From: Thiosulfatihalobacter marinus
GTDB lineage: Bacteria > Pseudomonadota > Alphaproteobacteria > Rhodobacterales > Rhodobacteraceae
Direction: 5' to 3'
DNA: 64,000 nucleotides
Assembly: GCF_016019955.1 (NCBI RefSeq)
Contig: NZ_JAECRZ010000001.1
Coordinates: 558,001 to 622,000 of the forward strand
Shown: one piece after another, positions 1 through 64,000 of the stretch
Numbering within the stretch: the stretch's first letter is position 1
Layout: each line of letters opens with the position of its first letter
Position numbers and translations under genes: made by a program
Notes under the pieces: model-generated
What the model was told of the DNA's origin: nothing
The model's input: only the letters and a program-made list of their open reading frames with translations
The model's database searches: none

Positions 1-375
1 CGGATTCAGCGCCGTGACCGCCGCTGCATGGCCGAATACGCCGCGCGCCGGAAGCGCTCGCGCTTTCATCACGGCACCGATTTCGGCATGGCGCGCGCTT
101 GTGAGCATCCTGACACCAAGCCAGATCAGATAGATAGCGCCGACCCATTTCAAAATGGTAAACGCGGTGGCCGATGCCAGGACAAGTGCGCCCAATCCCA
201 GCAGGGAGGCGGTCATGGCGATAAAGTCGCCAAGCGCCACGCCGAGGGCTGTTGCCGCGGCCGCCTGCCGCCCCTGGCTGAGCGCGTAGGACAATACCAG
301 AAGCACGGTCGGGCCGGGGATCAGCAGCAACGCCGTGGAGGCGACAACAAATCCGAACCAGAGGTCGATAGCCAT
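1..375 (-). CDS. LysE/RhtB-family amino-acid exporter, N-terminal part (cut by window edge)
   Basis: The first 125 codons of an inner-membrane exporter read leftward from ATG at 373-375 and run off the window. Full-length members are a little over 200 residues, so about 80 are missing. Residues 19-32 (IPGPTVLLVLSYAL) carry the family Pro-Gly-Pro signature at the first membrane segment. GVALGD follows at 45-50, and a further hydrophobic segment lies at about 76-91 (KWVGAIYLIWLGVRML). Family members export amino acids or their derivatives; the substrate cannot be read here. An AAGG ribosome site lies about 8 bases before the ATG. The gene starts 16 bases after the mtnP stop on the same strand, so the two are probably co-transcribed. 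Confidence 0.85.
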   Translation of the reverse strand, partial: MAIDLWFGFVVASTALLLIPGPTVLLVLSYALSQGRQAAAATALGVALGDFIAMTASLLGLGALVLASATAFTILKWVGAIYLIWLGVRMLTSARHAEIGAVMKARALPARGVFGHAAAVTALNP

Positions 376-391
376 AAGAAACCCTTGTGCA

Positions 392-1270
392 TCAAATGGT
401 TAGAACGCGCCCTGCAATGGCATCCAGCCTGGCGGCCATGGCCGGATCACGGGCTTCGGGAGCGGTGAGAATGGCGTGGTCCAGCGCCCTGTCGCAGCCA
501 TGCGGGCAGGGCGCGCGGGCGGGGCCGAGGAGGGCGGGCAAGCGTCCGACGAGGTCTCGTGCATTCCGGGCGTTTCCGGTCAGGGTTGCGATGATTTCGG
601 ACACGTCGACCTCGCCATGGTCCGGATGCCAGCTGTCATAATCGGTGACCATGGCGACGGAGGCATAGCAAAGTTCGGCTTCGCGAGCGAGCTTGGCTTC
701 GGGCATGTTGGTCATGCCGATCACATCCGCGCCCCAGCTTTCGCGATACATCCGGGATTCGGCCAGCGTGGAAAATTGAGGGCCTTCCATGGCAAGGTAG
801 GTGCCGCCGTCATGCACGGTGATCCCGGCATCCAGCCCGGCGTTCAGACAGGCGGCGGACAGGCGCTGGCAAGTGGGGTGCGCGACGCTGACATGGGCCA
901 CGAGGCCGGGGCCGAAAAAGGATTTCTCGCGCGCGAAAGTGCGGTCAATGAATTGATCCACAACGACAAAATCGCCCGGCGCCATGTCCTCGCGAAACGA
1001 GCCGACCGCCGAGACCGAAAGCACGTCGGTCGCGCCCAGCCGTTTGAGCGCGTCGATATTGGCGCGATAGGGCACCGAGGAGGGGCTGTGCACATGGCCG
1101 CGCCCGTGGCGAGGCAGGAAGGCCATTTTCACACCCGACAGCACGCCGGTGAGGATATTGTCGGACGGGGCACCCCACGGGGTTTGGATTTCCTGCCACC
1201 TTGCGTCTTCAAGGCCGTCGATCTCGTAGAGGCCCGAGCCGCCGATCACGGCGATCATGGTTTCGGTCAT
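392..1270 (-). CDS. mtnP: S-methyl-5'-thioadenosine phosphorylase
   Basis: This 292-residue cytosolic enzyme phosphorolyses methylthioadenosine to adenine and 5-methylthioribose-1-phosphate in methionine and adenine salvage. IAVIGGSGLYEIDGL (residues 6-20) is the phosphate-binding N-terminus of the family. HSPSSVPYRANIDAL, SAVGSFREDMAPGDF and AMEGPQFSTLAE followed by GMTNMPEAKLAREAEL are purine-phosphorylase blocks typical of MtnP rather than PNP. The ATG at 1268-1270 is chosen over longer in-frame options because AAAGGA lies 9 bases upstream and the length fits the family. A LysE-type exporter follows 16 bases downstream. The gene diverges from the sulP-like gene across about 350 bases. Confidence 0.93.
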   Translation of the reverse strand: MTETMIAVIGGSGLYEIDGLEDARWQEIQTPWGAPSDNILTGVLSGVKMAFLPRHGRGHVHSPSSVPYRANIDALKRLGATDVLSVSAVGSFREDMAPGDFVVVDQFIDRTFAREKSFFGPGLVAHVSVAHPTCQRLSAACLNAGLDAGITVHDGGTYLAMEGPQFSTLAESRMYRESWGADVIGMTNMPEAKLAREAELCYASVAMVTDYDSWHPDHGEVDVSEIIATLTGNARNARDLVGRLPALLGPARAPCPHGCDRALDHAILTAPEARDPAMAARLDAIAGRVLTI

Positions 1271-1619
1271 GGCGTGTCCTTTCGTGCCGCGAATCCCCGG
1301 CATTGTTGGGCGCGGGGGCCGTGAAATGCAACCGCTTGGCGCCATACCGGGCGAATCGGGAGTTAACGCCTGAATTTGCGGGGGTTTTCGGGATCGGCGG
1401 CACGTCGGCATCACGTCGGTATTGTGTCGGTTCCGAAGGTGGGCGCGGGCAGGGTTATGTCCGCGCCCGCCCTGACAGGGATTTGTCAGGATCCGGCGCC
1501 CAAAATTCGGGCAGACGGCGCGCGCCCTGCCGGGCTGGCGGCGCTGCTATTGTGCAATTCCGGCGCGTGCTTTAGGGACGGGGCCAGCGAACCGAAACCC
1601 CAAGACAGACAGGATGCCC
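1271..1619. other. Divergent intergenic region with two adjacent hairpins
   Basis: There is no credible gene in these 349 bases between divergent mtnP and the SulP gene. Two inverted repeats sit side by side: GGGCGCGG (1441-1448) pairs with CCGCGCCC (1461-1468), and CCTGACA (1471-1477) pairs with TGTCAGG (1484-1490). They could be a leader structure for the + strand gene or paired protein sites. No known riboswitch consensus was recognised. Confidence 0.4.
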
Positions 1620-3257
1620 ATGAAACGCGCGGCTCTGGCCATGCTGGCCAACAATATTTCCCCGCCCAATCTTTCGATCATGCAGGACGAAGGGTTCACC
1701 CTTGGGCGGGTGCGGATCGAGATCCTTGCGGGGCTGACCGTGGCGCTGGCGCTGGTGCCCGAGGCGGTGGCGTTTGCCTTTGTTGCCGGGGTGCATCCGT
1801 TGGTGGGGCTGTATGCGGCGTTTCTGGTGGGGCTGATCACCGCGTTGATCGGCGGGCGCCCTGGGATGATTTCGGGGGCGACCGGCGCGCTGGCGGTGGT
1901 GATGGTGGCGCTGGTGGCGCAACATGGGGTGGAGTATCTTTTCGCAACCGTGGTGTTGATGGGTCTGTTGCAGGTGCTGGCCGGGGTGATGCATTGGGGC
2001 AAGTTCATCCGCCTTGTGCCGCATCCGGTGATGCTGGGCTTTGTGAACGGGCTGGCCATCGTGATTTTCCTGGCGCAGATGAGCCAGTTCAAGGTGCCCG
2101 GCAGCATTGCGAGCGAAGGTCATGGCATGTCCGGGGGCGAATGGCTTTCGGGTGTGCAGCTTTTGACGATGCTGGGGCTGGTGGGGCTGACGATGCTGAT
2201 CGTGTGGGGCTTGCCGAAAGTGACCAAGGTGATCCCGGCGCCGCTGGCCGGGATTGCGATCACCGCGTTTGTGGTCATCGGTTTCGGGCTGGATGTGCCA
2301 CGCGTGGGGGACATGGCCTCGATCGAGGGAGGGTTGCCGACTTTCAGCATTCCGGCGGTTCCGCTGAATTATGAAACTTTGCGGATCATCCTGCCCTATG
2401 CGGTGATCCTGGCGGCGATCGGTCTGATTGAATCGTTGCTGACGCTGAACCTTGTGGGCGAGATGACCGGCAAGCGGGGCGGCGCCAGCCAGGAATGTAT
2501 CGCGCAGGGCGTGGCCAATGTGACCACCGGCTTTTTCGGTGGCATGGGGGGCTGTGCGATGATCGGCCAGTCGATGATCAATGTGAAATCCGGCGGGCGC
2601 ACGCGGATCGCGGGGATCGCGGCGGCGTTGTTCCTGTTGCTGTTCATTGTCGCGGCAAGCCCGCTGATCGAGCAGATCCCGCTGGCGGCGCTGGTGGGGG
2701 TGATGTTCATGGTGGTGATCGGCACGTTCGCCTGGAACAGTTTCAAGATCATGCGCAAGGTGCCGCTGATGGACGCGTTTGTCATCGTTCTGGTGACGGT
2801 GGTGACGGTGATGGAGGATCTGGCCGTGGCGGTGGTGGTGGGCGTGATCGTCAGCGCGCTGGCCTATGCCTGGCAGAACGCGCGGCGCATTCATGCCCAT
2901 ACCCGCGAGAGCGCGAGCGATCCGGGCGCCAGGGTTTACGAGATCGAGGGGCCGCTGTTCTTTGGCTCGGCAGAGGGGTTTGTCGAGTTGTTCGACATTG
3001 CCAATGATCCCGATCACGTAATCGTCGATTTCGAGCGCAGCCGGGTGGTGGACCAGTCGGCCTTGCAGGCGATCGAGGCGGTTGCCGCAAAATACGAGGC
3101 GGCGGGCAAGGCGCTGGCGCTGCGCCATCTGAGCCGGGATTGCCACAAGCTGTTGACCCGTGCCGGCCACCTGATGATCGACAGCGACGATGACCCCGAT
3201 TACGAGGTTGCGGTCGACTATTCGGTGCGGACCGGTATTCTGGGCGGCGGTCACTGA
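1620..3257 (+). CDS. SulP-family anion permease with C-terminal STAS domain
   Basis: This is a 545-residue inner-membrane transporter. Residues up to about 420 are hydrophobic segments containing the SulP hallmark around GVHPLVGLYAAFLVGL and GRPGMISGATGALAVV. The last roughly 110 residues form a cytosolic STAS domain (EIEGPLFFGSAEGFVELF, VIVDFERSRVVDQSAL). Family members move sulfate, bicarbonate or dicarboxylates; the substrate is not determined by these motifs. ATG 1620 is preferred because ACAGGA lies 6 bases upstream; the ATG at 1614 would sit on the ribosome site itself. The AEC permease gene starts 31 bases after the stop. Confidence 0.9.
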   Translation: MKRAALAMLANNISPPNLSIMQDEGFTLGRVRIEILAGLTVALALVPEAVAFAFVAGVHPLVGLYAAFLVGLITALIGGRPGMISGATGALAVVMVALVAQHGVEYLFATVVLMGLLQVLAGVMHWGKFIRLVPHPVMLGFVNGLAIVIFLAQMSQFKVPGSIASEGHGMSGGEWLSGVQLLTMLGLVGLTMLIVWGLPKVTKVIPAPLAGIAITAFVVIGFGLDVPRVGDMASIEGGLPTFSIPAVPLNYETLRIILPYAVILAAIGLIESLLTLNLVGEMTGKRGGASQECIAQGVANVTTGFFGGMGGCAMIGQSMINVKSGGRTRIAGIAAALFLLLFIVAASPLIEQIPLAALVGVMFMVVIGTFAWNSFKIMRKVPLMDAFVIVLVTVVTVMEDLAVAVVVGVIVSALAYAWQNARRIHAHTRESASDPGARVYEIEGPLFFGSAEGFVELFDIANDPDHVIVDFERSRVVDQSALQAIEAVAAKYEAAGKALALRHLSRDCHKLLTRAGHLMIDSDDDPDYEVAVDYSVRTGILGGGH

Positions 3258-3288
3258 CGATCCGCACGAGTTTCAACAAGGCGCGATA

Positions 3289-4206
3289 TTGGCTTTTCCG
3301 GGCGTATTGATCGGGCTGTTGCCCTCGTTCCTGCTGGTCGGCCTTGGCGGGCTGATCCGGGCGCGGCTGTCGCAGAAGGCCTGGGCGGGGCTGGACCGGC
3401 TGAACTTCGAGATCCTGTTTCCGGCGCTGTTGTTCGTGGCGGCCTCGACCCGCGAGATCCGGTTGGGGGCGATTGCCACGATTGCGCCGGTGGTCTGGGG
3501 CCTGATGGCGCTGGCGCTGGTGGTGGCGTGGCGGGCGCGCCGGTTCGGGCCGGATCGGTTTCTGGATTTTGCCGGGGCGTGGCAGACCGCGTGGCGTTTC
3601 AATTCGGCGCTTGCCTTTATCGCGGTGGGGGTCAGCGATGCGGCCGATCCGGCGTTGATGGCGGTGGTGATCGGCATGGCGGTGCCGATGGCCAATGTGT
3701 TCGCGGTGTCGGCCCTGTCGCGAGGCGGAAGTCTTGGGGTCTGGGGCACATTGCGCCGGGTGGCGCTGAACCCGTTCCTGTTGGCCTCGTTGGCGGGCGT
3801 GGGCGTGGGCCTGTCGGGGCGGGCGATCCCGGCGCCGGTGCTTGCGCCGCTGGAGATGCTGGCGGCGGCGGCGATTCCGATTGCCTTGATCTCGGTGGGT
3901 GCAACGATGAACTGGGGGGCGCTGGCGCGGCTGGACCGGTTCAGCGGGATCATCTGTGCGACCAAGCTGGTGGTTGTGCCGGCGGCGGCGGTTGGCCTGT
4001 GCCTGGTCCTGGGGTTGCCGGGGGCCATGGCCGTGGTTGTGGTGATCTGGGCGGCGCTGCCCACCGCGTCGGGCGCGCATATCCTGGCCGCCGGGTTTGG
4101 CGCGGACCGGGTGGTTTCGGCCACGCTTGTGGCGCAGACCACCTTGTTGTCGGCGGTGACGCTGCCGGTGTGGATCGCACTGGCGGCGTTGGTATTTGGC
4201 GGCTGA
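3289..4206 (+). CDS. AEC (auxin efflux carrier) family permease
   Basis: The gene encodes about 305 residues with some ten hydrophobic segments. The pattern of the AEC/BASS superfamily is visible in LNFEILFPALLFVAAS, FNSALAFIAVGVSDAADPA, IPIALISVGATMNW and the C-terminal WAALPTASGAHILA. Bacterial members export or exchange organic acids such as malate or malonate; no substrate can be assigned. The reading frame extends back to 3190 inside the permease gene upstream, so the start was chosen by signal: TTG 3289 has AAGG 7 bases upstream and begins just before the first membrane segment. It probably shares a transcript with the SulP gene. Confidence 0.8.
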   Translation: MAFPGVLIGLLPSFLLVGLGGLIRARLSQKAWAGLDRLNFEILFPALLFVAASTREIRLGAIATIAPVVWGLMALALVVAWRARRFGPDRFLDFAGAWQTAWRFNSALAFIAVGVSDAADPALMAVVIGMAVPMANVFAVSALSRGGSLGVWGTLRRVALNPFLLASLAGVGVGLSGRAIPAPVLAPLEMLAAAAIPIALISVGATMNWGALARLDRFSGIICATKLVVVPAAAVGLCLVLGLPGAMAVVVVIWAALPTASGAHILAAGFGADRVVSATLVAQTTLLSAVTLPVWIALAALVFGG

Positions 4207-4245
4207 ACGCGGACCGGGGTGGCGGGGCGACGCGCCGGGCGGGGA

Positions 4246-4851
4246 TCAGTCGTCCGGGCGTGCCAGCGCGAAGGTGTTGTCCACCACGCTATAGTCGCGA
4301 TAGCCCAGCCGGGCCAGCGGGCGGAAGGTGGTGACATCGAAGACACCATCCACCAGACAATCGTCGCGCATGTGAATGCCGATAACCTCGGCCATGACCA
4401 GGAAATTGTTTTCGCCCAGCTGCGGCACGATCTGTGTGAGGCGGCATTCCATTGACGCCGGGGCGCCTTGCAGCCGGGGGCAGGGGATGGTTTCGCAGTC
4501 CACCGCCGTCAGCCCGGCGCGTTCGAATTCGTCCACGTCCTTGTCGAATGTGGTGGTGGAGATATTCATCGCGTCGCGCATGTCTTCGGCCACCACATTG
4601 ACGCAGAACACGCCGGTTTCGCGGATATTGGCGAGCGAATCCTTGCCCTCGGGCTGGTCCGGTTTGGTGCCGGTCGAGGCGAACATCACCTGCGGCGGCA
4701 CATAGGCGGTGCCGTTGAAAAACGAATACGGGGCGAGGTTGTTCACGCCTTGCGCGCTGCGGGTCGAGACCCAGGCGATGGGACGGGGGGTGATCAGGGC
4801 ATTGAACGGATTGTGGGGCAGGCCGTGGCCGTCGGCGGGACGATAGAACAT
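4246..4851 (-). CDS. Flavin reductase-like domain protein
   Basis: This is a 201-residue protein of the flavin reductase-like (DIM6/NTAB, FMN-binding split barrel) family. RPIAWVSTRSAQGVNNLAPYSFFN (residues 23-46) is the FMN-binding start of the barrel. PPQVMFASTG and TGVFCVNVVAED follow in family order. Relatives bind FMN and supply reduced flavin or act as small oxidoreductases; the partner is unknown. The gene diverges from the acetyltransferase at 4940 with 88 bases between them and converges with the AEC permease gene. Confidence 0.85.
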   Translation of the reverse strand: MFYRPADGHGLPHNPFNALITPRPIAWVSTRSAQGVNNLAPYSFFNGTAYVPPQVMFASTGTKPDQPEGKDSLANIRETGVFCVNVVAEDMRDAMNISTTTFDKDVDEFERAGLTAVDCETIPCPRLQGAPASMECRLTQIVPQLGENNFLVMAEVIGIHMRDDCLVDGVFDVTTFRPLARLGYRDYSVVDNTFALARPDD

Positions 4852-4939
4852 GAAGCGCGTTTCCTTTGGGTTTGCCCAAGGGGTAACGGCATGTTAGGGG
4901 CGATTCCACAGCAAAAAGACCAAATGAGGCGCGCGGGCC

Positions 4940-5443
4940 GTGTTCACGCTTGCACATGAGAGCAAAGACGACTGGTGGGAGGTCGAGGCGTTGTACGACC
5001 TGTGCTTTGCACCGGGGCGCGAGGCGCTGAGTTCCTATCGGTTGCGCGACGGGGTGCCGCCGGTGGCGGACCTGTCGCTGGTGGCGCGTGACATGCAGGG
5101 CATTCTGGCGGGTGCGATCCGGTTCTGGCCGGTGCGGATCGGCGAGGCGGCGGCGTTGCTTCTGGGGCCGGTAGCGGTGCATCCGACCCATCAGGGCGAG
5201 GGGCTGGGCGGGTTGCTGATCGAAGAGAGCCTGGCCAGGGGACAGCAGGGCGGCTGGGACCGGGTGATGCTGGTGGGCGATGCGCCCTATTACCGGCGTT
5301 TCGGTTTTGCCAGGTTGTCCGGCGTGGTGATGCCGCCACCCACAAACCCCGAGCGGGTTCTGGGCCGTGCGCTGGTGCCGGGGGCGTGGGACGGCGTGAG
5401 AGGCGATGTGCGCGGGTATGGCAAAAATGCGCCGGGGGCTTGA
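4940..5443 (+). CDS. GNAT-family N-acetyltransferase
   Basis: This 167-residue protein has the GNAT acetyl-CoA signature: LLLGPVAVHPTHQGEGLG is the beta4 strand plus the Q/R-x-x-G-x-G/A loop, followed by GWDRVMLVGDAPYYRRFGF, the YhbS-type beta5 and alpha4 region. It likely acetylates a small molecule or a protein amine in the cytosol; the acceptor is unknown. The start is GTG 4940 with GAGG 11 bases upstream. An ecsC-like gene begins 31 bases downstream on the same strand. Confidence 0.8.
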   Translation: MFTLAHESKDDWWEVEALYDLCFAPGREALSSYRLRDGVPPVADLSLVARDMQGILAGAIRFWPVRIGEAAALLLGPVAVHPTHQGEGLGGLLIEESLARGQQGGWDRVMLVGDAPYYRRFGFARLSGVVMPPPTNPERVLGRALVPGAWDGVRGDVRGYGKNAPGA

Positions 5444-5474
5444 ACCGGGCGGGCGCCGGGCCGATCTTGGGAGG

Positions 5475-6250
5475 ATGACCCGGACAGACCCCTTGCATAT
5501 CCAGACCGTCACCCCGCCTGATCCCCAGGCCGAGCTGGAACGGCTGGCGCGGCGCTATGCGCAGGCCGGGGGGCTGGGGATCGAGCTGCTCAATCTTCTG
5601 GGGGGCAGGCCGAGGGGCTGCTGGAGCGGTTGCCGTTGCAGGTGCGCGACCGGCTGGAGGGGGCGACGGAACTGGCCCTGACCCAGGCGATGCGCGCGGC
5701 GCAGGGATCGCGCAGGATCGTGGGCGATCAGAAAAGCTGGATGAACACGGCGCTGGCGACGGCGCTGGGGGCGGCCGGGGGCGCGGGCGGATTGCCCGGC
5801 GCGCTGGCGGAATTGCCGGTGACGACAACCGTTCTGTTGCGTGCGATACAGGACGAGGCACGGCGGCAGGGGTTTGACCCGGCGGCGCAGAACGTACAGT
5901 TCGATTGCGTGCGGGTGTTCGCCGCCGCCGGGCCGCTGGCGCGCGATGACGGGGCGGACCTGGCCTTTGTCAGCACGCGGCTGGCGTTGACCGGCGGCGC
6001 CATGAAGACGCTGATTGCACGGGTGGCGCCCCGTTTGTCGGTGGTTCTGGGCCAGAAGCTGGCCGCGCAGGCCGTGCCGGTTCTGGGCGCGGTGGCGGGC
6101 GCGGCGACCAACTATGCCTATACCAGCTATTACCAGGAAATCGCGCATGTGCATTTCGGGCTGCGCCGATTGGCGATCGATGGCGATCTGGACCATGATG
6201 CGCTTGTGACCCGGATGAAGGCGCTGATGCGGGACGGCAAGATTTCCTAG
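5475..6250 (+). pseudogene. EcsC-family gene interrupted by a -1 frameshift at a G run
   Basis: Two overlapping frames each hold part of one EcsC-like protein. Codons from ATG 5475 give the N-terminus up to GGLGIELLNLLGG. The continuation, QAEGLLERLPLQVRDRLEG onward, is in the next frame and runs to 6250 (AALGAAGGAGGLPGALAELPVTTTVLLRAI, then VPVLGAVAGAATNYAYTSYY). The break lies at the run of six G at 5600-5605; a seventh G would restore a single frame of about 258 residues. As given, the protein stops at 5681. This is either a real mutation or a homopolymer error. EcsC proteins are membrane-associated and poorly understood. TGGGAGG abuts the ATG, an unusually short spacing. Confidence 0.75.
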
Positions 6251-6429
6251 GGTGAAAAATACCGCAACAACAATATATTACGATCCATAATTCAGGTAAA
6301 ACCTGGTATGGTCGGTTGCGCCATGTTGCCGGTGAAGCTCCTGAAAATCCATGTGTGGCTTGACCTTGGGGCAGACTATTGCCCACAGTCGGGCGCAAAG
6401 AAATGCGGATTGGACGAGGGAGACTGCAA

Positions 6430-7563
6430 ATGAAATTTTCGAAACTGGCCGCGGCGGCGCTGGTTGCTGCGATGGCGACCGGCGCGCAGGCAGAGGTGAA
6501 GGTGGGCATGATCACCACCCTGTCAGGCGGTGGCGCGGGCCTTGGGATCGATGTGCGCGACGGCTTTATGCTGGCGGTGAAACAGGCCGGGCGCGATGAT
6601 CTGGAAGTGGTGATCGAGGATGATCAGCGCAAGCCGGATGTCGCCGTGCAACTGGCCGACAAGATGATCCAGTCCGAGAAGGTGGATGTGCTGACCGGGA
6701 TCATCTGGTCGAACCTGGCCATGGCCGTGGTGCCGGCCGCCACCGCGCAGGGCAAATTCTATCTGTCGCCCAATGCCGGGCCGTCGGCGCTGGCTGGAAA
6801 GGGCTGTCATCCCAACTATTTCAACGTGGCCTGGCAGAATGACAACCTGCACGAGGCGGCGGGCGCCTATGCCAATGACGCGGGTTTCGCGAACAGCTTT
6901 ATCATCGCGCCCAACTATCCGGCCGGCAAGGACGCGCTGACCGGGTACAAGCGGTTCTTCAAGGGCGATCTGGCGGGCGAGGTCTATACCAAGCTGGGCC
7001 AGACCGATTACGCGGCGGAAATCGCGCAGATCCGGGCCAGCGGCGCGGACAGCGTGTTCTTTTTCCTGCCCGGCGGCATGGGGATTTCCTTTCTCAAGCA
7101 ATATGCCGACAGCGGTGTCGACCTGCCGGTGGTTGGCCCGGCCTTCAGCTTTGACCAGGGCATCTTGCAGGCCGTGGGCGACGCGGCGCTGGGGGTGAAG
7201 AACACCAGCCAGTGGAACAAGGATATCGACAACCCGGCCAACATGGCCTTTGTCGCGAGTTTCCAGGCGGAATACGGGCGGTTGCCGTCGCTTTACGCCA
7301 GCCAGGGCTTTGACACGGCGAACCTGCTGATCTCGGCCATGGACAAGGCGGATGTGAAGGACGCGGAGGCGTTTCGCGCCGCGCTGAAGGCGGCAGAGTT
7401 CGATTCGGTGCGGGGCGATTTTGCCTTTGGCAACAACCAGCACCCGATTCAGGACATCTATGTGCGCGAAGTGATCAAGGAGGGCGATGTCTATACCAAC
7501 AGGATCATCGCCACCGGTCTCAAAGACCATGCGGATGCCTATGCGGCCGAGTGCAACATGTAA
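6430..7563 (+). CDS. Orphan ABC substrate-binding protein, branched-chain amino acid (type I) class
   Basis: This 377-residue periplasmic binding protein starts with a Sec signal peptide, with cleavage likely after AMATGAQA at about residue 21. The mature part begins EVKVGMITTLSGGGAGLG and follows the LivK/peripla_BP_6 layout: DQRKPDVAVQLADKMI, TGIIWSNLAMAVVPAATAQGKFYLSPNAG, and a C-terminal lobe with GFDTANLLISAM. Start choice: ATG 6430 has GAGGGAG 8 bases upstream. No permease or ATPase gene is adjacent; the nearest Liv-type set (17567-20833) has its own binding protein. It may be a second receptor for that importer or work with one elsewhere. Family ligands include aromatic and cyclic acids. 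Confidence 0.85.
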   Translation: MKFSKLAAAALVAAMATGAQAEVKVGMITTLSGGGAGLGIDVRDGFMLAVKQAGRDDLEVVIEDDQRKPDVAVQLADKMIQSEKVDVLTGIIWSNLAMAVVPAATAQGKFYLSPNAGPSALAGKGCHPNYFNVAWQNDNLHEAAGAYANDAGFANSFIIAPNYPAGKDALTGYKRFFKGDLAGEVYTKLGQTDYAAEIAQIRASGADSVFFFLPGGMGISFLKQYADSGVDLPVVGPAFSFDQGILQAVGDAALGVKNTSQWNKDIDNPANMAFVASFQAEYGRLPSLYASQGFDTANLLISAMDKADVKDAEAFRAALKAAEFDSVRGDFAFGNNQHPIQDIYVREVIKEGDVYTNRIIATGLKDHADAYAAECNM

Positions 7564-7573
7564 GTCATCAGGG

Positions 7574-7596
7574 CCGGGGCGCCGCGCGCGCCCCGG
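7574..7596 (+). terminator. GC-rich hairpin after the orphan binding protein
   Basis: CCGGGGCGC (7574-7582) pairs perfectly with GCGCCCCGG (7588-7596) across a 5-base loop, 11 bases after the stop at 7563 and between convergent genes. No T run follows, so it is more likely a transcript-end stabiliser or weak bidirectional terminator. Confidence 0.55.
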
Positions 7597-7629
7597 TATT
7601 CACCCGGTCTTTATCCGGTCTTCATCCGC

Positions 7630-8742
7630 TCAGGCGCCCGGTTCGGGCAGTTTCGGCGCGGTTTTGTCCAGCGCCAGTTCGGCATCGGAAAAGCGCCACG
7701 GGCCGCGCACGCCGCGCACCCCTTCAGGATCGATCACCATGCCCCGCGCCGCGATCTGGGGATCGTTCAGCGCCTCGCCCACGGAATTGATCGGGCCGGC
7801 GGGGAGGGTGGCGGCCTCCAGGTCTTGCAGCAGATCGGCACTGGAAAACCGCCTGGTTTCCGCTTCCAGCGCGGGGGTGAGCGCGTCGCGGTTGGCGACG
7901 CGCAACCGGTTGGTGGCATAGTCGGGGTGGGTGCCAAGGTCGGGGCGGGAGAGCACGTCACAGAGACGGCGGAACTGGCTGTCATTGCCGACGGCGATGA
8001 TGATATGGCCATCGGCGGTGGGCACCACCTGGTAGGGCGCGATATTGGGGTGGGCGTTGCCCCGGCGCGCGGGGCTGGTGCCGGTGGCGAGATAGTTCAT
8101 CGCCTGGTTGGCCAGCATCGCCGTGGCGCAATCCAGCAGCGACATGTCGATATGCTGGCCGCGCCCGGTGCTGTGGCGCTGTTCAACCGCCGCCAGAATG
8201 CCGATCGTGCCATAAAGCCCGGTGACAACATCGGTGACGGCCACACCCACTTTTTGCGGCTGGCGGTCGGGTTCGCCGGTGATCGACATCAGGCCGGAAA
8301 TGCCCTGGATCATGAAATCGTACCCGGCGCGGGCGGCATAGGGGCCGTCCTGTCCGAAACCGGTGATGGAACAGTAGATCAGGCGCGGGTTCAGGGCGGA
8401 CAGGCTGGAATAGTCCAGCCCGTATCTGGCCAGCCCGCCGACCTTGAAATTCTCGATCAGGATATCGGCATCGGCCACCAGATCGCGCAGCTGTTGCTGA
8501 CCGTGGGCGGTGCGAAAGTCGATGACAACCGAGGATTTGCCGCGATTGGCGGCGTAGAAATAGGCCGCCGTGCTGTCGCCGTCCCGTTCGATGAAGGGCG
8601 GGCCCCATTTGCGCGTGTCGTCGCCCTCGGGGGATTCGACCTTGATCACCTCGGCGCCCAGATCGGCAAGCGATTGCCCGATCCACGGACCGGCCAGAAT
8701 GCGGGCGAGTTCGATGACTTTCAGTCCTTGGAGCGGTTTCAT
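7630..8742 (-). CDS. CaiB/BaiF family CoA-transferase (possible glutarate CoA-transferase)
   Basis: This is a 370-residue class III CoA-transferase, opening with MKPLQGLKVIELARILAGPW, LADLGAEVIKVE and NRGKSSVVIDF. Asp171 in VTDVVTGLYG matches the position of the catalytic aspartate of this family (Asp169 in formyl-CoA transferase). Such enzymes move CoA between carboxylic acids. The reading frame sits 12 bases downstream of an XRE-cupin regulator, and both face glutaryl-CoA dehydrogenase across one promoter region. Since succinyl-CoA:glutarate CoA-transferases belong to this family, I infer that it activates glutarate for GcdH. The specificity is inferred from context only. Confidence 0.85.
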   Translation of the reverse strand: MKPLQGLKVIELARILAGPWIGQSLADLGAEVIKVESPEGDDTRKWGPPFIERDGDSTAAYFYAANRGKSSVVIDFRTAHGQQQLRDLVADADILIENFKVGGLARYGLDYSSLSALNPRLIYCSITGFGQDGPYAARAGYDFMIQGISGLMSITGEPDRQPQKVGVAVTDVVTGLYGTIGILAAVEQRHSTGRGQHIDMSLLDCATAMLANQAMNYLATGTSPARRGNAHPNIAPYQVVPTADGHIIIAVGNDSQFRRLCDVLSRPDLGTHPDYATNRLRVANRDALTPALEAETRRFSSADLLQDLEAATLPAGPINSVGEALNDPQIAARGMVIDPEGVRGVRGPWRFSDAELALDKTAPKLPEPGA

Positions 8743-8754
8743 GGGCGTCCTTTT

Positions 8755-9324
8755 CTAAAGATACGGAGGGGTGCAGGCGGAAATGACGATGGCCGGAGCA
8801 TCGGACAGGTTGCGGAAGCGATGCGGCGCGCGGCTGTCAAAGAGATAGGCATCCCCGGCGCGCAGGGTGCGGCTTTCGGTGCCCACGGTTACGTCGATTT
8901 CGCCCGAAACAACGATGCCGCCCTCGTGGGCGTCATGGGCCAGCATGGTGTCGCCGGTGTCGGCACCCGGCTCGTAGCGTTCGTGCAGGATTTGCAGCCC
9001 GTGCGCGCGGGCGTCGCCCACCTGTTTGAGTGTCATGCGCGCGTCACCGCTGGGATAAAGGCGCGAGGTAAGATCGGAAAGGTCATCGGCGCGGAAAAAA
9101 GGCGACGTGCGCGCCGGGCTGTCGGGCTCGAAAAACTCGGCCATGCCAAGGCCAAGCCCCCCCAGGATCTTGCGCAGGCTGGCCACCGACGGGCTGGAGC
9201 GGTTGGTTTCGATCATCGAGATCTGCCCATGCGGCACCCCGGCGGCCTCGGCCAGCTGGCGCTGGGACAGGCGGTGGGCCTGGCGCAGCGCGCGCAGACG
9301 ATTGCCGGTGTCGAACTCTTCCAT
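8755..9324 (-). CDS. XRE-family transcriptional regulator with cupin sensor domain
   Basis: This 189-residue repressor-type protein has an N-terminal Cro/CI helix-turn-helix (RLRALRQAHRLSQRQLAEAA, then ISMIETNRSSPSVASLRKIL) and a C-terminal cupin barrel (GGIVVSGEIDVTVG, GDAYLFDSRAPHRFRNLSD). HTH-plus-cupin regulators sense a small acid or amine with the cupin and control neighbouring catabolic genes. It lies 12 bases upstream of the CoA-transferase gene and divergent from gcdH, so both transcripts are plausible targets. A candidate operator is described at 9360-9417. Confidence 0.88.
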   Translation of the reverse strand: MEEFDTGNRLRALRQAHRLSQRQLAEAAGVPHGQISMIETNRSSPSVASLRKILGGLGLGMAEFFEPDSPARTSPFFRADDLSDLTSRLYPSGDARMTLKQVGDARAHGLQILHERYEPGADTGDTMLAHDAHEGGIVVSGEIDVTVGTESRTLRAGDAYLFDSRAPHRFRNLSDAPAIVISACTPPYL

Positions 9325-9359
9325 CGCGGGCGGGTTTCCTTCAGTGTTGCCGGGACGGT

Positions 9360-9417
9360 TTGACAGATTCTGCCGGGCTGCGCAATTTTTTCCTAGTAAT
9401 GCTCAGAAATTTGCGCA
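9360..9417. promoter_or_regulatory. Candidate gcdH promoter and regulator site
   Basis: TTGACA at 9360-9365 could be a -35 element for gcdH. The half sites TGCGCAATTTTTTC (9379-9392) and GAAATTTGCGCA (9406-9417) form an imperfect inverted repeat in the shared region of the divergent xre and gcdH genes. The link to the XRE-cupin protein is inference from position. Confidence 0.4.
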
Positions 9418-9463
9418 ATAGGACAGGCAAACCGCACAGGGCGTTTTGAAAAGGGGGCGTTTC

Positions 9464-10678
9464 ATGGCCAAGGATCTTGCACCGCAATCCAAACCCGACC
9501 TCGGGTCGTTCAACTGGGACGATCCGTTCCTGCTGGAAACCCAGCTGGAAGAGGATGAGCGTATGGTGCGGGATGCCGCGCGCGCCTATTGCGACGAAAA
9601 GCTGGCGCCGCGTGTCACGGCGGCGTTCGAGACCGAGCACACCGATCCGGAAATCTTTGCCGAGATGGGCGAAATGGGGTTGTTGGGCACCACCATCCCC
9701 GAAGCCTATGGCGGGATTGGCGCGAATTACGTGACCTATGGATTGGTGGCGCGCGAGGTGGAGCGGGTGGATAGCGGCTATCGGTCGATGATGTCGGTGC
9801 AAAGCTCGCTGGTGATGTATCCGATCTATGCCTATGGCTCGGAGGAACAGCGCCAAAAATACCTGCCCAGGCTGGCCAGCGGCGAATGGATCGGCTGTTT
9901 CGGACTGACCGAACCGGATGCCGGATCGGACCCGGCGGGGATGAAGACCGTCGCGAAAAAGACCGATGGCGGCTATGTGCTGAACGGTGCGAAGATGTGG
10001 ATTTCCAACGCGCCGATTGCGGATGTGTTCGTGGTATGGGCGAAATCCGAGGCGCATGGCGGCAAGATCCGGGGCTTTGTTCTGGAAAAGGGCATGACGG
10101 GGCTGAGCGCGCCCAAGATCATGCACAAGGCATCGTTGCGCGCGTCGATCACCGGCGAGATCGTGATGGAGAATGTCGAGGTGGGCGAGGATGCGTTGTT
10201 GCCGGATGTCGAGGGGCTGAAGGGGCCGTTCGGCTGTTTGAACCGGGCGCGCTATGGCATTGCCTGGGGCGCGATGGGGGCGGCGGAATTCTGTTGGCAC
10301 GCGGCGCGGCAATACGGGCTGGACCGCAAGCAGTTCAGGAAGCCGCTGGCGCAGACGCAGCTGTTTCAGCTGAAGCTGGCGAATATGCAGACCGAGATCA
10401 CGCTGGGGCTTCAGGCGGCATTGCGGGTGGGGCGGCTGATGGACGAGGCCAATGCCGCGCCCGAGATGATCTCGCTGATCAAGCGCAACAATTGCGGCAA
10501 GGCGCTGGAGATCGCGCGCCAGTCGCGGGACATGCATGGCGGCAACGGGATCAGCCTGGAATTTGGCGTGATCCGGCATATGGTGAACCTGGAAACGGTG
10601 AACACCTATGAGGGCACGCATGACGTGCACGCGCTGATCCTGGGCCGGGCGCAGACCGGGTTGCAGGCGTTTTTCTGA
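9464..10678 (+). CDS. gcdH: Glutaryl-CoA dehydrogenase
   Basis: This is a 404-residue FAD flavoprotein of the acyl-CoA dehydrogenase superfamily that converts glutaryl-CoA to crotonyl-CoA and CO2. Family-specific residues are visible. [20 protein letters not shown] contains the substrate-binding Arg region, [17 protein letters not shown] the flavin loop, and [20 protein letters not shown] supplies the catalytic Glu in YEGT together with the GCDH-type C-terminus. ATG 9464 is chosen because AAAGGGGG precedes it; an upstream in-frame TTG lacks this. The gene faces the XRE-cupin/CoA-transferase pair, pointing to glutarate (or lysine, tryptophan or heteroaromatic) breakdown. Confidence 0.95.
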
Positions 10679-10698
10679 AGGCTATGTCGACTTATGCG

Positions 10699-10756
10699 CC
10701 GGATCGCATGCGATCCGGTTCGCGCCCGACCCCGCCCCCCAGGGCGGGCGCGAACC
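10699..10756. repeat. Nested perfect palindrome and inverted repeat after gcdH
   Basis: CCGGATCGCATGCGATCCGG at 10699-10718 is a perfect 20-bp palindrome. It shares its last two bases with GGTTCGCGCCCG (10717-10728), which pairs perfectly with CGGGCGCGAACC (10745-10756) over a 16-base loop. The two folds are mutually exclusive at the junction. This could be the gcdH transcript end or a REP-like element. An imperfect palindrome, CGTAAATACGTTACG (10766-10780), lies between it and the next gene and may be an operator. Confidence 0.6.
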
Positions 10757-10842
10757 TCTGCTGCGCGTAAATACGTTACGTCGTACTTGCGTGAAAATGC
10801 GAGCCTCGCGCACCCTGATCCTGACTTCAGGGGAGGTGTGCC

Positions 10843-12006
10843 ATGCTGGGATTTGACGCGATCACGTCGGGCGATCTGTATTTCAACGACACGCACCACA
10901 TGCTGCGCGCACAGCTGCGCCGGTTCGTGGCCGAAGAGATCAAACCCTATGCCGATCAATGGGAAATTGACGGGCTGACGCCGCGCGCATTGTTGCGGCA
11001 GATGGGGGAGTTGGGATTCCTTGGTATCCGCTATCCAGAGGCCTTTGGCGGCTCGGACATGGATCAGATGGCCTCGGTTGTGTTGGCCGAGGAGCTGGGG
11101 CGCTGCACCTATGCCGGCGTGGCCATCACGGCGCTGGTGCATACGGACATGGCCTCGGTGCACATTTTCAACGCCGGGAGCGCGGCGCAGAAGGCCGCGT
11201 GGCTGCCGCGCTGCATTGCGGGCGAGGTGATCACGGCGGTGGCGGTGACGGAACCGGGGGCCGGTTCGGATGTGAAGGGCATCCGCACAACGGCGCGACG
11301 GGACGGGGATGTGTTTGTTCTGAACGGTACAAAAATGTTCATTACCAACGGGGTACACGGCGATCTTTACTGTGTGGCGGCCAAGACCGGGGGCGAGAGG
11401 GCAAGCCAGAGCGTGACCATGTTTCTGGTGGAGAAGGGCACGCCCGGTTTCACCGTGTCGCGGGCGCTGGACAAACATGGCTGGCGCAGTTCGGATACGG
11501 CGGAGCTGTCGTTTGCGGATGCGCGGGTGCCCGCGGAAAACGTGCTGGGGGTCGAGGGGCGCGGATTTTACGAGATCATGAAGAATTTCCAGAACGAGCG
11601 GCTGGTTCTGGGGGCGATGTGTCTGGGAGAGGCGCAGGCGGCGATGGAGATGACGCTGGACTATCTGCGCGCCCGATCGGCCTTTGGGGCGCCGTTATGG
11701 GAGAAACAGGCCATTCGCCAGCGCATGGCTGCGCTTGCGGCGCGGATCGAGGCAGCGCGGCACCTGGTCTACGGGACGGCGGCGCGCGCCGCAAAGGGGG
11801 CGGACGTGGTGCGCGAGGTGTCGATGATCAAGGCGCTGTGTGGCGAGCTGGTGAACGATGTGATGTATGCGTGCGTTCAGTTCCACGGCGGCATGGGGTT
11901 CATGCGCGAGAGCCCGATCGAGCGCATGGCGCGGGATGCGCGGGTGCAAAGCATCGGAGGGGGCGCCACCGAAGTGATGCTGGAAGAGGTGGCCAGGCGG
12001 CTTTAG
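10843..12006 (+). CDS. Acyl-CoA dehydrogenase (isovaleryl/long-chain-like subgroup)
   Basis: This 387-residue FAD enzyme oxidises an acyl-CoA to the 2-enoyl-CoA and passes electrons to ETF. AVTEPGAGSDVKGIRTTA and NGTKMFITNG are the flavin- and substrate-binding blocks. The C-terminus reads IGGGATEVMLEE rather than the YEGT type, and NFQNERLVLG holds a Glu where isovaleryl- and long-chain enzymes keep their catalytic base. So it probably belongs to that subgroup, not to GcdH. AGGGGAGG lies upstream of ATG 10843. Its stop overlaps the convergent hyuB stop by 4 bases. It may dehydrogenate a CoA-bound ring-cleavage product; this is inference. Confidence 0.88.
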   Translation: MLGFDAITSGDLYFNDTHHMLRAQLRRFVAEEIKPYADQWEIDGLTPRALLRQMGELGFLGIRYPEAFGGSDMDQMASVVLAEELGRCTYAGVAITALVHTDMASVHIFNAGSAAQKAAWLPRCIAGEVITAVAVTEPGAGSDVKGIRTTARRDGDVFVLNGTKMFITNGVHGDLYCVAAKTGGERASQSVTMFLVEKGTPGFTVSRALDKHGWRSSDTAELSFADARVPAENVLGVEGRGFYEIMKNFQNERLVLGAMCLGEAQAAMEMTLDYLRARSAFGAPLWEKQAIRQRMAALAARIEAARHLVYGTAARAAKGADVVREVSMIKALCGELVNDVMYACVQFHGGMGFMRESPIERMARDARVQSIGGGATEVMLEEVARRL

Positions 12007-13739
12007 CCGCGCAGGCGGGCGGTTTCCGTAGCATCGATTTCAGGCGGGGTGCCGGTGAGGGCGACACCAAAGAGCTCGCGCGCCTGATCGGGCGTGTAGC
12101 GGCCAAGGCGCACGTCTTCGCACACGGCCTGGGGCGGGCGGGTGAGCGGATCGCCATAGCCGCCGCCGCCCGGTGTACGCACATGCACGCGGTCGCCCGC
12201 GCGGAGCGGGATGTCCTGTTCCTTGGAGAGATGCGGCGGCGTATGGGGCTGGCCGTTGCGCGTGACGGTCACGCGGTTCACGCCGCCATCCGCGCCGCCC
12301 AGAACGCCCTGCGGGCCAAAGCGGCCGTGATCCATCACGAAACTGGCCAGCGCCGTGCCCCGGCGCAGTTCGACCTCGTAATCAATGCCGAAGCCACCGC
12401 GATGACAACCCGCGCCGCCCGAGCCTTCGTGCAGGGCGTAGCGGTGGTAGAGCACCGGAAAGGCCTGTTCCATGATCTCGACCGGGGGGGCCTTGGAAAT
12501 GCCGATGGTGGAGCAGCCGTTGGAAAGGCCGTCATGGGTGGCGTTGCCGCCGTAACCGCCACCGGAAATCTGGTACATGACAAAATCGCGCCCGCGCGCC
12601 GGGTCATGGCCGCCAAGGGCGAAATTGCCGCTGGTTCCGGCTGGCGCGGCGGTGACACGATCGGGCAGGGCGGGGACGAGCGCGGCAAAGACCGCTTCGG
12701 CAATGCGTTGCGAAACTTCGGCGGCGCAGCCCGAGACCGGGCGGGGGTAATGGGCATCCAGAAAGGTGTTTTCGATGCCTCTGACGCGCAGCGGTTCGAA
12801 CGCCCCGGCGCTCATCGGGACTTCGGGGAAGATGTGGCGCATGGCAAGATAGACCGCCGACAGGGTTGTGGCGCGCACCGAGTTCATCGGGCCCATGCAG
12901 GGCGGGCTGGATCCTGCGAAGTCGAACACCAGATCGGGGCCGTCGCGGAACACGGTCAGATTGATCGCGAGCGGTTCGTTGACCACGCCGTCGCTGTCGA
13001 TCCAGGCGGTCGCGCTGTGGCGGCCCCGGGGGATGTCGGCGATGAAGGCGCGCATCTGGGTGGCGGCGCGGCGGCGCAATTCGGCAATGGCCTGGGCCAC
13101 GTCGTCGTCGCCGTAGCGATCCATCAGCGCGTTCAGGCGGTCTTCGCCCACCAGCAGCGCGGCGGCCTGGGCCTGAACGTCGCCGATACGCTGATCGGCC
13201 ACGCGGATATTGGAACAGATGATGGAAAAGATTTCGCTGTCCAGTTCGCCCTGTTTGAACAGGCGCACCGGGGGCAGGCGCAGCCCTTCCTGTTCCACCG
13301 CCGTGGCCGAGGCCGAAAACCCGCCGGGCACCGCGCCGCCGGTGTCGGGCCAGTGGCCGGTATTGGAGAGCCAGCAGAACAGTTTGCCGCCGCGATAGAA
13401 GGGTTTGGCAAAGCGCACATCCATCAGGTGCGTGCCGCCCAGATAGGGATCGTTGACGATATAGATGTCACCGGGTTGCGGTGGTGGGGTCTTGCCGTTT
13501 GCGATGCGCTCGATCAGCACGCGGGTGGAATATTGCATGGTGCCCACGAAGACGGGCAATCCGCCCGCGCCCTGCGCGATCAGCGCGCCATCGCGGGCGG
13601 CATAGATACCGTCGGAGCGGTCATTGGCCTCGGCGATGACGGGGGAGAAGGCGGCGCGCGAAAATGACAGGTCCATCTCGTCGCAAACCTGTTGCAGCCC
13701 GGCCTGGATGACGGTGAGGGTGATGGGATCAAGGGTCAT
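12003..13739 (-). CDS. hyuB: Hydantoinase/oxoprolinase subunit B
   Basis: This is a 578-residue HyuB-family protein. N-terminal LDPITLTVIQAGLQQVCDEM, NDPYLGGTHLMD (the family metal/substrate loop), TAAPAGTSGNFALGG and the C-terminal TPGGGGYGDP are diagnostic. With HyuA it forms an ATP-dependent amidohydrolase or carboxylase of the N-methylhydantoinase, 5-oxoprolinase and acetophenone/acetone carboxylase superfamily, typically opening a cyclic amide. Its ATG lies inside the hyuA 3' end (11-base overlap), showing translational coupling. In this island a lactam produced by ring hydroxylation and reduction would be a natural substrate; that is inference. Confidence 0.92.
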   Translation of the reverse strand: MTLDPITLTVIQAGLQQVCDEMDLSFSRAAFSPVIAEANDRSDGIYAARDGALIAQGAGGLPVFVGTMQYSTRVLIERIANGKTPPPQPGDIYIVNDPYLGGTHLMDVRFAKPFYRGGKLFCWLSNTGHWPDTGGAVPGGFSASATAVEQEGLRLPPVRLFKQGELDSEIFSIICSNIRVADQRIGDVQAQAAALLVGEDRLNALMDRYGDDDVAQAIAELRRRAATQMRAFIADIPRGRHSATAWIDSDGVVNEPLAINLTVFRDGPDLVFDFAGSSPPCMGPMNSVRATTLSAVYLAMRHIFPEVPMSAGAFEPLRVRGIENTFLDAHYPRPVSGCAAEVSQRIAEAVFAALVPALPDRVTAAPAGTSGNFALGGHDPARGRDFVMYQISGGGYGGNATHDGLSNGCSTIGISKAPPVEIMEQAFPVLYHRYALHEGSGGAGCHRGGFGIDYEVELRRGTALASFVMDHGRFGPQGVLGGADGGVNRVTVTRNGQPHTPPHLSKEQDIPLRAGDRVHVRTPGGGGYGDPLTRPPQAVCEDVRLGRYTPDQARELFGVALTGTPPEIDATETARLRG

Positions 13740-15792
13740 GGCGGGGGCCTATGGTGATGATGAGGTTGCCGTCGCGATCCGCCTGTGCGCGATCGCCCGG
13801 TTCGATCAGGACGGTGGTGTCCATCTGATCGAGAATGGCCGGACCGGTGAGTGCGAAGGCCGCGGGCAGGTGTTCGCGGCGATAGATCGGCGTGTCGTGC
13901 CAGGTGCCGTCAAAGAACACGGGCCGGGCGCCGGTCCGGGCCTGATCCAGCGAGGGCTTGCGCGCCGCCGGATCCAGCAGGGCAGAGAGATCCAGCGCGG
14001 CGCGGGTGCCGATGACCGAGGTGTTCACATTGACCACATTGGCGCGGATCGTATCGAGCCGCACGCGGAACCGGTCAAAATAGGCTTTTTCGAACAGCGA
14101 TTGCAGCGTGGCGCGATCGGGGTCGGGATCGGAGAGGGGCACGCGCAGCAGGTGGGTCTGGCCGATGAACTGCATGTCCAGCGAATAAAGCTGGCGGGTT
14201 GCGCTGATGGCGATCCTTTCCTTGGCGATCAGGCGCGCGCCCTCGTCGGCCTGTTCGCGCAGGATGGCGGCAATGCGGCCAGGCTCCAGCGCATCAAGCG
14301 GCGTGTTGATGGTGCGCACAAAGTCGTGGCGCAGATCGGCGACAACGCAGCCGATGGCGTTGGTGATGCCGGGGCGGGCCGGGACAAGCACGCGGGGAAT
14401 GCCCAGTTCGCGAGCCAGTGCACAGGCGTGCAACGGTCCCGCGCCGCCAAAGGCGAACAGCGCGAAATCGCGCGGATCGGCGCCCAGCGAGATCGAGACC
14501 ATGCGGATGGCGCCGGCCATTTTCATGTTGGCCACACGGATCACGGCATCTGCGGCATCGGTGGCGCAGAGGCCAAGCGGCTGGCCCAGTTTCCGGTCAA
14601 ATATCTGTGCGATGTCGGGCGCGCCGATACCGCCGTCGATGGTGTTGAGCCGGGAGGGATCGAGCCGCCCCAACAGCAGGTTGGCATCCGAAATGGTCGG
14701 GTTGGTGCCGCCCTTGCCGTAACAGATCGGCCCCGGTGTGGCGCCGGCGCTGTCGGGACCGACTTGCAGCAGCCCGGCGGCGTTGACCCGCGCGATGGAC
14801 CCGCCCCCGGCGCCCACGGTGCGCACATCGACCATGGGCACATGGATCGGCATGGCGTATTCCACCTCGATCTCGTTGGAGACCGCCGGTTCGGCATCGC
14901 GGATCAGGGCGACATCGGTGGACGTGCCGCCCATGTCATAGGTGATCAGGTTCTCCAGCCCGGCGCGCCGCCCGGTATAGGCGGCGGCCATCACGCCCGA
15001 GGCGGGACCGGACATCACCGTCTTGGCCGCTTCGCGCGAGACATGCGCCGCGCTGACCATGCCGCCATTGCCGTTCATCACCAGCAATTCGCCGCTGTAG
15101 CCACCGCCGGACAACTCGTCGACAAGGCGGCGGATATAGCGATCCAGCAACGGCTGAACGGCGGCATTGGCCGCGGCTGTCACGCCGCGTTCAAACTCGC
15201 GGCTTTCCGACAGGAGCGCATGGCCCAGCGTGATGTGATCGTTGGGCCAGAGTTCCCGCAGGATTTCGGCGCTGCGCAATTCGTGGACGGGGTTTGCATA
15301 GGCGTGCAGGTAATGCACGACGACCGAGACACAGCCCGCGCTTAGCAGGGCCTGCGCCGCGCCGCGCAGGGCGGTTTCGTCCAGCGGGGTGACGACCTGC
15401 CCGCCGGCATCCATGCGTTCGGGCACCTCCAGACGCAGATCGCGCGGGATCAGGGGGGTGAATTGCCCGGTCATGCCATAGGCCTGTGGGCGCGTGCGCC
15501 GGCCCAGTTCCAGGATGTCGCGGAATCCGGCCGTGGTGATCAGCCCGGTGCGCGCCAGCTTGCGCTCCAGTACGGCATTGGTGGTGGTGGTGGTGCCATG
15601 CACGATCAGGTCCAGCGCGGCGAGGTCGATTTCGGCGGTGGACAGCGCGTGCATCACGCCAAAGGCCTGATTGTCGAGCGTGCTGGGCACCTTGGCCAGC
15701 CGGACGCGGCCCCGGGCCGGATCCAGCGCCACCAGATCGGTAAAGGTGCCCCCCACGTCGACACCGACCACCGCGCCCCGAGAATCGCCCAT
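13729..15792 (-). CDS. hyuA: Hydantoinase/oxoprolinase subunit A
   Basis: This is a 687-residue ASKHA-fold ATPase subunit. VGVDVGGTFTDLVALD at the N-terminus is the phosphate-1 motif. YDMGGTSTDVALI is the second phosphate motif. GAGGGSIARVNAAGLLQVGP, GATPGPICYGKGG and FAFGGAGPLHACALARELG are HyuA blocks. ATG 15792 is chosen because AGGGGA lies 6 bases upstream; longer in-frame starts add only unconserved residues. It is the first gene of a hyuA-hyuB operon divergent from the Tat-type binding protein and Liv genes, implying that the imported compound or a product of it is a cyclic amide. Confidence 0.92.
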   Translation of the reverse strand: MGDSRGAVVGVDVGGTFTDLVALDPARGRVRLAKVPSTLDNQAFGVMHALSTAEIDLAALDLIVHGTTTTTNAVLERKLARTGLITTAGFRDILELGRRTRPQAYGMTGQFTPLIPRDLRLEVPERMDAGGQVVTPLDETALRGAAQALLSAGCVSVVVHYLHAYANPVHELRSAEILRELWPNDHITLGHALLSESREFERGVTAAANAAVQPLLDRYIRRLVDELSGGGYSGELLVMNGNGGMVSAAHVSREAAKTVMSGPASGVMAAAYTGRRAGLENLITYDMGGTSTDVALIRDAEPAVSNEIEVEYAMPIHVPMVDVRTVGAGGGSIARVNAAGLLQVGPDSAGATPGPICYGKGGTNPTISDANLLLGRLDPSRLNTIDGGIGAPDIAQIFDRKLGQPLGLCATDAADAVIRVANMKMAGAIRMVSISLGADPRDFALFAFGGAGPLHACALARELGIPRVLVPARPGITNAIGCVVADLRHDFVRTINTPLDALEPGRIAAILREQADEGARLIAKERIAISATRQLYSLDMQFIGQTHLLRVPLSDPDPDRATLQSLFEKAYFDRFRVRLDTIRANVVNVNTSVIGTRAALDLSALLDPAARKPSLDQARTGARPVFFDGTWHDTPIYRREHLPAAFALTGPAILDQMDTTVLIEPGDRAQADRDGNLIITIGPRHDP

Positions 15793-16196
15793 GCCAGTCC
15801 CCTGTTGCCGAATTTGTTTGTGTGCGAATGATGTCTGCCCGGCGCCCCGTCTGTCAATCCACGCAGCGCCCTGTCCATACGGCTTTGGGGGCATCGGGCG
15901 GCGTGACGGATGATTGATGTCGATCAGGGTGTGTGGCTTTGGTTGCGGCGTTGATACGCGTGCAAACCGGCGTGCCGGGCCCGGCCACGCCGCATCGCCG
16001 GGCGGCGCTTTTGCAGGCAACTCTTGCCATGTTCATGATTTATTACACATTTTTCGCGCTTTGGTGGCTTGCATCGCGGCGCGGTCTTTGAAAAAAGACC
16101 TTCCCTCTGGACACAAGGCCGGTTCGTTTGCACTCTAACAACAGCAAAGAGACCGGAAAACGGCCCGTCCTGCCACACCGACAAGGGGGAATTTCC
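15793..16196. other. Divergent hyuA / binding-protein intergenic region with GAAA-loop hairpin
   Basis: There is no convincing gene in these 404 bases. They must hold promoters for both directions. GGTCTTT (16083-16089) pairs with AAAGACC (16094-16100) around a GAAA tetraloop, about 100 bases before the binding-protein ATG. This suggests a structured 5' leader. I could not identify a confident -35/-10 pair. Confidence 0.4.
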
Positions 16197-17480
16197 ATGA
16201 CCAAATCCAACAAGACACCCACCCGGCGCGAGGCGATGAAGACGCTGGCGCTTGGGGCGGGGGCCGCGAGCCTGCCGCTTTGGGCGCGCTATGCCGGGGC
16301 GCAAAGCAGTGCGCCGATCCGTATCGGTTTCCAGGTGCACCGCACCGGGATCGGCGCGGCCTACGGGCGCTGGTATGACCGTACCACCACCGCCGCGGCG
16401 GCGCTGATCAACGAAGGGGGCGGCATCAACGGGCGCCCGGTGGAGATCATCGCCGAGGATGATGGCACCGATCCCAAGCGCGGCGCCGAGGTGGTGGAGA
16501 AATTTGCCACCCAGTACAATTGCGATATCGGGTTCGGTACCCTGTTTTCGCATGTGGTGATCGGCTCGGCCCCGCGCGCGGGCGAGCTGAAGCTGCCCTA
16601 TTTTGTGGTGTCCGAGGGGCATCACGTGGCCAGCGGCATGTTGAACCGCTATACGCTGCAACCGGGCATCACCGATGTGAAAAGCCAGGTTCAGGCGATG
16701 GCGCCGTTCGTGGCCAACACGCTGGGCAAGAAGGTGACGATGATCTTCCCGGATTTTGCATTCGGCCATGATCACCGCGACTATTTCACCGCCGCGATCG
16801 AGGCGCAGGGCGGGCAGGTTCTGGAACATATTGCCATTCCGCCGACGGAAACCTCTTTTACCAAGTATTTCCCGAAAATCCCGCGCGATACCGAAGTGAT
16901 CTATCATGTGATGGTGGGGCCGGCGGTGCTGACCTTTGTGAAGGAGCTGGGCGAGTTCTTTGGCCCCCAGCGGCCCGAGATGTTCGGCTTTATCGACAGT
17001 CTGGAAGCGGTGGACATTTCCAGCCCGGGGCTGGAATTTCTGGAGGGCACTTATTTCTGGGAAGGCAACCCGCGTCAGGCGCAGGCGGACCAGTCGCCCT
17101 ATGACGCGTTCTATCGCGAACGTGTCGGGGTGGATGCCAATGGCGCCTCGGTGGACGATGCCAGGGATGTGTCCACCTATTCCCATATGTTCGGCTGTTG
17201 GGAAACGCTGCATGTGGTCAAGGCCGGGATGGAGGCCGCCGGATATGCCGGGCCGCAGGACCGCGCCAGCCTGATCGAGGCGGTGGAGGCGATGACCGAC
17301 ATGCCCCATTCCAATGCCCATCCGCAGGGCGCCAAGCTGTTCAACGGCAAGACGCACCAGGTGTTCGGGCATCAGTATATCACCAAGGTGACGGGCGGAA
17401 AGCTGTTGCTGGTGCATACCACGTCGATCGAGGACACGCTGTATCCTGACGAGGCGGATTACACCACGCAGGCGTTCTAG
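16197..17480 (+). CDS. Tat-exported ABC substrate-binding protein of the Liv-type importer
   Basis: This is a 427-residue type I binding protein. Instead of a Sec leader it has a twin-arginine signal, TRREAMKTLALGAGAASLP, with cleavage likely after YAGAQ at about residue 37. The mature part starts IRIGFQVHRTGIGAAYGRWYDR and contains EGGGINGRPVEIIAEDDGTDPKRG, typical of LivK, urea and amide receptors. AAGGGGGAA lies upstream of ATG 16197. Tat export means folding before secretion, unusual for this class. The gene heads the livHMGF operon and is separated from it by a hairpin, so it should be made in excess over the permease. Confidence 0.9.
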   Translation: MTKSNKTPTRREAMKTLALGAGAASLPLWARYAGAQSSAPIRIGFQVHRTGIGAAYGRWYDRTTTAAAALINEGGGINGRPVEIIAEDDGTDPKRGAEVVEKFATQYNCDIGFGTLFSHVVIGSAPRAGELKLPYFVVSEGHHVASGMLNRYTLQPGITDVKSQVQAMAPFVANTLGKKVTMIFPDFAFGHDHRDYFTAAIEAQGGQVLEHIAIPPTETSFTKYFPKIPRDTEVIYHVMVGPAVLTFVKELGEFFGPQRPEMFGFIDSLEAVDISSPGLEFLEGTYFWEGNPRQAQADQSPYDAFYRERVGVDANGASVDDARDVSTYSHMFGCWETLHVVKAGMEAAGYAGPQDRASLIEAVEAMTDMPHSNAHPQGAKLFNGKTHQVFGHQYITKVTGGKLLLVHTTSIEDTLYPDEADYTTQAF

Positions 17481-17495
17481 GCGCCGCACCACAGG

Positions 17496-17520
17496 CCCGG
17501 CCCACATAAACTGGGCCGGG
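17496..17520 (+). promoter_or_regulatory. Intercistronic hairpin between binding protein and permease genes
   Basis: CCCGGCCCA (17496-17504) pairs perfectly with TGGGCCGGG (17512-17520) over a 7-base loop, 15 bases after the binding-protein stop; the next gene starts at 17567. No T run follows. Such hairpins commonly protect the upstream message or cause partial termination. Confidence 0.6.
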
Positions 17521-17566
17521 TAAAACACTGAGATAGCTGGAATTTCAGGCGAGGCGGGGGCAATTC

Positions 17567-18493
17567 ATGGAAATCGGGCCTTATCTGATGCTGGCCTCGC
17601 TGGAGGGCGCGGTCACGGCGGCGGTGCTGGCATTGACGGCGGTGGGGCTGAGCCTGGTCTTTGGGGTGATGCGCGTGGTCAACGTGGCGCATGGCGAGTT
17701 CTTCATGCTGGGCGCGGTGCTGGCCTGGTGGGTGACTGGTTTGATTGGCGGGCATCCGGCGCTGGGGTTTGCAATGGCGCTGGTGCTGGTGCCGGTGCTG
17801 GTGGCGGGGATCGCCGTGGCGGCGGACATGACGATCCTGAAGCGGATCGCCTATGATCCCGAGCGGACCATCGTGGCGACAATTGGTATTTTATATATCA
17901 TTCAGCAGGTTACGCTTATGACCTATGGGCCGGAGGCGCGTCCCGTCACGCCGCCTTTCAACACGCGGCTGGCGCTGCCCTGGGTCGAATTCGCCGACGG
18001 CGCACCGCGGCTTTACTGGCCCTGGGGGTTGAGCACGACAAGTTACAAGCTGGGCGTGATTGCCGCCGCGGGGGGCGTTCTGGTGGGGGTCTGGGCGTTG
18101 ATGGCGCGCACGCGAATCGGGCTGTTGATGCGCGCCACGCAGCTGGACCGCGACATGGCGCTGGCCTTTGGCATCCCGGTCGAGCGGGTCTATGCGCTGG
18201 TCTTTGGCATCGGCGCCGGGCTGGCGGCGCTGGCGGCGGTGCTGATCGTGCCGATCCAGCAGGCGCATTACCTGATGGGGGGCGACCCGCTTTTGCTGTC
18301 GTTCATCGTGGTGATCATCGGCGGGCTGGGGAGCCTGCCGGGCACCGTGCTGGCGGCGGTGCTGATCGGGCTGTCGGACGGAATCATCTCGGTGTTTTTC
18401 TCGCCCACGCTGGCCAAGATCCTGGCGACGCTTCTGGTGGCGCTGGTGCTGGTGTTCCGCCCGCAGGGATTGTTCGGAGCCAGACCGCGATGA
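17567..18493 (+). CDS. livH: Branched-chain-type ABC permease LivH
   Basis: This 308-residue inner-membrane permease has about eight hydrophobic segments. ALTAVGLSLVFGVMRVVNVAHGEFFMLGA near the N-terminus is the LivH signature, and GGLGSLPGTVLAAVLIGLSDGI is the cytoplasmic loop that contacts the ATPases. GGCGAGGCGG precedes the ATG. Its TGA overlaps the livM ATG (ATGA). With LivM, LivG, LivF and the Tat-type receptor it forms a complete high-affinity importer. In Roseobacter-type bacteria this class carries many ligands beyond branched-chain amino acids, so the gene name gives the class, not the substrate. Confidence 0.92.
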   Translation: MEIGPYLMLASLEGAVTAAVLALTAVGLSLVFGVMRVVNVAHGEFFMLGAVLAWWVTGLIGGHPALGFAMALVLVPVLVAGIAVAADMTILKRIAYDPERTIVATIGILYIIQQVTLMTYGPEARPVTPPFNTRLALPWVEFADGAPRLYWPWGLSTTSYKLGVIAAAGGVLVGVWALMARTRIGLLMRATQLDRDMALAFGIPVERVYALVFGIGAGLAALAAVLIVPIQQAHYLMGGDPLLLSFIVVIIGGLGSLPGTVLAAVLIGLSDGIISVFFSPTLAKILATLLVALVLVFRPQGLFGARPR

Positions 18494-19434
18494 GGGACGG
18501 GCGCAAGACGCTGGGGCTGCATCTGGGGCTGTTGGCGCTGTTGTTCGCGTTGCAGTTCGTGCTGCCGGCCTATCATCACGGCAACCTTGCCCGCATCATG
18601 GTGCTGGCGGCCTATGCGGTGGGTTACAATATCCTGTTCGGGTATACCGGGCTTCTGAGCCTTGGCCATGCGCTGTTCTTTGCCGCCGGGATGTATGGCA
18701 TGGGGCTTTTGGTCAATCAGACCGGCGCGGCGCCACTTGCGGCGCTGATGGCCGGGGTGATCGCCGGCGCGCTGGTGGCGGCGGCGCTGGGGGTGCTGGC
18801 GCTGCGCACCGAGGGCGTGGCCTTTATGATCGTGACGCTGATGTTTGCGCAGGCGGGATACCTGACCGTGCTGTATTTCGGGGCCTATACGCGGGGCGAT
18901 GAAGGGTTTGTCATCCAGCAGGCGCAACGGGTGATGGCGGGGATCGACCTGAGCGATCCGTCCAACCGGTATTTCGCGGGGCTGCTGGTGTTCGGGCTGG
19001 CCATGCTGATCAACCTGTGGCTAGTGCGGACGCGTTTTGGCCGGGTGTTGATCGCCATTCGCGAAAACGAGGAACGCGCCCGGATGCTGGGCTATGACGT
19101 GTTTGTCCACAAGCTGGGCGCGGTGGTGTTGTCGGGAACGATTTCCGCAATGGCGGGCGCAAGTTACGGGCTGTTGTTCGGCTATGTGGGGGCCAGTTTC
19201 GCGTCTGTGCAATATTCTATCTTTCCGCTGCTCTGGGTCTTGCTGGGCGGGGCGGGCACGGTGATCGGGCCGTTTCTGGGCACGCTGTTCATGTTCTATC
19301 TGATCGACCTGAGTTCCGGGCTGACCACCGCCTATATGCTGATTGCGGGGGTGGCGCTGGTGCTGTTGACGCTTTTCGCGCCGCAGGGGCTGGCGGGGGA
19401 GCTGCGCAACCGGGTTTGGAGGTGGTTGCCGTGA
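18490..19434 (+). CDS. livM: Branched-chain-type ABC permease LivM
   Basis: This 314-residue permease partners LivH. YAVGYNILFGYTGLLSLGHALFFAAG is the LivM N-terminal signature, and GGAGTVIGPFLGTLFMFYLIDL is the ATPase-contact region near the C-terminus. It overlaps livH by 4 bases at ATGA and livG by 4 bases at GTGA, the usual arrangement for coupled translation of transporter subunits. Confidence 0.92.
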   Translation: MRDGRKTLGLHLGLLALLFALQFVLPAYHHGNLARIMVLAAYAVGYNILFGYTGLLSLGHALFFAAGMYGMGLLVNQTGAAPLAALMAGVIAGALVAAALGVLALRTEGVAFMIVTLMFAQAGYLTVLYFGAYTRGDEGFVIQQAQRVMAGIDLSDPSNRYFAGLLVFGLAMLINLWLVRTRFGRVLIAIRENEERARMLGYDVFVHKLGAVVLSGTISAMAGASYGLLFGYVGASFASVQYSIFPLLWVLLGGAGTVIGPFLGTLFMFYLIDLSSGLTTAYMLIAGVALVLLTLFAPQGLAGELRNRVWRWLP

Positions 19435-20138
19435 CGCTTTTGTCAACGCAGGGTTTATCCAGGAATTTTGATGGGTTGCGCGCCGTTCATGACGTGGATT
19501 TCGACCTGCCGGAGGGGCAGGTACGTGCGTTGATCGGGCCCAATGGCGCGGGCAAGACCACGTTTGTGAGCATGTTGTGTGGCCGCATCCTGCCCAGTTC
19601 GGGCCGGGTGATGTTCGGCGGCAAGGACATTTCCCATCTGCCGGCGCATCGGCGCATCAATCTGGGCATGGCCTATACGTTCCAGATCACGTCGGTTTTT
19701 GCCAATCTCAGCGTGTTCGAAAACGTCGCGCTTGCGGCGCGCCGTCGGGTGGCCGGGGCAGAGGTGGCGCCGGTTGTCAACGCGGTGCTGGGCCGTGTCG
19801 GGCTGCACGAGCGCCCTGACCAGAACGCCGGAGACCTGAGTTATGGCCACCAGCGCCTGCTGGAGATCGCCATGGGGCTGGCGCAGGCGCCCCGGCTGCT
19901 GATCCTGGATGAACCGACGCAGGGGCTGACCGATCAGGAGATCGCCGACTTCAAGGCATTGATTGGCGACCTGAAGGCGACAACGACGATTCTTTTGATC
20001 GAGCACAACATGAGCGTGGTCATGGAAGTCGCTGATATCGTGACGGTTTTGAATTTCGGAGAGGTGCTGGCGGAAGGCCCGCCCGAGGCCGTTCACGCCA
20101 ACCCGGCGGTGCAGGCGGCCTATCTGGGGACGGGGTGA
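19431..20138 (+). CDS. livG: Branched-chain-type ABC ATP-binding protein LivG
   Basis: This is a 235-residue ATPase subunit. The Walker A motif is GPNGAGKTT near residue 38, the signature is LSYGHQRLLEIAMGLAQ, and Walker B is LLILDEPTQGL with a His switch in IEHNMSVVM. The LivG-specific insert LGMAYTFQITSVFANLSVFENV is present. The GTG at 19431 within GTGA is chosen, with GGAGG 8 bases upstream; a slightly earlier in-frame start would lie on the ribosome site. It powers import together with LivF. Confidence 0.92.
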   Translation: MTLLSTQGLSRNFDGLRAVHDVDFDLPEGQVRALIGPNGAGKTTFVSMLCGRILPSSGRVMFGGKDISHLPAHRRINLGMAYTFQITSVFANLSVFENVALAARRRVAGAEVAPVVNAVLGRVGLHERPDQNAGDLSYGHQRLLEIAMGLAQAPRLLILDEPTQGLTDQEIADFKALIGDLKATTTILLIEHNMSVVMEVADIVTVLNFGEVLAEGPPEAVHANPAVQAAYLGTG

Positions 20139-20833
20139 TGCTGGAACTGGACGGGATCAATGTGGCCTATGGCAAGGCGCAGGTGCTGAGGGATGTATCG
20201 CTGAGCGTGGCGCCTGGGGAAATCCTGTGTCTGCTGGGGCGCAATGGCGCGGGCAAGACCACGACGATGAAGGCGATCATGGGGCTTTTGCCGCTGATGT
20301 CGGGGCGGGTTGTGGTGAATGGGACGGCGGTGTCGGACCTGCCGGCGCACAAGGTGCCCGCGGTTGGTGTGGGGTATGTGCCCCAGGGGCGGCGGCTGTT
20401 TGGCGAATTGACCGTGGCGCAGAACCTGGAAATCGGCCTGCGGGTGCGGCGCGGCGGGCCGGAGGTTCTGGACGGGGTTCTGGCGCTGTTCCCGCGGCTG
20501 GCAGAGCGTTGGTCGCAGCGGGCGCAAACGCTTTCGGGCGGGGAGCAGCAGATGCTGGCCACCGCGCGGGCCTTGTGTTTGCAGCCGTCGGTTTTGTTGC
20601 TGGATGAACCGACCGAAGGGCTGCAACCGTCGATGATCGAGGCGATCCGGCAGGTGATCACAGTCATGCGCGACCGGGGGGTTGCCGTTTTGCTGGTGGA
20701 GCAGCGTGTGGACGCGGTGCTGAGTGTCGCCGACCGGGTGGCCTTTATCGAGAACGGCCGCAACCTGGAGACCCTGCCGGCCGAGGCGCTGCGCGCCGAT
20801 CACGCGATTGTCGAGCGGCATCTGGGGGTGTGA
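20138..20833 (+). CDS. livF: Branched-chain-type ABC ATP-binding protein LivF
   Basis: This is a 231-residue second ATPase subunit. Walker A is GRNGAGKTTTMKAI, the LivF motif GVGYVPQGRRLFGELTV is present, the signature is LSGGEQQMLATARAL, and Walker B is VLLLDEPTEGL. ATG 20138 overlaps the last base of the livG TGA. It ends the operon; 25 bases after the stop lies a 61-bp perfect hairpin element that now separates it from the convergent marR gene and may act as its terminator. Confidence 0.92.
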   Translation: MLELDGINVAYGKAQVLRDVSLSVAPGEILCLLGRNGAGKTTTMKAIMGLLPLMSGRVVVNGTAVSDLPAHKVPAVGVGYVPQGRRLFGELTVAQNLEIGLRVRRGGPEVLDGVLALFPRLAERWSQRAQTLSGGEQQMLATARALCLQPSVLLLDEPTEGLQPSMIEAIRQVITVMRDRGVAVLLVEQRVDAVLSVADRVAFIENGRNLETLPAEALRADHAIVERHLGV

Positions 20834-20858
20834 CGCGGTTTCGCAGGGGGGGCGTGCC

Positions 20859-20919
20859 CTAGGGTCAGGACCCATTAATCCTGCACCACTGGCGCAGGAT
20901 TAATGGGTCCTGACCCTAG
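20859..20919. repeat. 61-bp hairpin element: collapsed copy of the 29.2-kb inverted-repeat element
   Basis: A perfect 26-bp inverted repeat (20859-20884 with 20894-20919; outer part CTAGGGTCAGGACCCATTAA) surrounds a 9-base loop. Both arms match the ends of the element at 29151-29418. The middle reads CCACTGGCGCAGG, exactly what results if that element is deleted between its two TGGCGC hexamers. Each end is CTAG, consistent with a duplicated target. The right CTAG provides the TAG stop of the marR gene. It can fold as a strong hairpin on either transcript. Confidence 0.85.
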
Positions 20920-21350
20920 GTCAGCTTGCGCAACAACAGCAGGAACACCGCCCGTTCGCCCTCGGTCAGGGGCGCGAGTGTGGATGCGGTGATCTCCTGG
21001 GCGCGGGGCAGGAGCCGGTCATAGGCGGCCCAGGCCGCGGCGGTGGGTTTGAGCAAAAGCCGCCGCTGATCCGTCGGATCGGGCTTGTCGGCGACAAAGC
21101 CCTTGCGGCGCAGCCGATCGACCACCCCCTTGATCGTGGCTGCATCCATCGCGGTGGCACGGCCCAGGGCATTCTGGGAAATCTCGCCCAGTTCGCACAG
21201 CTTGGCCAGGGCGGCGAACTGGGTGGGCGTCAGTTCCGGGATCAGGCTGGCGAACAGGGCCAGGTGGCGCTGGTTGGCGCGGCGCATGACAAAGCCCACC
21301 TGATCGTCCAGTTTATAGTCAATCGGGTCGGTTGCGGCGGGCGCGGTCAT
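20916..21350 (-). CDS. MarR-family transcriptional regulator
   Basis: This is a 144-residue dimeric winged-helix regulator. ELTPTQFAALAKLCELGEISQNALGRATAMDAATIKGVVDRLRRKGFV is the recognition region, and KPDPTDQRRLLLKPT is the wing. ATG 21350 has AAGGA 8 bases upstream; the open frame extends much farther but without conserved sequence. It is divergent from the molybdenum hydroxylase operon, and a palindrome over that promoter (21401-21417) is the likely operator. The stop TAG lies within CTAG at the edge of the hairpin element. MarR proteins of such clusters usually sense an aromatic substrate or its CoA ester. Confidence 0.9.
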   Translation of the reverse strand: MTAPAATDPIDYKLDDQVGFVMRRANQRHLALFASLIPELTPTQFAALAKLCELGEISQNALGRATAMDAATIKGVVDRLRRKGFVADKPDPTDQRRLLLKPTAAAWAAYDRLLPRAQEITASTLAPLTEGERAVFLLLLRKLT

Positions 21351-21379
21351 CGCGGTGTCCTTGGGTTGTGCGGCTGTTG

Positions 21380-21423
21380 TTGACAGGGTTTGTACGGTGC
21401 CGCAAAATCCATTTGCGTACAAA
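21380..21423 (+). promoter_or_regulatory. Promoter and MarR-type operator of the molybdenum hydroxylase operon
   Basis: TTGACA (21380-21385) is followed after 17 bases by CAAAAT (21403-21408), a plausible sigma-70 pair. CGCAAAATCCATTTGCG (21401-21417) is a palindrome with 6-base arms covering the -10 site. TTTGTACG (21389-21396) and CGTACAAA (21416-21423) form a second, wider inverted repeat. The layout fits repression by the divergent MarR protein. Confidence 0.6.
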
Positions 21424-21461
21424 CAATATGGATCACCCCGGAAACAGGGTGGGAGGCCAGA

Positions 21462-22304
21462 ATGGGGATATATCACCGCCCATGCAACCTCGAAGACGCG
21501 CTGTGGGTATTGGCCGGGGGCGGGGTGACGATTGCGGCCGGGTGCACGGATCTGTTTGCGGCGACGGACGCGCCGGAACTGGCGGGGCCGGTTCTGGACA
21601 TCACCGCGCTTGACGCGTTGCGCGGAGTGCAGGCGACGGCCGAGGGCTGGCGGATTGGCGCGGCAACCCCCTGGGCGGAGATTGCCCGCGCGCCCTTGCC
21701 GGGCGGGTTTGACATGTTGCGGGCGGCCGCGCGCGAGGTGGGGTCGGTGCAGATCCAGAATGCCGCTACGGTGGCCGGCAACCTGTGCAACGCCTCGCCC
21801 GCCGCCGATGGCGTGCCGGCGTTGCTGGCGCTGGAGGCGGAGGTCGAACTGGCCTCGGTTCGGGGGCGGCGGCGGGTGCGGCTGGAGGATTTTCTGACCG
21901 GGGTGCGGCAGACGGCACTGGCGGGCGATGAAATGGTGCTGGCGGTGCATGTGCCGCGCCATGGCGCAGATGGGCAGAGCCGGTTTTTGAAGCTGGGCGC
22001 GCGCCGCTATATGGTGATCTCGATTGCCATGGTGGCCGTGCGTGTGGTGTTGACGCAGGACCGTATCGACAGGGCGGCCATTGCCGTGGGCGCGTGCAGC
22101 CCGGTGGCGCGCCGCCTGCCGGCGGTTGAGGCGGCGCTTGCCGGGCTGCCCCTGGCCAGGGCGGCGGGCGCGGTGGATGCGGCCGCAATTGGCGCGGCGC
22201 TGGATCCGATCACCGACATGCGCGCCGGGGCGGGCTATCGCGGCGCGGCGGCGGGCGAATTGGTGCGGCGGGCCTTGCGGGAAATTGCCGGAGGGGCGTC
22301 ATGA
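21462..22304 (+). CDS. Molybdenum hydroxylase FAD-binding subunit (xanthine dehydrogenase family, medium subunit)
   Basis: This 280-residue subunit carries FAD. GGGVTIAAGCTDLFA (residues 20-34) is the PCMH-type flavin loop, and VGSVQIQNAATVAGNLCNASPAADGVPALLAL is the second flavin motif of CoxM/XdhB proteins. GGGAGG precedes ATG 21462. It overlaps the fused Fe-S/molybdenum subunit by 4 bases (ATGA). It should take electrons from the [2Fe-2S] clusters of that subunit and pass them to an acceptor. The cofactor set fits hydroxylation of an electron-poor ring carbon with water as the oxygen source. Confidence 0.9.
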   Translation: MGIYHRPCNLEDALWVLAGGGVTIAAGCTDLFAATDAPELAGPVLDITALDALRGVQATAEGWRIGAATPWAEIARAPLPGGFDMLRAAAREVGSVQIQNAATVAGNLCNASPAADGVPALLALEAEVELASVRGRRRVRLEDFLTGVRQTALAGDEMVLAVHVPRHGADGQSRFLKLGARRYMVISIAMVAVRVVLTQDRIDRAAIAVGACSPVARRLPAVEAALAGLPLARAAGAVDAAAIGAALDPITDMRAGAGYRGAAAGELVRRALREIAGGAS

Positions 22305-25027
22305 AGGACGAGGTGGGTATTCCGCTGATCGTGAACGGAACCCCTTGCCAGGTTTCGGCAGGGCCGGGGCGGCGGCTGTCGCAGGTGCTGCGCGAGGATC
22401 TGGGTTTGCGCGGCACCAAGGTGGGCTGTGACGCGGGCGATTGCGGGGCCTGTTCGGTGCTGATGGATGGGGCGGTGACTTGCGCCTGTCTGATGCCGGT
22501 TGCCCAGGCGGCGGGGCGCGCGGTGGAAACTGTCGAGGCGTTGGGACCGGGGGGGCCTGATGCGTTGCAGCGCGCCTTTCTGCGCCACGGGGCGGCGCAG
22601 TGCGGGATTTGCACGCCAGGCATGTTGATGGCGGCGACGGCGTTGATCCGGCGCAGCCCGGCCCCGACGCGGGCCGAGGTGGAGGAGGCGCTTGGGGGCG
22701 TTCTGTGCCGGTGCACCGGCTATGCCAGGATCGTGGATGCGGTGATGGATGTGGCCGGAGCGGCGTCTGGTCCGGTGCCTGGGCGGGGCGCGGCGGTGGG
22801 CGCGTCTGTCGAGCGGCTGGACGGTGTGCCCAAGGTGCTTGGGACCGAACGGTTCGGGGCTGACGAGGTGCCCGAGGGCGCGCTGTTGGTGCGGGCGGTG
22901 CGATCGCCCCATGCCCATGCGGGATTTCATTTTGGCGATCTGGCGGCCTGGTCCGCGCGCCATGGCGTGGAGGTGTTCACCGCCGCTGATATTCCCGGTG
23001 ACAACCGGTTCAGCGTGATCCCGGCCTTTGCCGATCAGCCGGCGCTGGCCGATGGTGTGGCGCGGATGCGCGGCGAGGCTGTGGCGGTGGTGGCCGGTGC
23101 GCCAGAGGTGATCGAAGCGCTGGAATTCGGCGACTTTCCGGTGACATGGGAGCCGCGGGAGGCGCTGGAGGATGCGTGTGCGGCGCAAGGCGACGGCGTA
23201 GCGCGGATACATGCGGATCGCGCGGGCAACGTGCTGATCAAGGGGCATGTCAGGACCGGCGATCCGCTGGGCGCGCTGGACGGGGCGGCGCATGTGGTGG
23301 CGCGCGAGATCGAGACCGGCTGGGTGGAACATGCCTATATCGAGCCCGAGGCCGGTGTTGCCTGGATGGAGGGCGATGTTCTGAATATCCGGGCCTGCAC
23401 ACAGGCGCCGGTGATGGACCGCGATGACACGGCGCGGGTGCTGGGCCTGCCGCCTGGGCGGGTGCGGATACGCCCTGCGGCCACGGGGGGCGGGTTTGGC
23501 GCAAAGCTGGACCTGTCGCTGCAACCGCTGATCGGGCTGGTGACGCTGAAGACCGGGCGCCCGGCGCGCATGGTCTTTACCCGGCGCGAGAGCATGGCGG
23601 CGACCACGAAACGCCATCCTGCCAGGATGCGCGCGCGGATCGGTGCCGATGCCGGCGGACGCCTGTGCGGGATGTGGTTTGACGGGGATTTTGATACCGG
23701 CGCCTATGCCAGCTGGGGGCCGACAGTGGCGGTGCGGGTGCCGGTTCATGCGTCGGGGCCGTATAAGGTGCCCCATTACCGGGCCGAGGCGCGGGCGGTG
23801 CATACCAACGGGCCGGTGGCGGGCGCGTTTCGCGGCTTTGGCGTGCCGCAGGCGGCGATCTTGCAGGAAACGATGTTTGACGAACTGGCGGATGCGGTCG
23901 GGCTGGATCGGCTGGAGTTTCGCCGGGTAAACGCGCTGCGCGACGGGCAGGCGAGCGTATGCGGACAGGTGTTGCAGGGCGTTGGCATCGCGGCCTGTCT
24001 GGAGGCATTGCAGGAGGAGTGGCGCGCCGGATCGGCGCGGGTGGCGGCGTTCAATGCGAAAGGTGGCGACATGAGACGGGGGCTGGGCGTGGCCAGTTGC
24101 TGGTATGGGTGTGGCAACACGGCGCTGCCCAACCCCTCGACGATCCGTATTGGCGTGACCCCGGCGGGCGCGGTGCGGCTGCATCAGGGGGCAATGGATA
24201 TCGGGCAGGGCGCCAACACGGTGATTGCGCAGATCGCGGCGGATGCGCTGGGGCTGCCGGTGCATGCGCTGGAGCTGGTGGATGCCGATACCGCGCAGAC
24301 GCCCGATTGCGGCAAGACCTCTGCCAGCCGACAGACCGTGGTGACGGGCAATGCCGCGTTGCGCGCCGGGCAGGCGTTGCGTGCTCGGATACTGGCGCTG
24401 ACCAATATGGGGGATGGCGCGCGGCTGGCGCTGGAGAACGGCACGCTGGTGGTGAGCGATGGCGCGCGGCGCGCGGTGGTGGAGCCGGCCCGGCTGTCGG
24501 TGGGGCCGCTGGGCTATGTGCTGGTGGCCGAGGAAACCTATGATCCGCCGACGCAGGCGTTGGACGAGAACGGGCAGGGCGCGCCCTATGCGGTCTATGG
24601 GTATGGCGCGCAGATGGCCGAGTTGGAGGTGGATACAAGGCTGGGCACGGTGAGGGTGCTGCGCATGGTGGCGGCGCATGATCTGGGCCGGGTGATCAAT
24701 CCGCAACTGGCCGAAGGGCAGATCGAGGGCGGAATCGCGCAGGGGCTGGGGCTTGCGCTGATGGAGGAATATGTGCCGGGGCGCACGGACAATCTGCATG
24801 ATTATCTGATCCCGACAGTGGGCGACATGCCCGAAATCCGCTCGATCCTGATCGAGGTGCCGGACCCCGAAGGGCCGATGGGCGCCAAGGGGCTGGGCGA
24901 ACATGTGCTGATCCCCACGGCACCGGCGATCTTGAACGCGATCCGCCATGCCTGCGGAGCACGGATCACGCGGTTGCCGGCGCGGCCCGACCGGGTGCTG
25001 GCGGCGATACGGGAGGCGGAGTCATGA
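22301..25027 (+). CDS. Molybdenum hydroxylase, fused [2Fe-2S] and molybdopterin subunit
   Basis: This 908-residue protein joins the small and large subunits of the xanthine dehydrogenase family. Cys43, 48, 51 and 63 form the plant-type [2Fe-2S] site. Cys101, 104, 136 and 138 form the second cluster (CGICTPGM, CRCTGY). From about residue 165 to the end is the molybdenum domain, with GGGFGAKLD, GAFRGFGVPQ and the catalytic Glu867 in GAKGLGEH. Nicotinate, isoquinoline and aldehyde oxidoreductases share this fold. The Phe/Arg substrate residues of true xanthine dehydrogenase cannot be assigned by eye. The neighbouring 6-hydroxynicotinate reductase-like gene points to an N-heteroaromatic acid. Confidence 0.9.
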   Translation: MKDEVGIPLIVNGTPCQVSAGPGRRLSQVLREDLGLRGTKVGCDAGDCGACSVLMDGAVTCACLMPVAQAAGRAVETVEALGPGGPDALQRAFLRHGAAQCGICTPGMLMAATALIRRSPAPTRAEVEEALGGVLCRCTGYARIVDAVMDVAGAASGPVPGRGAAVGASVERLDGVPKVLGTERFGADEVPEGALLVRAVRSPHAHAGFHFGDLAAWSARHGVEVFTAADIPGDNRFSVIPAFADQPALADGVARMRGEAVAVVAGAPEVIEALEFGDFPVTWEPREALEDACAAQGDGVARIHADRAGNVLIKGHVRTGDPLGALDGAAHVVAREIETGWVEHAYIEPEAGVAWMEGDVLNIRACTQAPVMDRDDTARVLGLPPGRVRIRPAATGGGFGAKLDLSLQPLIGLVTLKTGRPARMVFTRRESMAATTKRHPARMRARIGADAGGRLCGMWFDGDFDTGAYASWGPTVAVRVPVHASGPYKVPHYRAEARAVHTNGPVAGAFRGFGVPQAAILQETMFDELADAVGLDRLEFRRVNALRDGQASVCGQVLQGVGIAACLEALQEEWRAGSARVAAFNAKGGDMRRGLGVASCWYGCGNTALPNPSTIRIGVTPAGAVRLHQGAMDIGQGANTVIAQIAADALGLPVHALELVDADTAQTPDCGKTSASRQTVVTGNAALRAGQALRARILALTNMGDGARLALENGTLVVSDGARRAVVEPARLSVGPLGYVLVAEETYDPPTQALDENGQGAPYAVYGYGAQMAELEVDTRLGTVRVLRMVAAHDLGRVINPQLAEGQIEGGIAQGLGLALMEEYVPGRTDNLHDYLIPTVGDMPEIRSILIEVPDPEGPMGAKGLGEHVLIPTAPAILNAIRHACGARITRLPARPDRVLAAIREAES

Positions 25028-25134
25028 GCGGTGAGCGGTGGCTGCGCTCGCCCGGATGGGCGCTTTGGCGGAGCGGTGAAACGCGTGGCTCGGGTCGTGA
25101 AAGTCGCGAGGGATCATATGGTTGCGGCGTTGAA

Positions 25135-25163
25135 AGCGCCCGCCGTGGGGGCGGGCGGGCGCT
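25135..25163 (+). promoter_or_regulatory. Intra-operon hairpin before the reductase gene
   Basis: AGCGCCCGCC (25135-25144) pairs perfectly with GGCGGGCGCT (25154-25163) over a 9-base loop, inside the 175-base gap between the molybdenum subunit and reductase genes. There is no T run. It may stabilise or attenuate the upstream message. No convincing gene was seen in the gap. Confidence 0.5.
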
Positions 25164-25202
25164 GTCACCGCGGCGCGATGGCTTGGTGGGAGGCGTGGTG
25201 CG

Positions 25203-26651
25203 GTGAGCGAACGCGTGCGCGAGGAAAAGATCCGCTGCGATGCCTGCCCGGTGATGTGCTACATCGCCGAGGGCAGGATCGGCGCCTGTGACCGCTATGC
25301 CAATGATGGCGGGCGGATCGTGCGCTGTGATCCGCTGACCGTGCTGGACCGGGCCATTGCGGATGGGCGCGAGCTGCGCCCGTTCTTGCAGGCCGATTGG
25401 GACGGGCGGCTGGAAATGGATGACCTGTTTGTCACCGCGGTGGGCGCGGGCACCACCTATCCCGATTACAAACCCGCGCCCTTTCTTGTCAGCCGCGAGG
25501 TGGATGGCGCGGATTTCGTGACCGTCGTGACCGAGGCGATCTTCAGTTATTGCGGGGTCAAGGTGAAGATCGACACGGACCGTCATCTGGGCCACGAGGG
25601 CGCGGTGGTGCGCCATGCGGGCGAGGCGGTGGGGCTGATGATCACCAGCGAATATGGTAGCCAGATGATGAGCCTGGGCGGGGTGGATCACCTGACCGGG
25701 GGCTCCAAGCCCGAGGGGCGCGTTACCTGCGATGTGCTGATGCGGCTGTGCAATCGAGAGGCGGTGGAGCTGGCGGTGGACGGGGGCGCGACGGTGATCG
25801 TGCAGGCCGGGCAGGCGCCGATCGTCGATGGGCATCGCGAAGAGCGGATGCGTGTGGGATGCGGTTCGGCCACGATCGGCATGTTCGCCAGCCAGTGGCA
25901 GGGGCTGGTGGACGAGGTGGTCGTGGTGGATGATCACATCACCGGCGTGGTCAGCGAGCATCAGGCGGGCAAGGTGCTGGGCTGGCCCGATACCGGCATT
26001 CGCGTCAAGGGCCGACGTTCAACGCCGGGGCGGTATTTCCAGGTGGCGGCGCCGGGACTGGGTTGGGGAGGCACCGATATCGAGGATCCTTTGACCATTC
26101 TGGGGGACTGGCTGCCCAAAAAGGGCGCGCGGCCCGGTCTGACGCTGTTGATGGTGTCCACCACGGGCGAGCAATACGGCTATTACGTGCTGGACGATGA
26201 TCTTGTGCCGCAAAAACGCCCGTTGCCGCACGCGTTGAAACCTTCGGTGGATCTGATTGCCGAGAATTGTGAGCCCGCCCTGTGCACGGTGATGTTCATG
26301 GGGGGTGCTGGCGGGTCGTTGCGTTCGGGGGTGACGAAAAACCCGGTGCGGCTGACGCGGTCGGTGCAGGCGCGGCGCACCTGTGTGACGGTGGGTGGGG
26401 CCGAGGCCTATGTCTGGCCCGGCGGCGGCATCACGCTGATGGCGGATGTCACGCGGATGCCCGACAATTCCTTTGGCTATGTGCCCACCCCGGCGATTGT
26501 CGCGCCGCTGGAATTTACCGTGCCGCGCGAGGAATACCGTGCGCTTGGCGGGCATGACGGCGCGGTGCGCTCGTTGGAGGATGTGCTGGAACATGGCGGC
26601 GAATACGGCAAGGACATGCGCGCGGTGCCCGACAAGGGCGAGGACCCTTGA
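25203..26651 (+). CDS. 6-hydroxynicotinate reductase-like Fe-S protein
   Basis: This is a 482-residue protein resembling 6-hydroxynicotinate reductase, the dearomatising ferredoxin-dependent enzyme of nicotinate fermentation. Cys12, 15, 19 and 29 (CDACPVMC, then GACDRY) form an N-terminal [4Fe-4S]-type site. YGVKVKIDTDRHLG-like and GSATIGMFASQWQGLVDEVVVVDDHITGV segments follow. Near the C-terminus GGSLRSGVTKNP (Thr378) resembles the S-G-A-T flavinylation site of NqrC and RnfG. GTG 25203 has GGGAGG upstream. Its stop overlaps the UPF0280 start. The assigned reaction rests on family recall and on the adjacent molybdenum hydroxylase; the real ring could differ. Confidence 0.7.
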   Translation: MSERVREEKIRCDACPVMCYIAEGRIGACDRYANDGGRIVRCDPLTVLDRAIADGRELRPFLQADWDGRLEMDDLFVTAVGAGTTYPDYKPAPFLVSREVDGADFVTVVTEAIFSYCGVKVKIDTDRHLGHEGAVVRHAGEAVGLMITSEYGSQMMSLGGVDHLTGGSKPEGRVTCDVLMRLCNREAVELAVDGGATVIVQAGQAPIVDGHREERMRVGCGSATIGMFASQWQGLVDEVVVVDDHITGVVSEHQAGKVLGWPDTGIRVKGRRSTPGRYFQVAAPGLGWGGTDIEDPLTILGDWLPKKGARPGLTLLMVSTTGEQYGYYVLDDDLVPQKRPLPHALKPSVDLIAENCEPALCTVMFMGGAGGSLRSGVTKNPVRLTRSVQARRTCVTVGGAEAYVWPGGGITLMADVTRMPDNSFGYVPTPAIVAPLEFTVPREEYRALGGHDGAVRSLEDVLEHGGEYGKDMRAVPDKGEDP

Positions 26652-27496
26652 GCGTGGGGGCGCAGGCGGCATTGCTGGGCGATGGGCGGCGGCTGCATCT
26701 GCATCACGGGCCGATTGACCTGATTGTCGATGTAACCGGGCCAGGGCGCGAAGCAGCGCTGCGCGCGGTGGTGGCGCGGTTTGATGGCATTTTGCAGGAA
26801 TTGGTTGATGATCTGGACATGCTGCGCCAGCCCGTGAAAAAATGCAAAGGCCCGCTGGGCCCGGTGGCGGCGCGGATGCGGGCGGTGTCTGCCCGGTTCC
26901 TGCCGGAATTCGTGACCCCGATGGCCGCGGTGGCGGGTGCGGTGGCGGATGAAATGGCGCGGGTGATCGCGCAGGTTGGCGGGATCGACACGGCCTATGT
27001 GAACAACGGCGGCGATGTGGCGCTGGTGATTGGCGAGGGGCACGGGTTGACGGCGGAACTTGGCGGTGGCGTCCGCACGCGGATTGGTTCGCTCAGCCCG
27101 GTGCGCGGGGTGGCGACATCGGGTTGGCGGGGGCGCAGCCTGTCATTTGGCATTGCCGATGCGGTGACAGTACTGGCCGCCAGCGCCGCAGAGGCGGATG
27201 TGGCGGCGACGCTGATCGCCAACCATGTAAACCTGCCCGGGCATCCCGCCATAACTCGCGACCGCGCGGTTGACATATGGCCCGACAGCGATCTGGGGGC
27301 GCGGCGCGTGACCACTGGTGTGGGCCCATTGCGCGATGAAGACGTGGGCGCGGCGCTTGCGGCGGGAGCGGCCTATGCCGAGACCTGCAAGGCGCGCGGG
27401 CTGATCGAGGGCGCGTGGCTGTGTTTGAACGGTGCAACGCGCCATTGTGGGGCAGATGCCCTTTTGTTTGACCGGAAGGAGGCGGAACATGCCTGA
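26648..27496 (+). CDS. UPF0280 family protein (ApbE superfamily)
   Basis: This is a 282-residue cytosolic protein of the UPF0280 family, which belongs to the ApbE flavin-transferase superfamily. Visible blocks are ILQELVDDLDMLRQPV, VTPMAAVAGAVADEMARVI, AYVNNGGDVALVIG (the ApbE-like Asn-Gly-Gly-Asp loop) and GVATSGWRGRSLSFGIADAVTVLA (the metal/FAD site region, with Asp following GIA). It overlaps the reductase gene by 4 bases and the next gene by 8. ApbE enzymes attach FMN to Thr through a phosphodiester, so a role in flavinylating the reductase next door is a reasonable inference; a catalytic role in the pathway is the alternative. Confidence 0.8.
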   Translation: MSVGAQAALLGDGRRLHLHHGPIDLIVDVTGPGREAALRAVVARFDGILQELVDDLDMLRQPVKKCKGPLGPVAARMRAVSARFLPEFVTPMAAVAGAVADEMARVIAQVGGIDTAYVNNGGDVALVIGEGHGLTAELGGGVRTRIGSLSPVRGVATSGWRGRSLSFGIADAVTVLAASAAEADVAATLIANHVNLPGHPAITRDRAVDIWPDSDLGARRVTTGVGPLRDEDVGAALAAGAAYAETCKARGLIEGAWLCLNGATRHCGADALLFDRKEAEHA

Positions 27497-28070
27497 ATTC
27501 ACCCTGCGCAAGACGATGGTTTTTGTGGAGGACATCCATCACGATGGCGGCCCGGCGGCCGACACCCCGCGCCGGCGCGCGGCGATTGTGGCGCTGGTGA
27601 AGAACCCGTTTGCGGGGCGCTTTGTCGAGGATCTGCAATCGGCGATGGAGGATCTGAAGCCTTTGGGGCTGGAGATGACCGACCGGCTGATCGAGGCCAT
27701 GGGCGGGATCGCGGGTATCGACGGCTATGGCAAGGCCGGGCTGGCCGGGGAGGGGGGCGAACTGGAACATACGGCGCTGTGGCACGTGCCCGGTGGCTAT
27801 GCCATGCGCGCCCGGCTGGGCGAGGCAAAGGCGATTGTGCCCTCGTCGATGAAGATCGGCGGGGTGGGCACGCGGATCGACATTCCGCTGGGCCATATCA
27901 ACGCGGCCTATGTGCGCAGCCATTTCGACGGTATGGAGGTGGGCGTTCCGGATGGACCGAAGGCGGATGAATTGCTGTTTGCGCTGGCGATGAGCCGGGG
28001 CGGACGCATTCATCACCGTATGGGGGGCTTGCAGGCCGAAGACGTGACCGGCGCCGACGGTTTGCGCTGA
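27489..28070 (+). CDS. AA_synth (DUF1185) family protein
   Basis: This is a 193-residue protein of the family named 'amino acid synthesis' without a proven reaction. KTMVFVEDIHHDGG at the N-terminus, ALVKNPFAGRFVEDL, GYGKAGLAGEGGELEHTALWHVPGGYAMR and PSSMKIGGVGTRIDIPLGHINAAYVRSHFDGM are highly conserved-looking stretches rich in Gly, His and acidic residues, suggestive of an enzyme active site. It overlaps UPF0280 by 8 bases, so the two are translationally coupled to each other and to the reductase. Its place in the operon suggests a ring-opening or isomerising step on the reduced heterocycle. This is inference. Confidence 0.8.
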   Translation: MPEFTLRKTMVFVEDIHHDGGPAADTPRRRAAIVALVKNPFAGRFVEDLQSAMEDLKPLGLEMTDRLIEAMGGIAGIDGYGKAGLAGEGGELEHTALWHVPGGYAMRARLGEAKAIVPSSMKIGGVGTRIDIPLGHINAAYVRSHFDGMEVGVPDGPKADELLFALAMSRGGRIHHRMGGLQAEDVTGADGLR

Positions 28071-28146
28071 GGCCGGCACTGGCGCTGACTGGCGGGGCGG
28101 TTTATCCTGTCCGCATTGGGTAAATGAATTTGACGGGGGCGTTCAG

Positions 28147-29154
28147 GTGGCAGGTTATATCCGGGCATCGGTATTGGAGGGGCTGGACAAGATCGCGGCA
28201 CGCGAAAAACAGGATCTGACCCCGATATTGGCGCGTTATGGCCTGGACAGTTCGATATTCCGGGCCTGTGAAACCGAGGTTGATTTCGAGGACATGTGCA
28301 TGATCCTGGAGGATTGCGCGCGCACCTGGAAGATGCCGGATCTGGGTATCCGGCTGGCCCGCCTGCATTCGCTGGATACCTTGGGCGTGGTGAGCCTTGT
28401 GACTCGTATGGAAACCACAGTGCGCACGGCGGCGCTGGCCCTGTTGCGGTTTCAGTTCCTGCACACCAACGGAGCGGTGAGTTCGCTGCGAGAAATCCCC
28501 GAGGACGGACTGGCCGAGGTGATCTATGCGCCCGTGTCGATCACGCGACCGCGCCAGGCCCGCGAGATGTCGCTGGTGATGGGGCGCAACGTGCTGCGCG
28601 ACCTGGCCGGGCGGGCGCCGGATATTCTGTCGGCGGAGGTGATGTTTGCGGCGCCGTTGGGCAAGGACCATCTTGCCGCCGAACTGGGCTGCCCGGTGCG
28701 CTATGGCGGCAATAGCTATTCCTTTCTGTTCCGTCGGGACATTCTGGACCTGCGCCTGAAAAAACAGGATGTCGCCTTTCACCCGATCATCCGGCGCTAT
28801 CTGGCCGAAATCGAACTGGAAAAGGGCGTGCCTTTTGCAGAGACCGTGCGGCTGGAGGTGTTCCGGCAACTGTCCCTGGGCGTGTGTTCGCAGGACAAGG
28901 TGGCGGCGGCAATGAAGATGCAACCCCGCTCGCTTCAGCGCAGACTGAAGCAGGAGGGCACGAATTTCCGCGAAATCATGGACGAACAGCGCCGCCGCCG
29001 GTCGCTGGCCCTGGTGCAACAGACCGACCTGCCGCTGGGCGAAGTGGCGCTGGCGGTGGGCTATTCGGACCAGACCGCGTTCAATCAGGCGTTTCGCCGC
29101 TGGTTTGGCAAGACGCCGCTAAAGGTCAGACGGCACGCGGGGTTGATGGCCTAG
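28147..29154 (+). CDS. AraC-family regulator with OruR/ArgR-type N-terminal domain
   Basis: This is a 335-residue activator. The N-terminal 190 residues form an arabinose-binding-like ligand domain of the OruR type (DFEDMCMILEDCARTWKMPDLGIRLAR). The C-terminal 100 hold two helix-turn-helices (VAAAMKMQPRSLQRRLKQEGTNF, then LPLGEVALAVGYSDQTAFNQAFRRWFG). It starts at GTG 28147, 76 bases after the heteroaromatic operon, and probably controls it. Its stop codon TAG lies inside CTAG at the left edge of the element at 29151-29418; the reconstructed empty site preserves the same stop. Confidence 0.9.
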   Translation: MAGYIRASVLEGLDKIAAREKQDLTPILARYGLDSSIFRACETEVDFEDMCMILEDCARTWKMPDLGIRLARLHSLDTLGVVSLVTRMETTVRTAALALLRFQFLHTNGAVSSLREIPEDGLAEVIYAPVSITRPRQAREMSLVMGRNVLRDLAGRAPDILSAEVMFAAPLGKDHLAAELGCPVRYGGNSYSFLFRRDILDLRLKKQDVAFHPIIRRYLAEIELEKGVPFAETVRLEVFRQLSLGVCSQDKVAAAMKMQPRSLQRRLKQEGTNFREIMDEQRRRRSLALVQQTDLPLGEVALAVGYSDQTAFNQAFRRWFGKTPLKVRRHAGLMA

Positions 29155-29418
29155 GGTCAGGACCCATTAATCCTGCACCACTGGCGCCAAATCCACGAAA
29201 TATCGGGGGTTTGGCGCGCGCCGGACATAGTGGCTCTATTTCCAAGCGTGCCAAGCCGCTGAGATGAAGTGGATTTGGCGTCCTGCGGATTTGACGGATT
29301 TGCCGCCTGACGTCCTTTCAATGCCTTGAAATAGAACCACTATTCCTGCGGCATTGTACGTAGTCAGACAGCAAATCTGTCAAACCAGTGGCGCAGGATT
29401 AATGGATCCTGACCCTAG
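29151..29418. mobile_element. Transposase-free inverted-repeat element (MITE-like) flanked by CTAG
   Basis: The left end, 29151-29184, starts CTAGGGTCAGGACCCATTAA. The right end, 29385-29418, is its reverse complement with two mismatches over 34 bases. CTAG at both edges looks like a target duplication. The interior is highly foldable: 29185-29196 pairs with 29269-29280 (12 bp, perfect) and 29227-29242 with 29328-29343 (16 bp, one mismatch). No open frame of transposase size fits in 268 bases. A collapsed copy lies at 20859-20919. The IS5 group duplicates YTAR targets, so an IS5-like helper elsewhere is a guess. Confidence 0.8.
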
Positions 29419-30176
29419 TGGCCGCGCGCCGAGCGCGTGTTGACGGCGGCGGCCCGACCCTCGCGTTGGGCCAGCCAGTCGGCCCAACGATGGCGCCACG
29501 ATCCGGCCAGGGTGACGCCGCTGGCCGCGGAGTGCATCGCGGCGGCGGATGGCGGGTGCGGTTCGAGATAGCGCGTGCCCGGTTGCGCGACCACCAGATG
29601 AGGACGATCCGGCAGGCGCGTGGCCAGCATGTGCACATCCATCTGGCTTGCCCCGCGGTTGGCATGATCCACGGCCAGAAAGACCGGGCAGGTGACATGC
29701 GCCAGCGAGGTGCGGGGCCGGCGTCCGGCAACGCTGAGGGCGGGGGCGATCAGCGACAGGCTGAGCGCCGGGGCGGGTTGTTTTTCGCGTTGCCGGTGGG
29801 TGAACCATTTCAGTGCGACCAGTGCGCCCGAGCCGAGCGCCACCAGGTGTACCGGGCCGGATGTATCGGGCAATCCCCCGGTCACGACCCGGTCAAGATC
29901 ACGCACCAGAGGGCTGAACCGTTCTCCACCCCCGCGGCACCAATGCCGATCCCATTGCAGATGGCATACGTTGCGCCGCGTGCCATGTCCAAAAGCCGTG
30001 AAAAGCTGGGCGGCGGTCGCAAACCGGTCCGAAGGCGGGTCGCATTCCAGACTGGGCAGGATCAAGGCGGTCGCGCCGGCTGGACCGCTGCCGACGGCCC
30101 TGCCATAGAGCCGTGCCGTGCGCGCACTGCCCACAAGCGGGCCGAGCGGCGATGACTGACTGTAATCCCGGGTCAT
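29415..30176 (-). CDS. Unrecognised protein, possibly alpha/beta-hydrolase-like
   Basis: This 253-residue protein was not assigned to a family. Segments such as TALILPSLECDPP, VHLVALGSGALVALKWFTHR and CPVFLAVDHANRGASQMDVHML resemble strand-nucleophile-helix and acid-loop patterns of alpha/beta hydrolases, but the elbow reads ALGSGAL rather than a clean G-x-S-x-G, so the fold is only suspected. ATG 30176 has AGGAG 7 bases upstream. Its TAG stop comes from the right CTAG of the inverted-repeat element. A 450-base leader with a strong hairpin lies upstream. Confidence 0.6.
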   Translation of the reverse strand: MTRDYSQSSPLGPLVGSARTARLYGRAVGSGPAGATALILPSLECDPPSDRFATAAQLFTAFGHGTRRNVCHLQWDRHWCRGGGERFSPLVRDLDRVVTGGLPDTSGPVHLVALGSGALVALKWFTHRQREKQPAPALSLSLIAPALSVAGRRPRTSLAHVTCPVFLAVDHANRGASQMDVHMLATRLPDRPHLVVAQPGTRYLEPHPPSAAAMHSAASGVTLAGSWRHRWADWLAQREGRAAAVNTRSARGH

Positions 30177-30626
30177 GTCGGTCTCCTGATTCTGGGATTG
30201 CGGGGCGCCCCGGACCGGAGGGAGGAGAAAACGGTCCGGGGCGCACGCCGCCTCGGGCACCCGGCATGACGGGCGTTCGGGATGTGCCGACCCCGCATCT
30301 GTGGGGCCGGCACCGACCTTTGCCGTGAGTGGCGGACGCTGATGGTCCGGCGGCGCCTTTCCCAAAGGTCAGGAGAAAGGCTCCGTCTGCCGGCCCCGAC
30401 ACGAGAAACGGAGGAGGGGCGGGGCCGGTTATCCGTGTTGTGTCTGGCGAGAGGCGCTCTGGCCCTGGGCCTTGTGCCTCTCTGTCAGGGAAATGGGGAT
30501 CGGGCGGCGCGCGGACTTTGGAGAAGGCGATCCGTTTTTTGCAGAAGCTGACGCAAGGGGCGGAACGGTGGCTTGACGGATCGCGGCGGGGCACCGCAAG
30601 GTGGGGCCGGGCACGGGATCGCGTGA
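30177..30626. other. 450-base divergent region with strong GC hairpin
   Basis: GCGCCCCGGACCG (30205-30217) pairs perfectly with CGGTCCGGGGCGC (30232-30244) over 14 bases, only 29 bases upstream of the - strand gene. Further self-complementary stretches lie around 30286-30312 and 30345-30400. No convincing gene or known riboswitch consensus was found. It may be a structured 5' leader for the - strand gene. Confidence 0.45.
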
Positions 30627-31496
30627 ATGAAGCTTTATTGGAAGACATTTATCGAGGCGGTGCAGCGCTTTACCGACAAGGGTGGGTTCGTGCGCGCCAG
30701 TCATGTTACCTTGGCGGTGATGCTGGCGGTTTTCCCGTTTTGCATCTTTGCGCTGGCCCTGGCCGGAGTTCTGAGCGCGGACACGCAGGTGGATGACCTT
30801 GTGCAATTCGTGCTGGGTACCTGGCCCGAACAGATTGCGGCGCCGATTGCCGACGAGTTGAAGGCGGTTCTGGAACATGGATCGACCACGCTGACGCTGG
30901 GCGCGGTGTTGTCGGTTGTGTTCGCGTCCAACGGGATCGAGGCGATCCGGCTGGTGATCACCAGCGCCTATCGCGATCACGATCCGCGCCCCTATTGGAA
31001 GAATCGGCTATTGGCGCTGGTTTTCGTGTTGGGCGGCACGGCGCTTTTTGTTCTGGTGGGGGCGCTGAGTGTGGCGGTTCCGCTGGCGCTTCTCTTTTTT
31101 GAAGAATGGGTACCGTGGCTGAGCAATTCGATCCTGAGCAGCGGGCAGTTCCGCACCCTTGTGACCACGGCCGTCCTGTTGTTTACGGTTTATGCCTGTC
31201 ACAAGTGGCTGCCCGGCATTCGCCATTCCGACCGTTCGCTTGCGCCGGGGATCGTGCTGACGGTGGTTCTGTGGTGGGGGGCGTCAAAGGGCTTTGCGGT
31301 TTACCTCAGCAAGTTTTCCACCTATTCCGTGACCTATGCCGGGCTGGCCGGGATCATGACGGCGTTGATCTATCTATACATGATGTCGGCGATATTCGTG
31401 CTGGGCGCCGAGTTCAACGGAAGCCTGTTCGACCGGCGGCGCGCCACTACAGCAGGGGCGCGAAAAGGCGGGCAAACGGCGCCAGAAGGCGAATGA
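30627..31496 (+). CDS. YihY/virulence factor BrkB-family inner-membrane protein
   Basis: This 289-residue protein has about six hydrophobic segments. RASHVTLAVMLAVFPFCIFALALAG (start of the BrkB domain), SNGIEAIRLVITSAYRDHDPRPYWKNRLLAL and VTYAGLAGIMTALIYLYMMSAIFVLGAEFNGSLFD are family hallmarks. The function of the family is not settled; links to envelope integrity and old claims of RNase BN activity exist. The last 50 bases overlap the 3' end of the convergent cardiolipin synthase gene. No strong ribosome site precedes ATG 30627. Confidence 0.88.
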   Translation: MKLYWKTFIEAVQRFTDKGGFVRASHVTLAVMLAVFPFCIFALALAGVLSADTQVDDLVQFVLGTWPEQIAAPIADELKAVLEHGSTTLTLGAVLSVVFASNGIEAIRLVITSAYRDHDPRPYWKNRLLALVFVLGGTALFVLVGALSVAVPLALLFFEEWVPWLSNSILSSGQFRTLVTTAVLLFTVYACHKWLPGIRHSDRSLAPGIVLTVVLWWGASKGFAVYLSKFSTYSVTYAGLAGIMTALIYLYMMSAIFVLGAEFNGSLFDRRRATTAGARKGGQTAPEGE

Positions 31497-32856
31497 ACAC
31501 AGGCTGCTCCATAATGGTCTTTTCCAGCGGATAGGCGCGGGCGAAATCTTCCTTGAACATGATCTCGATATCTTCGGCCACGGTCGAATCCAGGAATATC
31601 GCGACCGCCTCGAAATTCAGCCGGCAGGATCGGCTGTCGAGATTCATCGTGCCCACCGAGGCAAGGCTATTGTCGATCAGCACGACCTTCTGGTGCATGA
31701 AGCCCGGCTCATAGAACCAGAACTGCACCCCGGCGGTGCGCAATTCATCGAAATAGGCGAAGGCGGCCAGCCACGTGACCCAATGATCGGCATTGGCGGG
31801 CAGAAGGATGCGCACGTCCAGCCCCTTGAGCGCGGCCACCTTGAGTGCGGTGATGATGTCGGGGTCCGGCACAAAATAGGGCGAGGCAATCCAGATCCGG
31901 CGACGTGCGGTGGAGATCGTGGTGTTGAAAAACAGGTTTCCGGTTTCCATCTCGTCCGCCGGACCCGACGTCAGCAGCAACGCGTCGCGGCTTTCGGGGG
32001 CCGCTTCGCGGGGCCAGTCGATCTGATCATAAAGGTATTCCTGGGTGGCCCAGTGCCAGTCTTCGCAAAAGGCCAGTTGCAACTGCAACACGATCGGGCC
32101 GCGCAACAGGCAGTGCGTGTCGCGCCATGGGCCAACCTTGGGGTCGCGCCCCAGATATTCGTCACCGATATTCAGCCCGCCGGTAAACCCGGTCATCCCG
32201 TCCACCACAAGGGTCTTGCGATGGTTGCGGAAATTCAACTGAAACCGCTTGGTCGGGCCGCGCAGGGCGTTGCTGTCATAGATGCGGACGCCGATATCCG
32301 AGAGCTCCTTGACATAGGCATTGGGCAGGCGCGAGCAGCCAATCGAGTCATACAGGACATAGACCTGCACGCCGCGGTTCCTGGCCGCAATCAGGCGGGT
32401 TTTCAGATCGCGGCCGATCTGATCGTCGCGGATGATATAGGATTGCAACAGGATATAGGTTTGCGCGCCGTCAATCGCCGCGAACATCGCATCGAAGGTT
32501 TCATCGCCGTTGACCAGCAACTCGAACCCGTTGCCCGACAGGACAGGACTTGCCGCTATGGTTTCAAGCGCGGCAAGCCCTTCTGTACGGCCGTCGCATC
32601 TGGGAGGGAATGTCACGCGGGCGGCCTCGACCCCGGTAAGGATTTCCTCGTATTCGCGGCGGGCCACTACGTAGCCGCGTATGCGCGAATGTCCCAGGAA
32701 CAGGTAGCTGACAATGGCGATATAGGGTGCTGATATCAGGAACACGACCCAGGCGACCGCGCCCTGTGGCGTACGTGACCAGGTCATGGCGCGAAAGGCC
32801 AGGACAACCGCCAGCGCCTCGGCCAGGACAAAGAGAAACACAAAAATCGATGCCAC
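31447..32856 (-). CDS. cls: Cardiolipin synthase (phospholipase D type)
   Basis: This is a 469-residue inner-membrane enzyme that condenses phosphatidylglycerol to cardiolipin. Two N-terminal hydrophobic segments (MASIFVFLFVLAEALAVVLAF and VAWVVFLISAPYIAIVSYLFLG) are followed by two PLD domains with HKD motifs HRKTLVVD and HQKVVLID. IYDSNALRGPTKRFQLNFRNH and LDSRSCRLNFEA flank them as in bacterial Cls. The gene is convergent with, and overlaps, the YihY gene, and is divergent from the acyl-CoA synthetase gene with a short gap. Confidence 0.92.
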   Translation of the reverse strand: MASIFVFLFVLAEALAVVLAFRAMTWSRTPQGAVAWVVFLISAPYIAIVSYLFLGHSRIRGYVVARREYEEILTGVEAARVTFPPRCDGRTEGLAALETIAASPVLSGNGFELLVNGDETFDAMFAAIDGAQTYILLQSYIIRDDQIGRDLKTRLIAARNRGVQVYVLYDSIGCSRLPNAYVKELSDIGVRIYDSNALRGPTKRFQLNFRNHRKTLVVDGMTGFTGGLNIGDEYLGRDPKVGPWRDTHCLLRGPIVLQLQLAFCEDWHWATQEYLYDQIDWPREAAPESRDALLLTSGPADEMETGNLFFNTTISTARRRIWIASPYFVPDPDIITALKVAALKGLDVRILLPANADHWVTWLAAFAYFDELRTAGVQFWFYEPGFMHQKVVLIDNSLASVGTMNLDSRSCRLNFEAVAIFLDSTVAEDIEIMFKEDFARAYPLEKTIMEQPVFIRLLAPFARLFAPLL

Positions 32857-32968
32857 GAGCGCCTCCTGTTTCGCGGCAGGCTAGCCGATTGCGCCGGGAC
32901 TGGAAAGCCAGGCGGATTGCGCGCGGGCGCGGGCCGGTTATGGTGTGTCGATATCGAGGGAGTGGGCA

Positions 32969-34570
32969 ATGAGCAACACGATCGGCGCTTTTTTCAGTTC
33001 ACGCGCGCAGGCACATGGCGAAACCACGTTTCTTGTGGTGCCGGCGGATGCCGGGCGGGGCTATCATCCTGACGGGTACGCGATTTCTTTTGACGGGGCC
33101 GCGCAGGTGGTGGCCGGCTGGGCCGAACGGCTGACGGCGGCGGGATACGGGCACGGGCATCGCGTCGCGGTCTTGCTTGGCAACCGGCCCGAGATGCTGC
33201 TGGTCAAGCTGGCGCTGGCGGCGCGCGGGATAAGCTGGGTTCCGGTGAACCCCGATTACAGGCCTGCCGAAATCGCCTATCTGTTGCAAGACAGCGATGC
33301 GGTGCTGGCCCTGGCTGCACCGGACCTGGCGGAGCTGATGGCGCAGGGGATCGCGCAAAGCGGACGGGCGGTACCGTTGTCGGAGATGGCGGCGGACCTG
33401 CCGGATCTACCCAAGGCCACGATAGCGCCGCCACAGGCCGGGCCGGTGACAGGGACGAGCGAGGCCAGCCTGATCTATACCTCCGGCACGACCGGGCGGC
33501 CCAAGGGCTGTATCATGAGCCATGGCTATGAGATCGAGATGGGGCAATGGTACGGATCGCGCGGTGGGCTGATCCGGTTTGATGCCGGACGCTCCAGGGT
33601 GTATTGCCCGTTGCCCCTGTTCCATGTGAACGCGGCGATCCTGTTGACGATGTGCGCGATCGATCAGGGTATCACCCAGATCATTCCCGAACGGTTCCGG
33701 GCCGGCGCCTGGTGGCGCGAGATTGTCGAGACAGGGGCCACCGTGGCGCATTACCTGGGAATCATCATTCCGGCGCTGATGAACCGCGCGCCTGAAGAAT
33801 TCGAAAAACACCACAACATCGAATTTGCAGTGGGCGCGGGTGTGGAGCCGACGTTGCATCGCGCCTTTGAGGACCGGTTCGGCTTTCCGCTGATCGAGGT
33901 GTGGGGCATGACCGAGATGTGCCGCATCCTGGCCGATTGTCATCCTCCGCGCCATGTGGACACGCGCGCCATGGGACGGCCGGTGCAGGGATTGGAGGTG
34001 CGCGTGGTGGATGACGCGGGCCACGAACAGCCGCGCGGGATTCCTGGCGAAATGGTGCTGCGTCACAGCGTCGACACCCCGCGCCGTGGCGCGTTTTCGG
34101 GATATCTGAACCTGCCGGACGCCACCGAAGACGCGTGGCGGGGCGGGTGGTTTCACACCGGGGACACGGTGGTGATGGATGACAGCGGGATGATCTGCTT
34201 TGTCGACCGAAAGAAGAACATCATCCGGCGCAGCGGAGAGAACATTGCCGCGGCAGAGATCGAAGCCTGTTTGCAGGAACATCCACGTGTTTTGCGCGTG
34301 GCGGTGATCGCGGTGGACGACGCGATGCGCGACGAGGAGGTGATGGCCTGTGTGCAGGTGGACGGCGCCCGGGATGCGGCCATGGCGGAGGCGCTTTTCG
34401 CGTGGTGCTTCGAACGATTGACCTATTACAAGGCGCCCGGCTGGGTGCGGTTTCTGGATGACATTCCGGTGACAGGTACACAGAAAATCCAGAAACACGC
34501 GATGTTTGCGCCGGGGGAGGCCGCCACCGACAGTGCGCATGATTTCAGAGACCGGAAGAAACGCGGTTGA
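32969..34570 (+). CDS. AMP-forming acyl-CoA synthetase
   Basis: This is a 533-residue ANL-superfamily ligase that activates a carboxylic acid via acyl-AMP. The P-loop is LIYTSGTTGRPKGCIMSH; VWGMTEMCRI is the A5 motif, GWFHTGDTVVMDDSG the hinge-side A7, and DRKKNIIRRSGENIAAAEIEACL the A8 hinge; the C-terminal lysine lies in VTGTQKIQKH. It resembles carnitine/crotonobetaine or short- to medium-chain ligases; the substrate is not determined. ATG 32969 has GAGGGAG 7 bases upstream. It stands alone between cls and a repeat-rich region. Confidence 0.88.
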   Translation: MSNTIGAFFSSRAQAHGETTFLVVPADAGRGYHPDGYAISFDGAAQVVAGWAERLTAAGYGHGHRVAVLLGNRPEMLLVKLALAARGISWVPVNPDYRPAEIAYLLQDSDAVLALAAPDLAELMAQGIAQSGRAVPLSEMAADLPDLPKATIAPPQAGPVTGTSEASLIYTSGTTGRPKGCIMSHGYEIEMGQWYGSRGGLIRFDAGRSRVYCPLPLFHVNAAILLTMCAIDQGITQIIPERFRAGAWWREIVETGATVAHYLGIIIPALMNRAPEEFEKHHNIEFAVGAGVEPTLHRAFEDRFGFPLIEVWGMTEMCRILADCHPPRHVDTRAMGRPVQGLEVRVVDDAGHEQPRGIPGEMVLRHSVDTPRRGAFSGYLNLPDATEDAWRGGWFHTGDTVVMDDSGMICFVDRKKNIIRRSGENIAAAEIEACLQEHPRVLRVAVIAVDDAMRDEEVMACVQVDGARDAAMAEALFAWCFERLTYYKAPGWVRFLDDIPVTGTQKIQKHAMFAPGEAATDSAHDFRDRKKRG

Positions 34571-34629
34571 TACTCTGCGAAGATCGATGCCTTGGCATGG
34601 ATGTGAGGCGTGTTTGTCCTGAATGGAAT

Positions 34630-34716
34630 GGGGGCGCTGCCCCCAAACCCCCGGAGTATTTGCGGAACAATGAAAGATATGGCGCGCGCGCTGCTTTCAG
34701 TGTTCCAAAAATACTC
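34630..34716. repeat. REP-like compound inverted repeat
   Basis: GGGGGCGCTGCCCCC (34630-34644) is a 6-bp-stem hairpin. It is followed by a 23-bp imperfect inverted repeat (34654-34676 with 34694-34716, three mismatches; left part GAGTATTTGCGGAACAATG). Similar 'CCCCGGAGTATTTG' sequences recur between genes in Rhodobacteraceae, so I treat it as a family-wide intergenic repeat, not a gene. Confidence 0.6.
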
Positions 34717-34778
34717 AAAAAGCGCCCGCGCCGCCAAATAGGGCGACGTTGAACCATGAGCGGCAATCGCTGTGACCT

Positions 34779-34812
34779 GGCCGGGTCGCTTGGCGGCCCG
34801 GCCTTGTTTTTT
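34779..34812 (+). terminator. Rho-independent terminator, + strand
   Basis: GGCCGGG (34779-34785) pairs with CCCGGCC (34797-34803) over 11 bases and is followed by TTGTTTTTT (34804-34812). The only + gene upstream ends 209 bases earlier, with the REP-like repeat in between, so it either ends that transcript or a small RNA from the gap. Confidence 0.65.
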
Positions 34813-34822
34813 CGTCGAGTTC

Positions 34823-35884
34823 TCAGGCGCGGCGGCGGCGGGCGCCGCCACGACGGCCTCGCGATGCGCCCTCGGCCCCGGCGGACCCGGCTGGCTGATT
34901 GAAGCGAATCCAGTCGCCGCCATGGGCATCGTTGTTGGTCAGCAGGTTGGCGGCGCGGATCGCCTCCATCTCCTTGCCGGCGCGCGGTTTGGTCGAGCCG
35001 ATGCCGAATATCTGGCAGAAGGTTTCATCGTCCATATCGGCAGGCAGGATGATCCCGGCGGCCTCGACCTCGGCTCTTTTTTCGGCCAGTTTCCTGGGGC
35101 CGACGGGCAGCGCCACCGGATTCATGATCGCGCTGGTCATACCCGCGGCCATGGCCATGGGCAGGAAGGCGTTGTTGATGCCGTGTCGGTTGGGCAGGCC
35201 GAAAGAGATGTTGGAGGCGCCGCAGGTGGTGTTGACGCCCAGTTCGTCGCGCAAGCGGCGCACAAGGGTAAAGACCTGGTGTCCGGCGGTGGCCATGGCG
35301 CCGATTGGCATGACCAGCGGATCGACGACGATGTCATGCGCCGGAATTCCGAAATCGGCGGCCCGTTCGACGATCTTCTTGGCTACGGCAAAGCGCACGT
35401 CAGGGTCTTCGGAAATGCCGGTGTCGTCGTTGGAGATCGCCACGACCGGCACGTTGTATTTCTTGACCAGGGGCAGGATCTGTTCAAGCCGCTCTTCCTC
35501 GCCCGTGACCGAGTTCAGCAGCGGGCGGCCATTGGCGGCTTCCAGCCCTGCCTCCAGCGCGCCGGGCACCGAGGAATCGATGCAGAGCGGCACGTCGACA
35601 AGCCCCTGCACCAGTTCGACGATCTTGCGCATCAGGGGCGGTTCGGTTTCGTTCGGGTTGGGGTTGGAATTATAAACCACACCCGCGTTGATATCGAGAA
35701 CGGAGGCCCCGGCGGCGACCTGCGCCAGCGCGTCCTGTTCCACGGTCGAGAAATCGCCCGCTTCCAGTTCGGCGGCCAGTTTCTTGCGCCCGGTTGGGTT
35801 GATGCGTTCGCCGATCACGCAGAAGGGCTCGTCAAAGCCGATGATGGCGGTCTTGGTCTGGGACTCGACGACAGTGCGGGTCAT
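34823..35884 (-). CDS. Methyltetrahydrofolate:corrinoid methyltransferase-like protein
   Basis: This is a 353-residue pterin-binding TIM barrel. VIGERINPTGRKKLAAELE is the first strand, then GASVLDINAGVVY, PLCIDSSVPGALEAGLE, NSVTGEEERLEQILPLVKKY and ISNDDTG, as in the methyl-THF half of MetH and corrinoid methyltransferases. It moves the methyl group of 5-methyl-THF to a cobalamin protein. The Arg/Gly tail (RGRRGGARRRRA) is unusual. It follows metF-like and 'virulence factor' genes on the same strand. No homocysteine or B12 domain is fused, so it fits one part of the split methionine synthase known in the Roseobacter group, or a demethylation system. Confidence 0.85.
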   Translation of the reverse strand: MTRTVVESQTKTAIIGFDEPFCVIGERINPTGRKKLAAELEAGDFSTVEQDALAQVAAGASVLDINAGVVYNSNPNPNETEPPLMRKIVELVQGLVDVPLCIDSSVPGALEAGLEAANGRPLLNSVTGEEERLEQILPLVKKYNVPVVAISNDDTGISEDPDVRFAVAKKIVERAADFGIPAHDIVVDPLVMPIGAMATAGHQVFTLVRRLRDELGVNTTCGASNISFGLPNRHGINNAFLPMAMAAGMTSAIMNPVALPVGPRKLAEKRAEVEAAGIILPADMDDETFCQIFGIGSTKPRAGKEMEAIRAANLLTNNDAHGGDWIRFNQPAGSAGAEGASRGRRGGARRRRA

Positions 35885-35896
35885 GGTTGGTCCTTG

Positions 35897-36856
35897 TTAT
35901 TGCGGGTTGGCCGGGGTGCCGGAGGCACCGCCGTTTTCAATGGCCCAGGTGGCATTGGTCTTGATGCCGCCCAGCGGGAAGAAATGCACGCGCTCGATGT
36001 TGAAGCCGGGGTTGGCGGCCTTGTGATCGGCCAGTTGGGTCAGGATCTCGGTGGGTTCATAGGGCAACAGCAGCTTGGTCACGTCCATGGCGCGTTTTTG
36101 CAGAACCTTGAGCGAGGGGCCGACGCCGCAGGCGATGGCGAATTTGATCAGGGTTTGCAACTTGGCCGGGCCGGCAATACCGATATGGATCGGCAGGTCG
36201 ATGCCCGCCGCGCTGAGGCTGTCGGCCCAGGCAATGATCGGTTTGGCATCAAAGGCGAACTGGGTGGCGATGGCCATGTCGGCATCTGTGCGGTTCGAAA
36301 AATCCTGTTTCCAGCGCAGCGCGGCATCGACATTGGCGGTTCCGCCCTTGGGATCGATATCCTTGTTGCCCTCCGGGTGGCCCGCGACATGCAGGCGGGT
36401 GAACCCGGCCTTGTCGAACAGGCCGGTTTCCAGAAGCTGCATGGAGCAGTCGAATGCGCCGTGCGGTTTTTGCACGCCCCCGGCCAGCAGCAGCGCCTGT
36501 TTCACGCCCGCTTCGCCCTGGTACATGGCGATCCAGTTTTCCAGGGTGGCGGCATCCTTGATGATGCGGGCCGGGAAGTGCGGCATCACGTCATAGCCTT
36601 CGGCGGCGATGCGCTTGGCGGTTTCAACCATTTCCGTGATCGGAGTGCCCTCGATATGGGCGACATAGACGCGGGTGCCGGCGGGCAGCAGGGCGCGGAA
36701 ATCCTCGATCTTGGCGGCGGTGCGGGGCATCACCTCGATCGAGTAGCCTTGCAGGAAGGCCTCGACATGGGCGGAGGTGGGTTTTGCCTCGTCGCCTTTG
36801 CGCTTGAAATTCAACAAAGCCATCGCGGACTCCAGTAAAGAGGGGCGTTTGATCAT
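35897..36856 (-). CDS. metF: Methylenetetrahydrofolate reductase (MetF-like)
   Basis: This is a 319-residue FAD TIM-barrel protein; ATG 36856 overlaps the upstream stop as ATGA, while an inner ATG at 36823 with TGGAG 7 bases upstream would give 308. EVMPRTAAKIEDFRALLPAGTRVYVAHIEGTP, GYDVMPHFPARIIKD, LLLAGG and VAGHPEGNKDI (His-Pro-Glu flavin contact) follow MetF order, though divergently. It would make 5-methyl-THF for the methyltransferase 12 bases downstream. The two form a methyl-supply operon with the small protein upstream. Confidence 0.85.
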   Translation of the reverse strand: MIKRPSLLESAMALLNFKRKGDEAKPTSAHVEAFLQGYSIEVMPRTAAKIEDFRALLPAGTRVYVAHIEGTPITEMVETAKRIAAEGYDVMPHFPARIIKDAATLENWIAMYQGEAGVKQALLLAGGVQKPHGAFDCSMQLLETGLFDKAGFTRLHVAGHPEGNKDIDPKGGTANVDAALRWKQDFSNRTDADMAIATQFAFDAKPIIAWADSLSAAGIDLPIHIGIAGPAKLQTLIKFAIACGVGPSLKVLQKRAMDVTKLLLPYEPTEILTQLADHKAANPGFNIERVHFFPLGGIKTNATWAIENGGASGTPANPQ

Positions 36857-37149
36857 GCCCGGCCGTCATTGTCGATCAGCGCCTTCAGGCGGGCCTGATC
36901 GTATTCAGCTTCGATCCGCGCCGTTTCGCTTTCGACAACGGCGTGCGGATCGCCCTCGACCGGGTAGGGTTCGCCCTTGCGCCATTCAGCCAGGTAGGCA
37001 TCCGTTTGGGATGCGCCCACCTTCATCGCCGCCCTGTCGATCGCCTGTTCAAAGCGTTCGGCAAGTTGCTTCTTGGCGCCGCGACGGCCCTTGCCCACGA
37101 TGATCTGGGCGGGGATGTCGCGCCAATAGACGATGGTGACGTCAGGCAT
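36853..37149 (-). CDS. Small 'virulence factor'-domain protein of the methyl-THF operon
   Basis: This is a 98-residue protein beginning MPDVTIVYWRDIPAQIIVGKGRRGAKKQL, matching the small domain family annotated 'virulence factor'. RAAMKVGASQTDAYLAEWRKGEPY follows. ATG 37149 has GGAGGA about 10 bases upstream. The 4-base overlap with the metF-like gene and shared direction with the corrinoid methyltransferase suggest a role in one-carbon or B12-dependent methyl transfer rather than virulence. That is inference from context. Confidence 0.75.
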   Translation of the reverse strand: MPDVTIVYWRDIPAQIIVGKGRRGAKKQLAERFEQAIDRAAMKVGASQTDAYLAEWRKGEPYPVEGDPHAVVESETARIEAEYDQARLKALIDNDGRA

Positions 37150-37409
37150 GGGGGCTGATTCCTCCGGTTTTGGTAAGACAGTCCTAGGGCAGAGAGCGAA
37201 AAGCGTTTTGCTCATTTTCGACAAGTGGTCGGCTTGGAGCGACAGTGCCCCGCGATGAGGGCGTTTCTAACGGGGGGCGGCAGGGTTTGACCACAGGGCA
37301 GGGGTTGAAAGTTTCGCAAGAAGAAGATGAGCCCGCGCGTTCGGCGGGGATTGCGCGGGTGGGGGCAAGCGACTAGGTTGAAGGCAACACGAAATGGAGG
37401 GCGTGAGTT

Positions 37410-38522
37410 ATGGCGCCCAAGCGTCCCAGAGGTGCGGGCGCCTTCCTGAAACCGGTCGAGAGCCCCGCGCCGAAACCGCCCGATCCCAGCGAGCTTTATG
37501 CGGCGCTGGATCTGGGTACGAACAGCTGCCGCATGCTGATTGCCCAACCCAAGGGCAACCAGTTTCATGTGGTGGACAGCTTTTCCAAATCGGTTCAGCT
37601 CGGGTCCGGGCTGGAAAGCACCGGGCGTCTGTCGCGCGGATCGATGCGGCGCACGATCCAGGCGCTGCGTATCTGTCAGCAGAAACTGAAGCGCCACAAG
37701 GTGCAGCGGATGCGGCTGGTGGCGACTGAAGCCTGCCGGCGGGCCGGCAACAGCCGCGATTTCATCCGGCAGGTGCGGCGTGAGACCGGGTTGAGCCTTG
37801 AGATCATTCAGCCCGAGGAAGAAGCCCGGCTGGCGGTGATTTCCTGTGCGCCGCTGGTCAGCACCAAGACCGAACACCTGTTGGTGGTGGATATCGGGGG
37901 CGGGTCCACGGAGCTGGTGTGGATTGATCTGAGCGCGGTGCCCGCGCTGGAACGGCCGCGCGCGATCATGCGGCTGCATAGTGGGTTCCATACGCCTGAC
38001 AGCCCGTTTCCGGCGGCCAAGGTGGTGGACTGGATCAGCGTGCCGCTGGGGGTGGCGACGCTGCGCGATCAGTTCCGCGATGTCGAGGACGATGCGGCGC
38101 GCTTTGCGCTGATGAGTTGGTTCTTTGAGGAAAATCTGGCCGAGTTTACCCCCTACAAGGACGACCCGCCCGTCGAGGGCTTTCAGATTGTGGGCACCAG
38201 CGGCACCGTGACCACGGTGGCGGCAAGCCATCTGGGGCTGCGCCGCTATGACCGGACCAAGGTTGACGGGTTGCGCATGACCAGTGACCAGATCGACAAG
38301 GTGATCCGGGGCTATCTGGATCTTGGCCCGATCGGGCGGCGCAACGATCCGCGCATCGGGCAGGACCGTCAGGCGCTGATCATGAGCGGATCGGCGATCT
38401 TGCAGGCGCTGCTGCGGTGTTGGCCCACGAACCGGCTGTCGGTGGCGGACCGGGGGCTGCGTGAAGGGTTGCTTTATGCGCAGATGAGCCGCGATGGGGT
38501 GCTGGAAGACGGGCCGTATTAA
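37410..38522 (+). CDS. Ppx/GppA-family phosphatase
   Basis: This is a 370-residue ASKHA-fold phosphatase. YAALDLGTNSCRMLIAQ (from about residue 30) is the phosphate-1 motif, VEATEACRRAGN-like VATEACRRAGNSRDFI follows, and LLVVDIGGGSTELVWIDL and GTSGTVTTVAASHLGL complete the nucleotide site. Family members cleave polyphosphate or pppGpp; the 370-residue, single-module length lacks the C-terminal HD domain of longer exopolyphosphatases. It is 38 bases upstream of rlmE on the same strand, a common pairing in this group. Confidence 0.9.
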   Translation: MAPKRPRGAGAFLKPVESPAPKPPDPSELYAALDLGTNSCRMLIAQPKGNQFHVVDSFSKSVQLGSGLESTGRLSRGSMRRTIQALRICQQKLKRHKVQRMRLVATEACRRAGNSRDFIRQVRRETGLSLEIIQPEEEARLAVISCAPLVSTKTEHLLVVDIGGGSTELVWIDLSAVPALERPRAIMRLHSGFHTPDSPFPAAKVVDWISVPLGVATLRDQFRDVEDDAARFALMSWFFEENLAEFTPYKDDPPVEGFQIVGTSGTVTTVAASHLGLRRYDRTKVDGLRMTSDQIDKVIRGYLDLGPIGRRNDPRIGQDRQALIMSGSAILQALLRCWPTNRLSVADRGLREGLLYAQMSRDGVLEDGPY

Positions 38523-38560
38523 GGGTATGAGGCGCGCAGGACTGACGCGGGACGACAGAA

Positions 38561-39277
38561 ATGGCAAAGAAACCTACCGGCAAGAACACATCGGGACGCG
38601 GGCGGCGTGACCTGACCGTCAAGGTCAAGACGGCGCGCGGGCGCAAGCTTAGCTCGACCCGCTGGTTGCAGCGCCAGTTGAACGATCCCTATGTGCAACA
38701 GGCGCGCGCCGAGGGCTATCGCGGGCGTGCGGCGTTCAAGATCATGGAACTGGATGACAAGTTTCGCTTTCTTGTACCCGGCGCGCGGGTGGTGGATCTG
38801 GGCTGTGCGCCGGGGGGATGGTGTCAGGTGGCGGTGCCGCGGGTGAACGCATTGGGCGAGAAATCCGGCAAGAAGGTGGGCCGCATCCTGGGCATCGACC
38901 TGCAAGAGGTGGAGCCGATCGCGGGATGCGAGATTCATCAGCTTGATTTCATGGATGAGGGCGCCGACGATCAGGTCAAAGACTGGCTGGGCGGCAAGGC
39001 CGATGTGGTGATGAGCGACATGGCGGCGTCAAGTTCGGGGCACAAGCAGACCGACCATTTGCGCATCATGTCGCTATGCGAGGCGGCGGCTTATTTCGCC
39101 TTTGATGTGCTGGAAGAGGGTGGCACGTTTGTGGCCAAGGTTCTGGCCGGGGGCGCCGAGGGCGAGTTGCAAAAGCTGTTGAAGCAGAAATTCACCAGCG
39201 TGGCGAATGTCAAACCACCCGCATCACGCGCAGACAGTTCTGAAAAATTCGTTGTGGCAAGGGGATTTCGCGGCTGA
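38561..39277 (+). CDS. rlmE: 23S rRNA (uridine-2552-2'-O)-methyltransferase RlmE
   Basis: This is a 238-residue FtsJ-type SAM methyltransferase with the K-D-K-E scheme: [15 protein letters not shown] (Lys), [16 protein letters not shown] (SAM motif I), [14 protein letters not shown] (Asp) and [12 protein letters not shown] (Lys), with Glu near the end. A basic N-terminus ([24 protein letters not shown]) suits rRNA binding. It modifies U2552 in the A loop late in 50S assembly. Its stop lies 2 bases from the stop of a convergent small gene. Confidence 0.94.
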
Positions 39278-39279
39278 AC

Positions 39280-39459
39280 TTAATGTTTTTTTCGTAGCGA
39301 TGCGGCTGCGGATTGTTTCAGGAATTCGGACACGGATCCAACCGGCGCGCGGGGTTTGGCGTGTGACGTGCGTTCCTGCGCGAGGTTTTCCTGGCGGATC
39401 AGTTCGAACAGCCGGGCATGGCGTGGCGCGGCCTGTGCCGGAGGGGGCACGTGTTTCAT
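39280..39459 (-). CDS. Small protein, 59 residues, function unknown
   Basis: ATG at 39457-39459, with TGGAGA 8 bases upstream, opens 59 codons to TAA at 39280-39282. The product is basic and starts MKHVPPPAQAAPRHARLFEL, continues with IRQENLAQERTSHAKPRAPV and ends with GSVSEFLKQSAAASLRKKH. It has no signal peptide or membrane segment. The third codon positions are GC-rich like its neighbours, the ribosome site is well placed, and it fills an otherwise empty 318-base gap. I do not recognise a family. It could still be chance. Confidence 0.45.
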   Translation of the reverse strand: MKHVPPPAQAAPRHARLFELIRQENLAQERTSHAKPRAPVGSVSEFLKQSAAASLRKKH

Positions 39460-39595
39460 GGGAAGTCTCCATTGGCAGCCGTGACCGGCGAGCAGGGGTC
39501 ACGATGTCAACATGACACCGCGCCATGGCGATATTCTTACGAAAATGCGGTGATTTTTAGGTGATTGGGGCTGCTGCCGGTTGGTCGAAATCCGG

Positions 39596-40477
39596 TCAGA
39601 CCGTGTTGCCCGCGTTTTTCCAGCGGTTATGGGTCCACATCCATTGCTCGGGGTGGGCGCGTATCTGGGCTTCGAGGCTGTCGTTGAGAGCCTGGGTCAT
39701 CGCCTCGGGGGTGTCCGGTGCGATCGGGGCTTCGATAACGATGCGGTAATTGCCATCGGGCTGGCGGATGCCATAGGCCGGAATGGCCAGCACATCGTAT
39801 TTCAGCGCCAGTTCGGCCACCGACAAGGAGGTGCGGGCCGGTTTCCCCATGAAGGACAGGATCGGGGCATCGTTCATGCGTTGGTCCAGCACGATGCCGA
39901 CCCACCCGCCCTTGCGCAGGAACCTGACCATCGCCGCCATGCCGCGCCGGCTGCGTTCGAACATCGGCTCGCCGTGGCGCAAAAAGGCGGTGACATAATG
40001 CGCGTTGAAATAGGGGTTGGACATGGGTTTATAAAGGCCGCCCATGTTGTAACCACGCGCCACGAAGGCCGCGCGCACCGCCATGTAATTGCCGAAATGC
40101 CCCGTCACCAGCAGGGCACCTTGCCCGTTCTTGTGGGCGGTTTCGAGCGCCTGAAGGCCGGGGCCTTCGATGTCGATCTGTCGGATGCGGGCGGCGAATT
40201 CATCGGGAGAGAAATGCTCCATCGCGGAGCGGCCCATATTGTAGGGTACCGCCCGCGTCAGGCGGCGGATGTCCTGACCGGAGAGATCGGGCATGACCAG
40301 CGCGAGGTTCTTGCGGATACGGCGCCGCGCGCCGGTCAGCGGGGCCAGAACATGGGCGCCGAACAGCCCCGTGACATGCAGGCGGGTGTCATAGGGCAAC
40401 AGCCGCATGGCGCCGAGAAAGCCACGAATGGCGGTGTCGGAAATCCGGTAGCCGATCTTTTCAAGAGTGCTGGGCAT
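39596..40477 (-). CDS. Lipid A biosynthesis acyltransferase-like protein (LpxL/HtrB family)
   Basis: This is a 293-residue membrane-associated acyltransferase of the LpxL/LpxM family. An N-terminal hydrophobic/amphipathic region precedes GALLVTGHFGNYMAVRAA, then GGLYKPMSNPYFNAHYVTAF and GWVGIVLDQRMNDAPI. The family catalytic motif is H-x4-D/E; here His127 is followed four residues later by Met132 instead of an acidic residue, while the rest of the block is intact. Activity may be altered or the acid supplied elsewhere. Chosen start: ATG 40477; a TTG extension at 40549 is possible. It is divergent from neuA and fits the surface-glycan neighbourhood. Confidence 0.82.
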   Translation of the reverse strand: MPSTLEKIGYRISDTAIRGFLGAMRLLPYDTRLHVTGLFGAHVLAPLTGARRRIRKNLALVMPDLSGQDIRRLTRAVPYNMGRSAMEHFSPDEFAARIRQIDIEGPGLQALETAHKNGQGALLVTGHFGNYMAVRAAFVARGYNMGGLYKPMSNPYFNAHYVTAFLRHGEPMFERSRRGMAAMVRFLRKGGWVGIVLDQRMNDAPILSFMGKPARTSLSVAELALKYDVLAIPAYGIRQPDGNYRIVIEAPIAPDTPEAMTQALNDSLEAQIRAHPEQWMWTHNRWKNAGNTV

Positions 40478-40624
40478 GAATTGCAGGGTCGCCGGTTCGT
40501 GAGCGGATGGGCGAGATGTAGTCTGCGAATGAATGCCGCGCAAGGGCAAGCCCCGCTTAGCGGTTGCAACATGCCGGGGGGCAATTTAACTGGAACAAGG
40601 CGCAATGCGAAAGAGGCGGTGGCG

Positions 40625-41338
40625 ATGATCCTTGGGCATATCGGGGCACGCAAGGGCTCCAAGGGGGTACCGGGCAAGAATTTCCGCGATCTGTGCGGCA
40701 AGCCGCTGATCGATTGGTCGCTGGACCAGATGCTGGAGAGCGACCGCGTGAACGGCGTGGTGGTGTCGACCGATGATGAAGAGATATACGCCCATGCGGT
40801 GAAGAAGGGCGCGCTGGAGATCGGGCTGCGCCCGGCGCATCTGGCCACGGATGCGGCGCCCAAATGGGGCGTGTGGCAACACGCGCTGGAGGCCGGGCAG
40901 GCCGCTGCCGGGCAGGCGGTGACGGCGTTTCTGGACCTGGACTGTACCTCTCCGTTGCGCGCGCCCGAAGACATCGAGGGCGCGCTGGATCTGTTCTTTG
41001 CGGAAAAGCCCGACATGGTGATGAGCGTGTGCGAGGCGCGCAAGAACCCCTATTTCAATCTGGTCGAGCCGGATGAAACCGGCGCGCTGCATGTGTCCAA
41101 ACCCTTGCCGGGCGGCGTGTGGTCGCGCCAGGCGGCGCCCAGGGTATATGAACATGCGGCCAGCACCTATGTGGTGGATCCGCATTATCTGCGGCGCGCG
41201 GAAACGATCTACGAGGGCCGTGTGATCCCGTTCGAAATGCCCGCCGAACGATGTGTGGACATCGATTCACCCTTTGATTTCAAGCTTGTAGAGTTCCTGA
41301 TGCAGGAATATCTGAGCCAGACCCCCAGGAGAGCATAA
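40625..41338 (+). CDS. neuA: CMP-nonulosonate (acylneuraminate) cytidylyltransferase
   Basis: This is a 237-residue enzyme that activates a sialic-acid-type sugar with CTP. IGARKGSKGVPGKNFRDLCG (residues 5-24) is the nucleotide-binding signature. STDDEEIYAHAVKKGA, FLDLDCTSPLRAPEDIEGAL and the DIDSPFDFKL ending match NeuA. ATG 40625 has AGAGGCGG upstream. It overlaps the SDR gene (TAATG) and opens a neuA-SDR-Gfo/Idh operon. NeuC and NeuB lie further on, so CMP-nonulosonate synthesis is encoded here. Confidence 0.9.
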   Translation: MILGHIGARKGSKGVPGKNFRDLCGKPLIDWSLDQMLESDRVNGVVVSTDDEEIYAHAVKKGALEIGLRPAHLATDAAPKWGVWQHALEAGQAAAGQAVTAFLDLDCTSPLRAPEDIEGALDLFFAEKPDMVMSVCEARKNPYFNLVEPDETGALHVSKPLPGGVWSRQAAPRVYEHAASTYVVDPHYLRRAETIYEGRVIPFEMPAERCVDIDSPFDFKLVEFLMQEYLSQTPRRA

Positions 41339-42129
41339 TGGACAGGCAACTGGATGGACGCACGGTTTTCATCACCGGATCGGGGGGCGTGCTGGGATCA
41401 ACCTATGTGCGGCGGATGCTGGCGGGCGGGGCCAGGGTGGTGGCCACCGATCTTGAGGGGGCACGGGCCGACGGGCTGATGGAGCGGCATGGGAATGATC
41501 CAAATTTTGCATTTTATCACATGGATGTAGGGGATGAAGCTCAGGTAACTGAAATCTTCAAACGGGTGATGGCGGATGGCTGGAATCCGAATGTTGTGCT
41601 GAACAATGCCGCCATTACCGGCGAAATGCTGATGGGCGCGGGCAAGCCGTTTCCCGATTTTGCAGACACCAGTGTGGCGGATTTCGAACGCACGCTGCGC
41701 ACCAACCTGACCGGCGCCTTCATGGTGGCGCGCCAGATGGATCGCGACATCGTGGGCAAATGGCCCTGCACGTTGATCAATGTGGCGTCGATGTATGCGC
41801 TGAACGGTGCGCATCACCCGATCTATGACGGGATGCCGTTCAAGAATTTCTCGGCTTATGGGGTCAGCAAGGCGGGGATTCACGGGCTGACGGTGTGGCT
41901 GGCCGGGTATTGGGCGCGGCGCGATGCGACCGTGAACACGATTGCGCCGGGCGCGGTGTTCAACGGGCATTCCGAAGAGTTTCAGCGCCGTGTGGGCGAA
42001 TTGATCATGCAGAACCGCATGGCGCAGCCTGACGAGATCGCCGATGTGATGCTGTTCCTTGCCAGCGCGCAGGCCGGGCATATGACCGGGCAGATGGTGA
42101 ATGTGGACGGGGGTTTTTCGGCGTGGTGA
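41338..42129 (+). CDS. Short-chain dehydrogenase/reductase in the nonulosonate operon
   Basis: This is a 263-residue classical SDR. TGSGGVLG near residue 13 is the NAD(P) loop, NNAAITG the second motif, a Ser in INVASMYAL with Y-x-x-x-K as YGVSK form the catalytic set, and MVNVDGGFSAW the C-terminus. The one-base overlap with neuA and four-base overlap with the Gfo/Idh gene imply a joint role. PtmA of Campylobacter, in legionaminic acid synthesis, is an SDR in a similar setting. So it may modify the sugar or its precursor; this is inference. Confidence 0.88.
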   Translation: MDRQLDGRTVFITGSGGVLGSTYVRRMLAGGARVVATDLEGARADGLMERHGNDPNFAFYHMDVGDEAQVTEIFKRVMADGWNPNVVLNNAAITGEMLMGAGKPFPDFADTSVADFERTLRTNLTGAFMVARQMDRDIVGKWPCTLINVASMYALNGAHHPIYDGMPFKNFSAYGVSKAGIHGLTVWLAGYWARRDATVNTIAPGAVFNGHSEEFQRRVGELIMQNRMAQPDEIADVMLFLASAQAGHMTGQMVNVDGGFSAW

Positions 42130-43055
42130 TCGCGGTCATCGGCGCCGGATCGATCGGGCGTCGCCACGCGGCCAACCTGGAATCCCTGGGTGAAAAGGTG
42201 GCATTGATCGGCTGGCGCGGGTTTGAGCGGGCCGCGTTCGAGGCGCGCGGCGATATCGAGGCGGTGGTGATCGCCACCGCGACGCCGATCCGCCTGGAGC
42301 TGATCGAGATGTGCGCCGCGCGGGGCTGGCCTTTCTATGCGGAAAAACCGCTGGCCTGGCGGGTGGCGCAGGCCGAAGCGATTCACGCGGCCGGGACACC
42401 GGTGGCCAAACGGTCAATGGTGGGCTTCATGATGCGCTACCACCCGGCGGTACGCGACCTGGCGGCGCGGGATCTGGGGCAGATATACGGGTTTGCCTTT
42501 GAGATTGGGCATGACGTGCGCCAATGGCGCGAGAACTGGTCTTTTGCGGGGAGCTATGCGGCCGAGCCGGAAGGCGGCGGTGTATTGCTGGATTTGTGCC
42601 ACGAGATCGACATGGCAATGGCGCTGTTTCCCGACTGCGGGCTGCGCAGCTGCGACGCGGTGGGACATGGTGCGTTTCCGGGCGTGGATTTCGCGGCGCG
42701 ACTGAGCCTGGCCAGCGGTTCGGCGGTGGGCGGCGTGGCGATGGATTATATCAGCCCGGTGTCGGTGCGCCGGGCCGCGTTGCGGGGACGGGACGAGATC
42801 ATCGACCTGGATTTCCTGGTGCCCGAGATGCGGATCGCAGACGCGGCGGGCACGCAAGTGCGGCGCTATGACTTTGACCGCAACGACATGTTCATGGACA
42901 TGATGCGCGACTTTCTTGCGCTGGTGCGGGGGCTTGCGGGGTCGGGCAACCCGCTGATCCCGCGGTTTGACCGGATGCGCGACGCCAGCCTGATGATCGC
43001 GCGGGCCTGGGAGGCGCGCAGGTTTTCGGGTGTGGTGGACATGGATATGGGCTGA
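42126..43055 (+). CDS. Gfo/Idh/MocA-family oxidoreductase
   Basis: This is a 309-residue NAD(P)-dependent sugar oxidoreductase. VIGAGSIGRRHAANLESLG is the Rossmann start, FYAEKPLAWRVAQAEA contains the family E-K-P motif, and LLDLCHEIDMA holds the conserved D-x-x-x-H-x-x-D-like region. GTG 42126 lies in GTGA with the SDR stop. It may oxidise or reduce the nonulosonate or a precursor together with the SDR; the substrate is unknown. It converges with waaA at a 2-base gap. Confidence 0.88.
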   Translation: MIAVIGAGSIGRRHAANLESLGEKVALIGWRGFERAAFEARGDIEAVVIATATPIRLELIEMCAARGWPFYAEKPLAWRVAQAEAIHAAGTPVAKRSMVGFMMRYHPAVRDLAARDLGQIYGFAFEIGHDVRQWRENWSFAGSYAAEPEGGGVLLDLCHEIDMAMALFPDCGLRSCDAVGHGAFPGVDFAARLSLASGSAVGGVAMDYISPVSVRRAALRGRDEIIDLDFLVPEMRIADAAGTQVRRYDFDRNDMFMDMMRDFLALVRGLAGSGNPLIPRFDRMRDASLMIARAWEARRFSGVVDMDMG

Positions 43056-43057
43056 GG

Positions 43058-44368
43058 TCAACGCGGCGCATCTGACAGCGCGTCGGGAAGGGCCGCGAAG
43101 AACTTGTCCGTACCACCCGCATGATCGGCAAAGAAGGTCTCGATCAAAGTCTGCGAGGGCGCAAACGTGGTCAACGCCTGTGCAAGGGCGGTTGCGTGGC
43201 GCGCGCGCAGGGCCACGCCGGCCGCTTCGGCCTCGGTGAACGGGTATTCAATCGACCAGATCTCGGGACCGGTGATTACCGGTTTCTTCAGCGCCAGCGG
43301 CTCGATGATGTTATGCGCGCCCCCTTGGGTGAATCCGCCGCCCACTACAACGCGGTCGGCCATGGCGAGGTAGAAATACATTTCGCCCAGGCTGTCGCCC
43401 AACAGGATGTCGGGGGGGGCGACGGGATCACCAAACGCGGCGTCGCGCAGATCATTTGGCAGGGCGCGCGACCGGCGCAGGACGGTCAGACCCGTTTTAT
43501 CGAGCATATCGCCGATGGCATCAAAGCGTTCCGGGCGGCGTGGGATATAGACGATCATTGGCTTGGGATCGCTGGTGTCGCGCAACCGGGTGATGGCGTC
43601 CAGGTAGAGGTCGTCTTCGCCTTCGACGGTGGAGGCAAAGGCGATCACGGGGCGGTTTTCGCCGCCCAGCCAGCGGCGTGCGGCGATGCCCGCGCCGGGC
43701 AGGTGGGGGGGGATCGGCTGATCAAAGCGCAGCTCGCCGGTGACATGCAGGTTGCGAACACCGACCGAGGCAAACCGATCCGCCTGAAGCCGGGATTTCA
43801 CAAAGCCGCCGGCCATGTTGCACATGATTTCCGGGATCAGGCCCCAGTATTTTTCATCGCGGGCCATGGATTTGGTGGGGTATTGCGCGTTGCACATGAA
43901 AAGCGGGATGCCGGCGCGCCGTGCGGCCATAACCATGCGCGGCCAGATCTCGATCTCCATGACCAGCCCGTATTTCGGGCGGAAGGCGCGGAAGAAACCG
44001 GCAAAGGCCCAGGCGGTTTCGAATGGCACCCAGACGGCGCGCAATTGACCCCTGGCGATGGCATCGGCAAAGACACGTTCGGATTCACCGCGCCCGGCGG
44101 GGGTGAAATGGGTTGTCACCACGGTTTCGCCGCGCGCCAGAAGGGCATGGATCAGCGGAACGGCAGAGCGCAACTCGCCCAGGCTGACGGCATGGACCCA
44201 GACCGAACCCGGCAAGGGGTTGCGATACCGACCAAACCGCTGGGCCAGATGCGCGCCATAGGCCGGGTCTTTGCGGGCGCGTTTGCGGATATAGAGCAGG
44301 ATCACGGGCATCCCGAGATGCCAGAGCACGGACCAGAGGCCCAGAAAGGCGCGCAGTTTCAGACTCAT
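43058..44368 (-). CDS. waaA: 3-deoxy-D-manno-octulosonic acid (Kdo) transferase
   Basis: This is a 436-residue GT30-type transferase. An N-terminal anchor (LRAFLGLWSVLWHLGMPVILLYI) precedes VHAVSLGELRSAVPLIHALL, where the Glu after Leu-Gly is the family catalytic base. RPKYGLVMEIEIWPRMV, SRLQADRFASVGVRNLHVTGELRFD, GDSLGEMYFYLAMADRVVVGGGFTQGGAHNIIEPLALKKPV complete the donor domain. It adds Kdo from CMP-Kdo to lipid A precursor at the inner membrane. It overlaps the upstream paralogue by 4 bases. Confidence 0.88.
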   Translation of the reverse strand: MSLKLRAFLGLWSVLWHLGMPVILLYIRKRARKDPAYGAHLAQRFGRYRNPLPGSVWVHAVSLGELRSAVPLIHALLARGETVVTTHFTPAGRGESERVFADAIARGQLRAVWVPFETAWAFAGFFRAFRPKYGLVMEIEIWPRMVMAARRAGIPLFMCNAQYPTKSMARDEKYWGLIPEIMCNMAGGFVKSRLQADRFASVGVRNLHVTGELRFDQPIPPHLPGAGIAARRWLGGENRPVIAFASTVEGEDDLYLDAITRLRDTSDPKPMIVYIPRRPERFDAIGDMLDKTGLTVLRRSRALPNDLRDAAFGDPVAPPDILLGDSLGEMYFYLAMADRVVVGGGFTQGGAHNIIEPLALKKPVITGPEIWSIEYPFTEAEAAGVALRARHATALAQALTTFAPSQTLIETFFADHAGGTDKFFAALPDALSDAPR

Positions 44369-45642
44369 GGGGCGTGTTTCCCGAGGGCGAGCAGATCACC
44401 GGCAAGCGGATCAAGCGCGCCGCGCGCTTGTTGCCAGATACCATGGGCCGCGGCGGCCATATCCGGCAGGCGCGGATCGGTGAGGGCGGCGGCCAGGCTG
44501 CCCGGCGGCGTGCAAAGCGCGGCGCTGGCCTTGGTCAACCGGGTATAGTCGGCGGCGAAATTATGTGTGTCGGGGCCAAACAGGATCGCGGTGTTCAGCG
44601 CGGCGGCCTCCCACGGGTTATGTCCGCCGATGGCATCGAAACCGCCGCCGATCAGGGCGGTGTCTGCAAGGCGGTAGAACAGGCCCAGTTCGCCATAGGT
44701 ATCGGCAAGATAGACGGCATCGCGGGCCGACGGCAGGGCGCCGGTGCTGCGTTGGGCAAAGGGCAGCGACCGGGCCCGCAAGGCTTGTGCGATCTCGGGC
44801 GCGCGGTGGCCATCGCGCGGGACAAGAACCAGCAGCCGAGCGGGATCGGCGGCAATAAGTGTGGACTGCGCGGCAATGGCCTCGGTCTCGTCGCCGGGAT
44901 GGGTGGATGCGGCAAGCCAGACCCGGCGCCCCGCACAGGCGGCTTGCAGGGCCACCAATGCAGCCACGTCATGCCCCAGCGGCGGGGCGGCGGCCTTGAG
45001 CGAGCCGGTGACACGGACATCGCGCGCGCCAAGAGCGGAAAGGCGGCTGGCGGTGCCGGTTTCCTGCGCGCAGATCAGAGACATGCGCGACAGGATCGCG
45101 CGATACAGCGCCCGGCCCCGTTTGCGCCGCTCAAAGCTGGCGGCGGTGATGCGTGCATTGACCAGCGCCAGTGGAATGGCACGCGCATGTGAGGCGCAAA
45201 TCGCGTTGGGCCAGAGATCCTGTTCGGACCAGATCGACAGGTCCGGTCGCCAGTGATCGAGGAACCGGGCGATGTATTGAGGCGCGTCCAGTGGCAGGAA
45301 CTGGTGTTGTGTGTCGGGCGGAAGGTTGGCCGCCATAACCTGTGCCGAGGAGCGGGCGGTGGAGGTGACAAGGAAGGACAAGCCGGGCTGTTGGCGGGCC
45401 ATGGCGGCGATCAGGCCGCGCAGGGCCAGCACTTCGCCCAGGCCGACAGCGTGCAACCAGACCAAAGTGCCCCGGGGGCGGCTGGCGGTGGGTTCGCCCA
45501 GCTTTTCGCGCCAGCGCGCCGGGTCTTCCTTGCCCCGTTTCAGACGACGGCGCAACACGGGCGCGGCCAGAAGCGGAAGGGCGCGGGCGGCCAGCGCATA
45601 GGCGGCCAGCGCGGCGCCGTGGGACGGAGTGGTGTCAGGCAA
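44365..45642 (-). CDS. Second WaaA-like (GT30) glycosyltransferase
   Basis: This is a 425-residue paralogue of the gene downstream. LVWLHAVGLGEVLALRGLIAAM keeps the catalytic Glu; PDLSIWSEQDLWPNAI, RLSALGARDVRVTGSLKAAAPPL, VYLADTYGELGLFYRLADTALIGGGFDAIGGHNPWEAAAL align with the WaaA blocks. The TTG at 45642 is chosen: it gives the family length and an 8-base overlap with neuC; upstream codons lie inside neuC. Two GT30 genes in tandem, embedded in a nonulosonate cluster, suggest this copy uses CMP-nonulosonate or adds a second Kdo. The donor is inferred, not shown. Confidence 0.82.
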   Translation of the reverse strand: MPDTTPSHGAALAAYALAARALPLLAAPVLRRRLKRGKEDPARWREKLGEPTASRPRGTLVWLHAVGLGEVLALRGLIAAMARQQPGLSFLVTSTARSSAQVMAANLPPDTQHQFLPLDAPQYIARFLDHWRPDLSIWSEQDLWPNAICASHARAIPLALVNARITAASFERRKRGRALYRAILSRMSLICAQETGTASRLSALGARDVRVTGSLKAAAPPLGHDVAALVALQAACAGRRVWLAASTHPGDETEAIAAQSTLIAADPARLLVLVPRDGHRAPEIAQALRARSLPFAQRSTGALPSARDAVYLADTYGELGLFYRLADTALIGGGFDAIGGHNPWEAAALNTAILFGPDTHNFAADYTRLTKASAALCTPPGSLAAALTDPRLPDMAAAAHGIWQQARGALDPLAGDLLALGKHAP

Positions 45643-46756
45643 TGTCCTGAAACGCCTTTTGCAGGCCCTGTTGCCAGAAGCTGCCATTCTGCAAGATCGC
45701 GGCAAACCGATCCGCCGCGCGACCTTCGCCAAAGCCGGTATGGGGGGCGTGGCGCCGGCCCCACTGGATTGTCAGGAAAGTATCGATTGCGGCGCGGTCA
45801 GTGGCCGCGCAGGAAAACACCGATTCCGATTGTGCGCGATTGGTCTGACGGGTGCCGATATCCAGCGAGGGCAGGCCAAGAAAAGGCGCCTCGCGCACGC
45901 CGGCCGAGGAATTGCCCACCATGACGGCGGCGTTTTTCATCAGTTCGGAAAAATGGTTGAACCGCATGGACGGAAATTGCCGGAAGCGGAGCTTTGGCAG
46001 AGTGTCGAGAACGGCAAAGATGTCTTCGGAGCCGGGATCGTTGTTTGGGGCAATGACGATGAAATTGCGGCCCGATGCGGCCAGCCCGTCAAACAGCGCC
46101 CGTGCCTGCGCGCCCATGCTGGCCTGTTCGGATGTCACGGGATGGAAAACCACGATGCCGAATTCCGAAAAGGGGATATCGTAATGTGCGCGCACCTGAT
46201 CCAGCGTGACACCGGACGGACCGGCGTGAAAGTCCAGTTCGGGCGAGCCGATGACGTGGATCTTGTCTTCGGGTTCGCCCATGGCCATGACGCGGCGCCT
46301 TGCATCCTGGGAACTGACAAAGTGATGGCTGGCCAGCTTGGTGTTGCAGTGGCGGTAGATCTCGTCAATCGTGCCGGACACTTCGCCACCCTCGATATGG
46401 GCGCAAGGCACATAGTTGGTCGCGGCCACAAGCGCACCGGCGAGCGCCTCGATCCGGTCGCCATGCACGACGACAAGGTCGGGGCGGGTTTCGGTGACGT
46501 AATCAGAAAACCCCACCACGGTCTTGGCCAGGATGATGTCCTGGGGATCGCCGGGGCGCTGGTTGAGGAATTCATGCACGGTGACGCCAGGCAGGCGATG
46601 CACCTCGATCTTGGTCAGCCCGTAGCGATCCAGCATGTGCATGCCGGTGACAAAGAACGACACCGCAAAACCGGCGTCGCGGCAGGCGGTGGCAAGCGGT
46701 TCCAGCTTGCCGAAATCGGCGCGGGTGCCGGTAAGAAACAGGATTGAACGTGTCAT
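45635..46756 (-). CDS. neuC: UDP-N-acetylglucosamine 2-epimerase (hydrolysing)
   Basis: This 373-residue enzyme converts UDP-GlcNAc (or a 2,4-diacetamido analogue) to the free 2-epimer, the first step to sialic-acid-type sugars. SILFLTGTRADFGKLEPLATACRDAG is the NeuC start; VVVHGDRIEALAGALVA, HIEGGEVSGTIDEIYRH and VGNSSAGVREAPFLGLPSLDIGTRQTNR are diagnostic. It diverges from the + strand glycosyltransferase-like gene and heads neuC-waaA2-waaA. No 4,6-dehydratase or aminotransferase is present nearby, favouring UDP-GlcNAc as substrate and a Neu5Ac-like product. Confidence 0.93.
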   Translation of the reverse strand: MTRSILFLTGTRADFGKLEPLATACRDAGFAVSFFVTGMHMLDRYGLTKIEVHRLPGVTVHEFLNQRPGDPQDIILAKTVVGFSDYVTETRPDLVVVHGDRIEALAGALVAATNYVPCAHIEGGEVSGTIDEIYRHCNTKLASHHFVSSQDARRRVMAMGEPEDKIHVIGSPELDFHAGPSGVTLDQVRAHYDIPFSEFGIVVFHPVTSEQASMGAQARALFDGLAASGRNFIVIAPNNDPGSEDIFAVLDTLPKLRFRQFPSMRFNHFSELMKNAAVMVGNSSAGVREAPFLGLPSLDIGTRQTNRAQSESVFSCAATDRAAIDTFLTIQWGRRHAPHTGFGEGRAADRFAAILQNGSFWQQGLQKAFQDIA

Positions 46757-46897
46757 GTGCGGGATGCGCCGAAAGCCATGTCGCCAGAGGTGACGCGGAC
46801 CCTAGCCCAGCGGGTGAACAAGCTCAAGCATATCGCTTTGCTGGACAATGCCGGGATCGTCGCTTAACCGGAAAGCGATGAAGGAAGGAGCCGCAGG

Positions 46898-47695
46898 GTG
46901 GGATCGCAAAACCGCACGGTCATCTGCATGAAATGGGGGCCATTGTTCCCCCCGGATTACGTGAACGTGCTGTTCAATGCCTGCCGCCGGGCCATTTCCG
47001 GCCCGTTCCGGTTTGTTTGCCTGACGGATGACGGCTTTGGGCTGGCAGAGGGAATCGAGGCGCTGCCGATCCCCGATATCGGGTTGAGTGAAGAAGAGTG
47101 GTTTACCCCCGGCGTTTGGCCCAAGCTGGCGCTATATGCGCCGCGATTGCACGATATCACCGGTCGTTGCCTGTTCATTGATCTGGACATGATGGTGCTG
47201 GGCGGGCTGGACGGGATGTTTGACCACCCCGCGCCATTCATCGGGATCGGGGTGGGGCCGGGCTGGCATCCCAGGGCCGGGCCGGACGTGCCCCGCCAGC
47301 TTGGCACCGGTGTGTTCGCGTTTCAGGCCGGGGCGCATGGCGATGTGCTGGCGGCGTTTCAGGCGGACAGGGAAGCGGCCAGAGCGCGGTTTGCCAACGA
47401 ACAGGATTTTGTGCTGGGCCATGTCCGGGACGTGCAATTCTGGCCTCGCGGCTGGGTGATCAGTTTCAAACGCTACCTGCGTCGCCCTCCGGGGGTGGAC
47501 CTTTTGCTGCCGCCCAAGCCGCCGCCGGAATCGGCCAGGATCGTGGCCTTTCACGGCGACCCGCGCCCGATCGATCTTTTGCCGCAAAAGGCCGGGTTCT
47601 GGGACAGATTTCCGCATTTGGGGCATGGACAGGTGCGGTGGTTGCGGGATTATTGGGTGGATAACGGCGGCCGTCTGCCGCCCTTTGAGGCATAA
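46898..47695 (+). CDS. Glycosyltransferase-like protein with D-x-D motif
   Basis: This is a 265-residue protein with a GT-A style core: TVICMKWGPLFPPDYVNVLFNACRR at the start, CLFIDLDMMVLGGLDGMF containing the metal-binding D-x-D, then GTGVFAFQAG and a late FHGDPRPID. It resembles small bacterial GT8-like or capsular transferases without a precise match. GTG 46898 has AAGGAGCC upstream. A methyltransferase gene follows after 13 bases. It probably acts on the same surface glycan. Confidence 0.7.
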   Translation: MGSQNRTVICMKWGPLFPPDYVNVLFNACRRAISGPFRFVCLTDDGFGLAEGIEALPIPDIGLSEEEWFTPGVWPKLALYAPRLHDITGRCLFIDLDMMVLGGLDGMFDHPAPFIGIGVGPGWHPRAGPDVPRQLGTGVFAFQAGAHGDVLAAFQADREAARARFANEQDFVLGHVRDVQFWPRGWVISFKRYLRRPPGVDLLLPPKPPPESARIVAFHGDPRPIDLLPQKAGFWDRFPHLGHGQVRWLRDYWVDNGGRLPPFEA

Positions 47696-47708
47696 GTGAG
47701 AGGGTGAG

Positions 47709-48395
47709 ATGGGGCTGTTTTCAACGCTGAAGGAACAAATCCGCAAATGGAAGCTGCGCGGGCGCAATCCGTCGGATGTGTTCACCACATATTACGAAAG
47801 CAACAAGTGGGGCGATGCCGACAGCCGCTCGGGCAAGGGATCGAACATGCCCAACACGGAAATGATCCGTGCCGCCCTGCCCGGAGTGGTGCGCGATCTG
47901 GGCGCGCAGAGTTTTCTTGACCTGCCATGTGGCGACTATTTCTGGATGAAGACGGTGGATCTGGGCGTTGCGCAGTATACCGGCGGCGATATCGTGGCGC
48001 CGATGATCGCACAGAACCAGAAGGCCCATGGCCGCGAGGGCGTGAGATTCGAAGTGATCGACCTGATCCAGGGGCCCGTGCCGGGGCACGATATCGTGTT
48101 CGTGCGCGATTGCCTGGTGCACCTGTCCAATGCGCATATCGCCGCCGCTATCCGCAATATCAAGGCGTCCGGCGCGACCTGGCTGATCACCACGACCAAC
48201 CCGGAGACACAGGAAAACGTTGATATTTCAACGGGTCAGTGGCGGGCCCTGAACCTGATGTTACCGCCGTTTTCCTTTGGCCAGGCAGAGCGCATGATCG
48301 ACGAGAGCATGCCCGACCTGAAGGGCAGCCGGAAGGACAAGTTCATGGGTGTGTGGCGCGTGAGCGAGCTGCCGGATCTGTCGGCGCTGGAATAG
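47709..48395 (+). CDS. Class I SAM-dependent methyltransferase
   Basis: This is a 228-residue protein with SFLDLPCGDYFWMKTVDLG as SAM motif I, YTGGDIVAPMIAQNQ as motif II and HDIVFVRDCLVHLSNAHI in the catalytic region. It follows the glycosyltransferase-like gene by 13 bases, so O-methylation of a glycan residue is a fair guess; the substrate cannot be read. Its stop abuts the stop of the convergent sulfotransferase gene without a gap. Confidence 0.82.
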   Translation: MGLFSTLKEQIRKWKLRGRNPSDVFTTYYESNKWGDADSRSGKGSNMPNTEMIRAALPGVVRDLGAQSFLDLPCGDYFWMKTVDLGVAQYTGGDIVAPMIAQNQKAHGREGVRFEVIDLIQGPVPGHDIVFVRDCLVHLSNAHIAAAIRNIKASGATWLITTTNPETQENVDISTGQWRALNLMLPPFSFGQAERMIDESMPDLKGSRKDKFMGVWRVSELPDLSALE

Positions 48396-49067
48396 TCAGG
48401 CAATCATTGGATCATAGCCCAGCAGGGCAAAATCCGGTGCATAAAGTTCGTCGGCCAGTGCCTTGGATTCGCTGTCAAAATAGCTCTGCCACGGGCGCTT
48501 GTCGGCACGGGAGATGGTTTCGTTTTCGCGGTGCAGGGTCACGTCACCCATGCCGAGGTCATGCACCATCACGTCAAAATCGTCCGCCAGCGTCTCGAAA
48601 CGCAACAGGCGGTGCACCAACAACGCGCCGGCCTCATCGACGAGGAAATAGGACTGGTTGGGCAGGCGGGCAAAGAACGTATCGTTCCAGAAGGGCGGTT
48701 TCATGCGGTAGCGCAGATAATCGGCAAAGGACATGTTGGCGACCTTTTGCGCGATCTTCGGGATGCGGAACTGTTTCATGAATTCGTAATGCGACACCGC
48801 GTGGTCATATGGGTTGCGCACCACGGCAAAGCGGTGGAACCGGTCGAACACGTCCGGTCCCAGTTTGCGGCGCACCCCGGCGGCGGTTTCATGTTTGCGC
48901 AGGTAAACCTTGTCGGGCGCTTCGCGGAGAGGCAGGCGGCGCAGGAATGAACGCCACAGGGTACGCGGCGGGTAGATGCCGAAGGGATCGAGCGCCGAAG
49001 TCATCGCGGTGCCGGCGGTCTTGGGCACATGCACGAAGATAAAGCTGTGGGTCTGGGACAGGATCAT
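48396..49067 (-). CDS. Sulfotransferase family protein
   Basis: This is a 223-residue PAPS-dependent sulfotransferase. FIFVHVPKTAGTAMTSAL near residue 9 is the 5'-phosphosulfate loop with catalytic-type Lys, and HRFAVVRNPYDHAVSHYEFM is the 3'-phosphate site. It sits 4 bases downstream of neuB on the same strand, so sulfation of a nonulosonate-containing or other surface glycan is plausible, consistent with a marine organism. The acceptor is unknown. Confidence 0.85.
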   Translation of the reverse strand: MILSQTHSFIFVHVPKTAGTAMTSALDPFGIYPPRTLWRSFLRRLPLREAPDKVYLRKHETAAGVRRKLGPDVFDRFHRFAVVRNPYDHAVSHYEFMKQFRIPKIAQKVANMSFADYLRYRMKPPFWNDTFFARLPNQSYFLVDEAGALLVHRLLRFETLADDFDVMVHDLGMGDVTLHRENETISRADKRPWQSYFDSESKALADELYAPDFALLGYDPMIA

Positions 49068-49071
49068 GCGC

Positions 49072-50115
49072 TTAGCCCAGATCGGCCCATGTCAGTTGCG
49101 TGTTGCGGGTAACGGCGCGCGTGAGGGTCTTGCCCACGACCTTGTCGAAATCATAGCCCGCAATCTCGCCCGAGCCGGGCCGGCGCGCCCAGATATCGGC
49201 TTCGGCGATCACGTGACCGGCGGGCAGGTCACGATCGGCGACCACGCTGGCGCGGGCGAATTTGTAAACCGATTCCTCGGCCTCGGTGCGTTGTTTGGGA
49301 TTGTTGGCCGCGATCCAGATTTCGCGCGATCGGTCGATCAGGTGGCGCAGTTCGGACGGATCCATGGAGTTGATGATGTCGGGGCCCTGACGATAGCGTG
49401 TGTCGGTATAATGGCGCTCCAGAATGCAGGCGCCCAGCGCCACCGAGGCCAGCGCCATTTCCGGGCCGATAGAGTGATCCGAGAAGCCGACCACCGCGTT
49501 TGGGAAAGCGGTCCTAAGGTCTGTCACGCCTTGCAGGGACACGATTTCCGGAGGGGAGGGGTAAAGGTTGGTGCATTCCAGAAGCGCATAATCCACGCCG
49601 GCCTCGTCCAGAATCGCCACCGAACGGCGCATGGTTTGGATGCTTTGCATCCCCGTGGACATGATCACCGGCTTGCCGAACCGCGCGATATGGCGGATCA
49701 GCGGAAGGTTGTCGGCCTCGCCCGAGCCGATCTTGAAGGCGGGCACATCGGCCTCTGCCAGAAAATCGGCCGCGGCGCGGGAAAAGGGCGTGGAGATGAA
49801 GATCATGCCCAGCTCTTCGGTGTAGCGTTTCAGGTCCAGTTCGTCCTCGGGGGACAGGGCACAGCGGGCCATGACTTCCCAGATCGACACATCGGCATTG
49901 GGCGGAAAGATGTCCTTGGCCTCGTCGGTCATCTCGTCTTCGACAAAATGGGTCTGGTGCTTGATCATTTCGCAACCGGCGCCGGCCGCCAGGCGTACCA
50001 TGTCCTTGGCCACCTCCAGATCGCCACCATGATTGATGCCGATCTCGGCAATCACCAGCGGCGGATGATCGGGGCCGATTTCGCGATCGGCGATCTTGAT
50101 GGACCGGTTTGGCAT
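49072..50115 (-). CDS. neuB: N-acetylneuraminate synthase family protein
   Basis: This is a 347-residue PEP-dependent aldolase-type synthase: VIAEIGINHGGDLEVAKDMVRLA, MIKHQTHFVEDEM, FISTPFSRAAADFL, FKIGSGEADNLPLIRHIA, GFSDHSIGPEMALASVALGA and ERHYTD are the TIM-barrel motifs. The last 60 residues form the SAF antifreeze-like cap (ASVVADRDLPAGHVIAEADIWARRPG). It condenses ManNAc or an analogue with PEP to a nonulosonate. With neuC and neuA it completes the minimal pathway. The exact sugar (Neu5Ac versus legionaminate-like) is not fixed by sequence reading. Confidence 0.92.
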   Translation of the reverse strand: MPNRSIKIADREIGPDHPPLVIAEIGINHGGDLEVAKDMVRLAAGAGCEMIKHQTHFVEDEMTDEAKDIFPPNADVSIWEVMARCALSPEDELDLKRYTEELGMIFISTPFSRAAADFLAEADVPAFKIGSGEADNLPLIRHIARFGKPVIMSTGMQSIQTMRRSVAILDEAGVDYALLECTNLYPSPPEIVSLQGVTDLRTAFPNAVVGFSDHSIGPEMALASVALGACILERHYTDTRYRQGPDIINSMDPSELRHLIDRSREIWIAANNPKQRTEAEESVYKFARASVVADRDLPAGHVIAEADIWARRPGSGEIAGYDFDKVVGKTLTRAVTRNTQLTWADLG

Positions 50116-50185
50116 GGGGCGATCTCCTTGCGTGGGTTGGCCCGAGTGCTAGCGGCAAAGCGAAAGGGTGTAAAGCTGACGCGCC

Positions 50186-51838
50186 CTAATCCGGCAAGCG
50201 TTTGCCGGGGGCCAGCCAGCGCGGGTCTTGCGGGATTTCGATAAGTTTGAGGCCGGGGTGCGCGCGGGCCTCGGCCAGGGCGGTTTCAAACGCCGACAAC
50301 GAGGTCACACGCCAGGTGGCCGCGCCGAATGCGGCGGCAAAGGCGCCAAAATCGGGGTTGGTCAGCCCGGTACCCGAGACACGTTGCGGGTATTCGCGCT
50401 CTTGATGGGCGCGGATGGTGCCGTAGCGGGCATTGTCCACCACGATGATCGTGAGGTTCAGGCCGTGATGGGCGGCGGTGGCCAATTCCTGGCAGGTCAT
50501 CATGAAACAGCCATCCCCGGCGACGGCATAGATTTCGCGTCCGGGTTCGGTCAGGGCGGCGCCAATCGCGCCGGGCAGGCCATATCCCATGGAGCCGGAC
50601 GTTGGGGCAAGCTGGCTGCCGGGGTTGTGGTAGCGCACGAAGCGGTGCAGCCAGACCGCATAATTGCCAGCGCCGTTGCAGAAGATGGCATCCTCTGGCA
50701 CCACCGCGTTCAGATGCGCAAAATAGGGGGCGAGGGGATCTTCCGGCACCGAGGCGGGGCTGTTGAATACTTCATAGGTCGCCCGCAGCGCGGCGGTGCG
50801 CGGCGCAAAGGCCGCAGGCTTGATCGGCGCCCATTCGGTCAGGGCGGTGCAGAAACTGTGCATATCCGCCACCAGCGCCAGTTCGGGTGCATAGACGCGT
50901 CCCGGCTCTTCGGGTTCAGGATAGATATGGATCAGGTCGGGGCCGGGCACGGGCGGTGTGAGAGCGGTGTATCCGGCGGTGGTGATTTCGCCCAGCCGGG
51001 GACCCAGGGCGATCAGCAGGTCGGTTTCGGCCAGAGCCGTGGCCAGATAGGGCGGCTGTCCGGTGCTGAAATGTCCCATGTAACACGGGTGGTCGTTGTC
51101 GATCAGCCCTTGCGAGCGGAAGGAAACGGCAACAGGCAGGGCCTGGGCGCGGGCGAATGTGTCAAGAGCGGCAATGGCTTGGGGAGTCCATCCGCCGCCG
51201 CCCGCCATGATCAGTGGCCGCTCGGCCCGCGCGATCCGCTCGCGCAGGGCCGCCATTTGATCGGGGGCGGGAAGATAGCGCGGGGGCGCGATCCGGGCCG
51301 GGGCAGGAGGCGGGGTGAGCATGTCGTAAAGCATGTCCTCGGGCAGGGCGAGCACCACGGGGCCGGGGCGGCCGGACATGGCGACGCGATAGGCGCGGGT
51401 GATGTATTCCTGAAGGCGCGCGGCATCGTCGATCTGGGCCACCCATTTGGCCATCTGCCCGAACATGCGGCGGTAGTCGATCTCCTGGAACGCCTCACGC
51501 TCCACCATGTCGCGCGCGACCTGCCCGATGAACAGGATCATCGGCGTGCTGTCCTGAAACGCGACATGCACGCCGGCGCTGGCATTGGTGGCGCCGGGGC
51601 CACGGGTGACGAAGCAGATGCCGGGGCGGCCGGTGAGTTTGCCATGGGCATCCGCCGCCATCGCGGCGCCGCCTTCCTGACGGCAGGTGATGAAGCGGAT
51701 TTCATTATCCCGCCCATGCAGCGCATCCAGAACCGGCAGATAGCTTTCTCCGGGGACGCCGAATATCAGGTCGGAGCCTTGGGCGACAAGCTGGTCGATC
51801 AGGTGATCGGCGGCACGGATCGGGGCAGGAACAGTCAT
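50186..51838 (-). CDS. Thiamine diphosphate-dependent enzyme, acetolactate synthase-like
   Basis: This is a 550-residue three-domain ThDP enzyme. GVPGESYLPVLDAL and RQEGGAAMAADAHGKLTGRPG (Glu55, the cofactor-activating acid) form the PYR domain, a central domain follows, and GDGCFMMTCQELATAAHHGLNLTIIVVDN is the GDG-N metal motif of the PP domain. Relatives include acetolactate synthase, benzoylformate decarboxylase and sulfopyruvate decarboxylase; no small regulatory subunit gene is adjacent, so a catabolic decarboxylase or ligase is likely. ATG 51838 has GAGG upstream. It is divergent from an AraC gene that may control it. Confidence 0.87.
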   Translation of the reverse strand: MTVPAPIRAADHLIDQLVAQGSDLIFGVPGESYLPVLDALHGRDNEIRFITCRQEGGAAMAADAHGKLTGRPGICFVTRGPGATNASAGVHVAFQDSTPMILFIGQVARDMVEREAFQEIDYRRMFGQMAKWVAQIDDAARLQEYITRAYRVAMSGRPGPVVLALPEDMLYDMLTPPPAPARIAPPRYLPAPDQMAALRERIARAERPLIMAGGGGWTPQAIAALDTFARAQALPVAVSFRSQGLIDNDHPCYMGHFSTGQPPYLATALAETDLLIALGPRLGEITTAGYTALTPPVPGPDLIHIYPEPEEPGRVYAPELALVADMHSFCTALTEWAPIKPAAFAPRTAALRATYEVFNSPASVPEDPLAPYFAHLNAVVPEDAIFCNGAGNYAVWLHRFVRYHNPGSQLAPTSGSMGYGLPGAIGAALTEPGREIYAVAGDGCFMMTCQELATAAHHGLNLTIIVVDNARYGTIRAHQEREYPQRVSGTGLTNPDFGAFAAAFGAATWRVTSLSAFETALAEARAHPGLKLIEIPQDPRWLAPGKRLPD

Positions 51839-52048
51839 TCGGACCTCGGACAGAAGGTGGGTTTGGTGCAGAGTGCCAGAGAGAGGCGCGGAGGCAAGGG
51901 GGAATGTCGGCGACGCCGCACGTGAAGTGGCGCGGATCACGCCCTGTTCCCGTGCCCGGTCCATTGCGTTGACAGGGGTGCCCATGTGTCGGATGGTTGG
52001 CGGGTCCGGCGCGCAAACGGTGCCCGACAGAAAGGTCGTATTGTCCAA

Positions 52049-53059
52049 TTGACGCAGACTGTTCCATTGATACGTGCCGCGAATGTCCTGCCACTGATAC
52101 GCTGGATCGAGGTGAACCGTCTGGATGCGGATCGTTATCTGGAACGCGCCGATCTTGGGTACTGGTTCGCGTTGTCGCCCTTTGATCCGATCCCGACGCA
52201 TAACGGGATCGCGATGCTGAGAGAATTGTCACGCGATCATGGTCCCGGAGTCGCTGCCGAGATCGTGAATCAGGCCAGCATCGCGGAGCTTGGCTTTATC
52301 GGGCGGGTGGCCCTGGGCGCGCGCAGTCCGCTGGAGGCGCTCCACAGGCTGAATGCCGCGATGCCAATGCACTCCAGCCACGAAATATTGCGCCTGATCG
52401 TCACCGATGAACGGATCACGATACACCACGCCTTTGCCTTTTCTCTTGACCCCGAGAGCCTGCACGCGGTGCACGTTCTGCTGATTGCAATGTTGCATCA
52501 GCTTTTCGGGTTTACCGGGCTTCGGGCCCCACTGTTCGAGCAGGTGGACATGGTGCCCCATCCCGACCTTGGGTTGAGCCATCTGCCGCCCCTTTTTTCC
52601 GATCGATTGCGTCCGGCGGAAGGCGCGGCATTGACGATTACCATGGCCGCCAATGTGGCAATGAACCCGTTCCGCGTGATTGCGCGCGACCGCCTGGCCA
52701 ATGGAAACATCACCGGAATCGCGCCGCTGGCGGAAGACCGCAGCCTTGCCGCGTCGGTGCGTTCCGTCATTGCCGCCATGCTGCATGGCGGCGAGCCGAC
52801 GATTGCCAGAATTGCCGGCGCAGGCAATATCAGCCCGCGCAGCCTGCAACGCAGGCTTGCCGAGGAAGGCACCAGCTATTCGCGGCAGCTTGACATTGTG
52901 CGGCGCGATCTGGCGATGAAACATGCGGCAGATGAGGGTGTGTCGCTGGCCGATCTTTCCGAAAGGCTGGGATATTGGGTGCAGTCCGCGCTGACACGCG
53001 CGGTTCGGCGGCTGACCGGCCGCACGCCTTCGCAACTGGCGGATCGCCAGGGCGGCTGA
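52049..53059 (+). CDS. AraC-family regulator (OruR type)
   Basis: This is a 336-residue regulator. The N-terminal ligand domain starts LTQTVPLIRAANVLPLIRWI, a layout shared with the broken AraC at 57490-58497. The C-terminal HTH pair is IARIAGAGNISPRSLQRRLAEEG and VSLADLSERLGYWVQSALTRAVRRLTG. TTG 52049 is the most likely start by comparison with that paralogue; the frame is open further upstream. It lies between a divergent ThDP enzyme gene and the exported beta-propeller gene 119 bases downstream, so either could be the target. Confidence 0.82.
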   Translation: MTQTVPLIRAANVLPLIRWIEVNRLDADRYLERADLGYWFALSPFDPIPTHNGIAMLRELSRDHGPGVAAEIVNQASIAELGFIGRVALGARSPLEALHRLNAAMPMHSSHEILRLIVTDERITIHHAFAFSLDPESLHAVHVLLIAMLHQLFGFTGLRAPLFEQVDMVPHPDLGLSHLPPLFSDRLRPAEGAALTITMAANVAMNPFRVIARDRLANGNITGIAPLAEDRSLAASVRSVIAAMLHGGEPTIARIAGAGNISPRSLQRRLAEEGTSYSRQLDIVRRDLAMKHAADEGVSLADLSERLGYWVQSALTRAVRRLTGRTPSQLADRQGG

Positions 53060-53178
53060 GCGTATCGCCAGTTTTTGGCGCGCAAGGTTAAAAGCCTGTG
53101 CTGCCTCTCTGACTATTCTTCCACCTGGACCCTTGCGGCCAACCGATGGCGGCACATTTTGTTCGGGAGGACAGCGTG

Positions 53179-54726
53179 ATGCGAGTGATCGCGAAGATTT
53201 TGGCCCTGGCGCATTTCGTGGCCACAGCGGCCCTGGCCCAGGGTGGATTTTCAGCGGCCAACGGTCCGATGCCGGGCGATCTTGGACGGATCACCCGGGA
53301 ATGGGAATGCACGCAGGATCTGGATACGCCGGGATATTTCAAATCGTTGAATGGGGCAGAGGTGGCCGACAGCACCCGCAGCCAAGTGTATCCCTGCGCC
53401 AGTTTCCTCGGAAGCTGGGACGGGCCGAACGACGTGTATGCCTGGCGGGGAGACGGAGAGTATCAGGGTGTTCTTTTCATGAACAATCGCTATCCGGGGG
53501 AAGTGTATCTGACCGGCGGCAACAATCCGCCGGCACAGGGCGTGGTCCCACCGGGGCCGTGGGTGGCCAAGGTTGACGCGACAACGGGCAAGGAGATCTG
53601 GCGCACGGTTCTGGAAAACGGCAATGTCTCGGGATCCTGGGTCGGGGCGGCCAACCTGAATATTCTGCCCGATGGCAATATTCCGATCGCTTTCGGCAAT
53701 CACCTGGTCAAGCTGGATGGCGACACGGGGCGTATCCTGCAACATGTCATGCTGCCGGCGGACGCGCCGCCCGAGGGCAGCAATTACAAGCATCTTACAA
53801 TCGCACCGGACGGCACGCTGATCGTCAAGAACCAGACACGCGCCACGCCCTGCAACATCCAGGGAACGCTGGCGGCGTTCCAGTGCCCCGGCGGCGCGGC
53901 CCAGTCCCCCGGATCGACGATCCTTGCGATTGATCCGGCGACTTTCGAGATACTTGACCGCGCGCGCGTCCCCGAAAACGCCGTGACCCCGCACACGATC
54001 ACGCGGCATGACGGCAAGATCGCGATCTATGCGCCGACGGTGGCACGCGTGCACCGGTTTTTCTGGAACCCGGAGGAAAAGAAACTGTCCAGGGACGAAA
54101 ACTGGGTGATTGGCACCTATCTTGATGCCGGTCAAACCGCAGGCGACGCGCCGGGCATTCTGGGGGATTGGGTGGTGATCCAGGTCAACGGACTGCCGAC
54201 GCAAAAGGCGGCGTCGTCGCTTGTGGCGATCAATCAGAGCGACCCCACGAAGATCACCCGCGTCTATCCTTTTGGCACGGACCTGCCGACCGGGCTGAGT
54301 TGGGCGCCGCCGAAGGCCGCTGTTGATGCCGCCAACAGCATGGTGTTCTCGGCCGACCAGAACATGATGAAGATCGGGGCCGTGAAACTGGATCAATCCA
54401 CGGGTGAAATGTCTGTGGTCTGGACCAGGGATGGCGCCACCACAGCGCTTCAGGCACTGTATGGCCCGGCTGACAAGCGGGTTCTTGGCACCGCGAGGGC
54501 GGCGCCTGGCGTGACTCAGAAGGATCTGATGCAAACGTCAAATCCGCCCTACAAACAACAGGCAATCTGGCTTGATGCCAGGACCGGCAAGCTTTTGGCG
54601 GAATCAGATTTCCTTGATCCCATGAATTTCAACACATTGCTGTCGCCGGGCTTCGGTGGGCGGTTCTATTATATGTGGGACAAGGGGTTCATCGTGCTTC
54701 AGCCCATGCCGCAACGTGGTGGATAA
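53179..54726 (+). CDS. Exported PQQ-like beta-propeller repeat protein
   Basis: This is a 515-residue protein with a Sec signal peptide (MRVIAKILALAHFVATAALA, cleavage near residue 20). The rest alternates short strands in propeller style, with repeats such as VAKVDATTGKEIWRTVLENG, LVKLDGDTGRILQHVMLP, ILAIDPATFEILDRARVP and IWLDARTGKLLAESDF, the W/D-x-x-T-G-K pattern of PQQ-like propellers. Whether PQQ is bound is unclear. ATG 53179 has GGAGG 7 bases upstream. It leads a run of three further exported-protein genes ending with the porin, likely one operon for handling an external compound. Confidence 0.75.
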   Translation: MRVIAKILALAHFVATAALAQGGFSAANGPMPGDLGRITREWECTQDLDTPGYFKSLNGAEVADSTRSQVYPCASFLGSWDGPNDVYAWRGDGEYQGVLFMNNRYPGEVYLTGGNNPPAQGVVPPGPWVAKVDATTGKEIWRTVLENGNVSGSWVGAANLNILPDGNIPIAFGNHLVKLDGDTGRILQHVMLPADAPPEGSNYKHLTIAPDGTLIVKNQTRATPCNIQGTLAAFQCPGGAAQSPGSTILAIDPATFEILDRARVPENAVTPHTITRHDGKIAIYAPTVARVHRFFWNPEEKKLSRDENWVIGTYLDAGQTAGDAPGILGDWVVIQVNGLPTQKAASSLVAINQSDPTKITRVYPFGTDLPTGLSWAPPKAAVDAANSMVFSADQNMMKIGAVKLDQSTGEMSVVWTRDGATTALQALYGPADKRVLGTARAAPGVTQKDLMQTSNPPYKQQAIWLDARTGKLLAESDFLDPMNFNTLLSPGFGGRFYYMWDKGFIVLQPMPQRGG

Positions 54727-54791
54727 ACCGTATCGGCAACAGTGTGGCCACACGGCCGCACCTGCAACATGACCAGCCGGGAGAGATGGGA

Positions 54792-55361
54792 ATGCAAGAC
54801 AATACCCCTGGAATACTTGGAACGCTGACTGCAATCGTGATGTCTGCTGGCATAACTTATGCCGAGCAGGATCACGATACGCAAATCTCGCTGTTATTCG
54901 TGCAAACTTCCAAGGCCATTGCGTCGGATGCGCAGTCTTTTCGTTTGATTGAAGCCAACGACCAGACAATCTATTTCTCCGACCGGCCCAACCGCATCGC
55001 CGGGCATATTCCGCTGGACCGGTTCGTCAAGGGCTGGAGCAAGGGTGAAGACAGCTTTGCGGCCAACCCGCCGAATGCGGTTGTGTCGGTGTATGAAACC
55101 AGCCTCGAAGAAAATGTCACGGCGGTGGTCGAATTGTCGGCGCCGGTGATGGACGGAAGTGACCTGGTTTACAGCTACAGGATCGTTGACGGGGCCATGC
55201 CGACACGCGGTGGCGCCACGTCCGTGTTTATCGATACGTTTGGGCCCGGCGGCGGTGTTGGCGCCGGGTTCCATGGTGTTGGCGTCGGCGCGCGCGGGCC
55301 CGGAGTTACCGGCTGGGCCGGGGTGGCGGTGAAAAACTGTGCCGACGGAGCAAGCTGTTAG
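54792..55361 (+). CDS. Exported protein, 189 residues, unknown function
   Basis: The N-terminus (GILGTLTAIVMSAGITYA) is a signal peptide or anchor. The core reads IYFSDRPNRIAGHIPLDRFVK, then WSKGEDSFAANPPNAVVSVYE, a motif I associate with small conserved exported proteins of unknown role. The C-terminus is very Gly-rich (FGPGGGVGAGFHGVGVGARG) and ends with two Cys. ATG 54792 has GGGAGAG upstream; ATG 54786 is possible. It lies between the beta-propeller and the next small exported protein. Confidence 0.6.
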   Translation: MQDNTPGILGTLTAIVMSAGITYAEQDHDTQISLLFVQTSKAIASDAQSFRLIEANDQTIYFSDRPNRIAGHIPLDRFVKGWSKGEDSFAANPPNAVVSVYETSLEENVTAVVELSAPVMDGSDLVYSYRIVDGAMPTRGGATSVFIDTFGPGGGVGAGFHGVGVGARGPGVTGWAGVAVKNCADGASC

Positions 55362-55387
55362 GCCCAACTGCAAGGAAGGAAGACCAC

Positions 55388-56068
55388 ATGAGGACGAAAT
55401 CTATTCTGGCACTGGCCGCAGCCCTGGCTATCGGTACTTGGGGGATTGCCAAAGCACAGCAGAGCGAAAGCATCACGCTGACGGAAATTCGCGGCATGGT
55501 ATTTTGCGAGTTCCTGCTGATCAGCGAGACCGATGTGACGATCTACAATACTTCGGCGGACGGCCCGTGTGACCTGGACGCCTTTTCAAGAATCGATCCC
55601 GGTGATCTTGCCCGGGAGCACGGTGCCAGGAAGGCACAGCTGAACGGGCCCAAATACTGGATCATGGATGAGCAGACGCTGGGACTGGGCGAAGCCCGCA
55701 ACTTTGGCGGCATCAAGGCGCGCCTGGCAGCCAAGCTGCCCCTGGCGGCGCTGGGTTCGGGGGAGGGCGCTGATCCCTATAAGCCTTATGTGACGAAAAA
55801 GGCGCAGAGAATGGTTTTCAAGGCTGGCCGGCCGGTTTATGAGCTGGTTGACGCCAAGGGCAATATCTTTGTGATGAACGCTTTTGGAGACAGGGTGCCC
55901 GATAATGATCCCGCCAGGCTGGACGGCGTGTTGCCTGTACCGGATGGCTGGACATACCGGGTGCGCAGCCCGGAACGCGATCTTGTCATCGATCAGAAAG
56001 GCGATGTGGACTCCTCGATGGTGGGCGATGCCTACCGCCAATACTATTCGCTTGAAACCGCCAAATGA
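55388..56068 (+). CDS. Exported protein, 226 residues, unknown function
   Basis: A clear signal peptide (MRTKSILALAAALAIGTWGI, cleavage about AKA-QQ) precedes a soluble domain. FCEFLLI and GPCDLD place two Cys early, possibly a disulfide. KYWIMDEQTLGLGEARNFGGIKARL and KKAQRMVFKAGRPVYELVDAKGNIFVMNAFGD look conserved in style. I do not recognise the family. GGAAGGAAG lies upstream of the ATG. Its stop overlaps the porin start (ATGA), so it is co-translated with an outer-membrane channel and probably assists it or processes its substrate. Confidence 0.65.
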   Translation: MRTKSILALAAALAIGTWGIAKAQQSESITLTEIRGMVFCEFLLISETDVTIYNTSADGPCDLDAFSRIDPGDLAREHGARKAQLNGPKYWIMDEQTLGLGEARNFGGIKARLAAKLPLAALGSGEGADPYKPYVTKKAQRMVFKAGRPVYELVDAKGNIFVMNAFGDRVPDNDPARLDGVLPVPDGWTYRVRSPERDLVIDQKGDVDSSMVGDAYRQYYSLETAK

Positions 56069-57411
56069 CGAAACCGGGCCGCCAGCGATCATCCGTGGTC
56101 CCGATCGGTGAACGCATCGGCGACTATTGGGCACGCAGGGTGTGCGGCGCGGCGGGCGGCTGGGCTCTTGTGACCGCCGCTGCTCTTGTCCTGATGCAAG
56201 CGGGGTCCGGGGCAATGGCGCAATCCCAGTCTGGATACGGGCCGTCACCCTCGCTGGAAGGCGGAGACAGCGTTGTCGAGGATATTCACGAGGACGATAT
56301 CAACGTTGGCGCGGTCATTCGTTTGCCAAGACGGCCGCTGAAGCCCTGGTTCGACATGAAGAAGCGCTGGAACGAAAAATACGGGCTGAAGCTGAACTTC
56401 AGTATCCAGACGCTGCGCCAGAAATCGGATAACACAACAGGGCTGAACGAAGCGGCTGCGGGCCGGGTCGAGCTGAACGGGTCATGGACATTGGTGGGGC
56501 GGGGCACGAAAAATGCCGGGCGCCTGACTTTCCGGCTTGAGAACCGGTCGAGCATGGGAACGGCGATCCCGCCATCGAAGCTGGGCAACCAGTTTGGAAG
56601 CGGTACCCTGGTCGGTACCGGATTCAGCGATTATTCCAGCGCGAACCTGTCCGAGCTTGCGTGGCGGCAATCGCTCATGGATGGAAATCTGCGCTTTGTT
56701 TTTGGCAAGATCAGCGCGGTTGGCTGGTATGGTGGGCATGCGTTGTCCTCGCCCAAGCGGGGTTTCCAGAACACGGCGCTGGAAGCCAGCAACACCCGCG
56801 CCTTTCCGGGGCGCGGGCTTGGTCTTGGGGTTGGGTACCAGTTTTCTCCGAAACTGGTTGGTCTGCTGGGCATCCATGACGCCAATGCCAAGACGACCCA
56901 AAGCCCCTTTGACACGATTGGGCAAATGGAGTTCCTGACTTCGCTTGAAATGCGCTGGTACCTGACCACGCCCGAGCGGGCGCGTTGGGACAAGCTGGCA
57001 ATCAATGTGTGGCACCATGACAAGCGGGTTCAGGCCGGTGTGCCGCAAAGCAGCGGTGTCAATCTGGTGGCCAGCAAGCTGATGTTCAACGACATGGTGC
57101 TGCCGATCTTCTTTGCCGGGGTGTCGGATGGAAATGCGTCGCTGTTCAAGCAGGATGTCGGGATCGGGGTGGGCATCGGTCTTGACGCGACGGCCAGCAA
57201 GGCCCGCAGCGTTCTTGGATTGGGGCTTGCATGGGGCGATCCGTCCAATGACGCCTACCAGGAGCAGATTACGGGCGAAGTGTTCTTTCGGTTCCAGCTG
57301 CTGGACAATTTCGCGATCACACCGTCGATCCAGGTTATCCGAAATCCAATCGCCAACCCCTTGCAAACCACCGTCACGGTTGTCGGACTACGTGCCAGGG
57401 CGACGTTTTGA
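56065..57411 (+). CDS. OprB-family carbohydrate-type porin
   Basis: This is a 448-residue outer-membrane beta-barrel. After an unusually long N-terminus the signal segment WALVTAAALVLMQAGSGAMA ends near residue 52. GKLNFSIQTLRQKS-like strands, LELNGSW-type repeats, WRQSLMDGNLRFVFGKIS, GLGLGVGYQFSPKLVGLLGIHDANA and a terminal VVGLRARATF with C-terminal Phe fit OprB porins. Such porins admit sugars or other small solutes. The downstream sulfatase remnant suggests a once-functional uptake and desulfation locus. Confidence 0.78.
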   Translation: MTKPGRQRSSVVPIGERIGDYWARRVCGAAGGWALVTAAALVLMQAGSGAMAQSQSGYGPSPSLEGGDSVVEDIHEDDINVGAVIRLPRRPLKPWFDMKKRWNEKYGLKLNFSIQTLRQKSDNTTGLNEAAAGRVELNGSWTLVGRGTKNAGRLTFRLENRSSMGTAIPPSKLGNQFGSGTLVGTGFSDYSSANLSELAWRQSLMDGNLRFVFGKISAVGWYGGHALSSPKRGFQNTALEASNTRAFPGRGLGLGVGYQFSPKLVGLLGIHDANAKTTQSPFDTIGQMEFLTSLEMRWYLTTPERARWDKLAINVWHHDKRVQAGVPQSSGVNLVASKLMFNDMVLPIFFAGVSDGNASLFKQDVGIGVGIGLDATASKARSVLGLGLAWGDPSNDAYQEQITGEVFFRFQLLDNFAITPSIQVIRNPIANPLQTTVTVVGLRARATF

Positions 57412-57489
57412 AGCCGCGAATTTGGCGGGAAAACCCTTGTTGCCAAGGCCATGATGCGTCTTGTTTCCTGGTGTCCTGCGGCGGCGCAG

Positions 57490-58497
57490 TTACAGGCCGC
57501 GCCGCCGCAGCCCGCTGGGCGGCTGACCTGTCCAGCGGCGTACGGCACGGGACAAGGTTGACTGGTTGGAATAGCCAAGATGTGCGGAAATATCGTCAAT
57601 TCTGCGCCCCCCGTGTTCCAGTTCCTGGAGCGCCATGTCGCGGCGGAGCCCTTCTAGGAGGTCGGAAAAACTCGTGCCTTCGGCCGCAAACTGGCGTTGC
57701 AGAGAGCGGCGTGACACGCCTGCCGCGACGGCGAGCCGGTCGATCGACGGGCGCCCGTCCCGCAGATGCAGCCTGAGAACCGCCCGCGCCGGTCCCGATA
57801 ACGACCGGTCCTCTGTCAGCGGTTTGGAATCCGGCGCAAACCGGTCCAACCGGCGGTCCCGCGCAATCTTGAAAAACCGTCGATCCGCCACCGAAGCCTT
57901 GATCTCGATTTCAAGAAACCGGGACGTGGACGCGGTTGGCATGACGCATAGCCGGTCGGCAAGATGTGTGAACCCGTATTCAGGATGGGGCACCATTCGG
58001 ACCGAAGACAGCAGGGGCGGCGGCGCGAGCGTCAGGCTGCAAATCGCGCGGATGAGGGCCGTAATATACTGCTGAATGACATGGAGTGTCGGATCGTCGA
58101 TTGCGAAGGTTCAGCCTTCGCCGATCCTGATGCCCTGCGGCGTCTCGGACACGGTCAGAACTTCGTGGCTACAGTGGTAGGGCATCATCGCGGAAACGCG
58201 TGACAACGCAGCGCGGGGTGTCTTAGCGCCAAGAATGACGCGACCGATCAGGGCCAGTTCCTGGATGCTGTTTTCGGACACGACCCGGTAGCCGATGTCG
58301 GGCCCCTCAACCCGCGCGGCATTGGCAAAGAACGCGGCGGCATTCAGCAGCGGGATCGGTGTGTCCGGCTCGACGAAGGTGACGGCCAACAGATCCACCT
58401 CGGCCAGGCGCCGTTCGACAGGGCGGCGGTTCGCGGTCATCCACCGCAACATCGGAATCATCGCTCCAGCGCGGATCATGGGGATTGTGAGGCTCAT
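57490..58497 (-). pseudogene. AraC-family (OruR type) regulator with in-frame TGA
   Basis: One uninterrupted 335-codon frame runs from ATG 58497 to 57490 apart from TGA at 58111-58113. The first 128 codons match the N-terminus of the AraC gene at 52049 (SLTIPMIRAGAMIPMLRW). After the stop the same frame continues TFAIDDPTLHVIQQYITAL to the HTH pair (VAAGVSRRSLQRQFAAEG, IDDISAHLGYSNQSTLSRAVRR). Alignment with the paralogue puts an aromatic residue at the stop, so a TGG to TGA change is likely. It is divergent from the broken sulfatase, its probable former target. Confidence 0.82.
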
Positions 58498-58806
58498 CGG
58501 CTGGCGTTCCTGCGCATGGTCGCTCCGATTATAATCCGGATTGGCGGTCCGACACTGATCTATCTCAACGGCACTGCCAAAGTTCAGTATCGCGCATCGG
58601 ATGCCGCGAACTTGCCTGAACCGGGCGGTAATGTTAGCGACAGGCGCGATTTGCCCATCAAGTCCTTTGCTTTTTGTCGGCTTTGCAGTGCATGATCGGA
58701 TTACAGACATGCCAAGCCCACTTGCGTTCTGGCACCACAAGGCAAATTTTTTTGGACCTTCCGTGTTAATCAAGTCGCCACGGGCGAATTTTCAGGGAGA
58801 CATATT
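58498..58806. other. Divergent region between AraC pseudogene and sulfatase remnant
   Basis: There is no gene in these 309 bases. They are less GC-rich than the surroundings. GATTATAATC (58527-58536) is a perfect palindrome in the upstream region of the AraC pseudogene. AGGGAG at 58793-58798 is a good ribosome site for ATG 58807, confirming the original sulfatase start. Confidence 0.45.
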
Positions 58807-61307
58807 ATGACCTTACGCCACTTGACAGCGACCAGTGTCATGCTGCTGGCTTAGTCGGGCTTTTCCGCGACCGCACAGGAGATCACCGGAACACTCGGCT
58901 CGCCAAGCGCCACAACGACGCTCAAGGGAAACCAGCTTCCCGCGCCTGATCCGGCATTTGGCGGCACGATCACGCAGCAGGCGCTGGATTCCACGCCCTG
59001 GTGGGCACCGCAGGTCGTGCCGCCGGAAGACGCGCCCAACATTCTGCTGATCATTACCGACGACGCCGGCTTTGGTGTTCCCAGCACTTTTGGCGGGGTG
59101 ATCCCGACCGACACGATGGACGCGCTGGCAGCAGAGGGGCTGAGTTTCACGAATATCTACTCGACCGCGCTATGCTCTCCAACGCGCGCGGCGTTGATAA
59201 CCGGGCGCAATCACCATTCAGCGGGCTTTGGCGTAATTGCCGAGCAATCGACCGGCTATCCCGGCTATAACAGCATCATTCCCAAGGATACGGCCACGAT
59301 CGGGCGGGTTCTTCTTGATAACGGTTATGCCACGTCCTGGTTTGGCAAGGACCACAACACGCCCGCGTTCCAGGCAAGTCAGGCCGGGCCGTTCGACCTG
59401 TGGCCGACGGGCATGGGTTTTGAATATTTTTACGGGTTTGTGGGGGGGACGCCAATCAATGGCAACCGAACCTGTTCCGCAATACCACCCAGATCTATCC
59501 CTTCGACGAGACCGAAGATGAGTGGAACCTCGTCACGGCGATGGCCGATGATGCGATTTCCTATATCACCAATCTGAACCAGATTGCCCCGTCCAAACCG
59601 TTTCTGGTGAAATATGCCCCCGGTGCAACACATGCGCCGCACCATCCGACAAAGGAATGGGTGGACAAGATCGAAGCCTTGAACCTTTTCGACGATGGAT
59701 ATGAGGCGCTGCGCCAGACCATTTTCGAAAACCAGAAGAAGATGGGTATTGTGCCCGAGGATGCCAAGCTGGCCCCCTGGCCAGCCGACGAGATCAAGCC
59801 CTGGGATCAGCTGACGGACACGGAGAAGAAGCTTTTCATCAAGCAGGTGGAGGTGTTCGCGGCCTATGCAGCCTATAGTGACTATGAGATCGGGCGCGTG
59901 ATCCAGGCAATCGACGAAATCGGGGAACTGGATAACACCCTGATCATCTATATCAATGGCGACAACGGTACCTCGGCCGAAGGTGGTCCGCTTGGAACAC
60001 CGAACGAAGTTGCGTTCTTTAACGGGCTCAACGCGATTCCGGCCGAAACCCAGATGAAATGGTACGATGTCTGGGGAACAGAACAGACCTATAACCACAT
60101 GTCGGCCGGCTGGTCATGGGCTTTTGACCCGCCTTTTGACTGGTTCAAGCAGAATGCCTCGCGTCTTGGCGGCATCCGTCAGAATATGGTTGTGTCCTGG
60201 CCAAAGGGTATTTCTGACAAGGGCGGCAGACGCGATCAGTTCATGCATGTGATCGACGTTGTCCCTACGATCCTCGAAGTCACCGGTATCCCGGCACCAG
60301 ATGAAGTAGACGGTATCAAGCAGCGTCCGATTGAAGGCACGAGTTTTGCCTACACATTTGATGCTGCAAACGCTGATGTGCCAAGTCGCCACAAGCGGCA
60401 GTATTTTGAAATGTTTGGCCAATGGGCGCTTTATGACGAGGGCTGGCTGCTGAGTACGCAAGTCAATCGCGCGCCGTGGGAGATCAGCGGGGTGGCGAAC
60501 CCCGATCCGCTGAACAATCAGGTGCTGGAGCTGTATGACCTGACCACGGATATGAACCAGACAACGGACATTGCCAAGGATCATCCCGACAAGGTCAAGG
60601 AAATGAAGGCGCTGTTCGTCGAGGAAGCCAAGAAGTACCGGGTTTTCCCCATGGATGCTTCGGTGCAGGCGCGACTCGTGGCGCCACGCCCGAATATCAC
60701 GGCGGGACGCGACGAGTTTGTCTACATCCGGCCGATGACAGGATTGCCGCAGGGCGACTCTCCGCTGTTGATCAACACTTCTTACACGATCACGGCCGAA
60801 ATCGAGGTGCCTGAAGGCGGTGCCGAGGGGATGATCCTTACGTCCGGCGGCCGGTTCGGCGGATACGGGTTCTACCCGAAGGATGGCAAGCCCGTGTTCC
60901 TTTGGAACATGGTTGATCTCAACCGGATCAAATGGGAAGGCAAGGACGCCTTGACACCAGGCAAACATACGGTCGAGTTCGACTTCAAATATGACGGGCT
61001 TGGCAATGGAACACTGGCCTATAACGACTCGAGCGGGATCGGAAAGGGCGGCACGGGTACGTTGCGCGTAGATGGCATCGACGTTGATACGCAGAAGATG
61101 AAGGCAACGTTGCCGGTGATCCTGCAATGGGACGAGGCATTTGATATCGGGTCGGACACGTTGACGGGTGTCAATGATGCCGACTATACGCCACCTTTCG
61201 CGCTGACCGCCAAGCTCGACAAGCTGACCATCAAACTTGACCGGCCAAAGCTGAGCGATGCCGATATCAAGCGGTTGGAAACGGCGATGCAAAGAGCCAG
61301 CGACTGA
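58807..61307 (+). pseudogene. Exported arylsulfatase-type sulfatase, broken by an amber codon and a frameshift
   Basis: The original frame from ATG 58807 encodes a signal peptide, but its 16th codon is TAG (58852-58854). The frame then continues through ILLIITDDAGFGVPSTFGG and the active-site C-S-P-T-R motif in ALCSPTRAALITGRNHH (formylglycine Cys). At a run of seven G (59442-59448) it shifts; adding one G restores GFVGGDANQWQPNLFRNTT. The rest runs to 61307 with YEIGRVIQAIDEIGE and a C-terminal lectin-like part. Intact length would be about 834 residues, normal for large periplasmic sulfatases. Two independent lesions argue for decay. Confidence 0.82.
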
Positions 61308-61327
61308 GCGTGAGAGAAACCAATCCG

Positions 61328-61356
61328 ACCGGGCCATCCCATAGTGATGGCCCGGT
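61328..61356 (+). terminator. Hairpin after the sulfatase remnant
   Basis: ACCGGGCCATC (61328-61338) pairs perfectly with GATGGCCCGGT (61346-61356) over 7 bases, 20 bases after the stop at 61307. No T run follows. It lies between convergent genes and could serve both. Confidence 0.5.
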
Positions 61357-61511
61357 TGGCCATGGAGGTCCGCCGGAAACGCCGCCGAGTTCTGTTGCGA
61401 TCAGGCGGAGCGAACGGGGAGGGGGCGAGCCGTGGTTTTGGCCACCGGCCACGCGGCGATGAGGGCTGCACGGACAGCGGGTGCTGTCGGGGCCCTGGCA
61501 TCATGCGCGCC

Positions 61512-62876
61512 TCACAGCGCGACAGCCCCTGTCGCGACATCAAAGATCAGTTTCAGGTTCAGGACGATCAGAACCAGCGCGATCCCCCAGCAGACGGTTG
61601 TCAACCAGCGCGGTGCCGGCAGGCTACCCATTTTCTCGCGGTCGGACGTGAACCAGATCAAAGGTACGATGGCAAAGGGCAGTTGCAGGCTTAGAACCAC
61701 CTGTGATGCAATCAGCAGTTTCGCCGTCCCGCTTTCCCCGAAAAACACGGTCACGAACACAGCCGGTATAATGGCGATGCCGCGTGTGATCAGCCTGCGC
61801 GCCACGGGCGAGACGCGCAGGCGAATGAACCCTTCCATGACGATCTGTCCGGAAAGCGTTGCCGTGACGGTGGAGTTCAATCCCGAAGCCAGAAGGGCCA
61901 CTCCGAAAAGGGTGCCCGCGATCGTGGTGCCAAGTGTCGGGTCAAGCAGGCGGTGGGCGTCCTGGATTTCAGCAACCTCGAACTGGCCGGTCGTATAAAA
62001 CGCAGCCGATGCAAGAATAAGGATCGAGGCGTTGATGAACAGGGCGAACATCAGGGCTATTGTCGAGTCAATCGTCCCCAGGCGAATGGCCTGGCGCTTG
62101 TCCTTCAGGGTGGTTCCGATGTCGCGGGTCTGAATGATCGAGGAATGCAGATACAGGTTGTGTGGCATGACGGTGGCGCCGATGATGCCAAGCGACAGGT
62201 ACAGCATTACCGGCGATGTAATCAGGTCCACTTGTGGAACAAAGCCCGCCAGCACGTCGCCAATCACCGGGTCCGCATAGGCCATCTGGACCGCAAAGCA
62301 CGCGGCAATCACGGTGGTCAGGGCAATCACCACCGCCTCGAGATACCGGAACCCCTTGTTTTGCAGCCAGAGGATCAGAAACACGTCAAGCGCGGTCAGA
62401 ACCACGCCGATTTCCAACGGTATGTCAAAGAGCAGGTTCAGAGCGATCGCCGTTCCGATCACTTCGGCAAGATCCGTCGCAATGATTGCCGCCTCGGCCA
62501 GCACCCAGAGCACGTTGCTTGTCCAGCCCGGAAAAGCGTCGCGGCAGGCCTGTGCCAGGTCGCGGCCGCTTGCGATGCCCAGGCGCAAGGCCAGGGCCTG
62601 GAGCAGGATCGCCATGAAGTTCGACAACAATATGACGGACAACAGCGTATAGCCGAACGCAGAGCCGCCGGCCAGTGACGTGGCCCAGTTGCCGGGGTCC
62701 ATGTATCCCACGGCAACAAGATAGCCGGGGCCGAAAAAGGACAGGAAACGCCGCAGGAACGATCCGGGCCGCACGGCCACAGAGTGATACGATTCCGGCA
62801 GGCTTGGCGAGCGCCGGTCCTGTTTCCAACCGCCCTTGCCGGGGAAGGCCGCAAGCTCTTTGGGTGCGTCGGACAT
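61512..62876 (-). CDS. mntH: Nramp-family divalent metal transporter (MntH-like)
   Basis: This is a 454-residue inner-membrane proton-coupled metal importer with about eleven hydrophobic segments. [16 protein letters not shown] holds the D-P-G-N metal ligands of segment 1; [21 protein letters not shown] holds the M-P-H segment 6 motif; [22 protein letters not shown] is segment 3. The Met in segment 6 favours Mn and Fe over Ca or Mg. It is divergent from a Zn/Cd-type efflux ATPase. A 15-bp palindrome at 62892-62906 lies just upstream of the ATG. Confidence 0.9.
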
Positions 62877-62891
62877 ATGGGGGTCTTTTCA

Positions 62892-62906
62892 TGCGAACAA
62901 TTCGCA
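62892..62906. promoter_or_regulatory. Candidate operator upstream of mntH
   Basis: TGCGAACAATTCGCA is a palindrome with perfect 6-base arms around CAA, centred 23 bases upstream of the mntH ATG. A Mur- or MntR-type metal repressor is a plausible ligand, but no consensus was matched. Confidence 0.35.
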
Positions 62907-63060
62907 ATCTCAGTATGGTGCGCGCAGTCGGGTGTCAAGCAAGGGCGTGGCGAATGTGTTGCCTGGCGCTTGCCCGTCGTGATCGGCGCGCAACTTTGTG
63001 CCAAGGAATGGCGAGTGCGGCGGGCGCAAGGGCGTTTGAAAAGTTCTCTGCGAAACCGGC

Positions 63061-63091
63061 TTGATCCTATAGTTGCTGTAGCTCCTATCTT
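63061..63091 (+). promoter_or_regulatory. MerR-type promoter with 19-bp spacer for the P-type ATPase
   Basis: TTGATC (63061-63066) and TATCTT (63086-63091) are separated by exactly 19 bases, the elongated spacing of MerR-family promoters. The spacer carries CTATAG (63067-63072), TTG, CTGTAG (63076-63081), closely like ZntR and CadR operators. It lies 35 bases before the ATPase ATG. Confidence 0.75.
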
Positions 63092-63126
63092 GTGACCGGA
63101 AAGCTGATTCGCTCCAGGAGACATAA

Positions 63127-64000
63127 ATGGCGCATGATGGACACTCGCACGATCACGACTCCGATCACAAACATGACCACACGCATGGTCAGGGCGAGGG
63201 CGCCTGCTGTGGCTCTGGCCAGGGGGCGATGTGTGGCGATATTGGTCCGGTGGGGGACGTGACCGCAAAAGGGCGCAGTTTCCGGGTGAACGGGCTGGAT
63301 TGCGCCGAGGAAGTCGCGATCTTGAACAAGGTGTTGGGGCCGGTTGTTGGCGGGACCGAGCATTTGGCATTTGATGTCATCAACGGCCGGATGACCGTGC
63401 TGGACAGCGGCAAGGCGCTGGCGGATGACAGGATCATCAAACTGGTCGGAAGCACCGGAATGAGTGCAAAGCCCTGGGATGCCGACAGCGCGGCGGCGGA
63501 TCAGGCGGCACATCTGAAGCGGCAACGGTTTTTCACCGCTGTCAGCGGCGTGTTCTGGGCGACCGGATTTGCCTATCACATCGTCGAAAACGGCATTGGC
63601 GGGGCGGTGCGGCTGTTCTCGGGACATGGCGACGTGCCGATGCCGCTGGTGGAAAGCCTTGTGTTCCTGGCGGCCATCATATTTGGCGCCTGGCTTGTGG
63701 CGCCAAAGGCCTGGTCTTCGGCCCGGCGGCTCTCGCCTGACATGAACCTGTTGATGATCGTCGCGGTGGCTGGCGCGATCTGGCTGGGCGAATATTTCGA
63801 GGCCGCGACGGTGGCATTCTTCTTTTCGCTTTCGCTGTATCTGGAAAGCTGGAGTGTCGGGCGGGCGCGCAACGCGGTCGCCGCGCTGCTGGATCTGGCG
63901 CCGCCGACGGCGCGGGTGATCCGCGAGGACGGCACCGAGGAAGACGTGCTTGCCGCGCAAGTTTCCGTGGGGGACCGGTTTGTGGTGCGTGGGGGCGACC
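63127..64000 (+). CDS. zntA: Heavy-metal P-type ATPase, N-terminal part (ZntA/CadA-like; cut by window edge)
   Basis: The first 291 codons from ATG 63127 (AGGAGA 6 bases upstream) are present. The N-terminus is His-rich (DGHSHDHDSDHKHDHTHG) followed by GACCGSG, a metal-binding extension. An HMA-like fold follows with NGLDCAEEVAILNKV, where the usual C-x-x-C is reduced to one Cys plus acidic residues. Membrane segments begin near residue 140. The P-loop, DKTG and CPC motifs lie beyond the window. The MerR-type promoter and His/Cys/Glu ligands point to Zn, Cd or Pb efflux rather than Cu. Confidence 0.85.
   Translation, partial: MAHDGHSHDHDSDHKHDHTHGQGEGACCGSGQGAMCGDIGPVGDVTAKGRSFRVNGLDCAEEVAILNKVLGPVVGGTEHLAFDVINGRMTVLDSGKALADDRIIKLVGSTGMSAKPWDADSAAADQAAHLKRQRFFTAVSGVFWATGFAYHIVENGIGGAVRLFSGHGDVPMPLVESLVFLAAIIFGAWLVAPKAWSSARRLSPDMNLLMIVAVAGAIWLGEYFEAATVAFFFSLSLYLESWSVGRARNAVAALLDLAPPTARVIREDGTEEDVLAAQVSVGDRFVVRGGD

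Follow-up and report, generated by a model that had tools for sequence, protein, structure and literature searches.

A predicted reductive nicotinate-catabolism cluster in Thiosulfatihalobacter marinus in which HyuAB probably takes the place of enamidase

The closest described counterparts of the locus analyzed here are the nicotinate fermentation system of Eubacterium barkeri (ndh-hnr-ena; PDB codes 3hrd and 2vun) and the nicotinate clusters of Azorhizobium caulinodans (AZC_2804-2790) and Bradyrhizobiaceae (blr3818-3830). For the latter relatives, excerpts of the published account describe a reductive route via 1,4,5,6-tetrahydro-6-oxonicotinate (THON) and glutarate, the chemistry that we propose below, and state that these clusters contain the first three E. 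barkeri steps (PMC3511419). The same E. barkeri/Azorhizobium route is described, and termed anaerobic, in the portion consulted of PMC9304392. The hydroxylase and reductase steps of E. barkeri recur in a 23-kb stretch of the window (the whole 64,000-nucleotide stretch of T. marinus DNA under analysis), whereas the genome lacks the enamidase that E. barkeri has; no 2-methyleneglutarate branch was recognized in the island, and the route encoded there would probably end at glutaryl-CoA. We consider it likely, with a probability of roughly 0.7, that the cluster enables nicotinate use by a reductive route of the Azorhizobium/E. barkeri type, with HyuAB as the ring opener, leading to glutaryl-CoA; both nicotinate as the substrate and the enamidase step are carried over from other organisms. 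A sequence-only reading of this DNA had proposed the same succession of hydroxylation, dearomatization, lactam opening by HyuAB, and passage to glutaryl-CoA. Comparative genomics supports that chemistry well, but not the accompanying ideas of a single unit (see below) and of a reductive route new to aerobes, the last being already in print for Azorhizobium and Bradyrhizobiaceae (PMC3511419). The gene content computed for the stretch is as follows.

6433..7563, plus strand: SBP1, a Liv-type periplasmic binding protein (PF13458, 1.9e-81)
7630..8742, minus strand: class III CoA-transferase, probable succinyl-CoA:glutarate CoA-transferase (PF02515, 3.1e-128)
8755..9324, minus strand: XRE-cupin regulator, PuuR-like (PF01381, PF07883; PuuR at 125 bits, below the cut-off)
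9464..10678, plus strand: GcdH, glutaryl-CoA dehydrogenase (from PDB matches)
10843..12006, plus strand: ACAD2, a second acyl-CoA dehydrogenase (PF00441, PF02771)
12003..13739, minus strand: HyuB, hydrolytic subunit of the putative ring-opening ATP-dependent lactamase (PF02538, 3.8e-154)
about 13729..15792, minus strand: HyuA, ATP-binding lactamase subunit, 687 aa (PF01968, PF05378)
15942..16092, plus strand: frame ending in a membrane-protein gene remnant (from comparison with sister genomes)
16197..17480, plus strand: SBP2, the importer's substrate-binding protein, with a Tat-type leader by eye (PF13458, 6.9e-47)
17567..20833, plus strand: LivHMGF, ABC importer permeases and ATPases
about 20916..21350, minus strand: MarR regulator, oriented divergently to the hydroxylase genes (PF01047 at residues 244-301 within an over-long ORF)
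about 21462..22304, plus strand: molybdenum hydroxylase FAD subunit (PF00941, 1.5e-36; PF03450, 5.7e-15)
22301..25027, plus strand: molybdenum hydroxylase fused [2Fe-2S] and molybdopterin subunit (PF20256, PF02738, PF01799, PF00111)
25203..26651, plus strand: HNR, a 6-hydroxynicotinate-reductase homologue by orthology, presumed Fe-S flavoenzyme
26648..27496, plus strand: UPF0280/COG2122, ApbE-superfamily protein associated with HNR and candidate flavin transferase
about 27489..28070, plus strand: DUF1185 (AA_synth, PF06684; 3.8e-68)
28147..29154, plus strand: AraC-type regulator (PF12625, PF12833)

Every gene family previously named in the stretch is present. The molybdenum hydroxylase also has an FAD subunit, which had been overlooked because a long antisense "MarR" ORF overlies the gene. 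The starts of HyuA, DUF1185, SBP2, and GcdH were corrected by inspection. Sister genomes have an intact membrane-protein gene between HyuA and SBP2, of which the window keeps a remnant of about 30 aa. No aldehyde dehydrogenase was recognized among the ORFs of the island.

The HNR ORF gave no match to Pfam or NCBIfam at E ≤0.001, and its name rests on orthology, with 17 of 26 matching plasmid records labeled 6-hydroxynicotinate reductase. It belongs to one orthologous group found in 44 of 289 sampled Alphaproteobacteria (E ≤1e-20; every match ≥390 bits) and is 68-70% identical to five copies from one family of large genomes (f159; L200-L204). As a published guide to the distance from the E. barkeri enzyme, the SG-6C reductase shares 42% identity with it (excerpt of PMC3511419). 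Eight cysteines are near-invariant, with at most one deviating row each among 118 aligned rows; these potential Fe-S cluster ligands, together with orthology to the reductases of known nicotinate clusters, mark HNR as a putative 6-hydroxynicotinate reductase. Among PDB sequences it had no convincing relative (best E = 0.035, to flavodoxins), and a predicted model (pLDDT 73.8), which matched no PDB fold at E ≤0.001, was uninformative. A weak GCV_T_C match was seen in 38 of 55 HNR members (best, 1.9e-4). Kinship with DUF39, which we take to be PF01837, was rejected, as no DUF39 model was among the 7 families matched by the 55 members at E ≤1.

The many relatives of the hydroxylase large subunit include nicotinate dehydrogenase (3hrd_A; 1.3e-75), the closest solved chains being aldehyde oxidoreductases, and a GLGE motif lies near residue 869 of the fused subunit. 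A different hydroxylase, with three CXXCH heme motifs in its large subunit, is found in other HNR clusters, namely, in all eight f159 stretches, two non-alpha genomes, and one Comamonadaceae plasmid; enamidase lies inside the stretch in 5 of the 8 f159 loci and in both non-alpha genomes. The heme-motif type agrees with the nicotinate hydroxylase of Azorhizobium, which is membrane bound and cytochrome linked, whereas the window combines HyuAB with the FAD plus FeS-Mo type. SBP2, in turn, is 70% and 73% identical to the receptors of two enamidase-type clusters (G071 and G199, respectively). Genes for KorAB (ferredoxin-oxidoreductase) or ferredoxin-NADP reductase occur in some HNR clusters; the window's own genome has no 2-oxoacid:ferredoxin oxidoreductase closer than 28%.

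We read the neighborhoods of 10 relatives over up to 40 kb each. The hydroxylase, HNR, and UPF0280 were each present in all 10, DUF1185 and HyuAB each in 7, and SBP2-LivHMGF in 6. GcdH was found in at least four, the CoA-transferase in at least three, AraC in at least two, and XRE-cupin and SBP1 in at least one each, these being lower bounds because the upstream side ends at a contig edge in G023, G026, and G042. No ACAD2 orthologue was found in the 10 relatives within this reach (incomplete upstream in the same three), and its absence from sets of 80 and 30 HNR loci tells little because these span about 10 kb on each side of HNR, short of the gene's place. The AraC-type regulator, found in none of the 80 or 30 loci over that span, is kept only in the nearest relatives; the SBP1 orthologue in the single relative with one is 92% identical. 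The Liv-type importer, MarR, two-subunit hydroxylase, HNR, UPF0280, DUF1185, and HyuAB form one module, and HNR, hydroxylase, UPF0280, DUF1185, importer, and either HyuAB or enamidase tend to travel together. GcdH and the CoA-transferase are looser neighbors of this core, ACAD2 and AraC look local, and SBP1 is probably part of the glutarate block. The fully coordinated 23-kb island envisaged earlier is rejected, since these peripheral genes are not generally conserved alongside the core; GcdH and ACAD2 are conserved separately, while the HyuAB-reductase core is not split in this way.

The lack of a general linkage of ACAD2, AraC, SBP1, and the GcdH block to HNR in the loci covered would suit the notion that the 23 kb is a chance neighborhood of unrelated operons (hydantoin/lactam, glutarate/lysine, and heteroaromatic). 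We regard this as extremely improbable and, for the core, disfavored: a HyuA orthologue occurs in 26 of 44 HNR-positive versus 3 of 245 HNR-negative genomes (Fisher p = 4e-22, uncorrected for kinship), 13 of the 30 class loci have HyuA close to HNR, and HyuAB is annotated next to HNR on a Sagittula plasmid. The three exceptions are G148 and G251, with a full-length HyuA orthologue, and G161, with a partial one; the HNR-positive genome G260 (70% complete) has neither opener. No opener is within reach of HNR in 11 of the 30 class loci, and the G231 contig has both enamidase and DUF1185 far away from HNR, indicating that the link is often genomic rather than local.

The opener was surveyed in 56 HNR-positive genomes, with HyuA orthologues at 57% identity or more and an enamidase query that matches E. 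barkeri enamidase (2vun) at 2.7e-114. An enamidase orthologue was found in 21 and a window-type HyuA in 35, with no genome having both and none having neither; four of the HyuA matches (G314, G100, G127, and G115) contain one in-frame stop within the matched stretch. In the window's genome (G000; 99.8% complete), the HyuA orthologue is accompanied by no enamidase match at E ≤1e-30. On a 54-row HNR tree the opener state requires 7 changes, with at least 5 forced by well-supported branches (e.g., G244 with enamidase and G138 with HyuA are sisters; support, 100/100), and no column in HNR (455 compared), hydroxylase (900), or FAD subunit (268) cleanly separates the two types. HyuA has the ATP-site motifs DVGGTFTDL, DMGGTSTDV, and GATPGP, and HyuB H104/D107/H129 have the spacing of CapB His99/Asp102/His124, which places the pair among predicted ATP-dependent oxoprolinases, hydantoinases, and caprolactamases. 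It shares with the CapAB and OplAB lactamases the two subunits, the ATP-binding motifs, and the HxxD...H metal site, but its scores against CapA (470 bits) and CapB (302 bits) are far below the NCBIfam caprolactamase cut-off of 1000, and its genomic partner is HNR. HyuAB might instead use a differently reduced lactam.

These data suggest that HyuAB probably substitutes for enamidase, a clean, repeated non-orthologous replacement of a characterized enzyme that would make THON a new ATP-dependent lactamase substrate. The swap seems new within the literature searched, none of the matches listed (titles and abstract starts, with subscription literature thinly covered) linking HyuAB or UPF0280 to nicotinate. 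The mutual exclusion in 56 genomes would be equally explained if HyuAB clusters degraded another N-heteroaromatic (a pyridine carboxylate or nicotinate derivative) via the same reductase family, with HyuAB marking the change of substrate, and relatives of HyuAB use varied lactams (excerpt of PMC8453981). This is unlikely, given that the two kinds of opener are intermingled across the HNR tree, that no HNR or hydroxylase position cleanly tracks them, and that two enamidase clusters have a window-like importer receptor (70-73%). Very unlikely is a variant with unchanged nicotinate entry, in which HNR reduces the ring to a saturated delta-lactam (6-oxopiperidine-3-carboxylate), HyuAB opens this valerolactam-like ring, and an aminotransferase later removes the nitrogen: the OplAB pair of the same enzyme class does hydrolyze delta-valerolactam (excerpt of PMC11033972), but again no HNR position cleanly tracks the opener, and no aminotransferase recurs among the labeled HNR-neighborhood families (many small families being unlabeled).

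UPF0280 and AA_synth had been left without a role, an incomplete picture, as no partner of HNR is linked to it more tightly than UPF0280, present in exactly 44 of the 289 sampled Alphaproteobacteria, the same 44 that have HNR. Of four weak NF003322 matches in HNR-negative genomes, considered as possible ApbE, three are by eye divergent UPF0280-like frames, and the fourth (G143) falls inside a short-chain-dehydrogenase-like frame. No profile link between UPF0280 and HNR was found. Our comparisons show the ApbE flavin-transferase fold across the whole UPF0280 domain, with D184/T188, invariant in 58 rows, aligned to ApbE D256/T260, the D-x3-T pair that we take to be metal ligands. Unlike the ApbE/Ftp flavin transferases, UPF0280 has no conserved histidine at the place of the invariant, presumably catalytic one (H228 of A4). 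According to a 2006 study, the characterized E. barkeri 6-hydroxynicotinate reductase reportedly contains a covalent flavin, and this, with the ApbE fold, makes UPF0280 a candidate flavin transferase; no single flavinylation site could be picked from the HNR alignment. We put at about even odds that UPF0280 would attach a covalent flavin to HNR. The missing histidine and the eight near-invariant HNR cysteines would also suit a role in supplying HNR with sulfur, as persulfide or in Fe-S maturation, with no flavin transfer, as proposed for COG2122 relatives (DVU1097, 2o34); COG2122 is needed with DUF39 for homocysteine synthesis in Desulfovibrio (excerpt of PMC5764234), whereas UPF0280 here co-occurs strictly with HNR. 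We hold the sulfur role to be possible if somewhat doubtful. Either way, a family otherwise tied to homocysteine synthesis in the literature covered gains a constant redox partner in the sampled Alphaproteobacteria, a co-occurrence that seems new within the literature searched.

DUF1185 occurs in 39 of 44 HNR-positive versus 17 of 245 HNR-negative genomes, although it is wholly absent from five HyuA-type genomes and was not found within 40 kb in three close relatives. Its solved relatives, BB2672 and SPO0826 (3byq and 2qtp), are of the same family; for these, the hint of a role in amino-acid metabolism came from a chorismate-mutase fold likeness and branched-chain amino-acid gene neighbors, and SPO0826 adjoins Liv-type ABC genes (excerpt of PMC2954203). 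The window's DUF1185, in contrast, has heteroaromatic-pathway neighbors. With DUF1185 accompanying HNR in 39 of 44 genomes, the amino-acid label looks doubtful, and we disfavor it; the Pfam name may be misleading, in which case proteins of many species would be reannotated. DUF1185 is a candidate enzyme for the reaction that follows ring opening, either a deamination or a decarboxylation of the opened product.

The pathway we propose would thus run as follows. SBP2-LivHMGF would import nicotinate, which the FAD plus FeS-Mo hydroxylase would convert to 6-hydroxynicotinate. HNR would be matured by UPF0280, perhaps through covalent flavin attachment, and would reduce this to THON with low-potential electrons. 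HyuAB would open the lactam at the expense of ATP, replacing the usual enamidase; the opened enamine would lose ammonia to give 2-formylglutarate, with DUF1185 acting right after ring opening, and decarboxylation and oxidation would yield glutarate, which the CoA-transferase and GcdH would take to crotonyl-CoA. A vague heteroaromatic island thereby becomes a pathway open to testing, one that many Alphaproteobacteria of sea and soil share. A bolder version, offered tentatively and in our view rather doubtful, is that the cluster represents a second way of organizing reductive nicotinate catabolism, in which HyuAB displaced the Fe-Zn enamidase repeatedly, UPF0280 forms a new cytosolic class of HNR-dedicated flavin transferase distinct from ApbE, and DUF1185 is the missing post-opening enzyme (a deaminase or decarboxylase at the 2-formyl-dicarboxylate stage). 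If true, three uncharacterized players would receive functions from a single locus.

At the glutarate end, GcdH had 14 PDB matches at E ≤1e-60, of which the first (4w9u; 8.3e-205) is named acyl-CoA dehydrogenase and ranks 2 to 10 are named glutaryl-CoA dehydrogenase (one "putative"). With this name on nine of the top ten PDB matches, the prediction of a glutaryl-CoA dehydrogenase is firm. The best NCBIfam model for the CoA-transferase is succinate--glutarate CoA-transferase (528 bits, below its cut-off at 750), and its PDB matches include 4ed9 and 9br7. The linkage of the two genes to HNR is loose, but both are also near HNR in G244 and G138.

Gene calling combined with Pfam and NCBIfam scans verified all of the gene classes that the sequence-only reading had listed between 6.4 and 29.2 kb, and it recovered a hydroxylase subunit that this reading had missed. 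The molybdenum hydroxylase components are as follows.

21462-22304, + strand: FAD-binding hydroxylase subunit, with both expected domains found
908 aa: fused FeS-Mo hydroxylase subunit

The molybdenum hydroxylase is thus a two-gene enzyme. The FAD-subunit gene is antisense to the N-terminal part of an apparent MarR ORF (20916-21962, 348 aa), which is about 200 residues too long and whose true start lies at about 21350. The last ~30 residues of a short frame at 15942-16092 match the C terminus of a 468-aa membrane protein, the gene for which is intact between HyuA and the importer receptor SBP2 in sister genomes; the rest of it seems to have been deleted in the window.

We determined which of these genes travel together with the 6-hydroxynicotinate-reductase homologue (HNR; window 25203-26651, + strand), which is patchy within the window's genus (found in 9 of 25 listed genomes, counting the window's own). 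In up to 40 kb read from each of 10 near relatives, the hydroxylase, HNR, and the ApbE-superfamily partner UPF0280 were each present in 10/10, DUF1185 (AA_synth, PF06684) and the ATP-dependent lactamase pair HyuAB each in 7/10, and the SBP2-LivHMGF importer in 6/10. Conservation across the rest of the set is uneven: with the upstream side cut by contig ends in three relatives (G023, G026, and G042), GcdH (≥90% identity) was recovered in four, the CoA-transferase (≥80%) in three, the AraC regulator in two, the receptor SBP1 and the XRE-cupin regulator in one each, and an orthologue of the second acyl-CoA dehydrogenase (ACAD2) in none. Across a class-wide set of 30 HNR loci of 9 to 20 kb, UPF0280 accompanies HNR in 29, the FAD subunit in 27, the hydroxylase (≥50%) in 26, DUF1185 in 19, and HyuA in 13. 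The sole UPF0280 exception (L174) is a 9-kb contig, and the gene lies on a different contig of the same genome (G265). A further 80 named loci, a biased sample because they are the closest by identity, gave 77 with UPF0280, 70 with the hydroxylase, 65 with the FAD subunit, 64 with DUF1185, and 21 with HyuA. The AraC gene, which adjoins DUF1185 in the window, was absent from all 110 loci. ACAD2, SBP1, and XRE-cupin were likewise found in 0/110, but this says little, as they lie 13 to 19 kb from HNR in the window and the loci reach only ~10 kb. In one distant family, two members (G244 and G138) again carry GcdH and the CoA-transferase close to HNR, which hints independently at glutaryl-CoA as the product.

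Some HNR clusters contain an amidohydrolase whose best match by a wide margin, at 2.7e-114, is the Eubacterium barkeri enamidase (2vun). This ring opener and HyuAB were never found together: the 30 class-wide loci comprise 6 with enamidase near HNR, 13 with HyuA or HyuB, and 11 with neither, and the 80 named loci comprise 0, 22, and 58, respectively. We extended the count to 56 HNR-positive genomes (17/18 of one set, with G032 out, and 42/44 of a class sample, three being shared; G098 and G260 were left out as incomplete). Enamidase is encoded by 21 of these (≥71%; next best, 41%) and HyuA by the other 35 (≥57%; best match in enamidase genomes, 48%), with no genome having both and none having neither. 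Four of the 35 HyuA matches (G314, G100, G127, and G115) have one in-frame stop within the matched stretch. Outside this census, G098 has HyuA without enamidase, and neither was found in the 70% complete G260. In the class sample, HyuA occurs in 26/44 HNR-positive versus 3/245 HNR-negative genomes and enamidase in 17/44 versus 1/245. Orthologues of one or the other occur without HNR in G148, G251, and G116. A 374-genome sample of the phylum yielded 28 HNR-positive genomes, of which only two are outside Alphaproteobacteria, both with enamidase; an annotated amidohydrolase lies near HNR on a Comamonadaceae plasmid.

On an HNR tree covering 54 of the 56 genomes (G156, without a locus, and G265, with a partial one, were left out), opener type changes seven times, with well-supported branches requiring at least five of these changes. 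The mean for shuffled labels is 16.4 changes, so opener type also clusters by lineage. Kinship among the genomes inflates simple p-values, and we therefore rely on the repeated switches and the absence of exceptions; the mutual exclusion of the openers and the co-occurrence of UPF0280 are the strongest results. No column cleanly separates the two types in HNR (20 + 34 rows), the hydroxylase (13 + 24), or the FAD subunit (13 + 25), the lowest overlaps being 0.26, 0.17, and 0.32, respectively; the 0.17 column is hydroxylase residue 124, in the FeS part outside the Mo domain. The window's importer receptor is shared with two enamidase clusters at 70% and 73%. The window's HyuA and HyuB contain the motifs of the ATP site and the metal site known from caprolactamase (PMC8453981), and the related OplAB pair is reported to open six-membered lactams (PMC11033972). 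The simplest reading of these sequence patterns is that HyuAB would perform the job of enamidase.

In enamidase-type clusters, the enamidase points to 1,4,5,6-tetrahydro-6-oxonicotinate (THON), the predicted HNR product, as an intermediate. An alternative hydroxylase with three CXXCH motifs in its large subunit and a small, separate FeS subunit occurs in 11 HNR clusters (L216, L217, L224 to L228, L233 to L235, and L246); it was found in those of 8/8 stretches from one family (f159, with enamidase inside the fetched stretch in five of the eight), both nonalphaproteobacterial genomes, and the Comamonadaceae plasmid. Swapping therefore affects not only the ring opener but also the enzyme that starts the pathway. 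The Azorhizobium nicotinate hydroxylase is membrane bound and cytochrome linked, and the three-CXXCH type is consistent with such an enzyme. That two hydroxylase types feed one reductase points to one shared product, 6-hydroxynicotinate, and we infer nicotinate to be the substrate. The suggestion that a reductive route would be new in an aerobe does not stand, since one has been published for Azorhizobium, described as aerobic, with carbon passing via THON and glutarate (PMC3511419). A further account assigns this route to both E. barkeri and A. caulinodans, labels it anaerobic, and attributes ring opening in E. barkeri to a bifunctional enamidase (PMC9304392).

DUF1185 is found in 39/44 HNR-positive versus 17/245 HNR-negative genomes, including 17/17 enamidase-type genomes of the class sample; all five HNR-positive genomes lacking it there are of the HyuA type. 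It directly adjoins enamidase in G036 and G219, is far from it in G231, and in G236, G094, and G244 has a distant paralogue of enamidase as its neighbour. Its homologue TgnF, of trigonelline breakdown, reportedly stimulates succinate-semialdehyde oxidation; the same source observed no such stimulation with its own homologue, HcdD (PMC7913881). We infer that DUF1185 acts on the ring-opened product.

With a model of moderate confidence, no fold relative of HNR was found; the sole hint comes from 38/55 members, which give a weak match to the C-terminal barrel of the glycine-cleavage T-protein (best, 1.9e-4). In L173 (G062), HNR is present as two consecutive frames, reflecting either a true division into two genes or a break introduced by sequencing. 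Genes for KorAB, a 2-oxoacid:ferredoxin oxidoreductase, lie within four HNR clusters (L163, L169, L175, and L176), where they would likely supply electrons to HNR; three of the four also encode a ferredoxin-reductase-like protein, for which Pfam gives Pyr_redox_2 only. Plasmid-borne HNR was noted in 26 records (Sulfitobacter, 12; Rhizobium, 4; others), typed as 23 nonmobilizable, 2 mobilizable, and 1 conjugative. On the last, from Sagittula stellata, the HyuAB-type cluster is compact and includes a ferredoxin-NADP reductase of its own. Finally, divergent UPF0280-like proteins of ~250 aa from HNR-negative Alphaproteobacteria (L183, L184, and L186) end in a common tail of the RGRGR...LLRFGVS.WR type and possibly represent a second, unstudied subfamily.
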